Assembly: GCA_964059195.1 (NCBI GenBank) | Contig: CAXKWD010000006.1 | Coordinates: forward strand, 174,218,825 to 174,282,824 | Length of the DNA: 64,000 nucleotides | DNA from: Ectobius pallidus | Lineage: Eukaryota > Arthropoda > Insecta > Blattodea > Ectobiidae | Reading direction: 5' to 3' | Shown: positions 1 to 64,000 of the stretch, piece by piece | How the letters are laid out: each line of letters starts with the position of its first letter | How positions within the stretch are numbered: position 1 is the stretch's first letter | The notes under the pieces: model-generated | Seen by the model: only the letters and a program-made list of their open reading frames with translations | What the model was told of the DNA's origin: nothing | The model's database searches: none | Program-made: the position numbers and the translations under genes

Positions 1-704
1 AACATTGGTCCTATTGCTTAATCCCGAAAGTCAAGCTATTCTACCAAGGTTTTTTGCGGTTTTCCAAGGCCTTGCAAACGACAAGCCACAACCCGCATAA
101 TAATCCCCCTCAAATTTCAAAATTATTATATAGAAGTACTCTTTGATCTAGTATGAATTAATTTTGGAGCAACAAATAGGAGATACAAAATAACAATAGG
201 CTGCCTTCTTGGCAACAACAATAGACAGGAGCATTGGTAAACACCCTACCGTATAAGCTATGATAATGGGTACCAATTGCATACTACGTATAGGAAGAAG
301 CAACGTTCCAAAAGTATGTTGCAGATATTCTCAATTCTATTCCGACTCCGGTAAGCAGATAGGACTACTGTTACCAAATGTGAATAAATTTCATAGAAGT
401 TTTAAAGGAACATTATACAACTTGTAAATAATAACTGAATTCTGTTGTTCACAGGAATATAATTATGTATAATGTAAGATAACGCAAAACATTGTTTCTA
501 GCTTATTTATATTAACGAGTGTTACCTTAGGAATATAATTAATATTGATGCAATTTATTCGCGGGAAATAATAACATAACGACTTCCGTAATTTGCAAAA
601 TATCTACACACAGTGTGAACTTCGCATAAACACAGAAATCAATTCGTATTAAGCCTGTGGAATTACTTCTTTCTTAACGAATCGATCTCAGTCATTATGT
701 CGCA
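1..704. repeat. Upstream tandem block, copy 1
   Basis: First of three copies of a roughly 1.2-kb block lying in front of the first ionotropic receptor gene. Its opening words (aacattggtcctattgctta) recur at 1218, and landmarks such as ccaaaagtatgttgcagata and gcaaaacattgtttctagct recur in the same order in copies 2 and 3. The window begins inside the block. After about 704 the block is replaced by sequence shared with the TIR element at 7602-8651. There is no coding frame of note, and the origin of the block (satellite, old transposon or duplicated promoter region) cannot be decided from sequence alone. Confidence 0.8.
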
Positions 705-1143
705 AATCCATGCAATTCAGATTTCGTGAACTTAAAACTGTGGAAAATGAATCACTCTAATTTATTTATCAATTTAGGAAAAGCTTACATACGCCATCAA
801 AGGAATTTTTGTCATAAAAAGTATTTCGGATTTGAGGTTAGATTTTAGTACATAAGTCTACTGCTGGCTGATTAATTCATTTTTTAGAGATAATTATTAT
901 GAAGATATATGTAGACCGTGCTGCCTTGAAATAATATTGACAAAAAGACTAAGAAGGGAAAATACACATTCAATTCAGACATAACCTCCAACGCAATTTG
1001 ATGACTAATGAACTAATAATATTAGTGAAGAGATTTTATGAGTAGTTTTCATACATATCTCTATGAAACAAGATTTTGGTAACTAATGAATAATATGAGT
1101 TCTAATAATACTAGCAAGTTCTGTGAAACAGGGCCCAGGGATG
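705..1143. repeat. Partial copy of the 7602-8651 TIR element
   Basis: Matches 8175-8651 in order: tcagatttcgtgaacttaaa, then the aaaagcttacat word, the atgaagatatatgtag word, and the terminal tgaaacagggcccagggatg. The minisatellite-bearing left half of the element is missing. Similarity continues a little beyond the right end (tctgatacatggcac), so this may be part of a segmental duplication rather than an independent insertion. Confidence 0.7.
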
Positions 1144-1217
1144 AATCTGATACATGGCACTTCAAACAGTTAACATTTAACATGTACAAATGACGGGTCA
1201 ACATGCATCACAAAACA

Positions 1218-2020
1218 TAACATTGGTCCTGTTGCTTAATCACTAAAGTCAAGGTATTCTGCCAAGGTTTTTTTGCAGTTTTCCAAGGCCTTGCAACAAA
1301 TGTTGGAATATTCCTCTTAGAAAAGACGAGCCGCAACCCGAATAATAGTTCCCCAAAAAATTTCAAAATTATTACATAAAAGTACTCTTTGATCTAAGAT
1401 GATTAAATTTTGAAGCAACAAATAGGAGATACAAAATAACAATAGGCTGTCTTCTTGGCAACAACAACAATTGCTAAACACCCTACCGTATAAGCTATGA
1501 TAATGGGTACCTATTGCCTACAACGTATAGGAAGGAGCAACGTTCCAAAAGTATGTTGCAGATATTCTCAATTCTATTCCGATTCCGGTAACCAGATAGG
1601 ACTACTGTTAACCAAATGTGAAAAAATTTTCATAGAAGTTTTAAAGGAACATTATACAACTTGTATATAATAACTGAATTCTGTTGTTTCCAGGAATATA
1701 ATTATACATAATGTAAGATAACGCAAAACATTGTTTCTAGCTTATTTATATTAATGAGTGCTACCTTAGGAATATATTTAATAGTCATGCAATTTATTCG
1801 TGGGAACGACTTTTGTAATTTGAAAAATATATACACACAGTATTGACTTCGCATAAAAAAAAGAAATCAATTCATATTAAGGCTGTGGTATTACTTCTTT
1901 CTTAACGAATCGATCTCAAAGTCATTATGCCACAAATCCAGGTCAAAAAGTTATGAAAATATTCAGAGTTCTTTTGTTGGCTGTATTGTTTGGATGTAAA
2001 CTCCCTGAATTGAAGTTTAC
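1218..2020. repeat. Upstream tandem block, copy 2
   Basis: Second copy, offset about 1,217 bases from copy 1 and nearly colinear with it. Its right part (tcagagttcttttgttggct followed by gtttggatgtaa) is shared with copy 3 at 3940-3977. Confidence 0.8.
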
Positions 2021-2039
2021 AAGTCAACTAGCAAAGTCG

Positions 2040-2111
2040 GCACCAACTAGTGACTTGAGCACCTATGAAGATGCCCATCACAGTAAAGGGCGAAACGTCA
2101 GGCAGTTTTAA
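2040..2111 (+). other. Fragment with degenerate hammerhead-like core
   Basis: Contains the string atgaagatgccc, a loop, then gggcgaaac. GCCC and GGGC can pair as stem II, and GAAAC fits the 3' part of a hammerhead core, but the CTGANGA box reads ATGAAGA, so the essential first C is lost. Hammerhead motifs are known in Penelope-like retroelements and other insect retrotransposons, so this may be a decayed retroelement end. It compares with the better motif at 63309-63370. Confidence 0.3.
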
Positions 2112-2189
2112 GCCAAGACCACGGTTCAACAGCCCGGAAGATGTTCTTAAAATACATTAGTTTGTTAAAATGTATCCAAATACTTACAA

Positions 2190-2283
2190 AAGGACACTTT
2201 GACCTCATAAGATTAAATTTTGGAGCAAGAAATGGGAGATACAAAATTACAATAGGCTGTCTTCTCGGCAACAACAATAGACA
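2190..2283. repeat. Upstream tandem block, copy 3, left piece
   Basis: Short colinear piece (aagattaaattttggagca through ggctgtcttctcggcaacaa) of the same block, cut off where the Tc1/mariner element starts at 2284. The copy resumes at about 3485. Confidence 0.75.
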
Positions 2284-3163
2284 GGGTGGTTCAAAAAGAG
2301 CGCTGGTTTTGATAAATGAAATTAAGACATTTATTTTACCAGAAACATAAACAAAATACATGAACATGTTCATCTAACCTTCCCATTTCATGTATGAAAA
2401 ATTAAGTCGGGCATATGACCTCCTCTACCGCGCTGGCATGCGAGAACTCTGTCCATGAAATTATTCACTAAGACTGCACAACAAGTTTCCACTTCCATTT
2501 CGCCAACAACTCATTGAATTTCCTCCTTCAAGTCATGGATGTTTTGTGGTTTATTGGCATACACCAATGACTTAAGATGGCCCCAAAGAAAAAAGGCGTT
2601 AAGTCACATGACCTTGGTGGCCATTCATGTTCAGCATTGCTCGAAATGAGGCGATCTGGGAACTTCTCATGGATCAACTGAATTTATAGGGGTGGTAATG
2701 GAGATTCTCCGTACTGAAGAACATCTTAATCCCAATTGTTGGGAACGGCAACAAATTGATTTCATTGGGCTAACAGCCACACTGTCACGAACCACCGCAA
2801 TGTTCTGCTCACTTCGACTAAATCGACCAGGACTTCCGAGGTTTACTGTTGAACCTGTCTCAAAGAACTTCTTCATAAATCTGTGAACTGTAGATTCATT
2901 CGGTGGTTCATTACGCCCTTGAATCGCGCAAAGTCACCTGACAGATGCTGCATAACTTTCTCCATTCTGATAAAATGTTTTCACGATTAGCATACGTTGC
3001 TCATAAGTGAACTGCTTCATGGTTAGACACGGAATGCGAGAAATTCCAACTGCATCATCAATCGGGATGTTCCTGGAAATAGAAACGAAACAAAACAATG
3101 TCACCAACCGACAAACAGAAATTTACCAGCCGTTTCAAAACCGGCGCTCTTTTTGAACCACCC
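2284..3163 (-). mobile_element. Deleted Tc1/mariner-superfamily element
   Basis: An 880-base element bounded by inverted repeats of about 28 bases. It starts gggtggttcaaaaagagcgc and ends with the complement, with one mismatch (gctgg versus gccgg). It carries a transposase remnant on the minus strand that is too short to be active. No clean TA duplication is visible at the left edge, where the flank reads agaca. It interrupts copy 3 of the upstream block, so it inserted after that block had been duplicated. Confidence 0.85.
2400..3020 (-). pseudogene. Tc1/mariner-type transposase remnant
   Basis: Reading the minus strand from the ATG at 3020 gives a protein beginning MKQFTYEQRMLIVKTFYQ, then a stop or frame break. 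It continues with RFMKKFFETGS, SPGRFSRSEQN and RSQQLGL..SSVRRI, typical of the paired helix-turn-helix DNA-binding region of Tc1/mariner-like transposases. Almost at once, near 2600-2680, it passes into a C-terminal segment with WPPRSCDLTPFFLWGHLKS, which resembles the region around the last catalytic acidic residue of these enzymes. The middle of the catalytic domain is absent, so this is an internal deletion, and the reading frame also has stops. It cannot be active. Family assignment is by motif recognition. Confidence 0.8.
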
Positions 3164-3484
3164 TTTATAACCATCTCAAACGGACATTTATGACACCTCA
3201 AAATCATACTCAAAATTATGAGGCAAATGGGCCTTGCCTGGGTACCCATTATTGATAAATTCCATTATACGATTGTAGTTAATATAGGAAGTTTGTATGA
3301 TATAAGAGTATCTTAAACGTACGCAGCCAGTTCGCATGTTTGAACGTCTCATAAATATTAAGGGACTGATGATGGTTTACCAGGGACTTAAATCCGCATA
3401 TCCTTAATTCTAATGCTCAGAAAGTTCATCTGATACAGCGGTGCTACTGCAAATCATCAACAAAGTCTACCAGAGTTAGGCCTA

Positions 3485-4005
3485 CATAGAGGAGAAGGAA
3501 CGTACCAAAAGTATGTTGGACATATTCTCAATTTCATTCGGATTCTGGTAACCAGATAGTGTTAACAGAATGTGAACAAATTTAATAGAACTTCCAAGGA
3601 AATATTATATTACTTGTGAAAATGACTGGATTCTGTTATTTCCAGGAATATAATTATGCTTAATGTAAGATAACGCAAAACATTGTTTCTAGCTAATTTA
3701 TATTAATGACTGCTACCTAAGGAATATATTTAATATTCATGCAATTTATTCGCGGGGAAATAATAACATAACGACTTTTGTACCGGTAATTTGCAGAATA
3801 ATCTACATACAGTGTGGATTTTTCCATATGCATAAACACAGAGACCAGCACATATTAAGTCTGAGTTATTTCTTTCTTAACGAATCGATCACAAAGTCAT
3901 TATGTCGCAAATAAAGGCCATAACATTGTGAAAATATTCAGAGTTCATTTGTTGGCTGTGTTTGTTTGGATGTAAGCACTCTGAAATACAGGCTTACAGC
4001 ATTTA
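3485..4005. repeat. Upstream tandem block, copy 3, right piece
   Basis: Resumes the block after the transposon: gtaccaaaagtatgttggac, ggaatataattatgcttaat, gcaaaacattgtttctagct, and attcagagttcatttgttgg near its end. It ends about 410 bases upstream of the first receptor's likely start codon. Sequence 3164-3484 between the transposon and this piece has no recognised match. Confidence 0.75.
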
Positions 4006-4418
4006 CACTTTACAATTATTTACTGGTAAAACACAGGAACCGTTGTGTTTAGTCCTGGCAGTGATCCATCTAGAAAGTTCGAGAATATTAACATAGTTAG
4101 GAAATAATAACATAACATCTTAATTTTTAAACATCCAGCTTTAGTTCGTAAGTTGCTAGTCAGCCCAAGGAGGAAACTTGACTGCAGCCGCACAGAATGC
4201 ATTACGTACTCTCTTAGTACTCTAAAACTACTCTGGTAAAGTTGATTCATGACCAGAGAATTAATATAATGAAACTGGCTTTGCTAAAATACAGCAAGGA
4301 ATACTCCTTGTAGACTTGTAGCAACCACGGCGATTTTTTATGCAACAGACTAGCGGTGTATGTACCTCTACGATTGCTACATTCTCTGGTATATTCGTTT
4401 CAACAGGTACATCTCACA
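4006..4418 (+). promoter_or_regulatory. 5' flank of the first ionotropic receptor
   Basis: Noncoding stretch between the repeat block and the likely start codon. Bases 4366-4418 (gctacattctctggtatatt, then cgtttcaacagg and ctcacaATG) are conserved in the start region duplicated at 58925-58985, and the last 30 bases are also conserved in front of the second receptor. The tttcaacag/gt word could be a 3' splice site of a noncoding leader exon or simply part of a conserved 5' UTR. No convincing TATA box was identified. Confidence 0.5.
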
Positions 4419-6455
4419 ATGAAGGTAACGTGGGCAGTGTTGGCACTAATTCTCATCCTGGCTACAGTAAATTCTGACGTCCTGTTAACTGAACAACGCC
4501 ATATTGTTCTTTGTTTGAAGAATATCATAACCAACAACTTCACACCGGACAGACCTGTCTACATTACATTCCCTTCCTTAAATGAAGCATACGCGCCGAA
4601 GGTTGGAAGACGTCAAATAGGATTCAAACCGCCGAAGAGAAATTATCAACGCGTCATCGATAATTTGGCAGAAACACTCAGCGATGACATGAAATGGCAA
4701 CTCATCTTATTGGAAACTAACTACAGTGATCCAGATTCCAAAAGTAAATACAAAACTCCAAAGTCATATCCTGAAGCATTTCAGTGTGTTTTATTTATCT
4801 GGCGAGTAAAAAACGATATACAAGGTGTGGTGACTTACGCTGATCAGATGATTATGTTAGAAGGGGTTAAATCGTTACACAAGAAATTTGTTACTATTGT
4901 TCTTAATGTCATGGATAAGACTGAGCTTCTAAAACATGTTTCAATTCTACTAAAACGATTTTCTGGCTTCGGAAATAACATATTTCTGGTGCCTAAACGA
5001 AGGAGAAAAAACATTGGTGCACACATAGATGTTTACACTTGGTTCCCATACAGGTTTCCGGAGATATGTGGCAGCTTCAATCATCCAGTGAGTATAGACA
5101 CTTGGATAGAGGATACGGAAGGAAGATTTCAAAACAATGCAACATTATTTCCTAACAAAAAACCTAAGCATTTTGATGGATGCCCAATTGTCGTTGGAGA
5201 ATTTAAGCAATTTGATACTGCAATAACGATGATAGAAAAATACATTATGGACCAGATATTCAGTTTGCTAAATGTAACTCCTGTTTTGACTAAAACAGTT
5301 GATGACTTCCATTTCGAATATCTTGATATCGGATATGGTTCCTTGATTCTGGATAGTTTAACAACAGGACTGTTTGGCAAAACACACTCCTACCCCACCC
5401 CACATATACACACAAAGTTGAGATGGTATATCCCCTGTCCGAAGTTGAATCCTAGACAGGGTAAGTTTTATGAGGTCTTCACTTTTCCGGTTTGGTTCAT
5501 CATGAGTCTAACATTTTTGTTAGCTGGGTTGACTGACTGGTGTATACACTGGATAGAAATTCACTTTCCAGCTGGATTAGTGTCACAAGATACGCCATCA
5601 GGGTTCTGCAATCTGTGGGCGGCCTTCCTGTCTGTCGGGGTCTCTACAATGCCGGATGGCACACGACTTAGAGTGTTTTTCCTGTCTTGGTTAATCTATT
5701 CATTTGCTGTGAGCACAATTTTCCAGGCCCATTTCACGACTTACTTAGTAGACCCAGGTAAAGCTCAAGAGATCAATACACTCGGAGAGTTCAACAGAAG
5801 TGGACTCCGCCGCTGTGCAAATGAAGATTCACTCGTACATTGGTGTTGGTTAAGAGAATATAAGAAGTTTTGTGAATCTTTACAATACTACCAGGTAGCG
5901 AAAAACTGGGGTCAAACAAAATATAGCATAGATAGAATTCAAGCAATGCTATTAACTTCAAATGAGGTAGAAAACCTTAGTATACTTGCTAATGACCTCC
6001 AAGCTGAAGCGATTAAAGTCTTGTTGCCTGGAAAGAAATTGTGTACCGTCCGAGACCTAACAATGCCTACTACACACGTGTTTGTTTTGAATACAGATAG
6101 TGTGTTCTTTAAACCTATCAATGATCTGCTACGTCATTTGCGGGATACCGGACTATTGGAGAGATTTCAAAAGAATTTAATTTTCAAAATAAGAGAAGAG
6201 GTTTATTCACAAAAACGGAAAATGTATGACTATCATAATATTGAATTTTCTCCTGAAAATGACTATTTCATTTTCACTTTGTCACATATGAAAGTTTCGT
6301 TCTATTTACTGCTTATGGGATGTGTTTTAGGAGCATTGGTATTTCTTGGAGAAGTAATTTATTCCAAACTTGATAAGTATCTGAAACCACGGGTCCTGTG
6401 TTTAGGGTCACGCAATTCGACAACTCGCTCGGTCAGGCCTGATTCCGTCCCTTAA
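4419..6455 (+). CDS. Ionotropic receptor (IR family chemoreceptor), intronless
   Basis: A divergent member of the insect ionotropic receptors, which act as ligand-gated cation channel subunits in chemosensory neurons. The frame is open from 4356 (699 residues). I prefer the ATG at 4419 (678 residues) because a signal peptide follows at once (MKVTWAVLALILILATVNSD) and the same start is conserved in the paralogue at 58818. Numbering from 4356: IR-type words ATLFPNKKP..DGCPIVV at 262-280, RWYIPCP at 356-362 just before the first membrane helix (about 375-395), pore loop about 415-432 (GFCNLWAAFLSVGVSTMP), second helix about 438-460, S2 half of the ligand domain, third helix about 645-668. N-glycosylation sequons lie at 122, 261 and 306. 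The SYTANLAAF motif of classic glutamate receptors is replaced by FQAHFTTYLVDPG, as in divergent IRs. The cytoplasmic tail is about 24 residues longer than in the paralogue. No frameshift is seen. The ligand is unknown. Confidence 0.93.
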   Translation: MKVTWAVLALILILATVNSDVLLTEQRHIVLCLKNIITNNFTPDRPVYITFPSLNEAYAPKVGRRQIGFKPPKRNYQRVIDNLAETLSDDMKWQLILLETNYSDPDSKSKYKTPKSYPEAFQCVLFIWRVKNDIQGVVTYADQMIMLEGVKSLHKKFVTIVLNVMDKTELLKHVSILLKRFSGFGNNIFLVPKRRRKNIGAHIDVYTWFPYRFPEICGSFNHPVSIDTWIEDTEGRFQNNATLFPNKKPKHFDGCPIVVGEFKQFDTAITMIEKYIMDQIFSLLNVTPVLTKTVDDFHFEYLDIGYGSLILDSLTTGLFGKTHSYPTPHIHTKLRWYIPCPKLNPRQGKFYEVFTFPVWFIMSLTFLLAGLTDWCIHWIEIHFPAGLVSQDTPSGFCNLWAAFLSVGVSTMPDGTRLRVFFLSWLIYSFAVSTIFQAHFTTYLVDPGKAQEINTLGEFNRSGLRRCANEDSLVHWCWLREYKKFCESLQYYQVAKNWGQTKYSIDRIQAMLLTSNEVENLSILANDLQAEAIKVLLPGKKLCTVRDLTMPTTHVFVLNTDSVFFKPINDLLRHLRDTGLLERFQKNLIFKIREEVYSQKRKMYDYHNIEFSPENDYFIFTLSHMKVSFYLLLMGCVLGALVFLGEVIYSKLDKYLKPRVLCLGSRNSTTRSVRPDSVP

Positions 6456-6727
6456 ACAAAACACTACATCCCTTACATCCCTCAGTGTGTCACTGGAATG
6501 GCAACGCATGCATCAACAGCTTCGATATCACAATTGCATTAACTGTAACCGAGTGATAAGTGTGTTTTCTTTGTGCATTCTATATTCTTGTTTGTGTAAC
6601 TGGTTTCATTGTGTTTGCACATTTATACAATTAGTTTTCAGTAAATGAATAACTACATTTACCTAATGTATTTTGAAATGCTACAGTTTAACATGAACCT
6701 GAACTTGGTGTGGAGTTAGAATAATTT
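6456..6727. other. 3' flank of the first receptor, nothing recognised
   Basis: Immediately downstream of the TAA stop. No canonical AATAAA is present in this stretch; the nearest clear one is the aaataaataaa string at about 7340, beyond a repeat. No coding potential or repeat match was seen. Confidence 0.5.
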
Positions 6728-7226
6728 GTTTTTTGCACGACGTAACTATTTAGTGGTTACTTACAAATATTGTTGCCGTGGATCGTAAGTTGACATTCCC
6801 GCACGCAATCTGCTTGCTATGAAAACAAAAGAAATCTCCGTGCGGTAAAAATTACAAAAAGCACAAGTGCCGTAAGTAAAATCATCATAATACAAGCCTT
6901 TATGGGAGACCGGAACCAAGGCCCCCTAGTTTGTGGCGGCTTTAACAGGACAAATATTCGGTTCCCATAACAACCAACACATGCGAATCACTTTCTGAAA
7001 TATAACAACTATCTTCAATAATGTATATACATAATATTTTCATCTAATATCTCAATTAATATAATTGAATTTATATAAATAATCATCGTGCAAAAAATAG
7101 CATGCAATACTCGTGCCGTAAGCGCATAACGGATCTTGGAAATCGAAAAAATTGGGCGCAAGCGCCTCGTTTTTTCAAACTCTTTCCTCGATCCGTATGC
7201 ATCGCTTACGGCACTTGTATCACTTT
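6728..7226 (+). mobile_element. TIR repeat family E, copy 1
   Basis: One of four copies in the window (others at 28395-29016, 47775-48222 inverted and 63391-63853). Shared words are gtggatcgtaagttgacatt, caagcctttatggg, acatgcgaatcactttctga and gtgcaaaaaatagcatgcaa. An inner inverted repeat, acaagtgccgtaag at about 6863 and cttacggcacttgt at about 7206, brackets much of it. Noncoding; the 47775-48222 copy shows where the element ends because it interrupts another MITE. Superfamily unknown. Confidence 0.7.
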
Positions 7227-7601
7227 ATACCATATTGTGATAGATGTATTTTGAAATGTTCCAGTAGGCCTATTTAACATTTTATTTAAAAGTGTGAGAT
7301 TTGAATTATGTTAATCAGTTATATGTAAAAGCGAGTGAAAAATAAATAAAATATCTCACTTGAATCCAAGATGACATTTATATATAGGCTAGAATTAAAA
7401 TACGATTAAATAGTACCGGTACTAACCTATTAAGAACACTGATTTGCCATAGTTTTTGGACCAGAGACTTGATCTTTGGTATATGTGGTCCTCTAGTGTG
7501 TTCTTGTACTCTCTCAAGCTTCAGCCTTTTATGTCAAATAGTTTTTGAGTTATTGTTATTTTTAGTAAGTAATATTATTAGCGATATATTTTTTAAAAGC
7601 G
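7227..7601. other. Intergenic, nothing recognised
   Basis: AT-rich sequence with one TAGGCCTA (7265-7272) and no other feature I can support. The short open frame near 7469 has no family features. Confidence 0.5.
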
Positions 7602-8651
7602 ATCCCAGGGCCCTGTTTCATATTATAAGGGAATACATATTAGTCTTCCGTTTGACATAAATGTTTTCTAATAATATTAGTCATGAGTTAATGGCTCCAA
7701 ATTATTAGTAAATATTGCTAAAATTATTAGTAAACTGTTTCTTAGACTGCAGAACTAATACAATGATAATATTAGGTGTTTTTCTATAAGTGTTTACTGA
7801 TAATATTAGGTGTTTTTCTATAAGTGTTTACTGATAATATTAGGTGTTTTTCTATAAGTGTTTACTGATAATATTAGGCGTTTTTCTGTAAGTGTTTACT
7901 GATAATATTAGGTGTTTTTCTATAAGTGTTTACTGATAATATTAGGTGTTTTTCTATAAGAGTTTACTGATAATAATTAGGCGTTTTTCTATAAGTGTTA
8001 ATATTAGGTGTTTATCTATAAATGTATACTGATAATATTAGGTGTTTTTCTATAAGTGTTTACTGATAATATAATATTTTTTCTATAAGTGTTTACTGAT
8101 AATACTAGGTGTTTTTCTATAATTGTTTACTGATAATATTAGATGTTTTTCTGTAACTGTTTTTGGACCAATAACTTATTCACAAACCCATGTAATTCAG
8201 ATTTCGTGATCTTAAATTTGTGGAAAATGAATCACTCTGATTTAATTATCAATTTAGAAAAAGCTTACATATGCTATCAAAGGAATTTTTGTCCTAAGTT
8301 TTTAGGATTTGAGGTTAGATTTTAGTACTTAAGCCTACTGCTATCTTGAATAAGTGCCTTGTAGATTTATTCATTTCTTAGAGCTACTTATTATGAAGAT
8401 ATATGTAGGCCGTGCTGCTTTGAAATAATATTGACAAAAAGAATAAGAAGGAAAAAAACACAAACAACAATTCAGACATAACCTCCAAATCAATCAGCTG
8501 ACTAATGAACTAATAATTTTAGTGAAGAGATTTTATAAGTAGTGTTCATATCTCTATGAAACAAGATTTTGATAACTAATAAATAATATTATGAGTTCTA
8601 ATATTATTAACTAATATTATTAGCAAGTTATATGAAACAGGGCCCAGGGAT
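7602..8651. mobile_element. TIR element F with internal minisatellite
   Basis: Bounded by inverted repeats gatcccagggccctgtttca (7601-7620) and tgaaacagggcccagggatg at the right (8633-8652). It is noncoding and non-autonomous. It holds the 34-bp tandem array at 7764-8150. Related fragments occur at 705-1143, 54215-54375, 55225-55365 and about 56745-56770 (tattagcaagttctatgaaac). The target duplication is not clear because the flanks are themselves part of a palindrome around the ends. Confidence 0.65.
7764..8150. repeat. 34-bp minisatellite, about 11 units
   Basis: Units read gataatattaggtgttttt followed by ctataagtgtttact, with the spacing of gataatatta words at 34 bases for most of the array and a few shortened units in the middle (around 7968-8032). 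It sits inside TIR element F. Confidence 0.9.
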
Positions 8652-8996
8652 GACTCTGATAAATGGCACATGAAACAGTGGCCAGTTAATGAGTTGTGAG
8701 GGGGTTTGCGGCCCACACTTTACCGACTCAAGCTTGGAGGCACGTCTGTCTTCACATTTATTAATATTAACAAAAACTTAATTGGAATTTACGATCAAGT
8801 AGGTCTAGTGCTGGGAAGCGAATGACCTCGATACCACACTCACACGACTTCCTCTACCGTTGTCATGACCACAACAAGAGTCGTCAATCGGAGGCCGATT
8901 GTCATTATTCTGTCTATGGTTGATGTACGAACTCTCTCACCTTTGGTAACCCAAGTGATAAAGCCATGCGTCTTTCTTTCAATTTTGACCAATCTG
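8652..8996. other. Intergenic, nothing recognised
   Basis: Ordinary composition, no reading frame, no clear similarity to other parts of the window. Confidence 0.4.
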
Positions 8997-9430
8997 TCTA
9001 TATATATAAGAGGCCTTGTCCTGACTTAATGAATGAATGACTGTCTGACAGAGAATCAACCTAGAGCCTAAATTATAATAGGTAAAAAGTTGGAATTTTG
9101 ACAGCACCTTCTTTTCATAATGTAAGTGCTCACTAAGAAAGGATTTTGCAAAATTTTTATTTTAAATGCCAAAAATTAAATGTTTTTGAGAATACTTAAT
9201 CCTTTTTTACACAGAATTATTAAATCCAAATCACAGTTCTCATGACGACATTCTATTGTTGGCAGTGGTCACAGGTAGCTTTGGAAATAAATGATACGGG
9301 ACTTTGACAAATTAGAGAAGCTATCGATATAATTAATTTGCTGTATTATGTATATAAGGACCTAGAATTTGAAAATCGAAAGTTCTTCGTAAGTTAATTT
9401 CTAATTACAAAATACAAAACCCGAGCGACG
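8997..9430 (+). mobile_element. Helitron-like element, CTTTGTCC type
   Basis: Starts TCTATATATATAAGAGGCC, the 5' signature seen in several related copies (inverted copies end at 38903, 47063 and 30398). It contains the shared block gacagagaatcaacctagag, gtgctcactaagaaaggatt, gacgacattctattgttggc. It ends at the CG-rich hairpin cccgagcgacgccgag, but the CTAG terminus expected after it is missing because a second copy follows directly. Confidence 0.65.
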
Positions 9431-9680
9431 CCGAGAGGCTTTGTCCTGATTTAATGACTGACAGAGAATCAACGTAGAGCCCAAACTATAATAGGTAGAG
9501 ACTTGGAATTTTGACAGCACCTTCTTTTCATAATGTAAGTGCACACTAAGAAAGGATTTTGAATGTTTTTTATTTTAAATGCCAAACATCAAATGTTTTT
9601 GAGAATACTTAATACCTTTTTACACTGATTTATCAAATCCAAATCAAATTCCATGTACAGTTCTCATGACGACAGTGTAA
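9431..9680 (+). mobile_element. Helitron-like element, partial second copy
   Basis: Repeats the left part of the element at 8997-9430 (aggctttgtcctgatttaat, gacagagaatcaacgtagag, catgacgacagtgt), joined head-to-tail to it, then breaks off into a SINE fragment. Confidence 0.65.
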
Positions 9681-9689
9681 ATAAAGTAA

Positions 9690-9830
9690 ATGGAGTAAAT
9701 GCGGTGGGTGCGTAAGGCTGACAACCATATCACCTTCACATTCCGAATATCTAAAATCTGGGAGCCTCAACCCCCTGGAACCCTCTGGGCCTTCATGGCC
9801 TGTATAAGACTTTCTGTACACTGTACCTTA
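9690..9830 (+). mobile_element. 5'-truncated SINE of the 62324 family
   Basis: Bases gtgcgtaaggctgacaacc, ctgggagcctcaacc and ggaaccctctgggcc match the 3' body of the SINE at 62324-62631. The tRNA-like head is missing. Confidence 0.75.
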
Positions 9831-10130
9831 TGGAATTCTCACTTCAGTTAGATTCACTGCCTCCTGGTATCGGTTACCTTGGCAACACACGTGGGGAAGA
9901 CATGGGAGATAAACAAAACACTGTCACTATGTATTGAAGAGCAGTCCTTAACAAGTTAATTTGTAATGTGACCGCCTGGAGCGCTGCTGTATTAATTACA
10001 TCCACTTGGGAGGTCGCGAAGTTCACAGACACACCGCCTGAGGGCCCTGCTAATTGTATGTCCTGATCCCTGATAACAGCCGTCGCAAATAAAAATAAAA
10101 ATAAGTTTAATTGTAAAAAAAAAAAAAAAA
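9831..10130 (+). other. Unrecognised sequence ending in an A-rich tail
   Basis: No reading frame. It ends with aataaaaataaaaataag and a run of about 17 A at 10113-10130, which looks like the polyadenylated end of a reverse-transcribed sequence. The body is not identified. Confidence 0.45.
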
Positions 10131-10331
10131 AGGGCTGGCGCCCGATAATTGGGCCAATTGATGGAAGCCAGTCGCTGAAAATACTAATTACTTTGTATCA
10201 TACGCCCGGTTATTGAGCCACTAATTTATCTGCGTTCTTGGGCTTAAATAGCGGAAGCTTCTGCTCTTCACACAGTAATGGCCTATATTCTGGTGGAGTC
10301 AGCTAACACGAAATATCTTTAGTCATAGTTA

Positions 10332-10333
<2 letters not shown>

Positions 10334-10381
<48 letters not shown>
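10334..10381. repeat. (ATT)n microsatellite
   Basis: Perfect trinucleotide run. It precedes the repeat at 10381-10935. Confidence 0.95.
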
Positions 10382-10382
<1 letters not shown>

Positions 10383-10935
10383 GTGCCAGTATGGTACTTT
10401 ATGAGATTGTGTGGGGGACGGGAAAATGTCTGTCCGTCCGTCAATCTGTCCGTGTGACTGTACGAGCGGTAACTCATAACGATACGAGCGTTATCAGATT
10501 TTCATGAAACTTGGTGTACGCGTTTATAACGTCCATCGCAAGAAGCCTATTGATATTGGACCAAATCAGTTGATCGGTACCGGAGTAAAGCCCTATTTAG
10601 TGCCTATTTTATGGTAATATATTAGAAAGAGTTTATCAAATGGAAATCAGTTACCATGACAACATATTGCTTTACAGTGTTCATATACGGCTTTGGATAT
10701 CGCAATACAGTTAGCTATGACAAATAATACTAATCCTTTTCATAGCTTATCAAACTAGATTGTTAAACTGAGCGAGTTCGAATTAAGGTTAAGTATCTCA
10801 CTTTAGACCTTTGTTCTTCCGCAAGCCCTTCTTTATGAATCGATCTGGAGCTTAACTCGGAGATAGATTAAAAAAATAACTTATTTTCTGCATATCATAA
10901 TTGCAATTATCACTGATTAAACAAAAGAATTCTGC
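10381..10935. repeat. Interspersed repeat, GTCTGTCCG type, copy 1
   Basis: Colinear with 24327-24860 (gtgccagtatggtactttat, ttatgagattgtgtggggga, cagattttcatgaaacttgg, ctctttatgaatcgatctgg). Related copies lie at about 37440-37830 (inverted) and 55560-55985. Three copies adjoin ATT or AT microsatellites, so the microsatellite is probably part of the element. Noncoding; class unknown. Confidence 0.75.
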
Positions 10936-10964
10936 CACTTTGTTACATCAGTTTATCTAATTAT

Positions 10965-10966
10965 AA

Positions 10967-11043
<77 letters not shown>
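10965..11043. repeat. (ATT)n microsatellite
   Basis: Nearly perfect trinucleotide run of about 80 bases. Confidence 0.95.
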
Positions 11044-11046
<3 letters not shown>

Positions 11047-11049
11047 TAC

Positions 11050-11520
11050 TTGGCGTGTCCATAAAATAACTTTCCCACATACCATTAACGGAAACAAAAC
11101 ACAATTTAATGACATTAATACTGTAATAGATACAGCAAGTGTGCAGCTATTTTCCAACATTTTCGCCACCGGAATTGAAACAATTATCACACCGCAGAAC
11201 CAACGTTTGAATACCTGTGTCGTACAAGTCTGCCGCCAGGGTTTTGAACCACTGTATGACAACCACCTTCGCCTCTCTGTAATTATTTGACATTTCGTGA
11301 GGTGTAGGAAAAGATGGAAATCACTGGGAGCGAAGTCCGGGCTGTAGGGTGGATTGAGAATAAAAATATTTTACAATTTCTTGTTGAATATAATACATAC
11401 AGTGCGTACGGTACGGGTGGAAAAAGTAGTACCACGTATGCAGTTGGTTTACTTGGAGAATAGCTATCATTTTCCTGGAACACGGGTGTAATTCTCAATA
11501 TAATGCATTATTATGGCCAT
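11050..11520 (-). mobile_element. Mariner-like derivative fragment
   Basis: Shares ccataaaataactttccc, agatacagcaagtgtgcagc, ttcgccaccggaattgaaac and ggaaaagatggaaatcactg with the mariner derivative at 22431-22847. The minus strand shows decayed C-terminal transposase words (GSKPWRQTCTTQVFKRWF). The right end is not clear. Confidence 0.6.
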
Positions 11521-11811
11521 GAAGCTCATTTTCCCAGAAGTCTGGCGTCTTTCCAATTGGAGTTTAATCTCCATATGATTACGTGAGAGAAACGCAATAT
11601 ATGTCATACTAATTGCTTTTATTGCGATGGTGAATGCTCACTCCGTATTACTTTCAGAATCTAATGTCTTATATAAACACCTTGAAACACGTACGAAAAT
11701 TTCGCCACTTCAACGTTTCCTCCCAGTTAGGAAAAAAAAAATCTCCAGCCCTTTCTAAGTTTACCATCTTGGTCAAACGCACAATCTGCCCATTTATAAA
11801 TCAGGGGCTTT

Positions 11812-12045
11812 CTTACTTACTCAATGACAATAGACGATTCCTAAGCAAGGAAAAGGAATATCATCTATTTTATGGAACCCGAAGGTTCATTGCCGGGCTT
11901 ATCTGAGCCCGCTATTCAACCCTATTCTGTACTAATTCCATCAAACCATCCCTTAAAGCTATACTAATATTGTCCTCCCACCTACGTCTAGGTCTTCCAA
12001 GTGGTCTTTTCCCTTTGGGTCTCCCAGTCAATTTCTTGAGATTTA
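11812..12045 (-). mobile_element. 5'-truncated LINE, 3' end
   Basis: Minus-strand copy of the end of a non-LTR retrotransposon. The (cttactta) tail is at the left, then an untranslated region shared with 12050-12445 and 30432-30835, then the coding end (GRPRRRWEDNI-like, from ggacaatattag). Same family as the plus-strand fragment at 41183-41985. Confidence 0.7.
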
Positions 12046-12445
12046 TCTTACTTACTTAGGCCTACTCAATGGCAATAGACGATTCTTAAGCAAGCCAAAG
12101 GAATATTATGTATTTTATGGAACCCGAAGGTTCATTGCCGCGCTTACCTGTGCCCGCCATTCAACCCTATTCTCTGCTAACTTCATCAAACCATCCCTCG
12201 CAAATCCTACTTCCCTTAAATCTATATTAATATTGTCCTCCCACCTACGTCTAGGTCTTCCTTTCGGGTCTTCCAGTCAATACTTTTGAGATATGTCTTT
12301 CCTCCCCCATTTCATCCTCCGTGATTTAATTACCCTTATTATATTTGGTGAAGAGTACAGGTTATGAAGCTCGTCGTTATGCAGTTTTCATCTCTCTTAG
12401 GCCCAAATATTTTCCTAAGCCCCCTGTTTTCGAACACTCCCAGAT
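12046..12445 (-). mobile_element. 5'-truncated LINE, second copy
   Basis: Head-to-tail with the previous copy. It reaches further into the coding region: complement of gagcttcataacctgtactc and the KIFGPKRD region near 12405. The 3' tail contains a TAGGCCTA at 12057-12064 where sister copies have only TA. Confidence 0.75.
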
Positions 12446-13195
12446 TATGTAAGGGGCCATGTCTCACATCCATATAATTTTAAAATGCCAAAAATGACGT
12501 AGGCTATGTCTTGGAAAAGACGAAACATGAAAAATAGTGCCAAAATAAATTTGCTCTTATTTAATTAATTAATTATTAAAAGATTGTATTCGAACTATCT
12601 TTCAACTTTCATAAAAAAAAATCATGGAATGCCTTGCCAAAAGCATTACAAATACCAGTAGCTGAAATTGTAAAAGCTGTTTTGTCCTTAAAAACCAGAA
12701 GTTCATTTTTATTCATAACTCGCGTGTGGTCTCACACATTGACTGTCGTCCATTGCAACCGAACGCACGTTCTAATAAGTTATTGACTAACAGTAAATTA
12801 TTCCATGGCCCCCTTTATGTTCCGAAGAAAAGCTGAGTTCATTATTTCCTCTTCTTGTGGAATTCCTTGGAAACAGATGACAGCCGCGATGCGTTCCGTC
12901 AGTCAGGTTCGTTATTTCGCTATTTACATGCCAGGGGCGCGAGGGTAGCTTCTATTTGTACTCGCGGAGGGGGTTCGCGGAGTCGCCCAAGCGAAACCTG
13001 TGATGCTTTGTGCAAAACAAATGAATTGGGGGGCGGGAGTTGGCAATACAGAGCCCGCGACAGCAAGAAATATCACCTTAGCTTCTCTTTGCATTAGTTC
13101 CTATATTTACGATTTTCTTGAAATAAGTTTCTATTTTTTTTTGTTATGCAGATGAAAGAGAAGGCATGTCGCATACCGCGTGCCACAGTTTAATA
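12446..13195. other. Intergenic, nothing recognised
   Basis: Contains a GC-richer patch at 12860-13070 (cgcggagggggttcgcgga) with a short open frame that shows no family features. Purpose unknown. Confidence 0.4.
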
Positions 13196-14275
13196 ACTAG
13201 GGTTCCGATTTGAAGGTTTTAACCTATTTTTTCCCCAGCTTCTTAATTAGAACACTTTAACGTATTTTTCCGTTTCATCCCCCTTGCTTCCGAATATATT
13301 AGCTTAATCTTATGGAACCTAAAAGGAGCTAAATCAGACCGAAGGGCCTAAAAGGGGCTAAGGAGGACTTTTGCTGAAAAACTAGGGGCTATAAAGAGGA
13401 CTTTTGCAGAAAAACACGATTTTTAAATACATTTTACATTTAATGCAAAGAAAAATAAATATGTGAATGTGTAATTATTATTACTTTTGTTTTCTACTAT
13501 TACTGTTATAACGTTTTTCATATTAAACTTTAAAATTTGGATAGTACTTAATTTCTTTGTTTTTATTATTGCATTACCTCGTAGCTTTGTATTGTAATGT
13601 AAATAGAACATGTTCTAACCTTTTATACATAATATTTTGTCATACTTCTCCAAATTATGTATTGTTTTAAGTAATTATTTAGTATAAGTTTTTCTAATAT
13701 ATTGAACTGAACCACCCCTGAACACAAGCTCTACTTCTTCGGGTGGTGTATCAACTTTTGTATGTATTTTTCGTGTAATTTGGAACAATAAATTGTAAAT
13801 TGTGTATTTTGAGAAAAGACATAATAAAAATAAATTTATAAAACACACCGAAATTAACAATTTATATGTCGCTTTGTCGCTTGTCTTTGTAAATCGAAAA
13901 TGTGCCGATTCGCCGTCGCAGGAAATGAAACTTGAGCAGTTTTGCAATACTTTGAAATCTGCAACTAATCCATTGTCGTTTTATCTTTAAAATAAAAATT
14001 TGCCGACCAACGACAGAGAAGTATATTTAATAAACATAGTCAGTGTGCTTATTTTTGTAGATCGGAAGTGAATTGAGTGCTGTATAAGGGTAATAGGGTA
14101 TGTTTATTTCGTAAAAAAACTAGAATAACTGCATGAAAATTATAATACAATTTTCGGTGTTAATATTAGTTTTATTAAGACGGCTAAAATAGTTTGTTTA
14201 AAGCCTAAAAAGAGCTAGTCCACGAAAATAAAAGCCTAAAAATCTGGGCTCTACTCATGACTATCTACATGTAAA
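13196..14275. repeat. Interspersed repeat, poorly defined
   Basis: The right part (gttttattaagacggctaaa through aagcctaaaaatctgggctc) matches the inverted sequence at 44195-44345. The left part has several aaaggggctaa words. No coding region is supportable; the short frames are chance. Confidence 0.45.
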
Positions 14276-14355
14276 ATTATATTTTCTGAATTTTACATAC
14301 ATAGGCCTAGTGTGTATCAAATTTTATACTAGCTTCGCTCAGGTTCTCGGGAAAA

Positions 14356-14950
14356 GGTTTTTGGAATTTTCCTGTGGTTTGCAGCCTAAAAGCTATATGT
14401 GTACCAAATTTCAAGTTTGTAGCTCTTCTATAAGTGGACAAACAAATTGAGCCCTCAGTGAGTGAGCCCTTTTTCGTGGGTTTTTAGGACTAAAATAGAA
14501 ACAATTACTTTTTGGAATTTTCCTGTGGTTTACAGCCTAAAAGCTAGGCTATATGTGTACCAAATTTCAAGCTCATCTGGAAGTGGGTAAACATTAATGT
14601 CAGTGAGTGAGCCCTTTTTCGGGGGGTTTGTAGGGCTAAAAATTAAAAATATTTACTTTTTGGAATTTTCCTGTGGTTTACTGCCTAAAAGCTATATGTG
14701 TACCAAATTTCAAGTTTCTAGCTCATCTGAAAGTGGGCAAACATTAATGTCAGTGAGTGATCCCTTTTCGGGGGCTTTTAGGGTTAAACATTTAAAAAAA
14801 TAAACTTTTTGGAATTATCCTATGGCTTACAGCCCAAAAGCTATATATGTACCAAATTTCAAGTTTCTAGCTCATCTGGAAGTGGGCAAACATTAATGTC
14901 AGTGAGTGAGTGAGTGAGTGAGTCAATCAGTCAGCCATGTGGCTTTATAT
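14356..14950. repeat. About 150-bp tandem repeat with (GTGA)n end
   Basis: Four units, each opening tttttggaattttcctgtgg, passing through atgtgtaccaaatttcaag, and closing near gtcagtgagtgagcccttttt. The last runs into a GTGA/GTCA microsatellite at 14898-14935. The layout resembles the tail region of a non-LTR or Helitron-like repeat, but the class is not certain. Confidence 0.75.
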
Positions 14951-15129
14951 TATAGGGATTTTACTATTAGAGTACCATTAATAGAAAGTTTTTTAATTGA
15001 ACCTTTATTTCTAGGTTGTAGTACTGGCTTCTACAGAAGCTGTAGTTTGCAAGAAGATGTCTTTTGTCCGACTTCGACAGCATTTATGTTAATGCTCGTG
15101 AAGTTACGACTTTCAGTCCCCCTAACATT

Positions 15130-15909
15130 AACACATTAATGTGCTCATGATTATTAGAGAAGCTAATATATGTAGTGTTCCAGATAGCTTCATGATAGAG
15201 ATAACAACCCAGAATTATTGCTAACCGCTACCATATAAACCTTGTATTAGTATTTCTAATGCTATTTTCTTATTCATGAAAATGTGAAGCGTGGTACGTT
15301 CAGAAAGTTCTCAGCATGTTCATTCAAGGCCACGGTTAGATAAACTCTTTACAAGGACGTCAGCTATATTAAGTTGCCAAAGCTAATATAATTACTAGGA
15401 CAAGGCATTTCATGATTTTTCATCTTTTATATGAAGGTTAAAAGATACCGTAGCTCGAATATATACAAATGTGTATTATGAAATAATTTATTAAATAAGG
15501 GCAGTGTGTTTTTGAATTTCTTTGCTTTATTTTCTAATTTTTCGTATTTTCAAGAGATAAGTCATTTTTTTGGCAATTTTTAGGTCATTGGAAATAGAGA
15601 GGAGCTTTTCCATGTACAAATCGTTACTTTCAGACAACAGACAATCGTTATTTAAGTGTTCATAGTTCATTTTTATTTAGGTTTATTGTAAACAATTGTC
15701 TTGTAGGTATAAATAATTTCTTCTTTCTTTTTAAGTTGCATATATTTGCTAGTTGCAATTTGATGGGCATGCCAGTTCAGAAAGAATTTATTTTTCGCCA
15801 ATGGTGTCCAAGTAGCATAAATTTACTTACTACTTCAGTAATAAAATAAGTGTATTTTATATTCTAAATTCATATATAACACACTGTCATCCATTAAATT
15901 GCTTTTAGC
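15130..15909. other. Intergenic, nothing recognised
   Basis: AT-rich sequence without supportable reading frames or clear repeats. Confidence 0.4.
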
Positions 15910-15924
15910 AATTCATTAGGCCTA

Positions 15925-16372
15925 GTTCACCGCTGTGGCTCAGGGCATGCGTTCAATCCTCTCACGCAGCGGGCCCGGGTTCGATTCCTGGTCGGGACAA
16001 GTTACCTAGGTGGGGTTTTTCTGGGCTTTTTCCTCACCTTTGAGACAAATGTCGGGTAACTTTAGGCCCTTGTGGTCCCCAGATATCATCTGGCCGTCAT
16101 TATCATCTTCATCCCATCCTCGCCTTGTTTGGAGTGAGTGTGTGTGTGAATGGTGTGTCTCGTCCTATGTGTTCGTGTTGTCTCGGAGGTGGCCCCGGCA
16201 TTGGGCTGATCACTCATCCGGGGAGGCCCTCCATGTCCTTGTCTGGTCAAAAAAGTATGTCTGTGATCCAAAGATAATCCCTCTCCCGACAGGTCGCGGC
16301 CCTGTAAGGCCCGGGCGGCTTGGGTCGCTTAAATCCTAAAAGGGAGAGGTTAAACTACGAGAAAGAAAGAAG
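15925..16372 (+). mobile_element. tRNA-derived SINE (family A)
   Basis: Begins with a tRNA-like head containing an A-box-like tggctcagggcatgcg and a clear B box, gggttcgattcc (about 15976-15988), followed by an unrelated body and a gaaagaaagaagaa tail. It is flanked by a perfect 15-base target duplication, aattcattaggccta, at 15910-15924 and 16373-16387, which fixes its ends. A piece of a related SINE lies inverted at 42555-42630. The internal frames are not genes. Confidence 0.9.
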
Positions 16373-16387
16373 AATTCATTAGGCCTA

Positions 16388-16880
16388 CTTAAAAAAACTT
16401 ATCAGTAATAATCGTAAATTTATTGGTCATTTTTATTTTATTTTGGGTCATTTTTCCACAATTTTTAGACCATAAATGCATTTTTTTACATGTTTTTTCT
16501 GTTTTATGGTCATTAAATGCTTTGCCCTAATAATGAGTATTTTTGAAGTCATCAACAAGTGCGCCAGCTATTCATTTCAGAGACATTTATCATAGGTAAT
16601 ATACCGAGAGATCCAAATCTCGACATAATCCGGACTTCGAATTATAATTATTGTAACTATTTAGCGAATACTCACATAATTAAGCGATTCATTAATAATT
16701 TAAAAACCACAAAATTGAATAAAATGTATCGTTATATCTGTGTCATTGTAATTGAGATAACCGATGGCGAGAAAATCGATACGTCGCTATGCCCGCGATT
16801 GCATGTGGTTATTACCAAGAGTAATTATAAGGTTCAGCTATTTTAATGTATAAATTTATAATTAATTATTTACTTACTTA
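16388..16880. other. Intergenic, nothing recognised
   Basis: AT-rich, with gtcatttt- and taaatgc-type words like those in the TIR elements at 61909-63242. The frame at 16559 has no family features. Confidence 0.4.
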
Positions 16881-16904
16881 TCTATATATATAAAAATGAA
16901 TGTA

Positions 16905-16937
<33 letters not shown>

Positions 16938-17260
16938 CCTTTATGCATTACTAAACCATTCAACCGATCGCCATGAAACTTTGGGAAGTTGTTGGGTACA
17001 TTCCCGGGAAGGTTTCTGTCACACTACATTTTTAATTTTAGTCTTCGTTCGCGAGTTATGAGTGAAAAACGGCAAGAAAACGTGCATTTTTTTACGCTTT
17101 CGAAGTATCAGTTTTGAGTTATTCATTTCAGTTGTAAAATCAATTGCAGAAGGCTTTGTCTATTATTGTCATACCTTGGAAATAATATCGTCGCGATCGC
17201 TATGGAAGGCAATGGATATCTCAGGTTACTATAAAAGCTATAGATGTCGATAAGGTAATG
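16881..17260 (+). mobile_element. Helitron-like element, 5' part
   Basis: Starts tctatatatataaaaatgaa, then a TG microsatellite (16905-16937) and the block catgaaactttgggaagttg, gcgagttatgagtgaaaaac, caattgcaga that recurs at 17635, 20800 and, inverted, at 34740. No 3' terminus is seen for this copy. Confidence 0.6.
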
Positions 17261-17610
17261 TTAAACATATTTTATTTGACATGGAATATAGTTTACAGAA
17301 AATTCCTGGGGAAGTTGCTTAGTTCGGGGTCCTGGCTACAACGTTTTTATATGTAATCGTAATTAAAATATCTTATGTAGGGTCGTTAAATCTGCCTGAA
17401 ATGTAACGGAATTATAAGTCTGGACAAATGAATATAGAAACTATGGCCTCAGTAGGCTTATTCCATTCTTCATCTACATAAATAAAAACGAATATATGTC
17501 TGTCTGTCAAATACATTTACACACATTTTTTTCATCGTGAGTTTAATCGATTTCAATTCTCATAATCTTCTGAGATTGCAACAACGCTCGACGGGTAATC
17601 TATATAGATC

Positions 17611-18268
17611 TTCTATATAGCCTACATAAAAATGAATGTATGTGTGTGTGTCCTTTATGCATTACTATGCCATTCATCCGATCACCATGAAACTTTGGGA
17701 AGTTGTTGAATACATTCCCGCAAAGGCATACTACATTTTTAATTTTAGCTTTCGTTCGCGAGTTATGAGTGAAAACGGGATTGAGACGTACATTTCTTGC
17801 GCTTTCGAAACATCAGTTTTCAGTTGTCAAATCAATTGCAGATGACTTTGCCTACTTTCGTCATACCTTGGAAATAAAAGCATCGCGATCGTTCGAATTT
17901 TGTAAGCCCACCATGGCCGAATCATTTGTTTATAATGTCAAGGCACGCAGACAGATGAAATTTTCACCCTAGACGGAAGAAGAATAGTGAATATAGCCCT
18001 AAATTGACAAACATTATGCAGGGTTTTTTAGGCCAGGGAACTCGAATCTGAGGTTATTTTTCCCATGCTGCGCTTTCTAATCGTGGAATTCACTTCAAAG
18101 CCAGATTTACAGTTGTTTAATTAATTAGGCCTATCAATCGTTTAGTTTAGACCTATGAATGTTTCGTGTGCAAAGTGTTAGTAAATATAATAGTTTAATT
18201 ATTTTGCTCTTAATTTATAATCTTCCTATTAATTATTGTGGGCGAAGCCGCGGGGATCTGCTATAAGC
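17611..18268 (+). mobile_element. Helitron-like non-autonomous element
   Basis: 5' end ttctatatag then cataaaaatgaatgtatgtg; 3' end gtgggcgaagccgcgggg followed by ctgctat, one base off the usual ctgctag. The body matches 20645-21434. No Rep/helicase coding sequence, so it is non-autonomous. Confidence 0.65.
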
Positions 18269-18296
18269 TATAATAAGCTGTAGATTATCTAGCGTT

Positions 18297-18464
18297 TTCT
18301 GAGGAAATAGTTTGTGTGTGATAAGTCGTTCTTCCCCATTTCAAATTCTAAATACCTATATAAAGACCTTAAAGACCTCGAGTTTGAAAATCGAAAGTCC
18401 TTCATAAGTTATTTTCGCATTTACAAAATACAAAACCCGAGCGACGCCGGGATTTTTAAGCTAG
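18297..18464 (+). mobile_element. Helitron-like 3' end
   Basis: Colinear with the 3' ends of the elements at 31202-32217 and 45945-47063. It has tgataagtcgttcttcccca, gaaaatcgaaagtccttca, then hairpin cccgagcgacgccggg and terminal CTAG at 18461-18464 followed by T, as expected of a Helitron 3' end. Confidence 0.7.
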
Positions 18465-18499
18465 TTATTTATAAATTAATTCCTTTTGTCCTTTTGCTT

Positions 18500-19040
18500 T
18501 TACCCTACTTTTTTTCTTTCAACTTTTTTACTTCCTCTGCCCGTACCATAGGTACTATAGGTAGAGGAAGTATTGTTTTCGACCCTAAAATTCGAAGTTG
18601 AGTTTTTAGCATATATACACGTTTCAAGCCCCCCTGAATCCAAAAATACAATTTTTGGAAACATGTCTGTGTGTGTGTCTGTGTGTGTGTGTGTCTGTCT
18701 GTCTGTGTGGAAGTTTGTGAACAGGCTAGCTCCGAAACGGTGAATCGTATGAAAACAAAATTTCGTATTTGGGTCAGGTACCTTCTGAAGATGTGATTCG
18801 AAGATTGGCGACAAATTTCTCTTATTTTTAAGGGGACTTTACATGAAGAAATTTTCGTTTTTCGCGATTTTCTCGAAAACGGCTCTAACGATTTTCTTTA
18901 AAATTTGCACATGTGTTCCTTTTACTGAGAGCTAAAACTTTTATTTGAAACTTTTTTTTCGAAAAAATTCTCTGAGGGTAGTTACAGGCCACCCACTGTT
19001 CACCCACTGTTTGTAGAAAGTTTATCTTGCGTGATGAACA
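18500..19040 (+). repeat. Interspersed repeat, gtagaggaagtattg type
   Basis: gtagaggaagtattgttttc, a TG/TCTG microsatellite (18664-18709), then aaggggactttacatgaag and tcgaaaacggctctaacg. A colinear copy lies at 50630-51075 (with a GTCCGTCT microsatellite) and a weaker one at 21755-22110. Class unknown, noncoding. Confidence 0.65.
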
Positions 19041-19054
19041 ACTGAATTCGCGCT

Positions 19055-19385
19055 CTTTCACGGCCTCTTATTCTATATAAGAATGTGAAGTGAGAAAGAT
19101 GTATTGTTGGCCCGGTATAGAGTAAAGAAGTATCTGAGGGAAATATTCGATAATTTCGGAAATTATTCTTTACGGCGGAAAGTTCAATAAACGTCTGCAG
19201 TCACTTGTTCTTTTTTTAAAGTTTGTTATATAGGCTAGCCTGCGCTTTTAGTCACATCATTGAAAGAAGAGGTATTTATAGGATAATAATAGGGTAAAAT
19301 TGTGTCTTGATATGTGAATACTGCTAACTTTTTTTTTGGGCAGAGGAAGTTATGTGACTTTCACATCAGATTTTTTTCTCTGTTC
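19055..19385 (+). repeat. Interspersed repeat, copy of 49825-50145
   Basis: Shared blocks ttctatataagaatgtgaag, gatgtattgttggcc, atattcgataatttcgg, ggcggaaagtt and gcagaggaagttatgtgact. Confidence 0.75.
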
Positions 19386-19554
19386 TGCTCCTCTCTTTCT
19401 GCAAGAGGAATTGTTACAACTTTTATGTTGAACACCTTCAAGAGATTGGGACTTCCTCCATCAATTATAACTGAAGTTGCTTTAGCAACCCTCAGACGAT
19501 CCGTTTCAATACTGAGTAATCACATATATAAATCCTAATCGTAACTGTTAAAGA

Positions 19555-20180
19555 TTTTCTATTTTCTATTAATTTTCTCCTTCATTTTATTATCTTTTTC
19601 TTTTCAATGTTCAATTACTATGTTAATTTATTTTAAATTCTTCCTGCTCTTTTCCTATATACTGTATATACTCATTTACTTTTCCTCCTGTTTATACTAT
19701 GTTTCTTTACTATATTTTTCTTTTACTCTTTCTCTTTGCTACTTTCGTGATGTCTTTCATTTTATCTTTCTTTTTTTGTTCCTCTCTATCTCGCTATTTT
19801 TTTTCTTTTTTCCTTCTCTGGTATGTTCTTCTCTATTTTCTGTTAGGTATATCTTCCTTTATTTTTCTTTATTTCTGTTCTCTACCCTCTTAGTCTTCTC
19901 TGTTTTTATTTTCTCTTTCTTTTTTATTTCTCTCGATATCCCTTTATTTTCTCTTTCTTCTTTTGTCCTCTCTTTCTCGCTAACTTTTTATTCGTTTTTC
20001 CTTCTGTCGTCTGTTCCTCCCTATTTTCTGTTTGGTCTATCTTCCTTTATTTTTCTTTATTTGTGTTCCTTGTACTCTTCGTTTTCTTTTTAGTCTCTAT
20101 TTATATTCTCTTTATTTTTATTTCTTCCTTTTTTCACGCTTCTTTGTTACTCTCGATATTCCTTTATTTTCTCCCTGGCA
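19555..20180 (+). repeat. Polypyrimidine low-complexity tract
   Basis: About 600 bases that are almost entirely T and C on the plus strand (tttctctttctttttt-like), without a fixed repeat unit although phrases such as tatcttcctttatttttc recur. The long F/L/S-rich reading frames here (for example from 19620) are products of this composition, not genes. Confidence 0.85.
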
Positions 20181-20414
20181 GTGCCGGTTACTTTTTGAAC
20201 GTACTGAAAGGCAGACGCTGTGGAAATTAAATTAATAAATATTAAAGTAGGATGAATAAAAGATGAGTGAGTTGGATGTACATCTAAATCAAGAATGTAA
20301 TGAAACGACCGCACCTTCACTTTGCAGTACGTTATCTGGAATATTACAGTTGCTGCACATCCAAATGGAAGATATTAATTGCGAACATAACTTGGGAGAA
20401 GTTAGTATTCTCGA

Positions 20415-20640
20415 TATCCGAGTAATTATTATACGTTAAGCTTATCCTCACCATTTTATCATGTATCAAATATATTTAAATTAACATCAGTTGAAATTTA
20501 CTCCATAAAAATACACTGACAATAGAAACAATTGACATTCAATAGTTGCATGGCCTACCCTAGTGTATAGACACAGATCCCGAGCTCCTGATATGGCCTC
20601 GTACCTAAACGGAGAAAAGGAGTATAAATGCAAATGAATT
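20415..20640. repeat. Interspersed repeat, copy of 50365-50530
   Basis: Colinear words: cagttgaaatttactccata, gacaatagaaacaattgaca, tagacacagatcccgagct, atatggcctcg. At 50220-50365 the longer copy begins with a tRNA-like head, so this is a 5'-truncated SINE of that family. Confidence 0.7.
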
Positions 20641-20644
20641 GTAT

Positions 20645-21434
20645 GTTATAATAATAAAAGGAAGTGTTGGTCTGTTAGTTTGTCTTTCTGTCTGTGCGCG
20701 AAACCTACTGTAAGCAGACAGCTGAAATTTTACACATAGATGGATTGAAGGATGGCCGATTGCACCTCGAAGCCGGATTTTTAATTTTCGCTTTCGTTTG
20801 CGAGTTATGAGTGAAAAACTGGCAGAAAACGTGATTTTTTTTTTCCGCTATCGAAGCATCTGTTTTCGGTAATACATTTCAATTGTCAAATCAATTGCAG
20901 GTGACTTTGACTTTTTTTTTCGTACCTTGAAAACACGAGCAGAGCGATTGTTTTCAATAGGCCTATATCGCTTGGAATTATTGAACGTTTCGATTCTGTG
21001 AGCTCACTTTGGTCGATTCATTTCTTTAATAATGGCATAAGGCACGCAGACGTCTGAAATTTTCAACATAGACGAAAGAGGGATAATGAATATAGGCCTA
21101 AAGAGGGATAATGAATATAGATAATGAACATTGTTCGGTTTGGACGGAACTCACTATACAGGGGTTTTCTGGGCCAGGGAACTTGAATCTGAGGTCGTTT
21201 TTCCCAGGCGGCGCTTTCTAATCATGGAATTTACTTCAAAGCCGGATTTTAACCTGTTTCATTAATTATTAATCATTTAGTTTAGGCCTATGAATGTTTC
21301 GCGTGTAAGTGTTAATTATTTATTTATTTATTTATTATTTATTATTTTACCATGAAAATATTTAAATTATTTTCTTCTTAATTTTTAATCTTCGGATTAA
21401 TATTATCGTGGGCGAAGCCGCGGGTACCTGCTAG
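20645..21434 (+). mobile_element. Helitron-like non-autonomous element
   Basis: The body shares gcgagttatgagtgaaaaac and gcacgcagacgtctgaaatt with 17611-18268 and, inverted, with 34307-34765. It ends gtgggcgaagccgcgggt, ctg, CTAG (21431-21434) followed by T, the Helitron 3' pattern of a CG-rich hairpin a few bases before CTRR. The 5' end is less certain (tataataataaaaggaagtg). No coding region. Confidence 0.75.
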
Positions 21435-21754
21435 TTAAAAATATATCAAATGCGCGAAGTATCAGTGGAATAGTCAACAGAATATTCAATAACAATTTAC
21501 CTAATTTTTTAAGCTTATTACCTATATTGTATAATAGTCCTTTATATGTTACGTTTCTATTTATTTGTAATAATTTTTTCTATTAACATTTATTTCCAGT
21601 ATTGAGTTGCTTCACATTCAAGGAGGATGTGTTTTGAATTACAAAGTGGACAAAATCCATTCGCAGTATTTTTTCTCAAATTTCTGAACGTCCAGTACTT
21701 AACCACCACCATGAATAATTAGTTTCTGGTTGGTTAGTCATTTTTATTTCCTCT

Positions 21755-22110
21755 ACTAGAATCATAAGTACTTTAGACTAAGGAAGTACTGTGTCTGACC
21801 TTGAAATTCTATGTCAAGTTTTCAACATGTATACATGCTTTGAGGATCCCTGAATAGTTCAAGAACAAAAAGTTGTACAACAATAAAATTTTATATTCGA
21901 GTCAGCCTCTTTTGGGGGACATGAAGTTTGGCCATTGACATTCTCTTAAGAAAAATTCATTTCTTTGTGATTTTCACAAAAATGGATCTAACTTCTTGCT
22001 TAAATTTTGTACATGATGTGTTTATACTTAGAGTTAAAACTTATAACTTATTTGAAATTTTTCTTATCCTCTGTTTGTTTTTATTTCTCTGTAAAATACT
22101 AATGATTTAA
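21755..22110 (+). repeat. Degenerate copy of the gtagaggaagtattg repeat
   Basis: ctaaggaagtactgtgtctg and acaaaaatggatctaac correspond to parts of 18540-18900. Weak similarity judged by eye. Confidence 0.4.
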
Positions 22111-22430
22111 ATCTACCTGATTGCCTTAAGTACCGTACTCTAAGGATAGTGTGAAAATGCTGTTTTTGTTTTTAATTAAATTTTTTTCATGTAAGAATAA
22201 AAAATAATAATTTCATGGGTTTAAAAACTGTACATTAAAAGAAAATAAATAAGATTTTACACGAAGCGGATAGCCACAACATTGCGGGAATTCTTTACAT
22301 AAACGGAGAGGGAAATTGAAGCCTTTTTCAGTGAAATCAATAAATGTACTTACACGTATCACAAAGACGAACTTCCTTACCTGAAAAAACAGAAACAGAA
22401 TACATTAGGCTTAATACATTTTATAAGGAA

Positions 22431-22847
22431 AGGGCTGTCCATAAAGAAAGTTTCCCTGGGGCCGTTTACACAAACAAAACACAATTTCATGGAAATGTTT
22501 ATTACAACAGATACAGCAAGTATTCAGCTATTTTTCAACATATTCGCCACCGGAATTGAGACATTTTCATTCCGTGGGAACCAACTTTTGAATACTTTTG
22601 TCGTAGAACTCTGCCGCCTGGGATTTGAACCACTGTTTGACAACCATCTCCGCTTTTCTGTCATTCTCTGACATTTCTTGAGGTGTAGGAAAAGATGGAA
22701 ATCACTGGGAGCAAGGTCCGGGCTGTAGGGTGGATGTTTAAACACCTCCCAGCAAGTCTCCTGCAGAAGTTGCAATGAACATTTCTATGAAATTGTGTTT
22801 TGTTTCTGTAAATGGGCCCAGGGAAACTTACTTTATGGACGGTCCTC
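22431..22847 (-). mobile_element. Mariner-like deletion derivative
   Basis: Inverted ends: gggctgtccataaagaaag, ttccctgggg at the left and the complement of ggaccgtccataaagtaag, ttccctggg at the right. The minus strand encodes a C-terminal transposase piece with HPPYSPDLAPSDFHLF, the mariner signature around the third catalytic acidic residue. The rest of the transposase is missing. Related pieces lie at 11050-11520 and 26328-26763. Confidence 0.8.
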
Positions 22848-22864
22848 GTATTTACCATAATATA

Positions 22865-23135
22865 AATTCCGGGGTGCGCGGGCAAAGAGAGTTAAGTCCA
22901 CCATCCTAAAAAATTGAGATATGTCCATAGAGTTATAGATAAAAATGCTCTCTACATTTGTGTTAAGTTCAGTAAGTCATATTCACAAACGTATGGTAGT
23001 TATGGATGTGTGCCTCATGGGTTTATCCATCTCTAAAGCTATGTTGGGCTGGTATAGTGTGTTAAGTCACTCTAATTCTCAGTACCAGTAACAAGAAAGT
23101 GGACTTAACTCTCTTTGCCCGCGCACCCCGGAATT
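22865..23135. mobile_element. MITE B, copy 1
   Basis: About 271 bases with long, nearly perfect inverted ends (aattccggggtgcgcgggca then aagagagttaagtccac; right end is the complement). Second copy at 25530-25795. Noncoding. Confidence 0.85.
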
Positions 23136-23140
23136 GTACA

Positions 23141-23934
23141 TACTACCCGCGCGCCACTTCTTGAGCGCTGGATTTACGGGGAAGTGAGGGTCGGGGGGAA
23201 CAAAACATAGCTATTCCGCCAGTCTTTCTGCAGTGTTGTCAACCAAAGAAATCACGTTTCAGCAGAATCGCGCGTATGGTATTTTATGTAGTGACTTTAA
23301 TATACAACGATTTTAATGCAGTCCAATAATATAACGTGGTGACGGTATTGCGTAACAATTAATTACACGTCATAAGCCTTTGGTTATCAAATAAGTCATC
23401 AAATAAGAATATTAGGCATAATATAGGCTCAATATTTTTACACTGGATGACTAATTTTAAGCATAAAGAAGAGTCTTCACCATTTCGTGTTTTAAAACGT
23501 AAGAGAGGTAAGGCATCTAAAAGTGGAGAAAGCTATAGGCCTGATTTTAAACGTATTTAATAGAAATTGTGAAAAGTTCGCTCAACTTTCAGTCCATGAA
23601 ATTGACATCAGAGTTCACGGGATCGTCAGAAATTAGCACATACAGAATTCTTGAAGAGGTGAGGAAAGTGTTGGATGTACAGTGACGTGTTTGTGAAATA
23701 AGCAATTCGAAAAATTGTATTTTTCCACATAACTCCATGAGTCAGAAAAGATAATGTCTATAAATAAATAAGGAACTTCAGACAGAATGAAAGCTTAGTA
23801 TTGAAGCCACTAGATGTCAGGGTGTATAGCGTACTCCGTGTTTCAATGTTGTCAGCTTAACCTACGAAGTTGAACGAAACTTACCGAATAAGGACTAGGG
23901 ACCCGAGCGCTCAAGAAATCGCGCGCGGGTAGTA
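23141..23934. mobile_element. MITE I
   Basis: Inverted ends tactacccgcgcgc..., cttcttgagcgct (left) and agcgctcaagaaatc, gcgcgcgggtagta (right) enclose 794 noncoding bases. It lies only five bases from MITE B copy 1. Confidence 0.75.
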
Positions 23935-24326
23935 ATATTTCTTACAATACAGGGATTCGTACGTATTTATTTGTGAACGGAAAGCTTACACAGCCTTCTC
24001 TAGAACTGCCTGCTCTTTCCAAAATAAAACTAGTTATTCAACTTTTTAATGAAAGTTGCAAACCAACAACTGAAATCTCGTTAGTAAAACAGCAGTGAAT
24101 ATAGCTAAAGTGTTGCATTAACAACTAAGTGATTAAAGTAGTCTATTTTTAAAAATTAGTTATTTACTCATCTCATCTCGGCCAGAAAACTATTTCTTTC
24201 CAAAACATTTCAAATAGATGCCTCTTACATCGTTAAGATGTGGAAATTTTCTTATTATTGAATTGTGTAAAAGACAACCAAAAATTCGACCATGGTTCTT
24301 ATGATTAGTACTTTATTATTGTTATT

Positions 24327-24856
24327 AAGTGCCAGCATGGTGCTTTATGAGATTGTGTGGGGGACGGGAAAATGTCTGTCTGTCTGTCCGTGTGTCTGTA
24401 AGCGCAGTAACTCAAATACGCTTTATCAGATTTTCATGAAACTTGGAATACGCATGTATAACGTCTATAGGAAGAAGCCTATTAACTTTGGACTTAATCA
24501 GTTGACCGGTACAGGAGTAATGCCCAATTTAGCGCCTATTTATATGGTAATACATTAGAAAATATTTATTAAATGCAAATCAGTTATCATGACGACATAT
24601 TGTTTTCCAGTGGTCATATACGGCTTTGGAAGTTACAATACAGTTAGCTTTGGCAAATAACACCACCCACGTATACCTTCACATATGCTTATCAAACTAG
24701 ATCCTTTTTCTTCCGTAAGCCCTTCTTAATGAATCGATCTGGAGCTTAACTCGGAAATATTTTACAAAAAAATAACTTGTTTTCTGCATATCATAATTGC
24801 AATTATCACTGATTAAACAAAATCATTCTGACATTTTGTTACATCAGTTTACCTGA

Positions 24857-24899
<43 letters not shown>

Positions 24900-24900
24900 G
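24327..24900. repeat. Interspersed repeat, GTCTGTCCG type, copy 2, with (ATT)n
   Basis: Colinear with 10381-10935 and ends in an ATT microsatellite (24860-24900). The open frame at 24292-24558 merely crosses it. Confidence 0.75.
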
Positions 24901-25251
24901 TTATTAATGCCGTCACTTTGACAATCGGTTTGTGTGTCAGCTGACTGATATATGAACTCTTCTTCTTTATTCTCATGTCCACTGTGGCTGGATTTGATTC
25001 ATGCCCGGGCTTCTTCGGTAGCTGTCACACGTCATCTCTTTTCGGCAATGGGTGAGCTTGTCACAGCTATATATTTATTCTCTACACAGCAGGGTCTCGA
25101 TTATATGGACTTCGTACAACTGAAAATATGCTACTGTACCAATGGGCTTCGGAAGTGCTGAGGATTCATATCAGTTAAACAAATGAAAGTGTTTTACTAA
25201 GAAAAATTCACAAAACCTTTTTTGTCATGAAGGAGATTAACTCTATATATA

Positions 25252-26041
25252 CAGAGTGTTAACGAATAACACCGAAATATTTTACCTGTGTATAGAGGGG
25301 ACATAGGCAAGCAACTTTTATTAGGAGATTTTTGCTCTATGGCGTAAAATGTGTATGCTACAGGGCATTAAAGTCATTATAATTTGGTGCTCAAAAATCA
25401 ATAATTGCGCGAAATAGGGTTAAAATGTTCATTAAATTGACTTCTTGACTTCTTATTGATCGATAAAAACCTGATCCTTAATCATTCATCAACTGCTATA
25501 CCATAATTTAGAGTTTTCATAATCTGCTAAATTCCGGGGTGCGCGGGCAAAGAGAGTTAAGTCCACCATCCTAAAAAATTGAGATATGTTCATACAGTTA
25601 TAGATAAAACTGTTCTCAACATTTGTGTTAAGTCAAGTAACTCATATTCAAAATTGTACGGTAGTTATGGATGTGTGCCTCATGGGTTTATCCATGTCTA
25701 AAGCGATGTTGGGCTGGTATAGTGTGTTAAGTCACTCTAATTCTCAGTAACAAGAAAGTGGACTTAACTCTCTTTGCCCGCGCACCCTGGAATTTATGGG
25801 CTAATCACATCATTGGCATCCACTGCATTAGTTCTTTCATTCATAACTGCAGTGTTAACGAAATTCCTTTGTTTTGCATTTTTTTTTCAAATGTTAGAAT
25901 TCAGTGGCGGCCATGCCCTAGGAGATTTTATGCTGTAACAGGAAAAATTGAATCCATAGAGCAATCTCCTAATAAAAGTTGCTTGCCCATGCCCTCTCTA
26001 TACACAGGTAAAATATTTCGGTGTTATTCATTAACACTCTG
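25252..26041. mobile_element. MITE A, copy 1
   Basis: Inverted ends cagagtgttaacgaataaca then ccgaaatattttacctgtg, and the complement at the right, with TA on both sides (25250-25251, 26042-26043), a Tc1/mariner-like target choice. Without the nested MITE B (25530-25795) its length is about 525 bases, close to the uninterrupted copy at 47111-47641. Confidence 0.85.
25530..25795. mobile_element. MITE B, copy 2, nested in MITE A
   Basis: Same inverted ends as 22865-23135 and nearly the same interior (catgggtttatccatgtcta). It interrupts MITE A between gaatctgc-like and actaatcac words that are contiguous in the 42678 copy. Confidence 0.85.
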
Positions 26042-26327
26042 TAAAAGAGGCTTTGTCCTGACTGACTGACAGAGAATCAAAGTAGAGCCTAAACTATAAT
26101 AGGTAGAGACTTGGAATTTTGACTGTACCTTCGTTTCATAATGTAAGTGCTCACTAAGAAAGGATTTTCAGAAATTTTAATTTTAAATGCAAAAAATCAA
26201 ATATTTTCGAGGATACTTAATATCTTTTTACACAGAATTATCAAATCCAAATCACATTGCATGTCCAGTTCACATGACAACAGTGTATTGTTGGCAGTGG
26301 TCATAGGTAGCTTTGTCAGTCATTCTC

Positions 26328-26763
26328 TGTCATTTATTGAGGTGTAAGAAAAGATGGAAATCACTGAGAGCGAGGTCCGGGCTGTAGGGTGGATGTTGAA
26401 ACATCTCCTAGCCGGACGTTTGCAGGAGACTTCCTGGGAGGTGTTTAAATCTCCACCCTACAGCTCGGGCCGCGCAACCAGAGATTTTCATCTTTCCCTG
26501 CCCCTAAAAAAATGACATTGAATGACAGAGAATGGTACAGATTGACAGAGAAACGAAGGCTATCATAGGCTACAATGGTTCAAATCCCAGGCGGCAGACT
26601 TATTTATTCAAAAGTTGGTCCCACAAATGTCACAATTCCGGTTGCAAATTTCTTGAAAAATAGCTGAACACTTGCTATATCTGTTGCAATAAATACTTCC
26701 ATGAAATTTTGTTTTGTTTGTGTAAACGGCCCTAGTGAAACTTACTTTGTGGATGGCCCTCGT
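26328..26763 (+). mobile_element. Mariner-like derivative with inverted duplication
   Basis: Right end ccctagtgaaacttactttg, tggatggccc matches the mariner inverted repeat. Bases 26328-26410 and 26420-26530 are imperfect inverted copies of each other (ggaaatcactgagagcgagg versus the complement near 26480). Confidence 0.65.
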
Positions 26764-26764
26764 A

Positions 26765-28390
26765 AAATTTTATAATTTTTTTGTTTTCTTTAGAACTAAT
26801 TTTCAGGAAAATATGTAAAATCACACAAAAGTCTCCCCTCCCCAAAACGAAATCCTGTATCCGCGACCTAAGAATAATAAAATAAAATATAATAAAGCAT
26901 GGCATTCCTCAGCTTGTACCCGAAAGTAAATCATATCACAGCATATTCCTGGATTTAACAAGATACTTAATACAAAATTCAAGGCTGTCATAACTCGGCG
27001 GCTCGTGGAAATGCTGAAATCCTATCCTGTCCCCCCTTAGCTACTGTGTCTGCTAATTTATACCAAAATTATTCCTCCTTTCAGAAGCATTTATAACATT
27101 GTGTGTATTATTTATTCCCTAGTTAGAACTGAACTCAGCAAGCATAAAAATTATTCTCATCGCCTCTCCCATCTCCTAGAACGAGACCTCATAAACATGC
27201 CTAGCGTCATATTATTTCCTTTCCTCCATGACTGTCATCTCGGACATGGAAGACTCCACACTTTATCTTGAGCCGAAAAAATGCGGGGGTGAAGGGAGCT
27301 GATATTGCATGCAGTATAAGAGACTGACTATTGCAGAAGGCGGTGAGTTGAAATTGACGTTGTTTCTGAAGGGTTGCCAATTGTCAGAAAATATAACGTG
27401 TGTAGTTTTATGCGGGTACACAATAGAACTAACTGTAATTTGTAGCACTTTCAACTCTCGCTACCAAACTAAAAATGTTATATTGATTCAGATATTATAG
27501 TAGAATATATCGCTGGAGAAATGAATAATGTAATATATTTAGGCCTATTTAGACAGTTTCTCTCCCGGTCTTCAGAATATAGAAAATCGTTTAAAATTCG
27601 TAGCATTATACATGTAGGCATACTTGAATACGCACTTTCACATGCCTGAATTGATGTAATTTTACTAAATACCTTTCGCGAAAGTTTGTAGGTAATTAAT
27701 ACAACGAAATAATAAAACTTGACTTGTTCTTTTCTCCGACAGATTCAGCTTAAAACACATTAAATTGCTTTTCCTTCCATTTCATTTATTTGGTTTATTA
27801 TTTCGCTGATTTCCGATATTTCTTGGTTTAAAGGATCTTTATTTTTAACTTCGTTGTCACTTATATCGACCATTTCCACAACACCAATACTGTTCTTCTA
27901 ATATCCCTGGATTTATTCTGTCATTTTCAGAATAATATGATGTAAACAAATAGAAAAAAATTGACGGTAGCTCAAGAATGCCTCAAAGGGAAATTTTTGG
28001 GTACGGCAATACTGGGGACGGGTAGCGATCTTCATTTTTTCGAGCGAGGCCTTCTCTATATGGATGGTTTTGAGCATTATGGAGTGTGAAGCTCAAGATA
28101 AAGTGTGCGAATAATAGAAAATTTTTCAACGAGTGATAAAATAGTTTTATCAACAAATTAGCAGGTGATTGCGTTCATTAATTCAATCGCTGGCTGATTT
28201 AAATCATTTATTCCCTATTCAATGTTTAGTGTACCGGCTTGATATAAATTATGGTGAAATAATAGGCCTATTAAAGGTCAGACATTATACCTAGGTACTA
28301 AAAAATATTTTATATTACACGCTTTGTAAAACAGCTGTTTGTCGACTATTAACACGCCGAAAAGTAGCACTTTACCAGCCTAGGCCGGTA
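26765..28390. other. Intergenic, nothing recognised
   Basis: No supportable gene, RNA or repeat. Two TAGGCCTA sites at 27540 and 28263. The overlapping open frames near 27263-27500 on both strands lack family features. Confidence 0.45.
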
Positions 28391-28394
28391 AAGC

Positions 28395-29016
28395 AATTTT
28401 TGCACTCCTTAGCTAGTAAGTGTTACTTACGAAAGTTGTTTACATGGATCGTAACTTGACATTACCAAACGCAATCTTGTTGCTAGTGGCCACGGGCGGA
28501 AAGTGACTTGTTGCTAGGGGCGACGGGTGGAAAGTTACTTTTTGCACTCCTTAGCTAGTAAGTGGTACTTACGAACGTTGTTTACATGGATCGTAAGTTG
28601 ACATTCCCACACAGTCTTGTTGCTAAGGGCGGTTGCGATGAGGTTAAATTACTTACGGTCCAAGCGCTACGTCATAATTAATTACGATACAGTTCATAAT
28701 ACAAGCCTTTATGGGCACGGCCCCCAGGACAAATATTCGGTTCCCATAACAACAAACACATGCGAATCACTTTCTGAAATAAACATCTATTTTCAAGAAT
28801 GTATTTACATAATATTTTCAGGTAATATCACAATTAATATAATTAAATTGATATAACTTAAGTAACCGTCGTGCAAAAAATAGCATGCAACACACGGACC
28901 GTAAAGGCATTTACGGGTCTCGAAAACTTAAAAACCCTCGGCTGCGCCTCGGGTTTTCAATCTGTTTCCTCGACCCGTAAACGTGCCTTTCCGCCCTTGT
29001 GTCGCAATATACTATT
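28395..29016 (+). mobile_element. TIR repeat family E, copy 2
   Basis: Starts tttttgcactccttagctag and ends cttgtgtcgcaatata. The first 140 bases are duplicated in tandem (tttttgcactccttagctag again at 28537). A CG-rich inner hairpin (aaaaccctcggctgcgcctc, gggtttt) lies at about 28930-28960. Confidence 0.75.
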
Positions 29017-29795
29017 TTCCCGACTTAGGCCGGTAAATTCGTCATGGCATCTGAAAAATCCACGCGGCAGTGACCAGTCATACCAACCGTAACAAGATTT
29101 GAAACAAAATAGCCTACTTTACCATAAAAATAATATAGGCCCAAGGAAACATTGTTTTTTACGTTAATGAGATTTTACAAAACACTTAAAAATAACAAAA
29201 AAAAAATATAGGCCTCAGCCAACATAGCTATAGCCTATTATTCAGTAGAAACCCGCACCGCCATCTTGCCTACAACTAGGGCCTACATTTCTAATTGATT
29301 CATGCATAGGATTCAGGTGGCTGTGAGAATATGGTGCCAACAAATGGCGGACTCTGCCTTTTATAATTAATTAACCATTTCATATAATTTACAAAATAGA
29401 ACAAATTATCAGACGTTGAAAACTGTTTCTTAAAACTAAATAATGTCTTTCAGTTTGAATGCCAAGGCCGCCTGTCTCATGACAACTGGACCTGCTTTGG
29501 AAGTCAATCAAACATTTTTAATTATTTTTCTATGCAAAGGGGGCCTTGGTTGACTGCTATATTGGACTGCATTGTTGTCTTTATCAGCAGCAATGAGACA
29601 TCTGAATGACCTGACATCTTGCGGCGACTCTTTCTTTGCAGTGACAGATGACGGGCGTTTGAGTGACGTCTGATGCATATCTGTAACAAGTTACACCGGA
29701 CACACGTAATGTACCATTGTCAATGTCTAAAAGAATTCAATTCTGCGTATTTAGTCAGTGTCAGTAGCCCAGGAGGATTTCCGCTTTATTTTATA
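29017..29795. other. Intergenic, nothing recognised
   Basis: Mixed composition without supportable features. Confidence 0.4.
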
Positions 29796-30398
29796 CTAGC
29801 GGCTTCGCCCGCGATTACTTACTCAACTGCTAGATATTGTGCTTAAGTAATTTATTTAACAGATAAATAATTAAAACATTACATTTATTAACACTGACAT
29901 AGTTTTTACATAAATTGCAGGAATTGAATAATTTTACTATCAATTATATTGTTTAACGTTAAAAATATAAATAAACAAACGAACAAAATGAATCAAGTGC
30001 TGCCATATGCGCATACAAATTCCAGATGAAACGATTAAAATGAACCATAGATTCATGAACCTTACCAAAATCATGCATAAACAATTTTATTATAACGATT
30101 GTCAAGTCTCGTTTCATTTATTTCCAAAGCCTTATGTGAAGACTGCCAACAATACTGTTGTCAAGTGAACTGTGATTTGGATTTGATAATTCTGTGTAAA
30201 AAGGGATTAAGTATTCTCAAAAACATTTAATTTTTGGCACTTAAAATAAAAAAAATTCAAAATCCTTTCTTAGTGAGCACCTACATTATGAAACGAAGGT
30301 ACTGTCAAAATTCCACGTCTCTACCTATTATAGTTTAGGCTCTACGTTGATTCTCTGCCAGTCAGTCAGGACAAAGCCTTTTAAATAATATATAAAGA
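29796..30398 (-). mobile_element. Helitron-like non-autonomous element, both ends
   Basis: Read on the minus strand it begins TCTTTATATATTATTTAAAA, passes through ggctttgtcctgactgact and ccaaatcacagttcacttga, and ends at gcgggcgaagccg then CTAG (29796-29799), followed by T. Both termini fit Helitrons. Noncoding. Another Helitron-like 3' end starts at the very next base (30399). Confidence 0.75.
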
Positions 30399-30431
30399 CT
30401 AGCAGCTTCACCCGCGGTTTTTTACTTAGTT
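30399..30431 (-). mobile_element. Helitron-like 3' end fragment
   Basis: CTAG (30399-30402) then cagcttcacccgcgg, an inverted Helitron 3' hairpin region directly abutting the previous element. The body is replaced by a LINE tail. Confidence 0.55.
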
Positions 30432-30835
30432 GCTTACATACTTACTCAATGGCAATAGACAATTCCTAAGCAAGCTAAAGAATATTATCTATTTTATGGA
30501 ACCCGGAGGTTCACTGCCGCGCTTACCTGAGCCCGCCATTCAACCCTATTCTGTGCTAGCTCCATACAACCATCCCTCGCAAATCCTACTCCCCTTAATT
30601 CCATTCTAATATTGTCCTCCCACTTGCGTCTACGTCTTCCAAGTGGTCATTTCCCGTCGGGTGTCCCAGTCAATACTTTGGAGATTTCTTTCCTCCCCCA
30701 TTTCATCCTCCGTGATTTAATTACCCTTACTATATCCGGTGACGAGTACAGGTTATGAAGCTCGTCGTTATGCAGTTTTCATCTCTCTTAGGTCCGAATA
30801 TTTTCCTAAGCCCCCTGTGTTCGAACACTCAATTA
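30432..30835 (-). mobile_element. 5'-truncated LINE, 3' end
   Basis: Same family as 11812-12445, inverted: the cttacatacttactcaatgg tail at the left; coding words for GRPRRRWEDNI, VIKSRRMK and LRKIFGPKRD are recognisable on the minus strand in broken frames. Confidence 0.75.
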
Positions 30836-31044
30836 CCAAACCCGAACGAACATTTTTCTTTTCCCAAGTTGTAACAGAATATCGTTACAAAATTTTGGTA
30901 TAGAGATAGATATGGCATAAAAAACAAATTAATATTAGGCCTACATAATTTTCGTATGTTGTAGGCCTACTGGTAATTTCTTTGTTTGTGTTTCATAAAG
31001 ACCTAATTCAGTTTAAAAACAACGTTTTTTGATGTGTAAAGAAA

Positions 31045-32519
31045 GGGGCGGATTTCTATGACCTAAAAAATAGAATGTAAGCATGCATTTATGACCTAAA
31101 AAACATTAAAATATAACCAATAAAATTTAAAATATGACTTTACCACTTACACAATGTGTATATATTTTTTAAGTTTCATTACAATTCATTTTATTAAAAT
31201 ACTAGCTGAAAAGGCCCGGCGTCGCCCGGGCTTTGTATTTTTTAATTTGAAATTAACTTATGGAGGACTTTCGATTTTGAAACTCTAGGTCCTTATATAA
31301 TATGTATGTAGAACTTGAAATGAAGAAAAAGATTTATCACACTCAAACTATTCCATCAGAAAACGCTAGATATAGCTTTTTATGGCTCATAGAGGATGTC
31401 GAATGCTGCATTCCGTTGCTTCTACACATCATGCCTGGATGGGGTTGAAATAAGAAGAAACATAAATTTCATAAAATTGTATTTGGCTTGACGGAAAATT
31501 TTATTTCTCATTCTCATCTTACAACCGTTTCGGGGCTGAAATAAAAGAGAAATGCAGAATCACTTTCATACTTTCCTCCCCTAAAACCCGGGACATAAAA
31601 TACTGCGAGCATAGGACTCAAAATGTTCCATCCCATGCTTAGGGCCTATGATAAATCTCAACTAATACAAAGCCTATGGATAACGTATAAGCGGAAAGGA
31701 TTATTTACAGACTTCTGATATAGCATACTCACACACTTAAGTTATCCCTGCAATACGACTTCTTATTCTACATCAAAATGTGAAGTGAGAAAATATTTCT
31801 TATGTCGAGGGTAGAGAAAGTTATGTGACTACATCACACTGTGCTTTATTTTCGTGGATTTCATTTTCAGTAATTATTTTTGCCAATATATTACATCGAT
31901 GGAATCATAAATCGTTAAAGTCCAGCATTAGGCTATATAGTTGCCAAGGCCCTATGTAATCACAGTAAACAATTCACTGTTGCCATGTGAACTGAACAAC
32001 ATTTCATTTTTTTCAGTAGAATATTCACAGAAATTATATAATTTTCAAGGGAAGGACTGATTTGTTTCAATTTTAATGTTGACCGCTATACTTTCCGGGC
32101 TTAACTGGGTATGTGTGCAAAATTCCGTGTAAATTGGTAAAGAAATGTAGATTTGTATAAGGAACAAACATACATACATACATACCCACAAACACACATT
32201 CGACTTTATATATTAGATGTTAATTATTTAAAATATCTGTAAATTCTCAAAAAGTATCATTATAATGCAAAATTTACAAAATATGATATGAAACTTCAAA
32301 ATTTATTTGAAATGCACACAAATATATAAAAAATATGACCTAAATATGCATATTCATACTAAATATGCTACAATAGTTGAAAATTTCCTAAATATGCAGT
32401 TATATGCACAATAAAAGCCGTTCCATTTTCACCAGGATGCTTGGAATCGGGTTTAAATTAGTCGGAAACCTGAAATAATGCAAAGGGGAAAAATATGACA
32501 TGTCATAGAAATCCACCCC
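31045..32519. mobile_element. TIR element G, copy 2
   Basis: Ends ggggcggatttctatgac and gtcatagaaatccacccc. The interior is rich in gacctaaaa / tatgacc words and is interrupted by the Helitron-like element at 31202-32217. A sister copy lies at 61909-63242. Confidence 0.6.
31202..32217 (-). mobile_element. Helitron-like non-autonomous element, both ends
   Basis: Minus-strand start TCTAATATATAAAGTCGAAT, a short TATG microsatellite, ... and the end gcccgggcgacgccgggc, cttttcag, CTAG (31202-31205). It is almost colinear with the plus-strand element at 48870-49823. No Rep or helicase frame. Nested in TIR element G. Confidence 0.85.
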
Positions 32520-33040
32520 GTAGTAAAGACTTTAAAATATGTCTGTAAGGAGTGTCTTGCTAAATCCATTTACAGTATAGGCCTAATGTGTATCTTGTAT
32601 CAGTATATCATGCTTAGTAAAGGCTACATATTGTTTACCTTTTTTCGATGAGAGAATCGCTGGTCTTCGGTGATGGGTGGCCTCGGTTTGCACCAAGACC
32701 GCTCTTCACCTCTAAAAAGAGGCCCCTATCTATGCTCCTTCCTAAGTACTACCTTCGTTAATACCTTGAGGTGTCCAGCAGTATTAGGAATGGAGCTTAC
32801 ACAGACCTCACTTCAAAATTCCACGCCAAAGCACAGAATTATGAAGAGAAGGTCTGAATCTAAGTGATGTCTTCCTCAGCATGCTCTTGATTTAGAAAAG
32901 TTTATTTTCTTGATGTCACAACACTAAATAAAAACACTATCTTCTAGTCTTCTTGTTTCTTGATATAGGAAAGTTTGTAAACAGTCACTATTACAAACCG
33001 ATAAACCCGAAAAAGTAAAATTCGATATCGATGTTGGGTA
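32520..33040. other. Intergenic, nothing recognised
   Basis: A short open frame (32670-32867) has no family features. No repeat match found. Confidence 0.4.
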
Positions 33041-33044
33041 GTCA

Positions 33045-33951
33045 GGATGGCTTCCACAAGATCTCCAGATCAATGCTGGATACTCCAGGATGGCTTCCAC
33101 ATCTCCAATTAGGTCAATGCTGGGTACATCAGAATGGCTTCCACATCCAATTAGATCGATGCTGGGTAGTCCAGGATGGCTTCCACATCTCCAATTAGAT
33201 CAATTTTGGGGTACTCCAGGATGGCTTCCAAATCTCCAATTAGATCAATTTTGGGGTACTCCAGGATGGCTTCCAAATCTCCAATTAGATCAATTTTGGG
33301 GTACTCCAGGATGGCTTCCAAATCTCCAATTAGATCAATTTTGGGGTACTCCAGGATGATTTCCACATCTCCAATTAGATCAATTTTGGGGTACTCCAGG
33401 ATGGTTTCCAAATCTCCAATTAGATCAATTTTGGGGTACTCCAAGATGTCTTCCAAATCTCCAATTAGATCAATTTTGGGGTACTCCAGGATGGCTTACA
33501 AATCTCCAATTAAATCAATTTTGGGGTACTCCAGGATGGCTTCCAAATCTCCGATTAGATCAATTTTGGGGTACTCTAGGATGGCTTACAAATCTCCAAT
33601 TAAATCAATTTTGGGGTACTCCAGGATGGCTTCCAAATCTCCAATTAGATCAATTTTGGGGTACTCCAGGATGGCTTCCAAATCTCCAATTAGATCAATT
33701 TTGGGGTACTCCAGGATGATTTCCACATCTCCAATTAGATCAATTTTGGGGTACTCCAGGATGGTTTCCAAATCTCCAATTAGATCAATTTTTGGGTACT
33801 CCAGGATGGCTTCCAAATCTCCAATTAGATCAATTTTGGGGTACTCCAGGATGGCTTCCAAATCTCCAATAAGATCAATTTTGGGGTACTCCAGGATGGC
33901 TTCCAAATCTCCAATTAGATCAGTTTTGGGATACTCCAGGATGGCTTCCAC
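33045..33951. repeat. 45-bp minisatellite, about 20 units
   Basis: Units read ggatggcttccaaatctcca, attagatcaattttggggta, ctcca. The first three units are degenerate and some are shortened. The unit length is a multiple of three and lacks stops in several frames, so long frames of 15-residue repeats appear on both strands (MASKSPIRSILGYSR on plus, LEAILEYPKIDLIGD on minus). This is expected from the repeat itself and I do not call a gene. Variant units (MISTS followed by MVSKS in translation) recur eight units apart, indicating a 360-bp higher-order repeat. Confidence 0.95.
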
Positions 33952-34306
33952 AATATCTGCAATTAGAGAAATATTTTATATATACCAACTGCATATTCAA
34001 AGCAAAAGAGATAAAATGGCGAATATTAGGTAAATAGGCCTAACCAGTAACCCTCTCCCAGAAATAACGATATGATTCGGTATTTTGTTGGGTTGTTGAA
34101 ATTAATACACCTACCTAACGAAATGTGCACAGAAAATGACAAAGAGCGTTCTTAATATGAAAGTAGGCTACATTATTTCCATTCTCAGGCCAACATTGAT
34201 TAATAAGGTGTCAGGGATAGAATTATAGCATATTCAGTACCCTGTCTTTGTGTGAAGCTGACACAACTGAATACGCAATCCCTGCAATACAGCCTCTTAT
34301 TCACTA

Positions 34307-34765
34307 CTAGCAGGTGCACTCGTCTTCTCCTACGATAATTAATTAAAAGATTAAAAATTAAGAGCAAAATAATTAAAACAGATTTATTAACACTTAGCCT
34401 ACACGCGAATCATTCATAAACTAAACGATTAATATAATTAATGAAACAGCTAAAAATCCGGCTTTGTAGTGCATTCCACGATTAGAAAGCGCCTCTGTTG
34501 TATTTGACATTATAAACAAACGAATCAACCAGGATGAGCTCACATAACCGAAAAGATCGATAACTCCATGAAAAAATCGCGATGTTTATGTTTTCAAGTT
34601 ATGATAAAAAAAAAAAAAAAAAAAAAAAAAAGCCACCTGTAATTGATTTGACAATTGAAATGTACTACCGAATACTGATTCTACGATAGCGCAAAAATTC
34701 ACGTTTTCTGCCAGTTTTTCATTCATAACTCGCGAACGACTAAAAATAAAAAATCCGTCTTCGAG
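34307..34765 (-). mobile_element. Helitron-like element, 3' part
   Basis: CTAG at 34307-34310, then the inverted body of the 20645-21434 family (cagctaaaaatccggctttg, gcgaatcattcataaac, taactcgcgaacgac). It contains a run of about 26 A at 34606-34631. The CG-rich hairpin is degraded here. Confidence 0.65.
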
Positions 34766-34769
34766 GTGC

Positions 34770-35060
34770 ATTTTGAATTTTGAATTTATTTTTTTATTTT
34801 GGATTTTTAAATTTTGGATTTTTTATTTTTTATTTTGAATTTTTGTGTTTTTTAAACTTTCTGCAGTCCGTTCCGCCACACCTCACTAATTTCGTGACGA
34901 TTTTGAGCGTTACATTAATTTCGTGACGATTTTTTAGCGTTACACAAGCTCTCGATTTACCCCTACCGCGGGTAAAAAAGTTTCACTTAAAAAAAATTAT
35001 TGTGTGTTACTTTTCGATCAACCCTCGTATACACAGCTTAGACCTATTTTCTTTGAAATT
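34770..35060. repeat. T-rich repeat and cgtgacgatttt repeat, copy 1
   Basis: Low-complexity tttgaattttggatttttt words, then a conserved block: tttcgtgacgattttgagcg, agctctcgatttacccctac, aagtttcacttaaaa, tcgatcaaccctcgta. The block recurs at 36660-36770 and 60265-60395. Its class is unknown. Confidence 0.6.
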
Positions 35061-35935
35061 GTATAAAGCGTTCTTGAAGCTGGATTAAGGCAGGGCAAGT
35101 GACACGGGGAATGTTATTGTGAGCTGTCCTGTGCTTAGCTGTCCCAGGATAGACATGTTTTGACGTCATTAGGACAGAAGCAGACAGTCTGATTGTCTTA
35201 TGGAATTAATATTTTATACAACAAGCCCATGATCAAAGAGCAGAGAGTTGTCAGATATCTCCACATCTTCTTGTTCCCAAGGCCAACTCCACTTAATTAT
35301 TTACCCGCTATCTCTGAATCACAATATTTCATTTGTTTACAAAGCCCCCTCCTATCAAAGAATATGAGAGCTTATTATGCAGACATAGAGCGAGTTTTTA
35401 AAATCGTCGATGGATATATCAATGTAATCGTGGTTCCATCAGTTCGTCTGTAAAAGCCATCAAATAATCAATCAGACAGTTTATATGATTGTCCGATGTT
35501 TTCGAGCTTTTCTCATCAGATTCATGACTTGTATGTCCGATGGTTCAGACGATTGACCGCCATTAAGCGAACTAATTATTCTAAACTGCGAAATAGTTGT
35601 AAGATTGATGACAACATAACCTATACAGACCTGCGAACAAGAAAAATAATTAAGTGTCTGAGGATTCTTTGTTCTCAAAAAGTGAGATAGACGAAATTAT
35701 GTTGGAAAACCGGAAAATCTTAAAATGATTTGCATTTTAAATCATATTTCAGCTACCTCGGATTTTTAAATTTGTTTAAAATTAATATAATATAGAAGAT
35801 GAAAAACAACATTAATACATTGGGACATATTTTAATTGTGTATTTGTTGATATCATATGAACAACACTATCTACAATCATTCTAAAAGTATTTTTAAATA
35901 CACATATTTTAATGAACAATACCTTCAAATAAAGA
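35061..35935. other. Intergenic, nothing recognised
   Basis: Several short open frames (35193-35453, 35481-35690) without family features. No repeat match identified. Confidence 0.4.
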
Positions 35936-36004
35936 TTAAAAAAAAAGACTTACACTGTAGATATTTCAAACATTGTAGATGATGATGTTCATATGATGTC
36001 TGCA

Positions 36005-36770
36005 AATAGAAAAAATCGGGTGCGTGGAACGCCACGCGACAGAAGTGAAACTTGGATTTTTTCAATTTTTCAATTTTTAATTTTTGATTTTTGGAATTTT
36101 TTTAATTTTGGATTTTTGGACTTTTTTAAATTTTGGATTTTTGGACTTTGTAATTTTGGATTTTTGTACTTTTTTAAATTTTGGATTTTTTACTTTCTTA
36201 ATCTTGGATTTTTGGACTTTTTTAATTTTGAGTCCGCCGGCGTGTTCTTTTGGTTAGCGTCGCTGACTACAGATCCGTCGGCCCGGGTTCGATTCCCGGT
36301 ACCTCCTCGGATTTTTCTGAGGTAAGGAGGTCCGGTAGGGAGGTCTGGTAGGGGTGCACTCAGCCTCGTGATTCAAATTGAGGAGCTACTTGATAGAGAA
36401 GTAGTGGCTCCGGTCATGAAAACCACCATTAACGGCCGTGGGTATCGGCATGCTGACCACATGCCACCCAATCCTGTCATCTGCCTACGGTAGATGACGC
36501 AGCGGTCGGGTGGTAGACCAAGTCCCTCCAGGGATGTAGTGCCACGGAGTTTAGTTTAGTTTAGTTTTAACTTTAGAGTTTTTTTTTTCATTTTTTCATT
36601 TTGGATTTTTGAATTTCGGATTTTTTAAATTTAAAAATTTCATTAAGTTGATTGTTTTCTGTGCAGTCTCGCTACTTTCGTGACGATTTTGTTCGTAACG
36701 CAACTTTGGGTTAGCTCTCGATTTACTCCTACCGCGCCTAAAGAAGTTTCACTTCAAAAAGAATCACTAA
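36005..36770. repeat. cgtgacgatttt repeat, copy 2, split by a SINE
   Basis: Starts aaaaaatcgggtgcgtggaa, cgccacg (compare 60045), continues with T-rich ttttggatttttggactt repeats, is interrupted by the SINE at 36231-36566, and ends with the cgtgacgattttgttcg block. Confidence 0.6.
36231..36566 (+). mobile_element. tRNA-derived SINE (family B), copy 1
   Basis: Head with A-box-like ttggttagcgtcgctgac and B box gggttcgattccc, then a body with ggtgcactcagcctcgtgat, accattaacggccgtgggta, gatgacgcagcggtcgggtg and tail ggagtttagtttagtttag. A second copy lies at 46436-46734. Confidence 0.88.
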
Positions 36771-37435
36771 AAAATATTTATATTTGTGGAAGTTATCAAG
36801 GAAACGGCATTTCAGTGCACGAAACGTGGCAGCCATTTTGTAACGATAATTATCCATAACTATAACATTTTGATTAATTTTGAAAATAGTATGCAATTGT
36901 AGAAGTAGTCAATAAAGAGTGTGTCAGATTGCAAGATTGTAGATCAAATCATTGCCGAGGAAAAATAGTGAAATTCACCTATTTCTCACCTATGAATTTC
37001 ACCGAAAGCTGTATGCCCCCTTAAAACCCTACCCCTGGATATTAGGAATGCTGGTAGGTTTGTGTGTCTTTAAGGCTGTTTTAATATATTATAACATCAC
37101 AGAAAATTGAAGTAGGCCATGTGAAGACAGATATTCCTTGATATTCAAACTTTGTCGCATGTAGACAATAGGATTGCCTGTATCCAGTCATTTGTATTGG
37201 CTTCAGCAACACACTTATGTTGAATTCGACCTTGGACATGGATTTAAACAATAGCCTGTGGAAGAAATGCTAGGTTTGTAAGATTACTCTACGTGATGGT
37301 ATGGCATAATATTTTTTAAAGAAATAAAAGGCCGGAAATACACAAAGAACTTTAATAAACGTCATACATAAAGATAAAATCAGGTTAACTGATATCTGTG
37401 ACAGGTGTAGTTAATAGGCCATATTTAAGAAACTA
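36771..37435. other. Intergenic, nothing recognised
   Basis: No supportable frame or repeat. Confidence 0.4.
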
Positions 37436-37439
37436 TTGA

Positions 37440-37830
37440 GTTTTAGGCCACGATTTCTTGAGAAAGTTTGATAAGCATATGTGGGTAGTGTTATTTGTCA
37501 AAGCTGACTGTCCTGCAACTTCCAAAGCCGTATATGAATACTGTAAAACAATATGTTTTCATGAGAACTGATTTGCATATGATTTGCACTTTCTAATATA
37601 TTACCATAAAATAGGCACTAAATTAGTCATTGCTCCGGTACCGGTCAACCGATTAGGTCCAATATCAATAGGCTTCTTTCCATGGATGTTATAAATGCGT
37701 ATACCAAGTTTCATCAAAATCCGATAAAGCGTATTTGAGTTATCGCGTGTAGGCCTATACACACACTGACGGACCGACATTTTTCAGCCCACCATACCAT
37801 CTCATAAAGTACGGTACCATTCTGGCCTTT
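37440..37830 (-). repeat. Interspersed repeat, GTCTGTCCG type, inverted
   Basis: Complement of the 24327-24860 family: ataccaagtttcatcaaaat, ggaccgacattttt, catctcataaagtacggtac. Confidence 0.7.
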
Positions 37831-38116
37831 AATAATATACACGAAAATGTACGATAGCCTATCCCGTCTTTATGTACCAAACATAAATGTTTGTAATTTC
37901 AAAACATTTTGGAAACAAAACAAAAGCGTTCCGAAAACAGTTGAATGTCTTCTTAAAATTGCGTTAAATGAATTCCTCAGCCAGTTATTATTAACCATTA
38001 CCGCATTCAAGGGATTTTTAGGCGCAAACAGAATGTAGTAGCCTATTAATGGAACCAGCCTATGGAAATAGTGGCATTTTAGTTTCTGAGACCAGACTTC
38101 AATAAATTATACGTTA

Positions 38117-38903
38117 CTAACTTAAAAGGCCCGACGTCGCCCGGGTTTTGTATTTTGTAATTCGAAATTAACTTATGAAGGACTTTCGATTTTTAAATTC
38201 TAGGTCCTTAAATAGGTTTTTAGAATTTTAAATGAAGAAGGACGACTCATCACACTCAAACTATTCGCTCAGAAATTGCTTGAAATAGCTTTTTATGGCT
38301 CTAGAGGATGTAGAATTTTGCGTCCCATCGCTTCTACACACCAAGCCAGGTAAGGGTTCAAATAAGAAGAAACAGAAATTCCGGTAACATAAAATTGTAT
38401 CGTCTTTGCGGAATATTTCATTTCTCATTCTCATGTTACCATACAACCGTTTCGGGGATGAAATAAAAAAGAAATAAAGTATCACTTTCACACTTCCCTC
38501 TCCAAAAACCTGTGATATAATAATACAGTATACATATTACCATACCCCGTGTGGTATTCTCTATATCCATTTATACCATGAATTATATAGATAGCTTCTT
38601 TAATTTGTCAAAGTCCCGTTTCGTTTATTTCCAAAGCTACCTGTGACCACTGCCAACAATGCACTGTTGTCATGTGAACTGTGATTTGGATTTGATAAAA
38701 AGGTAAAAGTGTCCAGAATAACATTTGATTTTTGGCATTTAAAATCAATTTTTTTTTTTCAAAATCCTTTCTTAGTGAGCACTTACATTATGGAACGATG
38801 GTACTGTCAAAATTCCAAGTCTCTACCTATTATAGTTTAGGCTGTACATTGATTCTCTGTCAGTCAGTCATTAACTCAGTACAAAGTCTTTTATATGTAT
38901 AGA
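38117..38903 (-). mobile_element. Helitron-like non-autonomous element
   Basis: Minus strand begins TCTATACATATAAAAGACTT and ends gcccgggcgacgtcgggc, cttttaag, TTAG, so the terminal CTAG has one substitution. The interior joins the CTTTGTCC-type 5' half to a 3' half shared with 31202-32217. Confidence 0.75.
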
Positions 38904-39575
38904 GATACTGTTTGCAGACGATAGCAGCGAACGCAACATTGTTGCAAAGAAACAGATGAATATGAACCGGTCTGGATATTTGTGTGATAAACTGGTTTGG
39001 CCAGCGATCTATATCACGGAGGCGAGTTACAACTAGTCAAATATATCATTTTTATTTTGCAACAATTATCATAAAGTCTTTCCTTTCAGAAGCTGAAACG
39101 TGTATTAATTATTACACTGGTTTCTTATAAACTCGGAAGAATTAATTGTAAATTCGGAGACTGCCTGCTAAGGTCACGACAAATGATTGATTTTTTCCTT
39201 CTACTTAATTTTTAATCACTGAATTTTTTGCAGTCGTACCGAACTACCTTGTACACAACTCCATCAATCATATCTATTGCGAGCGAATTCTGCTAAATCC
39301 AGATTGGGCGCTCCCTTTTCGTGTTATGTTGCAACGACAACTAGAAAAATGTGAAAGAACTCCTATGGGACACCTGCCACAATAGAAATAGGCCTATACC
39401 ATGTCCCTCAAGTCCCTTAATAGTGTCGTTTATTTAATTTACTACTTGAAGACTACAAATGATATATCTTTCATGTAACTTACGTTATTTCATATTAAAG
39501 AGAAACTCAAATCGTTTGGTTATACAATGACCCGATATAGGAACGATTTATAACCATAAATTCCACGCTCTGCAA
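38904..39575. other. Intergenic, nothing recognised
   Basis: No supportable features apart from one TAGGCCTA at 39389. Confidence 0.4.
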
Positions 39576-39580
39576 TAAAG

Positions 39581-40532
39581 GGTGTTAATTAATAACACCG
39601 AAATATTTTATCTGTGTATACAAGCGACTTATGGCCGGTTTCTATAAACTCGCGAATTACCTATGGGTAAATTACCCAATGGACAGAATTTACACAAGAA
39701 TAACACCACACAAACACAAATAATTTAAAGATAGCAATCACATACACTTGTGACGAGTTTCTAGATAAATGTCCTCTGAGTAAATATGAAAATGACAGAA
39801 GAAATGTTCCTACAAACTCAGGCTAGATCTTTCCAAGGGTAAATCGTCGGGTTAATTTATCCTTTCATGGATGGCTGGATAAAATTTAACCTCTTTGTAG
39901 GATCAATAACAATGAGAATCAAAGCCTTCTGAATTAAGTTAACTGTACAACTCCAAGGCCTTGCTCATTATATCATTTTGGTTGAAATGGGACTAATTTA
40001 TCCATGGATAATTTACCCATAGGTAATTCACAAGTTTGTAAAAACCGGGCATAAGACAAGCAACTTTTATTCGGAATTTTTGGCTCTATGACGTAAAATG
40101 TGTATGCTACAGGGCATTAAATTATAATATGGTGCTCATAAGTCAATATTGAAGCGAAATAGGGTTAAAACTTTCATTAAATTGACTTAGTGATCGATAA
40201 AAACCTGATTCTTAATCATTCATCAACAGTTATTTCATAATTTAGTGTTTCCACAATCTGCAAAATTTACAGACTAATCACATAACTGGCCGCCACTGCA
40301 TTTTTTTTTTAATTCATAACTCCAGTGTTAACAACGAAGTTCCTTTTTTCTTCTTCTTCTTCTTTTTTTACTTTTTCAAATGTTAGAAGTCAATGGCGGC
40401 CATCCCCTGGGAGATTTTATGCTGTAACGGGAAAAATGGAATCCATAGAGCAAAAATATCCTAATAAAAGTTGTTTGTCTATGTGTCTTCTATACACAGG
40501 TAAAATATTTCGGTGTTATTCATTAACACCCG
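39581..40532. mobile_element. MITE A, copy 2
   Basis: Ends gggtgttaattaataacacc and ggtgttattcattaacacc, with the inner tctgtgtata and tatacacaggtaaaatattt words. It contains MITE D copy 1 near its left end. The frame at 40325-40573 is chance. Confidence 0.8.
39634..40050. mobile_element. MITE D, copy 1, nested in MITE A
   Basis: Long inverted ends: gccggtttctataaactcgc, gaattacctatgggtaaatt at the left; complement (aatttacccataggtaattc, acaagtttgtaaaaaccggg) at the right. It splits the tataggcaagcaac region of MITE A. Confidence 0.82.
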
Positions 40533-41180
40533 GCATAAAAGTATTTTTTTGTTCTGCTAGTGACGTAGCCTGAAATTTATAAGAGTTAAGTTTAATAATT
40601 AATTAGCTATAGGCTACGTCTAGTTGTCCAAGGCTTCTGTCAAATACGACGAAGTACCGAAGCTTGAAACGAGTTAACGGATTAAGAAAATGCGCAGAGG
40701 TCTTCCCGTCTTTGCCTTGAAAAAACAGAAGACGTCTACTTTCACTCATAACATGAATATAAGAAACATACAATTAGAGAAGGCCATGGCTTGGTTGCAC
40801 TATGTGATAAGCAATAAATGTTAATGGTACCGGATCCTGTTGCCTAGCGACTGGTATATCGGCTCATAGCTATAGACAGACAGAATTAATTCAGTTAATT
40901 TGGAATTCCCAACTTTCATTAGTGGGCCTAATTGAATAAATTGTTCTACTTCCGTGTCCCGTGCCTCTAATTGGATTCAAATTCCTCCGATTCTTATGTC
41001 ATCCACCCGGCTTGTTGCTTCCATGCAACAGTGGTCTATATCAATATTTTAACTTCCCTGAGACATCTTCCTTTTGGGAGGAGATCTATGGGTTTGACCC
41101 AGGAGATATTATAATGTAATGAATGAACCGATCGCCACCAAGAATAAAATATTACTTTTTAACGTTGGTTAAGTAGGCCT
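40533..41180. other. Intergenic, nothing recognised
   Basis: No supportable features apart from a TAGGCCTA at 41174. Confidence 0.4.
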
Positions 41181-41182
41181 AT

Positions 41183-41985
41183 ATGGTCATGGAACGTCAA
41201 AATAATGGTCGACAAAATATTAGAATAGCCGGTAAATCGTTCGAACAAGTGGAAAAATTCAAATATCTTGGAGCAATAATTACAGACACAAATAATATTA
41301 AGACAGAAGTTAAGTCTCGGCTAAAGTCAGGAAATGGTTTTTATGCACTTCAGGAACTCTTATTTTCTCGTCTTCTGTCCAAAAATAAAAAATTATAGGC
41401 CTAAGACAATAATTGTCCTGCCGGTTGTATTACCTAATGGACGTGAGACATGTTCGCTTACTCTTCGGGAAGAACATAATCTGAGAGTGTTCGAAAACAG
41501 GGGGCTTAGGAAAATATTTGGGCCTAAGAGAGATGAAAATGGGGACTGGAAAAAACTGCATAACGGCGAGCTTCATGACCTGTATTCTTCACCAGATAGG
41601 CCTATATAGTAAGGGTAATTAAATCACGGAGGATGAAATAGGCTAGGCATGGGGAGGAAAGAAATAGGCCTAATTTCGCAGTATCTTTTTTATTTTATTT
41701 ACTGAAAAATCAGGAACTGTAATGGAAAAAAAAAGTATAAAATAGAAGAGAAGATGGCTCTTTGATGAATAAGATGAAATATTTTCACTACTGTTCCCAA
41801 TTTTTCAATAAATAAAATAAAAAGATACTGCGCAATTATGGGTAGGCCTACTGCAAAATTAGGCATGTTTGCTATATCTAAAAGGTAATGACTGAGAGAC
41901 CCGAAGGGAAAAGACCACGTGGAAGACCTAGACGTAGGCGGGAGGACAATATTAGGATGGATTTAACGTAAGTAGTATTTGCGAG
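41183..41985 (+). pseudogene. LINE reverse-transcriptase C-terminal fragment
   Basis: Broken coding end of a non-LTR retrotransposon. Frame 1 (41183-41398) gives FEQVEKFKYLGAIITDTNN and KSRLKSGNGFYAL. A shift moves to a second frame (about 41393-41609) with TCSLTLREEHNLRVFEN, LRKIFGPKRD and ELHDLYSSP. After a noncoding interruption a last piece near 41905-41975 gives EGKRPRGRPRRR and EDNIRMDL. This order is characteristic of the region downstream of the reverse-transcriptase core in a LINE family common in insects (RTE/Jockey-like; clade not decided). At least one frameshift and several stops make it dead. It carries at least four TAGGCCTA octamers, one apparently inserting two codons at 41396. 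It matches the minus-strand LINE tails at 11812-12445 and 30432-30835. Confidence 0.8.
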
Positions 41986-42554
41986 GGATGGTTTATTTTA
42001 TTTTCACTTATATTATTCGCTAAATCGCTATGGTGTAGACTTCCTTTCATTTTTTCTAACTTTTCGTTTGCACTGTTAAAAACATACTTTCCATTCTGAA
42101 ATCGCGATAATATAGTAGGCTATTAAATTTAATTAATTTATTGTATACTATTGTATGAATGATACAATACTTACCGGAAACGATCGAAGCCTGATAATAT
42201 GATTGGACGTTTAACGAAAAAATTGAATGTAGTCTAAGCACGTTTTCCTAGAGGAAACGAGTGTATGAGTTTCAATGCAGAAGGCCATGGAAAAAAGTGA
42301 ACATCTTTGAATTCTGTTCGGCCTTGGTGAAGGCTTTCCATTGATTAAATAACAGATATAGAACAAATTGAACGTTCTTAGATTCTCAATTGCAGTTAAG
42401 TGCCATTAAAATTTCTTCCCTGTCGTGGTTCAATTGTTTTCCTGTTACACGTGATACAGAATAGAGATTGTCATATTAATCTGACGTCACACACTCACAT
42501 GTCTTTCTCTATCCTAAGCATACACAGTGTTACTCTATCGTTTCACATTATCAC
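41986..42554. other. Intergenic, nothing recognised
   Basis: No supportable features. Confidence 0.4.
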
Positions 42555-42635
42555 ACGTGAGGGAAAACCCCGGAAAAAACTTTTCACTAGCAGGATTAGA
42601 ATCCGGGCTTACTGCGTGAGAGGAGCGGTGATTTT
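42555..42635 (-). mobile_element. SINE fragment, inverted
   Basis: On the minus strand: gctcctctcacgcagtaagc, ccggattctaatcctgc, ccggggttttccctc, resembling the head and first body part of the SINE at 15925-16372. Degenerate B box. Confidence 0.55.
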
Positions 42636-42677
42636 TGTCTATTATTACGTTGAATAATTAGATGGAATATAGGCCTA

Positions 42678-43734
42678 CAGGGTGTTAATGAATAACATCG
42701 AAATATTTTACCTGTGTATAACTTAGAGGGGACATAGACAAGCAACATTTATTAGGAGACTTTTACTCTATGACGTAAAATGTGTATGCTAAAGGATGTT
42801 AAAGTCATTACAGTTTGGTGCTCATAAGTCAATAATGAAGCGAAATAGGGTTAAAATTTTCATTAAATTTACTACATACCTTCTTAGTGATTACGAAAAC
42901 CTGATTCTTAATTATTCATCAACAGCTATATCATAATTTAGTGTTTCCACATTCTGCAAAATTTACAGACTAATCACATGACTGGTCGCCACTGCATTAG
43001 TTTTTTTATTATTATTTATTCATTACTCTACACCATTTCAACCTCAATTTCGGAAAAAGTAATTTCAATTTCGGAAAAAGTACCCTTTTCATAGAAGCTT
43101 GCCGCCAGCCTATTGAAGAGGGTACTTGAAAGTTGCACCACGCTTCAACAAATGTCTCAATCGGAGCGCGACTAGGTAGAGAAGTAGCTAGAAGGTACCT
43201 GAATGTTCCAAATAAAACAGTTTTGATTTTCACTGTGGTTTTCATTTTATCCCCCATCGGAGGTTTAAAAAATAGCCCTCGTATTTCCGAAATTGAAGTT
43301 ACTTTTTCCGAAATTGAAATTACTTTTTCCGAAATTGTAATTACTTTTTCCGAAATTCAAATTACTTTTTCCGAAATTGAATTTACTTTTTCCGAAATTG
43401 AAATTACTTTTTCCGAAATTGTAATTACTTTTTCCGAAATTCAAATTACTTTTTCCGAAATTGAATTTACTTTTTCCGAAATTGAAATTACTTTTTCCGA
43501 AATTGTAATTACTTTTTCCGAAATTGAGGTTGAAATGGTGTAGTGTCAAAACGAAGTTCCTTTGTTTTGAATTTTTTCAAATGTTAGAAGTCAGTGGTGG
43601 CCATGCCCTGGGAAATTTTATACTGTAACAGGAAAAATTGAATCCTCAGAGCAAAAATCTGCTAATAAAAGTTGCTTGTCTATGTCTCCTCTATACACAG
43701 GTAAAATATTTCGGTGTTATTCATTAACACCCTC
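42678..43734. mobile_element. MITE A, copy 3
   Basis: Left end cagggtgttaatgaataaca, right end tgttattcattaacaccctc, flanked by TA. Carries the foldback element 43028-43543. With that removed it is about 540 bases, like copy 4. Both outer flanks read TATAGGCCTA. Confidence 0.82.
43028..43543. mobile_element. Foldback element with tandem-repeat arms, copy 1
   Basis: Starts ctacaccatttcaacctcaa, tttcggaaaaagtaa and ends with the complement, so it is a terminal inverted repeat element. The right arm (43287-43543) is a tandem array of a 24-base unit, ttccgaaattgaaattactt, tt, with variants in the middle of the unit. The left arm has only two units, and unique sequence lies between. Nested in MITE A copy 3. 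The open frames through the array are a consequence of a repeat unit divisible by three. Confidence 0.85.
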
Positions 43735-43744
43735 TATAGGCCTA

Positions 43745-44190
43745 TTCTTTTCAATTCATTATCATTTGAAAAGATTAACCTCACAGAGCTGAGTGGACCC
43801 CGTTCCAGATCTCCCTACCCCCCCGTAAAAACCAAGAAGTTACCAAGATCGAAGCACGGACTGCAGAAAGTAACCTGGAATGAGGTGTAATCAGGTTGCC
43901 GACCTCTTAGTCTATAACTGGCAGGATGATGCATGGGATGGCAATTGCATATTCGGATATTTGTCAACCTGTCTGATTTATGGCGGCAGCCGCCCGTGAA
44001 GGGAGCCTGAATTTGCTCATTAATTTTTAAGTTCGTTAAAGACTTTCATAAATTATAAAACGAGAGATTTGGATTTCATCGATAAATTCACGGATGTCTA
44101 AGTTCCGATTGAACCTGTCTTGAAAAAATCAGGACATCGAATTGTATATTTTATTGAGACTACTTAGCGAATACTTAATTAAGCATGTAA
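43745..44190. other. Intergenic, nothing recognised
   Basis: No supportable features. Confidence 0.4.
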
Positions 44191-44194
44191 TGAT

Positions 44195-44345
44195 AGGCCC
44201 AGGATTTTTAGGCTTTTATAAAAGGTATTTATTTTTGTGGAATAGCCCTTTCTTGGCTTTAAACAAACAATTTTAGCCGTCTTAATAAAACATATTGCTT
44301 AGGCCTAATGAACACTAATATTAACATCGAAAATTGTATCATAAT
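44195..44345 (-). repeat. Inverted copy of part of 14110-14265
   Basis: aggatttttaggcttttata, ttttagccgtcttaataaaa and aacatcgaaaattgtatcat correspond to the complement of 14265-14120, with an insertion near 44291-44315. Confidence 0.6.
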
Positions 44346-44632
44346 TTTGACACAGTTATTTGGGTTTTATTTTTTATTTGTTATTATTGTTATTTTTTTT
44401 AAGCATGTAACTATTCCTTATATCTTTTGTGGACACTTTGAAAAAGCAAAATCGATCGTCTTTTATTTACGTTAACAGCATTTTTCTACAATATAATGTT
44501 ATCGTTCGTCTTCTTTTCTCAGCCAACAGTTCTACCAACACCATTATTACGGTTTAATTTAACCAGAATATTGTAAAATGACATCTGCTGTTAAACTTTA
44601 GATTCGGTTTAACTTAATCTGTGGATAAACTA

Positions 44633-45417
44633 CAGTGCACGCCGCTTATTGTGATCACTTCGGGACGCAGCTAATCTGATAATATTAATCGACTGATAAC
44701 AGTACCCGAAATAATTAATTGAAGGATATTTATTCATATATAAGACAATACACTACAGAAACACAAATAAAAGCTATTTAATCATAAAAATAATACGTAA
44801 CTGTGAATCTTTCAACCACTCATAATACAGTAATAGACTGCAAGCAACTATTTTTTCAACCAGTAACGAAGTTTTTAATTCTTTCACTTTCCTTTACGAG
44901 TCTATTAACCGATTCTCCATATTCAGTTACGAGTCTTTTTGGAAGTCTATACTGATCTGTGGTGAACACCGCGTAGCAAAACATCCAACGCCTGTCTGTT
45001 CAAGTATTTTCATTTTACACTAGCCATCACTGCATGTCAACACTGTTATCTTCATAAATCAAAAGCTGCAGCTTAACTGTGGGGTAAAACATGTTTTATT
45101 GCTTAAAAAGAGAAAGTTAGGTAATGCCACCCCCTTGAACTGGTCATTCTGTGAGCTGGGAACAGAATTGCTACCTCCAATACAACACAATACAGTTGAG
45201 TTTGAAACGAAACCCTTATAAACGTAATTTTGAATGACTTACAGTACTTAGAAATAAAGCCGTAAAAAGGAAAATGTGATAACATAAACCGAATATTTGA
45301 TCACAATAAACATACTTTTTTCAATCTATGAATATTAATCCGTACGGGACTTCATAAAAGTGATAACATTACCAGGCTGATTCCATTATCCGCGATTACA
45401 TTAAGCGGCATTCACTG
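44633..45417. mobile_element. Pogo-like MITE
   Basis: Inverted ends CAGTGcacgccgcttat and ttaagcggcattCACTG with TA on both sides (44631-44632, 45418-45419). CAGTG termini with TA duplication are typical of pogo/Tigger-type Tc1/mariner elements. 785 noncoding bases. Confidence 0.75.
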
Positions 45418-45944
45418 TAGTCCCAACTCTAACACCAAACTGAGACAAGTGAATGCGTATATCCCGCAATGCAGACACTCTATATGGGAATGTGAAACAG
45501 CAGGATTGCATTGCTACGTTTACAGGCAGTTTTATGAATTATATCGATAGCTTCTCTAATTTTGTCCAAGTCCCGTATCATTTACTTCCAAAGCTACCTG
45601 TGACCACTGGCAACAATACACTGTTGTCATGTGAACTGTACATGGAATTTGATTTAATTGCACGCTTACAGGCAGTTTTATGTTAGACTGGTTTACTTGA
45701 AACACGAATCCGGTCTTTGAGGAAATCACAGTCATAAACAACTGATATCATAACACATGTTGTGGGAGTGTGTTTCCATGTTTCTACAGTTTTTGCTGTC
45801 ACGAACCTGTTCCGTTAATACCAGTGTGGGTATTGCACGAAAAACTTGCACCTGATACAGGTTTGAAGTCGGGACTCCAGTTACGTAATAACCAGATTCA
45901 TTCATTAGACGGAGGCTTTGGAACAACTACCTTCATATTAATAA
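45418..45944. other. Intergenic with a Helitron fragment
   Basis: Bases 45535-45660 (agcttctctaattttgtcca, ctacctgtgaccactggcaa) match the inverted CTTTGTCC-type Helitron body. The rest is unrecognised; short frames on both strands lack family features. Confidence 0.45.
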
Positions 45945-47063
45945 CTAGCTTAAAAGGCCCGGCGTCGCCCGGGTTTTTTTTATTTGTAATTGGAAATTAA
46001 CTTATGAAGGACTTTCGATTTTTAAATGCTAGGTCCTTATATAAGTATTTATAATTTGAAATAGGAAGAACGACTTATTACACTCAGAAAATGCTTGATA
46101 TAGTTTTTTTTATGGCTCATAGAAGATGTACAATTTTGCATCCCATCGCTCGAACAGTGGACAGCAAGCCTGGTAGGGGTTCAAATAAGAAGAAACAGAA
46201 ATTCCTGTAACATAAAATTGTAATATCGAGGTGTAAAATTTTATTTCTCATTCTCATTTTACCATAAAACTGTTTTGGGGATGAAATTAAACAGAAATGC
46301 AATTTCACTTTCATACTTCTCTCCCCAAAACATATTACCATACCTCGTATTGTTTTCTCTATGTCCAGGGTAGAGAAAGTTATGTGACTCCATTATTTTC
46401 GTGGATTTCATTCTTCAATATTTATTTATAACATGGTCTTGTGGTTAGCGTCGCTGACTACAGATCCGTCGGCCCGGGTTCGATTCCCGGTACCTCCTCG
46501 GATTTTCCTGAGGTAGGGAGGTCTGGTAGGGGTGCACTCAGCCTCGTGATTCCAAATTGAGGAGCTATTTGATAGAGAAGTAGCGGCTCCGGTCAAGAAC
46601 ACCACCATTAACGGCCGTGGGTGTCGGCATGCTGACCACATGCCCCCCAATCCTGCATCTGCCTACGGGAGATGACGCAGCGGTCGGGTGGTAGGCCAAG
46701 TCCCTTCAGGGATGTAGCGCCACGGAGTTTAGTTTTTATAACATGAATTATATTGATAACTTTTCTTATTTGTTAAACTTGCATTTCATTTAATTCCAAA
46801 CCCATCTGATACCACTGGCAACAATATGTTCTGTGATTTGGATTTGATAATTCTGTGTAAAAATGGATAAGTATTCTCAAAAACATTTGATTTTTTGTCA
46901 TTTAAATCAATTTTTTTTTTCAAAATTCTTTCTTAGTAAGCACTTACATTATGAAACGAAGCTACTGTCAAAATTCCAAGTCTCTACCTGTTATAGTTTA
47001 GGCTCTACGTTGATTCCTGTCAGTCAGTCAGTCAGTCAGGACAAAGCCTTTTATATATATAGA
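45945..47063 (-). mobile_element. Helitron-like non-autonomous element, both ends
   Basis: Minus strand begins TCTATATATATAAAAGGCTT, tgtcctgactgactg and ends gcccgggcgacgccgggc, cttttaag, CTAG (45945-45948), followed by T. A family B SINE (46436-46734) is inserted in it. The net length of about 810 bases matches the 787-base relative at 38117-38903. Confidence 0.82.
46436..46734 (+). mobile_element. tRNA-derived SINE (family B), copy 2
   Basis: Same head and body as 36231-36566. Flanked by an 11-base target duplication tttataacatg at 46425-46435 and 46735-46745. Inserted into a Helitron-like element. Confidence 0.9.
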
Positions 47064-47110
47064 GATAGGTGCAAAACATGTAGTATAAAGCTTCTTGCTG
47101 ATATTATATA

Positions 47111-47641
47111 CAGAGTGTTAATTATTAACACCGAAATATTTTACCTGTGTATAGAGGCGACATCTACAAGCAACCTTTATTAGGAGATTTTTGCTCTATG
47201 GATTCAATTTTCCCTGTTACAACATAAAATCTCTTATGGCATGACCGCCACTGACTTCTAACATTTGAAAAAAATGCTAAACAAAAGAACTTCGTTGTTA
47301 ACACTGGAGTTATGAATAAAAGGAACTAATTCAGTGGCAGTCAGTCATGTGATTAGTCTGTAATTTTGCAGATTATGAAAACACTAAATTATGATATAGC
47401 TGTTGATGAACGGTTAAGGATCAGATTTTTAACCATCACTAAGAAGGCATGAAGTCAATTTAACGAAAATTTTAACCCTATTTCGCTTCATTATTGACTT
47501 ATGAGCACCAAATTGCAATGTCTTTAATGCCCTATAGCATACACATGTTATGCCACAGAGCAGAAATCTCCTAATAAAAGTTGCCTGTCAATGTACCCTC
47601 TATACATAGGTAAGATATTTCGGTGTTATTTATTAACACCC
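47111..47641. mobile_element. MITE A, copy 4 (uninterrupted)
   Basis: cagagtgttaattattaaca to tgttatttattaacaccc. About 531 bases with no nested insert, so it defines the family length. Orientation of the interior is opposite to copies 1-3. Confidence 0.85.
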
Positions 47642-47687
47642 TATATATACTTGTTCAGGAAGGTTCAGAGAATTCTGTTCCGCTAAT

Positions 47688-48553
47688 CCCCGGTTTCTGT
47701 AAACTCGCGAAATACCTATGGGTAAATTATCCAATGGAAAGAATTTACACAAGAATAACACTATACAAACACAATAGTATATTGCGACACAAGGGCGGAA
47801 AAGCACGTTTACGGGTCGAGGAAACAGATTGAAAACCCGAGGCGCAGCCGAGGGTTTTTAAGTTTTCGAGACCCGTAAATGCCTTTACGGTCCGTGTGTT
47901 GCATGCTATTTTTTGCACGACGGCTACTTATATCAATTTAATTATATTAATTGTGATATTACCAGAAAATATTATGTATATACAGTCTTGAAGAATGGTG
48001 CTTATTTCAGAATGGGATTCGCATTTGTTAATGTTTATGGCAACCGAATATTTATAAAGCGGGGAGGTCTTGGTCATTTCTGCTCGCAAATAAGCATTTG
48101 CGGGCGGTAAAGTAACTTTCCGCCCGTCGCCTCTAGCAACAAGATTGCGTGTGGTAATGTCAAGTTACGATCCATGTAAACAACTTTCGTAAGTAACACT
48201 TACTAGCTAAGAAGTGCAAAAATAATTTAAAGATAGCAATCACATACACGAGTGGCGAGTTTCTAGATAAATGTCCTCTGGGTAAATGTGAAAATGACAG
48301 AAAAAATATTCCTACAAACTCGGGCTAGATTTTTCCAAGGGTAAATCGTCGGGTTAATTTATCCTTTCATGGATGGCTGGATAAAATTTAACCTCTCATA
48401 GGATCAATAATAATAATTTAAACAATGAGAATCAAAGCCTTCTGATTTAAATTAACTGTACAACTCCAAGGCCCTCCTCATTATATCATTAGGGACTAAT
48501 TTGCCCATGGATAATTTATCCATAGGTATTTCATGAGTTTATAGAAACCGGGC
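47688..48553. mobile_element. MITE D, copy 2
   Basis: Ends ccccggtttctgtaaactcg, cgaaatacctatgggtaaat and the complement at 48515-48553. Carries a complete family E element. Confidence 0.82.
47775..48222 (-). mobile_element. TIR repeat family E, copy 3, nested in MITE D
   Basis: Begins tagtatattgcgacacaagg and ends agctaagaagtgcaaaa (inverted relative to copies 1, 2 and 4). Because MITE D copy 1 is uninterrupted at this point (caaacacaaataatttaaag), this copy shows the full extent of family E, about 448 bases. Confidence 0.82.
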
Positions 48554-48869
48554 ATAAAACGAATAATGGTTATTTTTGTCCCTTCACTGTTATTGCCGGA
48601 AGACATGTAGTGAGTGATACCTCAGTTCAGACCACAACCTTATGCACAGTGATGGCCATAGCTCCTTCTTACTGTAATCTTGTATACTAGGCGACATCAA
48701 GGGTCTGCTTTATGGGCACACGAGTTCATGTTTGTGACCCCTTCACAATGTTTCCTCTTCAAGAACATCGACACCTTCACAAGCACTGAGGTGACTCAAA
48801 GGTAAGGGGGTTGGCATCAGTATGGATACGCAAATACAATGCAATTTTACTACATTCACAGCCTCTTCT
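48554..48869. other. Intergenic, nothing recognised
   Basis: No supportable features. Confidence 0.4.
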
Positions 48870-49823
48870 TCTAATATATAAAATCGAAAGTGTGTATGTA
48901 TGTATGTATGTTTGTTCCTTATACAAATCTACATTTCTTTACCAATTTACACGACATTTTGCACACATACCCAGTTAAGCCCGGGAAGTATAGCTGTCAA
49001 CATTAAAATTGAAACAAATCAGTCCTTCCCTTGAAAATTATATAATTTCTGTGAATATTCTACTGAAAAAAATGAAATGTTGTTCAGTTCACATGGCAAC
49101 AGTGAATTGTTTACTGTGATTACATAGGGCCTTGGCAACTATATAGCCTAATGCTGGACTTTAACGAATTATGTTTCCATGTAATATATTGGCGAAAATA
49201 ATTACTGAAAAATGAATTATACGAAAATAAAGCACAGTGTGATGCAGTCACATAACTTTTTCTACCCTCGACATAAGAAATATTTTCTCACTTCGCATTT
49301 TTATGTCGAAGAATAGGTCGTATTGCAAGGGACAACTTAAGTGTGTGAGTATGCTATATCAGAAGTCTGTAAATAATCCTTTCCCCTTATACCTTATCCA
49401 TAGCTGTAGGCTTTGTATTAGTTGAGAAATAGGGATGTTTATCATAGGCCCTAAGCATGGGGTGGAACATTTTGAGTCCTATGCTCGCAGTATATTATGT
49501 CCCGGGTTTTAGGGGAGGAAAGTATGAAAGTCATACTGCATTTCTCTTTTATTTCAGCCCTGAAACGGTTGTATGGTAACATGAGAATGAGAAATAAAAT
49601 TTTCCGTCAACCCCTCCCAAGCATGATGTTTAGAAGCAACGGAATGCAGCATTCGACATCCTCTATGAGCCATAAAAAGCTATATCTGGCATTTTCTGAT
49701 GGAATAGTTTGAGTGTGATAAATCCTTTTCTTCATTTCAAGTTCTACATACATAAAGTCCTCCATAAGTTAATTTCAAATTAAAAAATACAAAGCCTGGG
49801 CGACGCCGGGCCTTTTCAGCTAG
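48870..49823 (+). mobile_element. Helitron-like non-autonomous element, both ends
   Basis: Begins TCTAATATATAAAATCGAAA, gtgtgtatgtatg and ends gcctgggcgacgccgggc, cttttcag, CTAG (49820-49823), followed by T. Sister of 31202-32217. Noncoding. Confidence 0.85.
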
Positions 49824-49824
49824 T

Positions 49825-50145
49825 ACTCTATATAAGTACGTGAAGTGAGAAATATGTATTGTTGGCCATGCTTACTGTAAAGAAAATCTGAGGGGAATAT
49901 TCGATAAATTTCGGAAATTATTCTTAATGGCGGAAAGTTTGCAGTCACTTGTTTTGTCTTCTTTTTTTTAGTTTGTCCATAGCCTGCGTTTTCAGTCGCA
50001 TAATTCAAAGAAGAGGCTATAAGGTATTTATAGCATAATTAGCGTAAAATTGTGTCTTGCGATTCTGTACAAGGATATGTGAATACTGCTAACTTTTATT
50101 TGGGCAGAGGAAGTTATGTGACTTTCACATCAGATTTTTATTAAA
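49825..50145 (+). repeat. Interspersed repeat, copy of 19055-19385
   Basis: ctctatataagtacgtgaag, aatatgtattgttggcc, gcagaggaagttatgtgact. Confidence 0.75.
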
Positions 50146-50219
50146 CAATTTCGGTAAGATGGAAATTAAAGTAGGCCCTATTTACTGTCCTTTTTCATTA
50201 TTATCCATCGAATTACAAA

Positions 50220-50530
50220 AATACGTATACCACCCAGCGAGGTGTACGCATTCAAGTTCAGATCCCAGGTTCAAATCCCGTGGTCGGCTAATTTGACATG
50301 GGTTTTTTCATGGTTTCCCCAGTCGTAAAAACAGATGCCGAATTGGATATTTACATACCATGAATCATCCTGTATCATATCCATTTAAATTAATATCAGT
50401 TGAAATTTACTCCATAAAGTACTCTAAAAATAGAAAATAATTGACAATCAATAGTTCCATGACCTACTCTACTGTATAGACACAGATCCCGAACTCATGA
50501 TATGGCCTCGCAGCTAAAAGGAGTATATAC
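50220..50530 (+). mobile_element. tRNA-derived SINE (family D), copy 1
   Basis: Degenerate head (cccagcgaggtgtacgcatt) with B box ggttcaaatcccg at about 50268-50281, body gtcggctaatttgacatggg, catggtttccccag, tail region shared with 20415-20640. Confidence 0.65.
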
Positions 50531-50629
50531 ATAGCTGAAATAAAAATAATAATGTATACCATTATCATTATTTTTGGTACCTTTGAAAACAATGAGCGGA
50601 CATATCGCATTATTTTCATTTTACTTTCT

Positions 50630-51075
50630 CGCATATACGTAGTATAGAGAAAGTATTGTGATCGTGACAAAAAATCGAAGTCGAGATAACACCGGGAGAG
50701 CACGTTTCATGAAGCCTAGAAACCGAAAAAAATATTTTTGGAATGACGTCTGTCCGTCTGTCCGTCTGTCCGTCTGTCCGTCTGTCCGTCTGTCCGTGGA
50801 CAAGCACAGCGGGTAAACGGTTCATTGTATTTACTTCATTTTTTGAATTAAGAACTTTTTCGAAATTTTGTCGAACCGCCCAGAAATTTAGTTTTACAAC
50901 TGAAATATTAAGGGGACTTTTCATGAAAACTTTTTTAAAAAATTTGTTTTTTGAAAAAATGGCTCTAACGATTTTAATAAAAATTTAAAATTGTAAAGTC
51001 TTATCTGTGACTAATAAAATGGCTATATCCGTATTTCCGCAAAAATGACTTAAGGGGCACTTTACTCGTATCCAT
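50630..51075 (+). repeat. Interspersed repeat with (GTCCGTCT)n
   Basis: Colinear with 18500-18900: gtatagagaaagtattgtga, then a GTCCGTCT microsatellite (50748-50798), aaggggacttttcatgaaaa, aaaatggctctaacg. Confidence 0.7.
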
Positions 51076-51379
51076 TTTCAATTTTTCTAGATTATATCCA
51101 TTACAGTAGGCGATACATGAAAACCTATCACAGTAAAGTTGTAGAAAAATTTAAAATGAACATTTTTTGTTTAACACATTTCTTTGTACATTTAACAGAT
51201 ATCAAGATAAAAACGAAATAAGGACAGCTTGAATGCGAATTTCAGAACATAAATGTAAATTAAAATATGAATGACATTTTGTTGCCCCTAGCAACAAGAA
51301 AACTATAGGCCTAATGTACTTATTGTTGTGAAATGCATTCAGTTTAGCTCAGTCGCAATGAACACACTAAAACCAATTA

Positions 51380-51595
51380 CAGCGAGGTGGTAGGCCTATG
51401 GGCTAACAGGGAAGAGGTCCTGAGTTCAAGTCAAACCTCGTTGCCGCCCAAATTGACTTGGGTTTTTCATGGTTCCGTCGTTCGCAAAGGCAAACGCCGG
51501 GTTTGTAGGACTTGCTTATTTTCCATAACTCATCGCCGCTATGTCACTGGATATTATAATCGTTTAAACTGAATATCACATAAGACATCACTAAA
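51380..51595 (+). mobile_element. tRNA-derived SINE (family D), copy 2
   Basis: agcgaggtgg, B-box-like gagttcaagtcaaac, ccaaattgacttgggttttt, catggttcc and gcaaacgccggg, parallel to 50240-50350. Contains TAGGCCTA at 51391-51398 in the A-box region. Confidence 0.6.
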
Positions 51596-51633
51596 CAATA
51601 GAAACATGACGCGAATGAGTTGTTAATATAGAC

Positions 51634-52187
51634 CAGCGTTTCTCAACCTATGGTCCCGCGGACTACCGGTGGTCCGCGAACACGGTGCAGATGGGCCGCA
51701 GACATAATTAATTAAAACATATCATAAAGCAAGTGGGAAGTAAAGAAGTAGAAATTTTTCACATAAAATGGACACTAGATGTCAAAGGTTTGAAATCTTC
51801 GAAAATACAGGTCATATGGACTAAATTTGACTAATATTGAGCAAAAAAAAAAACAGGAACTCTGCAAGAGGGGTCAAGCTCAACCGTCTCATTAAAAGTG
51901 AGTAATAACATAATTCCTAATTATATTATCAAATTGGTAATACATATTAAAGTGTGCTCAAAATATAATTTTACTGTCAATAGTTTCATTCCAATTCAAT
52001 AACTGTGTTTCCGTCGGATTAAGAAAAAATGTATTTCGTTAAAACGACCTATAATTTAATACCCCAAATATTAAGAATATAGGCCTACATATAGCCTACT
52101 TTTAAAAATTGGATGTAAAATTTGGGGTCCGTAAAGTTTTTTACTCATTTTAGAGGTCCTCGGGTTCAAAAAGGTTAAGAAACGCTG
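51634..52187. mobile_element. hAT-type MITE with 8-bp target duplication
   Basis: Ends cagcgtttctcaacct and aggttaagaaacgctg. Flanked by a perfect 8-base duplication atatagac (51626-51633 and 52188-52195), as hAT elements produce. The cagcgtttctcaacc terminus, and the ggtccgcg words next to it, are typical of Charlie-like hAT ends. 554 noncoding bases. Confidence 0.9.
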
Positions 52188-52265
52188 ATATAGACTAATG
52201 TTTCACGCAAACATACTAAACACGTGGTATGACCTACATGCAGTTAAAGCGCGCAATATAACCTA

Positions 52266-52815
52266 AGTAGTAGTAGTAGTGGTGGCGAAATTCAAATATA
52301 AGTCGCCCCTTAATCTTCCCCATTCGATATTCACATTTTGCACGGACTGTGTGATGTATTTTGTTTGTGAGCGAAGCAGAGTGACCAACTGCCCTTGTAT
52401 ACTGTTGCATATAGCTAAATAATGCATAACACTAACCACATAGTTAAGTGCGCGAAGCGGAGGCGGCAGCCGTAGCGAAGCGCCCTTGCATTTTCGAATA
52501 ATGTACGATTCACTGTTTGTAGGTTTCGAATATGTGGCATATTATATCTCCCGCAAGGTTTGTCAGCCTGCCACCTCTCGTCTAGCGGTAAGACGTCACA
52601 CCTCCCGCAAGGTTTGTCAGCCTGCCACCTCTCGTCTAGCGGTAAGACGTCACACCTCCAACGTCCAATCACGAGTTTCTTCATAATACTAGGACAGAAG
52701 AATTTGCTAGATCGTGGTATAAAAGAAACTGCATCGATGAAAATAGGTTGGGTGGGACCGATTTATCCCAAGGTGCGACTTATATTTGAATTTTCCCGTA
52801 GTAGTAGTAGTAGTA
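52266..52815. mobile_element. TIR element J with TAG microsatellite ends
   Basis: Left tagtagtagtagtggtggcg, aaattcaaatataagtcgc and right gcgacttatatttgaatttt, cccgtagtagtagtagtagt are inverted. The interior includes the 56-base tandem duplication at 52546-52657. Noncoding. Confidence 0.65.
52546..52657. repeat. Tandem duplication of a 56-base unit
   Basis: ctcccgcaaggtttgtcagc, ctgccacctctcgtctagcg, gtaagacgtcacac twice in succession, essentially identical, so recent. The gtctagcggtaagacg part resembles a tRNA A box but no B box follows. Confidence 0.85.
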
Positions 52816-52829
52816 CTAATAATATGCAG

Positions 52830-53252
52830 TTCTACTGTCATTGATTATTATTATTGTTATTATTCTTATTATTATTTCACGGTAAAAGCATTGAACATAA
52901 AGATCGACCCTGATGCTTTCCGTTCTAGATACTTGTTAGTTTTATGAAAATGTAATAAGTAAAATTTAATTGTCTCTTTAATTTAATTTTTTCTGTGCTA
53001 GCCTTTAACACGTATATGCGAGAAAGTTTGTGCAACGTATTTTTGCACCATTTATTTACTCGGTTATCGACAAAATTCAGAGCTCGAAACGAAAGTGAAA
53101 TGAAATGAAATGAAATAACTAACTTCTGGAACAATGTCGTTTCTATCCCATTCGTTAAATCAAGTTGAAAATCTAGAGCGTAAGTTATTAATATTCTGAA
53201 AATTTGATAACTACATTAAGGATCATAACCTAGGCCTATACTTGTATTTCAA
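52830..53252. other. Intergenic, nothing recognised
   Basis: A short GAAAT microsatellite at about 53094-53117; otherwise no supportable features. Confidence 0.4.
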
Positions 53253-53660
53253 CTAGAAAATAGCCCGTGGCTTTGCCACGGTTAAAATGCTTAAATACGA
53301 AACTTACAGGTCTAGAATCCTCAAGGCACTGACAATACATTTACAAAAGCCAGCGCTGGCTTCATTTTTTTTATTTAAAATATCTCATCATATACTATCG
53401 CTTTTTTCCTTAAGAATATAATTCGTTCCTACCAGTATTTATTAGGCTATATCGTAAGTTTTATGCAGTTCCAAAGCTACCTGTGAACACTGATAATTCG
53501 TATCGTTTCTCAACTGTTTGTTCACAGATGAATATGATGTGAATTTGATTTGATAAAGTCAGTGTAATTTTCAGAAATTATATAATTTTTGGAGGGAAGG
53601 AGTGGTTTGTTTGGATTTTTATTGTCCACGATACTTCCAGGGTTAAATTATCAATATATT
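53253..53660 (-). mobile_element. Helitron-like 3' end and body piece
   Basis: CTAG at 53253-53256, then aaaatag, cccgtggc, ttt, gccacgg, a perfect inverted hairpin just inside the terminus. The interior words accaaagctacctgtg-like (53470) resemble other Helitron-like copies. A second Helitron-like 3' hairpin, ggttcccgcggcttagcccg, begins at about 53665. Confidence 0.5.
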
Positions 53661-53689
53661 ATAGCTGGTTCCCGCGGCTTAGCCCGCCA

Positions 53690-55560
53690 TTATTAATTGA
53701 CTCCAGGATTTTAAAGAAATTTACACTGGTAGATTATTAAAAATGTTTGTGGTTCAGAGCTGTGAAAATTGTAAGTAAAAATAATATTAGAATTTTTGTT
53801 CATTGTGTTCATTTCACTTAGGCCTTATATAATAAAGAAACGCTTTTCCTAATTTTGTACTCTTCGTGAAAGTTTAGACTGCTAAAGACGAACTTCGCCA
53901 AGTATACCCGATGTCTCACGAAGTGAATTTTTAGGGCCGTTTAATTGTATAAGAGTACATAACTTACTAAAATATTACAAACTCTATTAACTGTATTCCA
54001 CATACCTTACAACGCAGATAACAAATGAACTTAGAATATTTTCATAAGTTGTCCGTAATTTCTTTTTTATTGATCTGTAAGATATGGCAATGTTCCCAGG
54101 TGTGTAGAAATTGAATAAATTTCAACTCGCATTATTTTATCATTATCAGCCACACTTTACTATACTATTCCATACACTGTAAAGGTAATAAGTCTTTTTC
54201 TACTAATACTTTATTCTCAAATCCATGTGATACAGATTTCGTGATCTTAAAATATTGTAATCAAACGAATTACTCTGATTAAGAAAAGGTCTACATTTGC
54301 CGTCAAAAGAATTTTAGTCATAAGATTTTAGAATAAGAGGTTGGATTTCAGTATGATTAAGTCCTTAAAAGGTTTTAGAACTGGTTACAGTGTTATAATC
54401 CAACCAAAAAAATCCCTTTATTCAAGCCTACAGGCTGAGGTAGATTTCGAAGTGCTTTTGGTTTAATTTACTGTCGCTGCGTAGCACTCTTCTTCTTTAG
54501 CCTTGGCATGACAAACCCGCAATAATAACTACAAAAAAAGAGGAAAGAGAACTTTTTCAAACATTCAAATCTCACCTTATATGAGAACTATCAAGAAACT
54601 AGTTATTGATTTGTAGAATACTCATCAAGAGCTCTTCAACGATACCCCACAAGACGTAGTTTCAAAAATTTCGAATTTCCATCCCCCACCCCCACTCGTA
54701 CCCCCAAAACCCCCGAATCGTTGGTGTCACTGTAAACTCCATAGGGAGTACTCTAATTTATTCAAACAAAGTTTTCCTCTATACTTCATAGGGGCCGAGA
54801 TATATATGTTTTAAAACTTCAACCCCCTTCCCTTACCACCCCCTTGGGCCAATTTTGCTCATTAACGAACTTGTTCGAACTATTGGGCCTAGAAATAACA
54901 TAATAAAATTTGGTTTAAATATCTTCAAAATTACGGCCGCTAGCGTGTAAAGATATATATCACAATTTTTTTTTTTTTTTGAACAGGCGGTGGTTTCGTT
55001 CTTAGGGAGGCATGGAACGTAAAGATATGAAAGAATTTTTCGAAAATCATGACATGGTATCCATTGCAATAGGTAGGTTTTTCTTCTTAATCTACCTAAA
55101 AGCGATACATCAAAAAGCCAATAGAAAGGAAACAAGATTTGCAGTGAAAATGTGAAAACAGATGTCATCAAATATGTGAATAACGAAATTTCATAACTGT
55201 ATACGTATAGGCCTTGGTACAGAAACAAAACACAAGCAATCCAGACTTAACCACCAAATTAAAATTAATCAGCTGATATTAGTGTTCATATCTCTATGAA
55301 ACAAGATTTTTGTTAACTAATAAATAATATTGAAAGTTTTAATATTATTAACTAACAACCAGATGGCCGCGATTATTTACTCAACTGCTAGATGATTTAT
55401 TTAAGAGAAAAAATTATAACATTAAATTTATTAACACTGACATAGTTTTTACATTAATTGCATGAATTACATAATTTTATTCTTAATTATATTGTTTTTT
55501 CTGTAACAAACATAAATAATTAATCGAATGGGCATAAACGCGAAATTAAACTATTAAAAC
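53690..55560. other. Intergenic with fragments of element F
   Basis: Pieces of TIR element F at about 54215-54375 and 55225-55365 (atctctatgaaacaagattt). Pyrimidine-rich ccccaccccc words at 54680-54850. The 131-residue frame on the minus strand at 54833-55228 has no family features and I do not call it. Confidence 0.45.
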
Positions 55561-55986
55561 TTAATGTCCATGGGAAGACGTCTATTCATAATGGATAAAA
55601 TCGGTTGACCTGTTTCGGAGTAATGCTCAATTTAGTGCCTATTTTATGGTAATATACGTATTCGAAAGAATTTATAAAAAAATGAAAATCAGTTATCTTG
55701 ACAACATAGCCTATTGTTTTACTGTGATCTTATAAGGCCTTGGAAATTAAAATACAGGTAGCTTTGACAAAAAACACTATTGATTTACATGCGCTTATCC
55801 GTTAAAATGACCCAGGTGGCCGAGATGGTAGACCTTTCTTCTTCCGTAAGCCCTGCTTAATGAATAAATCTGGAGCTTAACTTTGAAATCAATTAAAAAA
55901 AACATATTCTGCATATCATAATTGCAGTCATAACTGATTAAACAAAAACATACAGGCACTTTGTTACATCAGTTTACCTGATTTTA

Positions 55987-56040
<54 letters not shown>
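55560..56040. repeat. Interspersed repeat, GTCTGTCCG family relative, with (AT)n
   Basis: ggagtaatgctcaatttagt, tttatggtaatata, cttccgtaagccctgcttaa and ggagcttaactttgaaatc match 10570-10860 and 24500-24760. It ends in an AT microsatellite at 55988-56038. Confidence 0.7.
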
Positions 56041-56042
<2 letters not shown>

Positions 56043-56841
56043 TTATAATGTAAAAATGTGTAATAAATTAACAACTGAAGAATTATTTCTTTTAAAATAA
56101 CTTATACTGCAGATAATCCAAAGATTCTAGATTATGTTGTTCATATGATATTTACAAATAGATAGCAAAAAGAATCACTCAGAAATATTGGTATGTATGA
56201 AAATTACAGCGAGCCTGATACATTGTACCACATGAGGGGGACGAAAAATGGGCACCGAATCTACAGTTCTGGACTCACAAAATAACCTTCTTAGCTTTAA
56301 AAACTTTTGCAAAAGCTGCACTACTCGAAAAAGTAAACATAGAATAACACATTCATGGTGGATGGCCAATTGGCCACTACCCAGTCCAAGCGAGGTTTTT
56401 GAGGGGTTTCCCTCGCTCTCAGGCGAATGCCGGATTGGATAATCATCCCCTCACACAGAAATACTGCAACACACACTAGAAAACATCTCCACACAAAACA
56501 ATCAACACACCAAAGAAAGCTAAAACTGACATCACTGCGAGAAAGCCAAACTTGAGCCACTTAAATCTGAAACAAGTACACAGCCCAAACATATAATAAA
56601 CACCATATATCCCATAAGGATGGGCAACCCTAGGTACACACGTCAAACAATTGGTTAGCAAAATTTGGTTTGACCGGAGTTAATCAACTTCATTTTTGGG
56701 CACTCCGGGGGTAAGGGTGGGCACACACACACACAAAAATGTATATTATTAGCAAGTTCTATGAAACGGAGACGAGATGGACAGGAATAGGTCCAGGCTA
56801 CAGTAAGTTTTAGATCTGACAGAATGAATTGATGATGCTGT
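56041..56841. other. 3' flank of the second receptor
   Basis: Includes a SINE-like piece at 56355-56450 (gaggggtttccctcgctctc), a CA microsatellite at about 56722-56735, and a small element F fragment near 56745-56770. No clear polyadenylation signal was identified for the receptor on the minus strand. Confidence 0.4.
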
Positions 56842-58818
56842 TCACAGCTTGAATCTGTGAATACAGACTTCTCCAAGAAATACCAGTGCTCCTAATATAC
56901 ACCCCACAATCAGCATATAAAACGAGAATTTCATATGTGACAAACTGAAAACGAAGTACTCTTCTTCAGAAGTTTCCACTATTTCAATATAATCTTTCAG
57001 ATATTTTGAAAAATTCCCTCCTTTCATATTGAAAATGAAATTGCTTTTGAATCTCTCCAGTAGCCCAGTGTCCCTTAACCGACGTAGCAGATCATTGATA
57101 GGTCTGAAGTACACACCAAATGTAGGCATAAGCAATGCCATTGTAGAAGGCATTGTCAGATCTCTGACGGAACAGAGTTTGTATCCTGGCAACACCAGGA
57201 CTTTAAACATTTCAGCTTGTAAGTCATTAGCAAGTACGCTGACATTTTGTGACTTATCTGAGGTAATGAAAGCTATTTGCACTTCATCTAACTCATCTTT
57301 TGTTTCATCCAAAGATTCCTTCTCTACTTCATTTCGAATTATTTTTACTGTTGTTGAGTTACAGAAATCGTCATAATCTTCACGCAAACACCACATTCCC
57401 ACTGAATTAAATTCACCATACTTAGGTAATCCACTTCTTTTGAATTCTTCAAGCGTATTAATTTCTTGACTTTTACCAGGGTCTACTAAGTAACTTGTGA
57501 AAAACGCCTGGAATATTGTGCTCACAGCAAATGAGTAGATTAACCAAGAAAGGAAAAACACTCTAAGCCGTGTGCCACTTGGCATTGCAGAGACCCCGAC
57601 AGACAGAAAGGCGGCCCACAGATTGCAAAACCCTGATGACGTATTATCTGAGTCTAATTCAGTTGCAACGTTGATTTCAGTCCAGTGAATACACCAGTCA
57701 GTCAACCCAGCTAACAGAAATGCTAGACTCATGATGACCCAGACCGGCAAAGTGAAGACCTCATAAAACTTACCCTGTCTGGGATTCGACTTTGGGCAAG
57801 GAACAAACCATCTTAACTTTGTTTGTATGTATGGTACGGGATACGAGTTACTAGTGATCGATAAATGTCCAGATATGTAAGAATCTAGATACAAGGAACC
57901 ATATTCAATATCACCTGTAACACGTTTGTAATTATAGAAATATCCCCGATCAACAGGCGTTACATTTAACAGCTTGAAGGTCTCGCTTAAAATGGATTTT
58001 TCAATTTTCGATGCTGTTGTTTCCATTTCCAAAGTTGTTTTAACCAGAATTGGGCATCCGCCGAAGTCTTTAGGTACTTTGTTAGGGAATAATGTTGCAT
58101 TGTTTTGAAATCTTCCCTCAGCATCCTCTATCCAAGTGTCTATAATCACTGGATGCTTGTAGCTGCCACATATCTCCGGAAATCTGTATGGGAACCAAGT
58201 GTAAACATCTATGTGTGCGCCAATGTTTCCTCTTCTTCGTTCAGGAAACAGAAATATGGAATTTCTGTTGCCAAAGGCAGCCAGTGGTAATGAAACTACT
58301 TCTAGAAGTGATGATTTGCTGATCACATCTAGTACAACCGTCACATATATCTTATGTAATATTGCTTTTTCCCCGAAAATCATGGTGACCTGATCCATAT
58401 AAGCTACATACCCAAATTCGTCGTGGTGTATTTGCCAGATAAATAAAACACACTGCTCGGCTGGTTGATATGACGATGGCAATGAATAATTAGAAATGCT
58501 GCCTGAACCACTGTTAATATTTTCAACAAGGATAAGCTGCCATTTCATGTCATCGTTGAGAGTTTCTGCCAAGGCATCGATGACGCGTTGATAATTTCTC
58601 TTCGACGGTTTGAATGCTAGTTGACGCCTTACTGTCTTCGGCGCGTATGCTTCATTTAACGAAGGGAATGTAATGTAGACAGGTCTGTCCGGTTTGAAGT
58701 TCTTGGTTATGATATTCTTCAAACAAAGAACAATATTGCGTTGTTCTGTTTGCAGGACGTCAGAATTTACTGCAACCAGGATGAGAATTAGTACCAACAC
58801 TGCCCACGTTACCTTCAT
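56842..58818 (-). CDS. Ionotropic receptor (IR family chemoreceptor), intronless
   Basis: Paralogue of the receptor at 4419-6455, on the opposite strand. The frame is open from 58884 (680 residues). I choose the ATG at 58818 (658 residues) because it begins the signal peptide MKVTWAVLVLILILVAVNSD, conserved in the other gene, and has the same ctcaccATG context. Numbering from 58884: conserved HIDVYTWFPYRFPEICGS at about 224-241, LFPNKVPKDFGGCPILV at about 265-281, RWFVPCP at 358-364, first membrane helix about 377-397, pore loop about 417-434 (GFCNLWAAFLSVGVSAMP), second helix about 440-461 leading into YLVDPGK, S2 region with SVRDLTMPS (572-580) and RPINDLLRRLRDTGLLERF (594-612), third helix about 651-673. 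The tail is only about seven residues (CIHRFKL). The N-terminal 100 residues and the channel core are highly similar between the two proteins, while residues about 125-220 and 480-545 diverge strongly, suggesting ligand-specific change. No stop or frameshift. Ligand unknown. Confidence 0.93.
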   Translation of the reverse strand: MKVTWAVLVLILILVAVNSDVLQTEQRNIVLCLKNIITKNFKPDRPVYITFPSLNEAYAPKTVRRQLAFKPSKRNYQRVIDALAETLNDDMKWQLILVENINSGSGSISNYSLPSSYQPAEQCVLFIWQIHHDEFGYVAYMDQVTMIFGEKAILHKIYVTVVLDVISKSSLLEVVSLPLAAFGNRNSIFLFPERRRGNIGAHIDVYTWFPYRFPEICGSYKHPVIIDTWIEDAEGRFQNNATLFPNKVPKDFGGCPILVKTTLEMETTASKIEKSILSETFKLLNVTPVDRGYFYNYKRVTGDIEYGSLYLDSYISGHLSITSNSYPVPYIQTKLRWFVPCPKSNPRQGKFYEVFTLPVWVIMSLAFLLAGLTDWCIHWTEINVATELDSDNTSSGFCNLWAAFLSVGVSAMPSGTRLRVFFLSWLIYSFAVSTIFQAFFTSYLVDPGKSQEINTLEEFKRSGLPKYGEFNSVGMWCLREDYDDFCNSTTVKIIRNEVEKESLDETKDELDEVQIAFITSDKSQNVSVLANDLQAEMFKVLVLPGYKLCSVRDLTMPSTMALLMPTFGVYFRPINDLLRRLRDTGLLERFKSNFIFNMKGGNFSKYLKDYIEIVETSEEEYFVFSLSHMKFSFYMLIVGCILGALVFLGEVCIHRFKL

Positions 58819-58985
58819 GGTGAGGCGTACCTGTTGAAACGAGTATATGACCCAATTTAAAATCTGACAAATACCGTCGTCCAAGTTAAGCCGTACATGT
58901 AAACACTGCCCACGTTACCTTCATGGTGAGATATATATGTTGAAACGAGTATACCGGAGAATGTAGCAGCAATACAGGTATAGTC
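58819..58985 (-). promoter_or_regulatory. 5' region of second receptor with duplicated start
   Basis: Directly upstream of the ATG is a leader conserved with the first gene (ctcgtttcaacaggtac). At 58900-58924 a second copy of the first eight codons occurs (ATG at 58924, giving MKVTWAV then FTCTA and a stop), preceded by ctcgtttcaac and gctacattctccggtatact, which matches the upstream region of the first gene at 4366-4418. The outer copy therefore carries the ancestral 5' flank and acts at most as a 12-codon upstream reading frame. Confidence 0.8.
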
Positions 58986-60040
58986 GACCAGCAGGAAGAT
59001 ATCCGTGTTAAGCCTTGCTTTGTTAGACAGTAATGTTTGAAGATTTGCCTACACTTTTTAGGTGGAAATCTAAAAAGGACTACTTATTGCAGTCTTTATC
59101 ATGGTGCGAGCTCCGGGAAGTTCCGGAAGGTTGTGACATGATTTGTGCCGTGATTTCTTTGTTTATGTTCTGTTGCGAAACTTGAAGTCTCATTTGGGTC
59201 ATGTTTCTATATAAAATATGGCGAAGTTTACACCACGGTATCTATATAGGCTCACATTGTGCAAATTACAAACGTCATTAGTTTACCATTATGTAGCTGT
59301 TTCCTACAACATTAAGTACCAATGGAGTAATAATTTACTGTACATTATTGTCCGGGACTTGTTAGGGGAAGAGCTGGTAGTCTCGGATAGTGTCTGGACA
59401 AGCCTAAAATTTCCTTCTGGTAGGTGTTTGCAGGGCCAGGAGTGGATAAATTTTTGAAGAGGGTGAACATTCTATTGAGTGGATAGACAGTACTGTTTGT
59501 GAGGTTCAGTGTTTTATACACGAAGATAACTTCACCAAGCAGTCACAAGAAGAAGGCTTAGTTGTTTTATATACTGAGATCACTAACAGAACCACTGTAT
59601 TGCAGACTATAAGTTGTGGGTTTAGAATTTCATTCTGTTCGAAGATTCTTGGTTCAGATTTGTTTTTCTGAAGAGCTTAAGTCCAGTGGAATCGGACTTC
59701 ATAATTGTTCAACCAACGTGGTAACTGATTGTTCTATCCTTTTATTTAAGTAAATAGGGGGTGAATAAGAGAAAACTGGGAAGAAGACAACATGATGTTT
59801 GCCGTAAATAATGACAGGGACGAAAGTTTTTGCAAACGCTGGGTAGGCCTACATAAAAAATGTACAAATCTAGAGGGAAACGCATTATTTCAGAAGTGTG
59901 ATATTTGTAATATATATATATATTACTTTTAACATGGAGATACGTTGAGAAACTTGGCGACTATATAGAAAAATAGACAAAATATGTCCCTTCATGTGTG
60001 CATTTGTTTGTAATTGTACCTATTAAACTTTTTGTAAAAG
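58986..60040 (+). other. Intergenic with a possible zinc-finger remnant
   Basis: The open frame 59218-59457 (79 residues) has no family features. At 59830-59915 the plus strand reads SFCKRWVGLHKKCTNL then CDIC, resembling a PHD-type zinc finger with two extra residues where TAGGCCTA occurs. It is too short to assign, possibly from a retroelement. Confidence 0.3.
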
Positions 60041-60044
60041 AAAA

Positions 60045-60400
60045 AATCGGATGCGTGGAACGCCACTTTTTCGGCATTTTAAATCGAATACGTATAGAAA
60101 ATAACACAGCTCTGATGAGCTAATGCAATATTTTACAAATTAGCCTAACTTTTAGTCGTAGTTAGACAAAGTTATGTATAATTTACTGCGCAGATTACTG
60201 AATGAAATGTAGGTATGGAACCATTGCTCTGTACGTTTTCTGCACGGTTCGCCCTTCTTTAATAACACTACTTTCGTGACGATTTTGTTCGTAATGCAAG
60301 TTTGGGTTAGCTCTCGATTTACTCCTAGCGCGGCTAAAGAAGTTTCACTTCAAAAAATTATTGTGCGTTAATTTTCGATCCACCCTCGTCTTAAGGGTAA
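60045..60400. repeat. cgtgacgatttt repeat, copy 3
   Basis: aaaaaatcggatgcgtggaa, cgccact at the left and tttcgtgacgattttgttcg, tcgatttactcctagcgcgg, tcgatccaccctcgt at the right, colinear with the copy at 36005-36770. Confidence 0.65.
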
Positions 60401-60950
60401 AGAAAGTTTCCTGAGTGTGCGCGTCACATCAGATTTTGCGCGATTTAGCTTAGGATGGTACAAAGAATCCCGAAACACAACCCGAGGAGCAGCCGAGAGC
60501 AATTTAGAGTAGTGTAGTTGGCAACAATGAGCAAGGCCTGGTTGTATTCACACTTGAGCGGGCCAAGCCATCTGATATCACTCCTAGCCATGGCCTTCTA
60601 TGCGGCTTCTCTTTGCTTCACTTTTCAAATTACTGTTTACATTTCAAAACCCCACAAGCTGTTTGCATTCACTTGTCTGAGATTAAACGGCAGGATGGTT
60701 CTTAAAAATGACGAATTACAGGAGGCTTTGTCATAGGAACTCCTTTTAAGTTTCCCATGTGCCACAGACCTATGCAAACAATTCGTATGATGATGATGAT
60801 GGTGATGATGATGATGATGATAATAATTATAATAATTAGAGAAAGGCATTAATGACCATAAAATAGTGAAAAAATTAAAAACAAAAAATGCATTTATGAC
60901 CTAAAAATTTTGATAAAATGACACGGAATTTTAAAAAAAGACCAACTATG
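60401..60950. other. Intergenic with (GAT)n
   Basis: A GAT microsatellite at 60788-60822. The frame at 60518-60736 has no family features. Confidence 0.45.
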
Positions 60951-60956
60951 AGACCC

Positions 60957-61677
60957 ATGGGCGTATGGTGAAATTTTGTTCGGGAGGGGTTCAATGTAAA
61001 GTCGTCTCAGCTCCATGTCCTTGCACAATTGTGAATTATTACTTTTTAAAATTACTAAACAGTTGTACTGTGATAATTAATACACTGTAATAAATTAATA
61101 TGCAGCTCAGTCTTTGAAACTGTTTTTCTTGAGATTTCTATCCATTTCTCATTTAAGCTAGAGTCTATAAATAAAAACTTTCTTTTGAAAAATTATCATA
61201 ATACTTACTGTGTGGTCTATAGGGCACGTTTTTAAAGTTATCTGTAAATCCACCGGTGGAAAAGCCCGATTAACGCTGATTACTTTATGATAATTTTGTG
61301 ATGAGCTCGTGAATACTGTTGGCTTTACAAACAGGTTGATGGATTTCGGCGGGAGTATTCAAGTTGTCGTTTGACAGATTCCAAAGGGATTTTTGTTTAC
61401 TAGTAATACATCACCGTTATTAAGCTGAAAAATATCAACATCACGAGGTTTTGAAATTTGAATCTTAAATAAATTACGATAAATCTTAAATAATGCTTTG
61501 ATATGTACGAAATTGTAAAATATGTAACAACCGAATCAGAGTTTTTTTTCCTTCTTCTTTTCTTTCTTTCTTTCTTTCTTTTTTAAATTTCATTCCATGA
61601 TTTATAATCTTAAAAATATTGCAGCCATTTCGGGAGGGGTTTCAACCCCCTGAACCCCCCCCTTACCGTACGCCCAT
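60957..61677. mobile_element. TIR element H
   Basis: Inverted ends catgggcgtatggt and accgtacgcccatg. A gggaggggttcaa word occurs near both ends in the same orientation. Contains a TTTC microsatellite at 61558-61582. The flanks read tgagacc and atgagacc, a possible target duplication. Confidence 0.65.
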
Positions 61678-61950
61678 GATGAGACCACACATATTTGATG
61701 GATGTTTGGGCCTAACGTCGGTGATGTACTGAACCTAGGCCTGTGACTGTCGCTGGTATCTTCCAGCAGCTCTTTCTCATGACTGTAATCTACAGAAGAG
61801 AGCCTGTTACATTTAGCCTACGTACACCAAAATCTAGTCTTAAGCCAGCAACTGACTAAGATACCCAGACCAACGCAATGAAAGATCTATAACAATACTC
61901 TAATAACCAGGGCCCGGATTTCGATGACCTAAAAATATTGAAAAAACAAG

Positions 61951-62210
61951 CTATACCTTTTCAACTTCAAGTTGAGACTAAACAATTTCAAATTGACACT
62001 AAACAATTTCAAATTGAGACTAAACAATATCAAGTTGAGACTAAACAATATCAAGTTGAGACTAAACAATTTGTTTAGTCTCAATTTGAAATTGTTTAGT
62101 CTCAATTTGAAATTGTTTATTCTCAATTTGAAATTGTTTATTCTCAATTTGAAATTGTTTAGTCTCAATTTGAAATTGTTTAGTCTCAACTTGAAGTTGA
62201 AAAGGTATAG
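61951..62210. mobile_element. Foldback element with tandem-repeat arms, copy 2
   Basis: A 260-base near-perfect palindrome centred near 62080. The termini ctataccttttcaacttcaa and complement are very like those of 43028-43543. Each arm is a tandem array of a 21-22-base unit, caatttcaaattgagactaa, with small variants. There is no unique interior. Open frames across it reflect the repeat and are not genes. Confidence 0.9.
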
Positions 62211-62323
62211 AAAATGACTGCAAAAGTACAAAAATATGACCAATTAGCTTTTAAAAATGACCAACAATTTGTATGAAAATACTAGCTTATTCATAAGAAT
62301 TAGACCGATTCTACATTATTATA

Positions 62324-62631
62324 GGGGTACGCCGTAGCGTAGTGGTTGAGGCGCTGCTCTACAAACCGGAAGGTCGCGGGTTCGATTCCCGATGGGGTCG
62401 TTGGAATTTTTCAATTGGCCTAATCCTTCTGGTGGCACTATGGCCCTGGGGTCGACTCAGCCTATAACAGAAATGAGTACCAGGAGCAATCCTGGGGGTA
62501 AAGGCGGCCGGTGCGTAAGGCTGACAACCTTACCACCTTCACGTGCCGAATGTCCAAAATCTGGGAGCCTCAACCTCCTGGAACCCTCTGGGCCTCCATG
62601 GCCTGTATAGGGATCACTTTACCTTTACCTG
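62324..62631 (+). mobile_element. tRNA-derived SINE (family C)
   Basis: tRNA-like head of about 75 bases with A box tagcgtagtggttgaggcg and B box gggttcgattccc, then a body ending acctttacctg. Flanked by a 10-base target duplication cattattata at 62314-62323 and 62632-62641. A truncated relative lies at 9690-9830. Confidence 0.9.
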
Positions 62632-63012
62632 CATTATTATATGCTGACTCAATTATAGGCTTCTAATTAGTTAAGTACTACAGTTAATTGCAAAACAGCA
62701 AACACCGTCTTTCTGTATCCAAATAAAAATTATAACAAGATTTATTTATTTATGTTTGTTTAGAGTTCAATGTAAATAAATGCGCAAAAACTCTATATAA
62801 TACAAGAAACAACACAAAATAAGAAAATAATTAATTTATATTTTTAAAAATTACCTACAAATATTAAATGTGAAAACAAAGACCATCAACTGGCCAAAAA
62901 ATGACCAAATAATGACATTAATTTTTTTTAAAAGACCTAAAATAAAATGTAACAAAATAAATAAGATACCAGTTGCTCAACTAAGATATATTTTATGATC
63001 TGTCGCCTAGGC

Positions 63013-63039
63013 CTTTCGGTGTCTCTACACCATCTTCAG
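63013..63039 (-). ncRNA. Hammerhead-like motif fragment
   Basis: On the minus strand ctgaagatggtgtagagaca, ccgaaag: a CTGAAGA box, a GGTGT/ACACC stem and GAAA. Neighbouring stems I and III were not found, so this is only a partial match. Confidence 0.35.
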
Positions 63040-63308
63040 GGCATCGCAAAAATTGATCGAGCTCAACGGTGTTGAACATCTATTTCAATAAAAGACCTAA
63101 AAGTTAAAAATGGTGGAAAATAACAAAAATTTACCCAAAAAATTACAATTTTTACTATCTAGGAGTCAGAATATCTGCAGTAGTGGGCAACCTCCATGAT
63201 GTGCCAGTTAAAAGATGACATGTCATCAAAATCCGAGCCCTGCTATTGAGAAAATAAAACATTGTTAACACTATAGTTGATCAAGGTCCTGTTTGAACGC
63301 AAATTTCA

Positions 63309-63370
63309 GTTGTAAGAGTGTCAGAGTTGACACTCTGCTGAAGATGTGGGAACAAACCCCCGAAACGACC
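63309..63370 (+). ncRNA. Candidate hammerhead ribozyme
   Basis: In order: gttgta (63309-63314), a perfect 9-bp hairpin agagtgtca/gagt/tgacactct (63315-63336), g, the core box ctgaaga (63338-63344), a GGG/CCC stem II (63348-63361), then GAAAC and gac (63362-63369). GUUGU can pair with ACGAC as stem III, placing A63314 at the cleavage position. One extra U follows the core box and stem II has a mismatch, so activity is uncertain. Such motifs occur in retroelements of the Penelope type. Confidence 0.45.
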
Positions 63371-63390
63371 CTCCAGATACATAAATATAT

Positions 63391-63853
63391 TTTTTGCACT
63401 CCTTAGCTAATTAGTGGTACTTACGAATATTGTTGCCGTGGATCGTAACTTGACATTCCCGCACGCAATCTGGTTGCTATGAAAACAAAAAAAAATCTCC
63501 CTGCAGTAAAAATTACAAAAAGCACAAGTGCCGTAAGTAAAATCATCATAATACAAGCCTTTATGGAACCAAGGCCCCCTAGTTTGTGGCGACTTTAACA
63601 GGACAAATTTCGGTTCCCATAACAACAAACACATGCGAATCACTTTCTGAAATATAACATCCATTTCAATAGTGTATATACATAATATTTTCAGCTAATA
63701 TCACAATTAATATAATTAAATTGATATAAATAATCATCGTGCAAAAAATAGCATGCAATACTCGTGCCGTAAGCGCATAACGGATCTCGGAAATTGAAAA
63801 AACTCTTTCTTCGATCCGTATGCACCGCTTACGGCACTTGTATCGCAATATAT
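63391..63853 (+). mobile_element. TIR repeat family E, copy 4
   Basis: tttttgcactccttagctaa to cacttgtatcgcaatata, with inner inverted words acaagtgccgtaag (63522-63535) and cttacggcacttgt (63828-63841). It directly follows the hammerhead-like motif. Confidence 0.75.
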
Positions 63854-64000
63854 TATTATTTGAGTAGTTTTAATAAAGCGCTAAAGTCGGACACAATAAT
63901 AATTATCAAATAAACAATTCTTGAAAAAAGTTCTGCCAAGGTATGAAAGCAAAGCAAACATGGAAAACACTTCTGTGGATGTTTTACAGTCAAATTTCCC

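What the first reader, a model, noticed from the sequence alone, without database searches (positions are those of the whole stretch)
3477..59851. Massive excess of the palindrome TAGGCCTA
By my reading the exact octamer occurs 31 times: 3477, 7265, 12057, 14302, 15917, 16380, 18126, 20958, 21093, 21283, 27540, 28263, 30936, 30962, 32578, 34035, 37750, 39389, 41174, 41396, 41597, 41665, 41843, 42670, 43737, 44300, 51306, 51391, 52080, 53231 and 59844. With equal base use 64,000 positions would give about one, and fewer in AT-rich DNA. Near variants (TAGCCTA, TAGGCTA) are also common. It occurs in unique DNA, LINEs, SINEs and Helitrons, but not in the two receptor genes. A sequence this short spread over unrelated contexts is not an ordinary repeat family. 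It could be an excision footprint (TA-GG-CC-TA) of a TA-targeting transposon with GG...CC ends, a micro-insertion product, or a bound site.
Basis: partly seen in the sequence, partly recalled or inferred. Interest (0 to 1): 0.85.

Follow-up and report, generated by a model that had tools for sequence, protein, structure and literature searches.

The report
Genome-wide TAGGCCTA insertion scars
A large insect-like genome carries the palindrome TAGGCCTA about 520,000 times, apparently because a plain TA has again and again been turned into TAGGCCTA by a clean six-base insertion, most likely the scar left when a still unidentified jumping gene hopped out.

Summary
TAGGCCTA occurs 31 times at every listed coordinate; 300 dinucleotide shuffles average 0.56, maximum 4. 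It is genome-wide: 520,230 copies in the 2.12-Gb assembly.

Paralogue alignments show how it can arise: one copy of a repeat has TAGGCCTA where others have TA, a 6-bp insertion (GGCC plus a second TA). In a young hAT family one copy reads CATAGGCCTAATAC and five read CATAATAC; that copy is 96.6-98.3% identical to them. A shorter class, TAGGCTA/TAGCCTA, numbers 318,704 and 321,427; GG or GC alone is not enriched. The target is symmetric: 53% of octamers are R-TAGGCCTA-Y, against 25% of TA sites that are RTAY.

Best explanation: excision footprints of a TA-targeting cut-and-paste transposon with ends starting GG(C). No donor was found. One GGG...CCC family was rejected: it is a hAT with 8-bp duplications. 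Only 21 of 106 octamers had any paralogue hit across the site, and several do not fit. A longer repeat and telomerase capping fit badly. Paper searches found no description. The species was not determined.

The parts
3477..3484 (.). TAGGCCTA
7265..7272 (.). TAGGCCTA
12057..12064 (.). TAGGCCTA in a dispersed repeat; paralogues at 11808-12049 and 30430-30830 lack it; ambiguous inside a TTAC run
14302..14309 (.). TAGGCCTA
15917..15924 (.). TAGGCCTA, left copy inside the 15-bp duplication (15910-15924) of a SINE-like insertion; paralogue L129 has the empty site GATTCATTACTTAAAAAA
15925..16372 (+). SINE-like insertion that duplicated a pre-existing octamer
   Evidence: sequence shows GTTCACCGCTGTGGCTCAGGGCATGCG...; tRNA-type origin is inferred, not tested
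16380..16387 (.). TAGGCCTA, right copy of the same duplicated octamer
18126..18133 (.). TAGGCCTA; paralogue near 21 kb has TA, paralogue near 34.4 kb has TATA
20958..20965 (.). TAGGCCTA; lies inside a longer stretch absent from the paralogue near 34.6 kb (not a clean 6-bp case)
21093..21100 (.). TAGGCCTA; paralogue near 18 kb has TAGCCCTA
21283..21290 (.). TAGGCCTA; paralogue near 34.4 kb has TA, paralogue near 18.15 kb has TAGACCTA (one point change)
27540..27547 (.). TAGGCCTA
28263..28270 (.). TAGGCCTA
30936..30943 (.). TAGGCCTA
30962..30969 (.). TAGGCCTA
32578..32585 (.). TAGGCCTA
34035..34042 (.). TAGGCCTA
37750..37757 (.). TAGGCCTA in a dispersed repeat; paralogues read TACAGA or similar, ambiguous
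39389..39396 (.). TAGGCCTA
41174..41181 (.). TAGGCCTA
41396..41403. TAGGCCTA; one weak paralogue with TA, not reproduced by the stricter test
41597..41604 (.). TAGGCCTA; five paralogue hits lack it (GATATAGTA against GATAGGCCTATATAGTA, 8-bp difference: one TA more than the simple model)
41665..41672 (.). TAGGCCTA beside one arm of an inverted repeat (41671-41838)
41843..41850 (.). TAGGCCTA beside the other arm of the same inverted repeat, at a different offset
42670..42677 (.). TAGGCCTA directly left of a TIR element (CAGGGTGTTAATG..., 42678-43734)
43737..43744 (.). TAGGCCTA directly right of the same TIR element
44300..44307 (.). TAGGCCTA inside a 24-nt stretch absent from the paralogue near 14.1 kb (not a clean 6-bp case)
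51306..51313 (.). TAGGCCTA
51391..51398 (.). TAGGCCTA
52080..52087 (.). TAGGCCTA
53231..53238 (.). TAGGCCTA
59844..59851 (.). TAGGCCTA
14545..14551 (.). TAGGCTA, the shorter class: tandem-repeat sister units have TA (AAGCTAGGCTATATG against AAGCTATATG)
55707..55713 (.). TAGCCTA, the shorter class: three paralogue alignments have TA

Best explanation
Each TAGGCCTA is mostly the scar of one event in which a TA dinucleotide, preferably in the context R-TA-Y, became TA-GGCC-TA. Inferred mechanism: a cut-and-paste DNA transposon duplicates TA on insertion and carries ends starting GG, probably GGC. When it leaves, a few end bases stay behind and the host joins the break. A 3-base overhang GGC on both sides would give exactly the two main classes seen: annealing through the self-complementary GC gives TAGGCCTA, and full-length annealing with one mismatch gives TAGGCTA or TAGCCTA. 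Shown: the TA to TAGGCCTA insertion at the sites that could be tested, the genome-wide number of the octamer, the two product classes, and the symmetric target preference. Inferred: that most untested copies arose the same way, that a transposon makes them, and the overhang model. Not shown: the donor.
For: (1) Empty sites. Young hAT family: L155 has CAATACATAGGCCTAATACTTG; L156 and L159 have CAATACATAATACTTG, and L158, L160 and L129 the same junction ACATAATACTT with point changes nearby; L155 is 96.6-98.3% identical to these five over 291-294 aligned bases. Satellite of contig C1: CTAACTAGGCCTACTATGG against CTAACTACTATGG; of 390 monomer hits in the strict test 176 were best matched by TA without a gap and 134 by TA with a nearby gap, 7 carried the octamer, the other 73 were best matched by other forms. 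Window 18126 and 21283 against paralogues with TA. 15917 against L129. A dispersed repeat at C1:202884612, TCAATGGCAATAGGCCTAGACAATTCC, against TCAATGGCAATAGACAATTCC in a window copy. (2) Product classes. In 324 kb (both strands) TA-GGCC-TA 210 against 7.1 and TA-GGC-TA (equally GCC) 99 against 28.3, whereas TA-GG-TA 145 against 145.7 and TA-GC-TA 132 against 113. The shorter class also shows TA empty sites. (3) Target. The base before TA is A .41 and G .33, against .33 and .17 for all TA (chi2 56); positions -2 to -6 are near background. RTAGGCCTAY is 275,671 of 520,230 genome-wide, against 7,156 of 28,754 TA sites that are RTAY in the sample. (4) Same-genome comparison. TA-bounded inverted-repeat candidates in the sample start most often with CAG (7 of 73, several of one family), and TA-CAG-TA is itself in excess, 108 against 67; C(A/T)GTA is the published Sleeping Beauty footprint (PMC3878927 Table 1, passages). 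(5) Decay. Single-mismatch forms are in excess by 47 (133 against 85.7), against about 101 for the exact form, as expected for scars laid down over roughly the last 0.14 substitutions per site (simple model, my arithmetic) and then left to drift.
Against: No donor found. A scan of 324 kb for TA-bounded inverted repeats gave three starting GG: a hAT with 8-bp duplications, a 98-bp foldback that is not abundant, and two inverted copies of a dispersed repeat. At one dispersed-repeat site no recurrent element junction appeared among 100 listed of 440 matches, but most were point variants and only two looked like scars, so power is low. A transposase search (PF13359) was asked eight times and never answered. 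Not every octamer fits: of 106 tested, 21 had any hit across the site. L145:4073 and L151:6746 are ancestral sequence of a shared repeat, two paralogues read GCA or CTA instead of TA (L140:3294, L141:4824), 41597 differs by 8 bp, and 20958 and 44300 sit in longer indels. In an unbiased list of 277 small insertions between repeat copies (L121-L128 and L139 left out), 52 could be read as TA to TA-X-TA; only 2 had X = GGCC (plus one GGCCTA and one GACC) and 5 had GGC/GCC, beside 3 each of A, CA, CG and ACT, so other TA-bounded insertions are not rare. One would also expect many intact copies beside half a million scars.
Confidence: 0.58

Rival explanations
1. Direct micro-insertion: a host enzyme or domesticated transposase cuts at RTAY and end joining adds GGCC (or GGC) without any element having been there.
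For: Empty sites show TA and filled sites TAGGCCTA with nothing larger; no donor found; symmetric target.
Against: Non-templated addition does not normally give one fixed tetranucleotide (general knowledge); the GGC and GCC by-products look like trimmed or mismatched element ends; TA-CAG-TA, an ordinary footprint string, is also in excess in the same genome.
Confidence: 0.22
2. Telomerase capping: a staggered break at TA is extended with GG by the insect telomerase (TTAGG repeat, recalled) and the two ends are then joined, giving TAGG-CCTA.
For: The insertion equals two TAGG ends joined head to head; empty sites are TA.
Against: Priming on TTAGG should favour T before TA; T is depleted (.18 against .34). 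TTAGGCCTAA has 4 both-strand counts (2 sites) and TAGGTTAGGCCTA none in 324 kb.
Confidence: 0.05
3. A bound site (regulatory, centromere or chromatin protein) kept by selection.
For: Palindromic and very common.
Against: Found in a satellite, a hAT copy and other repeats, often in one copy of several; single-mismatch decay products accumulate; spread is only mildly clumped (variance/mean 1.4 in the window, 1.9 over 26 regions).
Confidence: 0.04
4. The octamer is part of a longer dispersed repeat.
For: A minority are: L145:4073 and L151:6746 lie in one repeat with one-mismatch variants elsewhere, and one satellite carries it in an amplified unit.
Against: Flanks beyond one base are at background composition over the sample.
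Confidence: 0.03
5. Footprint of the abundant hAT family with TAGGGACCGGATT ends.
For: 5,346 + 5,385 exact ends against 11 + 16 for the control; its ends read TAGGG...CCCTA.
Against: Its insertions duplicate 8 bp (18 of 23 copies exact), whereas octamer insertions add 6 bp with only TA duplicated.
Confidence: 0.03

Closest known systems
Excision footprints of Tc1/mariner elements (Sleeping Beauty TA-C(A/T)G-TA; PMC3878927 Table 1, passages)
   Same: Insertion at TA, TA duplicated, a few end bases left between; small set of length variants
   Different: Scar is GGCC/GGC instead of CAG/CTG; no element with matching ends found; about half a million exact copies
Tc1 (TACATGTA) and Minos (6-bp) footprints (recalled, from no call)
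   Same: A palindromic TA-NN-NN-TA scar or a 6-bp insertion
   Different: Different bases; donor known there, unknown here
ISL2EU / PHIS superfamily transposons (PMC4482050, passages)
   Same: End bases usually GG
   Different: ISL2EU duplicates AT in A|AT|T; no PHIS group in the passages read has a TA duplication
hAT transposons
   Same: Ends TAGGG...CCCTA in this genome
   Different: 8-bp duplication; the aligned octamer insertions have none

Membership tests
TA-target cut-and-paste excision footprint (Tc1/mariner type) | TA at the empty site, TA duplicated at the filled site | tested here: met
   met at the clean sites, exceptions listed under evidence against
TA-target cut-and-paste excision footprint (Tc1/mariner type) | Extra bases equal the terminal bases of an element with inverted repeats in the same genome | tested here: not met
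   No TA-GG...CC-TA family found in 324 kb; the whole genome could not be scanned for inverted repeats
TA-target cut-and-paste excision footprint (Tc1/mariner type) | Restricted set of footprint lengths, not one fixed string | tested here: met
   GGCC and GGC/GCC enriched, GG and GC not; 318,704 + 321,427 of the short class genome-wide
TA-target cut-and-paste excision footprint (Tc1/mariner type) | Matching transposase in the genome | not tested
   Only PF13359, a Harbinger-type family (recalled), was asked; the genome search did not complete it; no Tc1/mariner transposase family was searched
hAT footprint | 8-bp target duplication | tested here: not met
   The aligned octamer insertion adds 6 bp with TA only, while the TAGGGACC family itself has 8-bp duplications (18 of 23)
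ISL2EU footprint | AT duplication in A|AT|T | tested here: not met
   Target is RTAY with TA duplicated; definition from PMC4482050 passages
Interstitial TTAGG telomeric joints | T before TAGG and longer TTAGG runs | tested here: not met
   T depleted; TAGGTTAGGCCTA absent from the sample
Dispersed repeat family | Shared sequence beyond the octamer | tested here: not met
   Positions -2 to -6 at background; a minority of copies are exceptions

The most novel reading that the evidence does not exclude
No ordinary transposon is needed: a resident enzyme, for example a domesticated TA-specific transposase, recurrently cuts RTAY sites in the germline and a dedicated joining step writes GGCC or GGC, a sequence-specific insertion mutation that has produced up to about a million scars and may still be going on.
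Probability: 0.18. Interest if true: 0.88.

Novelty: new variant of a known kind. Interest (0 to 1): 0.68.

Why it matters
If the copies are scars, this genome keeps a countable record of several hundred thousand transposon excisions, far more than the elements seen. It would let one measure excision history, the choice of end-joining product and target preference from sequence alone. It would also show that one mutation process can make a GC-rich palindrome one of the most over-represented octamers of a genome. If no transposon made them, it is an unknown, highly sequence-specific insertion process.

Tried and rejected
Intact donor: scanned the window and 26 regions (324 kb) for TA-GG...CC-TA inverted repeats. 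Many hits were inner parts of longer inverted repeats. L133:911-1008 (GGTCTACAAG) is not abundant: 215 + 215 against control 270 + 289. L129:543-1558 (GGGACCGGATT) is abundant but a hAT. L137:5821-7723 and L142:7484-7887 also had GG ends and were not followed to genome counts. No convincing TAGG-starting element end among the repeated 11-mers listed, the hAT apart. The 467-bp and 228-bp insertions next to octamers are a SINE-like insertion (15917/16380) and a stretch holding an inverted repeat (41671-41838). Five-base variants (GAGCC 9 against 1.6, GTGCC 8 against 1.8, GGGCC 6 against 1.5) looked enriched but several are members of one repeat.

Among the 80 printed most had only the matched pair; the nine inspected were tandem or clustered repeats and their origin was not determined. 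This says nothing about animals. A crude test of fish papers (TAGGCCTA 3 of 13 against AAGGCCTT 4 of 40, judged by title) shows no clear difference. My recollection that the octamer is common in fish sequences is untested.

Species: one primer from a Blattella germanica paper (PMC7650587, passages) had no match; the organism stays undetermined. The two 680-700-aa ORFs read as ionotropic-receptor-like: one gave a Lig_chan hit just below the Pfam cut-off, the other none. An insect is inferred.

Print: searches in the open PMC library found no description of the octamer excess in the listings seen; subscription papers and preprints were not covered. Passages of PMC9179366 and PMC10379824 were also seen and gave no TA-GG family.

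Full report
Observation. The octamer TAGGCCTA is present exactly 31 times in the window, at the coordinates given. Expected counts are 0.61 by a first-order model and 0.56 by 300 dinucleotide shuffles, maximum 4. It is not local: the assembly that holds the window (G000, 2,124,618,226 bases, 410 contigs; window at C6:174218825-174282824) has 520,230 copies. I sampled 26 ten-kb regions at regular positions on contigs C1-C6; 74 octamers lie in those 260 kb, 0 to 8 per region, 21 of 26 regions with at least one. With the window the sample is 324 kb and holds 105, against 3.2, 3.6 or 5.9 expected from order 1, 2 or 3 models. The other 15 strings of form WWGGCCWW occur 2-10 times each. Scaled to the genome, chance would give roughly 21,000-39,000 copies, so the excess is 13- to 25-fold (my arithmetic).

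What changes. Alignments of repeat copies show a TA in one copy and TAGGCCTA in another. The cleanest set is a young hAT family met by accident. L155 reads ...CAATACATAGGCCTAATACTTGTAAAG...; L156, L158, L159, L160 and L129 read ...ACATAATACTTGTAAAG... or the same with point changes; L157 diverges at this place and is not counted. L155 is 96.6-98.3% identical to those five copies over 291-294 aligned bases, so the event is recent. In a satellite at the start of contig C1 the unit CTAACTACTATGG has become CTAACTAGGCCTACTATGG in an amplified unit; of 390 hits in the strict test 176 had TA without a gap, 134 TA with a nearby gap, 7 the octamer, and 73 were best matched by other forms. In the window, 18126 has sisters with TA and with TATA; 21283 has a sister with TA and another with TAGACCTA, a one-base decay. 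15917 and 16380 are one octamer copied by a SINE-like insertion that made a 15-bp duplication; the unoccupied paralogue in L129 reads GATTCATTACTTAAAAAA, so the octamer was there before the SINE. A dispersed repeat has TCAATGGCAATAGGCCTAGACAATTCC at C1:202884612, where a window copy reads TCAATGGCAATAGACAATTCC.

Misfits. In the strict test 106 octamers were examined and only 21 had any hit across the site, so for most copies the origin is inferred. L145:4073 and L151:6746 are members of one repeat that has one-mismatch forms elsewhere: ancestral sequence, not insertion. L140:3294 and L141:4824 have paralogues with GCA and CTA. 41597 differs from five paralogue hits by 8 bp, one TA too many. 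20958 and 44300 lie in longer indels. 41396 gave TA in one loose alignment and not in the strict one. 12057 and 37750 are ambiguous. An unbiased list of 277 insertions of 3-14 bp between repeat copies (L121-L128 and L139 left out; L155 and later not yet fetched) held 52 that could be read as TA to TA-X-TA: GGCC 2, GGCCTA 1, GACC 1, GGC or GCC 5, and A, CA, CG and ACT 3 each. The GGCC and GGC events are there but do not dominate that list.

Product classes. Among TA-X-TA strings in the 324-kb sample, counted on both strands against an order-2 model, X = GGCC stands at 210 against 7.1 and X = GGC (equally GCC) at 99 against 28.3; GG/CC (145 against 145.7) and GC (132 against 113) are not enriched. 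Five-base forms (GAGCC, GTGCC, GGGCC; 6-9 against about 1.6) are also raised, but several of these belong to one repeat. Genome-wide TAGGCTA and TAGCCTA number 318,704 and 321,427, controls about 71,000. The short class is also inserted at TA: window 14545 and 55707 have sisters with TA. Two main lengths, with nothing below three bases, is what one expects if both broken ends carried GGC: two bases of self-complementary GC give TAGGCCTA, and three bases with one central mismatch give TAGGCTA or TAGCCTA. Sleeping Beauty's C(A/T)GTA (PMC3878927 Table 1, passages seen) follows the second rule. Simple fill-in of a two-base GG overhang would give the octamer too. This step is inference.

Target. 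The base before TAGGCCTA is A .41, G .33, T .18, C .08, against .33.17.34.15 before all TA (chi2 56). Positions -2 to -6 are at background, so the sample as a whole shares no longer sequence. Genome-wide RTAGGCCTAY is 275,671 of 520,230, 53%; in the sample 7,156 of 28,754 TA sites, 25%, are RTAY. A palindromic preference around the cut points to a symmetric enzyme.

Age. Exact copies exceed chance by about 101 in the sample and the 24 single-mismatch forms by about 47 (133 against 85.7). Scars laid down at a constant rate for ever would give equal numbers; the ratio fits activity over about the last 0.14 substitutions per site (a simple model, my arithmetic).

Donor. I looked for elements bounded TA-GG...CC-TA. 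In the window and 26 regions many such pairs were inner parts of longer inverted repeats. Of 73 TA-bounded inverted-repeat candidates of any kind seven began CAG and three GG: L133:911-1008, not abundant; L145:4812-5209, two inverted copies of a dispersed repeat (one search shows that repeat elsewhere); and L129:543-1558. The last has ends TAGGGACCGGATT, 5,346 + 5,385 exact genome-wide, and the 100 places listed are mostly facing pairs. Ends of 23 copies show an 8-bp duplication, mostly of the form NTNATNAN, exact in 18. That is a hAT, and the TA belongs to its end, so it cannot leave a TA-GGCC-TA scar with only TA duplicated. A junction test at one dispersed-repeat site gave 440 matches, 100 listed; most are A-to-G point variants, two look like scars, and no recurrent element end appears. 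The power of that test is low. PF13359 searches did not complete, and no Tc1/mariner family was searched.

Rivals. Telomerase capping would favour T before TA; T is depleted, and TAGGTTAGGCCTA is absent from the sample. A bound site kept by selection does not explain presence in one copy among several of a satellite and a transposon, nor the decay. A longer repeat is excluded for most copies by the flanks. A direct micro-insertion without any element remains open, and is the most novel reading.

Known or not. Searches in the open PMC library found no account of this excess in the listings seen. ISL2EU elements start GG but duplicate AT in A|AT|T (PMC4482050, passages), so they do not fit.

Verdict. 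The sequence change is shown at the sites that could be tested, the abundance is shown genome-wide, and the cause is inferred.

Noticed in passing
L129:541-1560, L155-L160 and other copies on contig C1: Abundant young hAT-type family with ends TAGGGACCGGATT and 8-bp duplications, 5,346 + 5,385 exact ends genome-wide; the listed pairs on C1 are mostly 0.6-1.2 kb apart.
   Followed up: partly
324-kb sample, 13 loci: A second TA-bounded palindrome, TACCGGTA, 15 copies in 13 loci against about 2 expected despite its CpG; genome count was asked but not answered.
   Followed up: partly
324-kb sample: TACAGTA/TACTGTA is in excess (108 against 67), fitting scars of Tc1-like elements with CAG ends; TA-bounded CAG inverted repeats are present (e.g. 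L141:9432-9754, L140:2713-3596).
   Followed up: partly
window 42678-43734: TIR element CAGGGTGTTAATGAATAACA... with an octamer directly on each side: either two scars or an unusually long duplication (TATAGGCCTA on both sides).
   Followed up: partly
window 18126-18133 and paralogues near 21 kb and 34.4 kb: Three states at one homologous site: TA, TATA and TAGGCCTA, which could be empty site plus two different excision products.
   Followed up: no
window 33067-33967: 45-bp minisatellite, 20 copies at 93% match, with open frames of 285 and 121 aa on the two strands.
   Followed up: no
window 4356-6455 (+) and 56842-58884 (-): Two related ORFs of 699 and 680 aa resembling insect ionotropic receptors (one Lig_chan match just below cut-off).
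   Followed up: partly
G000:C1:1-360000: Repeated octamer spacings at the start of C1 (places listed) suggest large tandem arrays that carry the octamer.
   Followed up: no
L156:798, 992, 1234: Three octamers within 440 bp, each preceded by TCA.
   Followed up: no
L080:2626-3912 (viral contigs): Eight TAGGCCTA within 1.3 kb of a viral-collection contig, not a simple tandem array; nature not determined.
   Followed up: no
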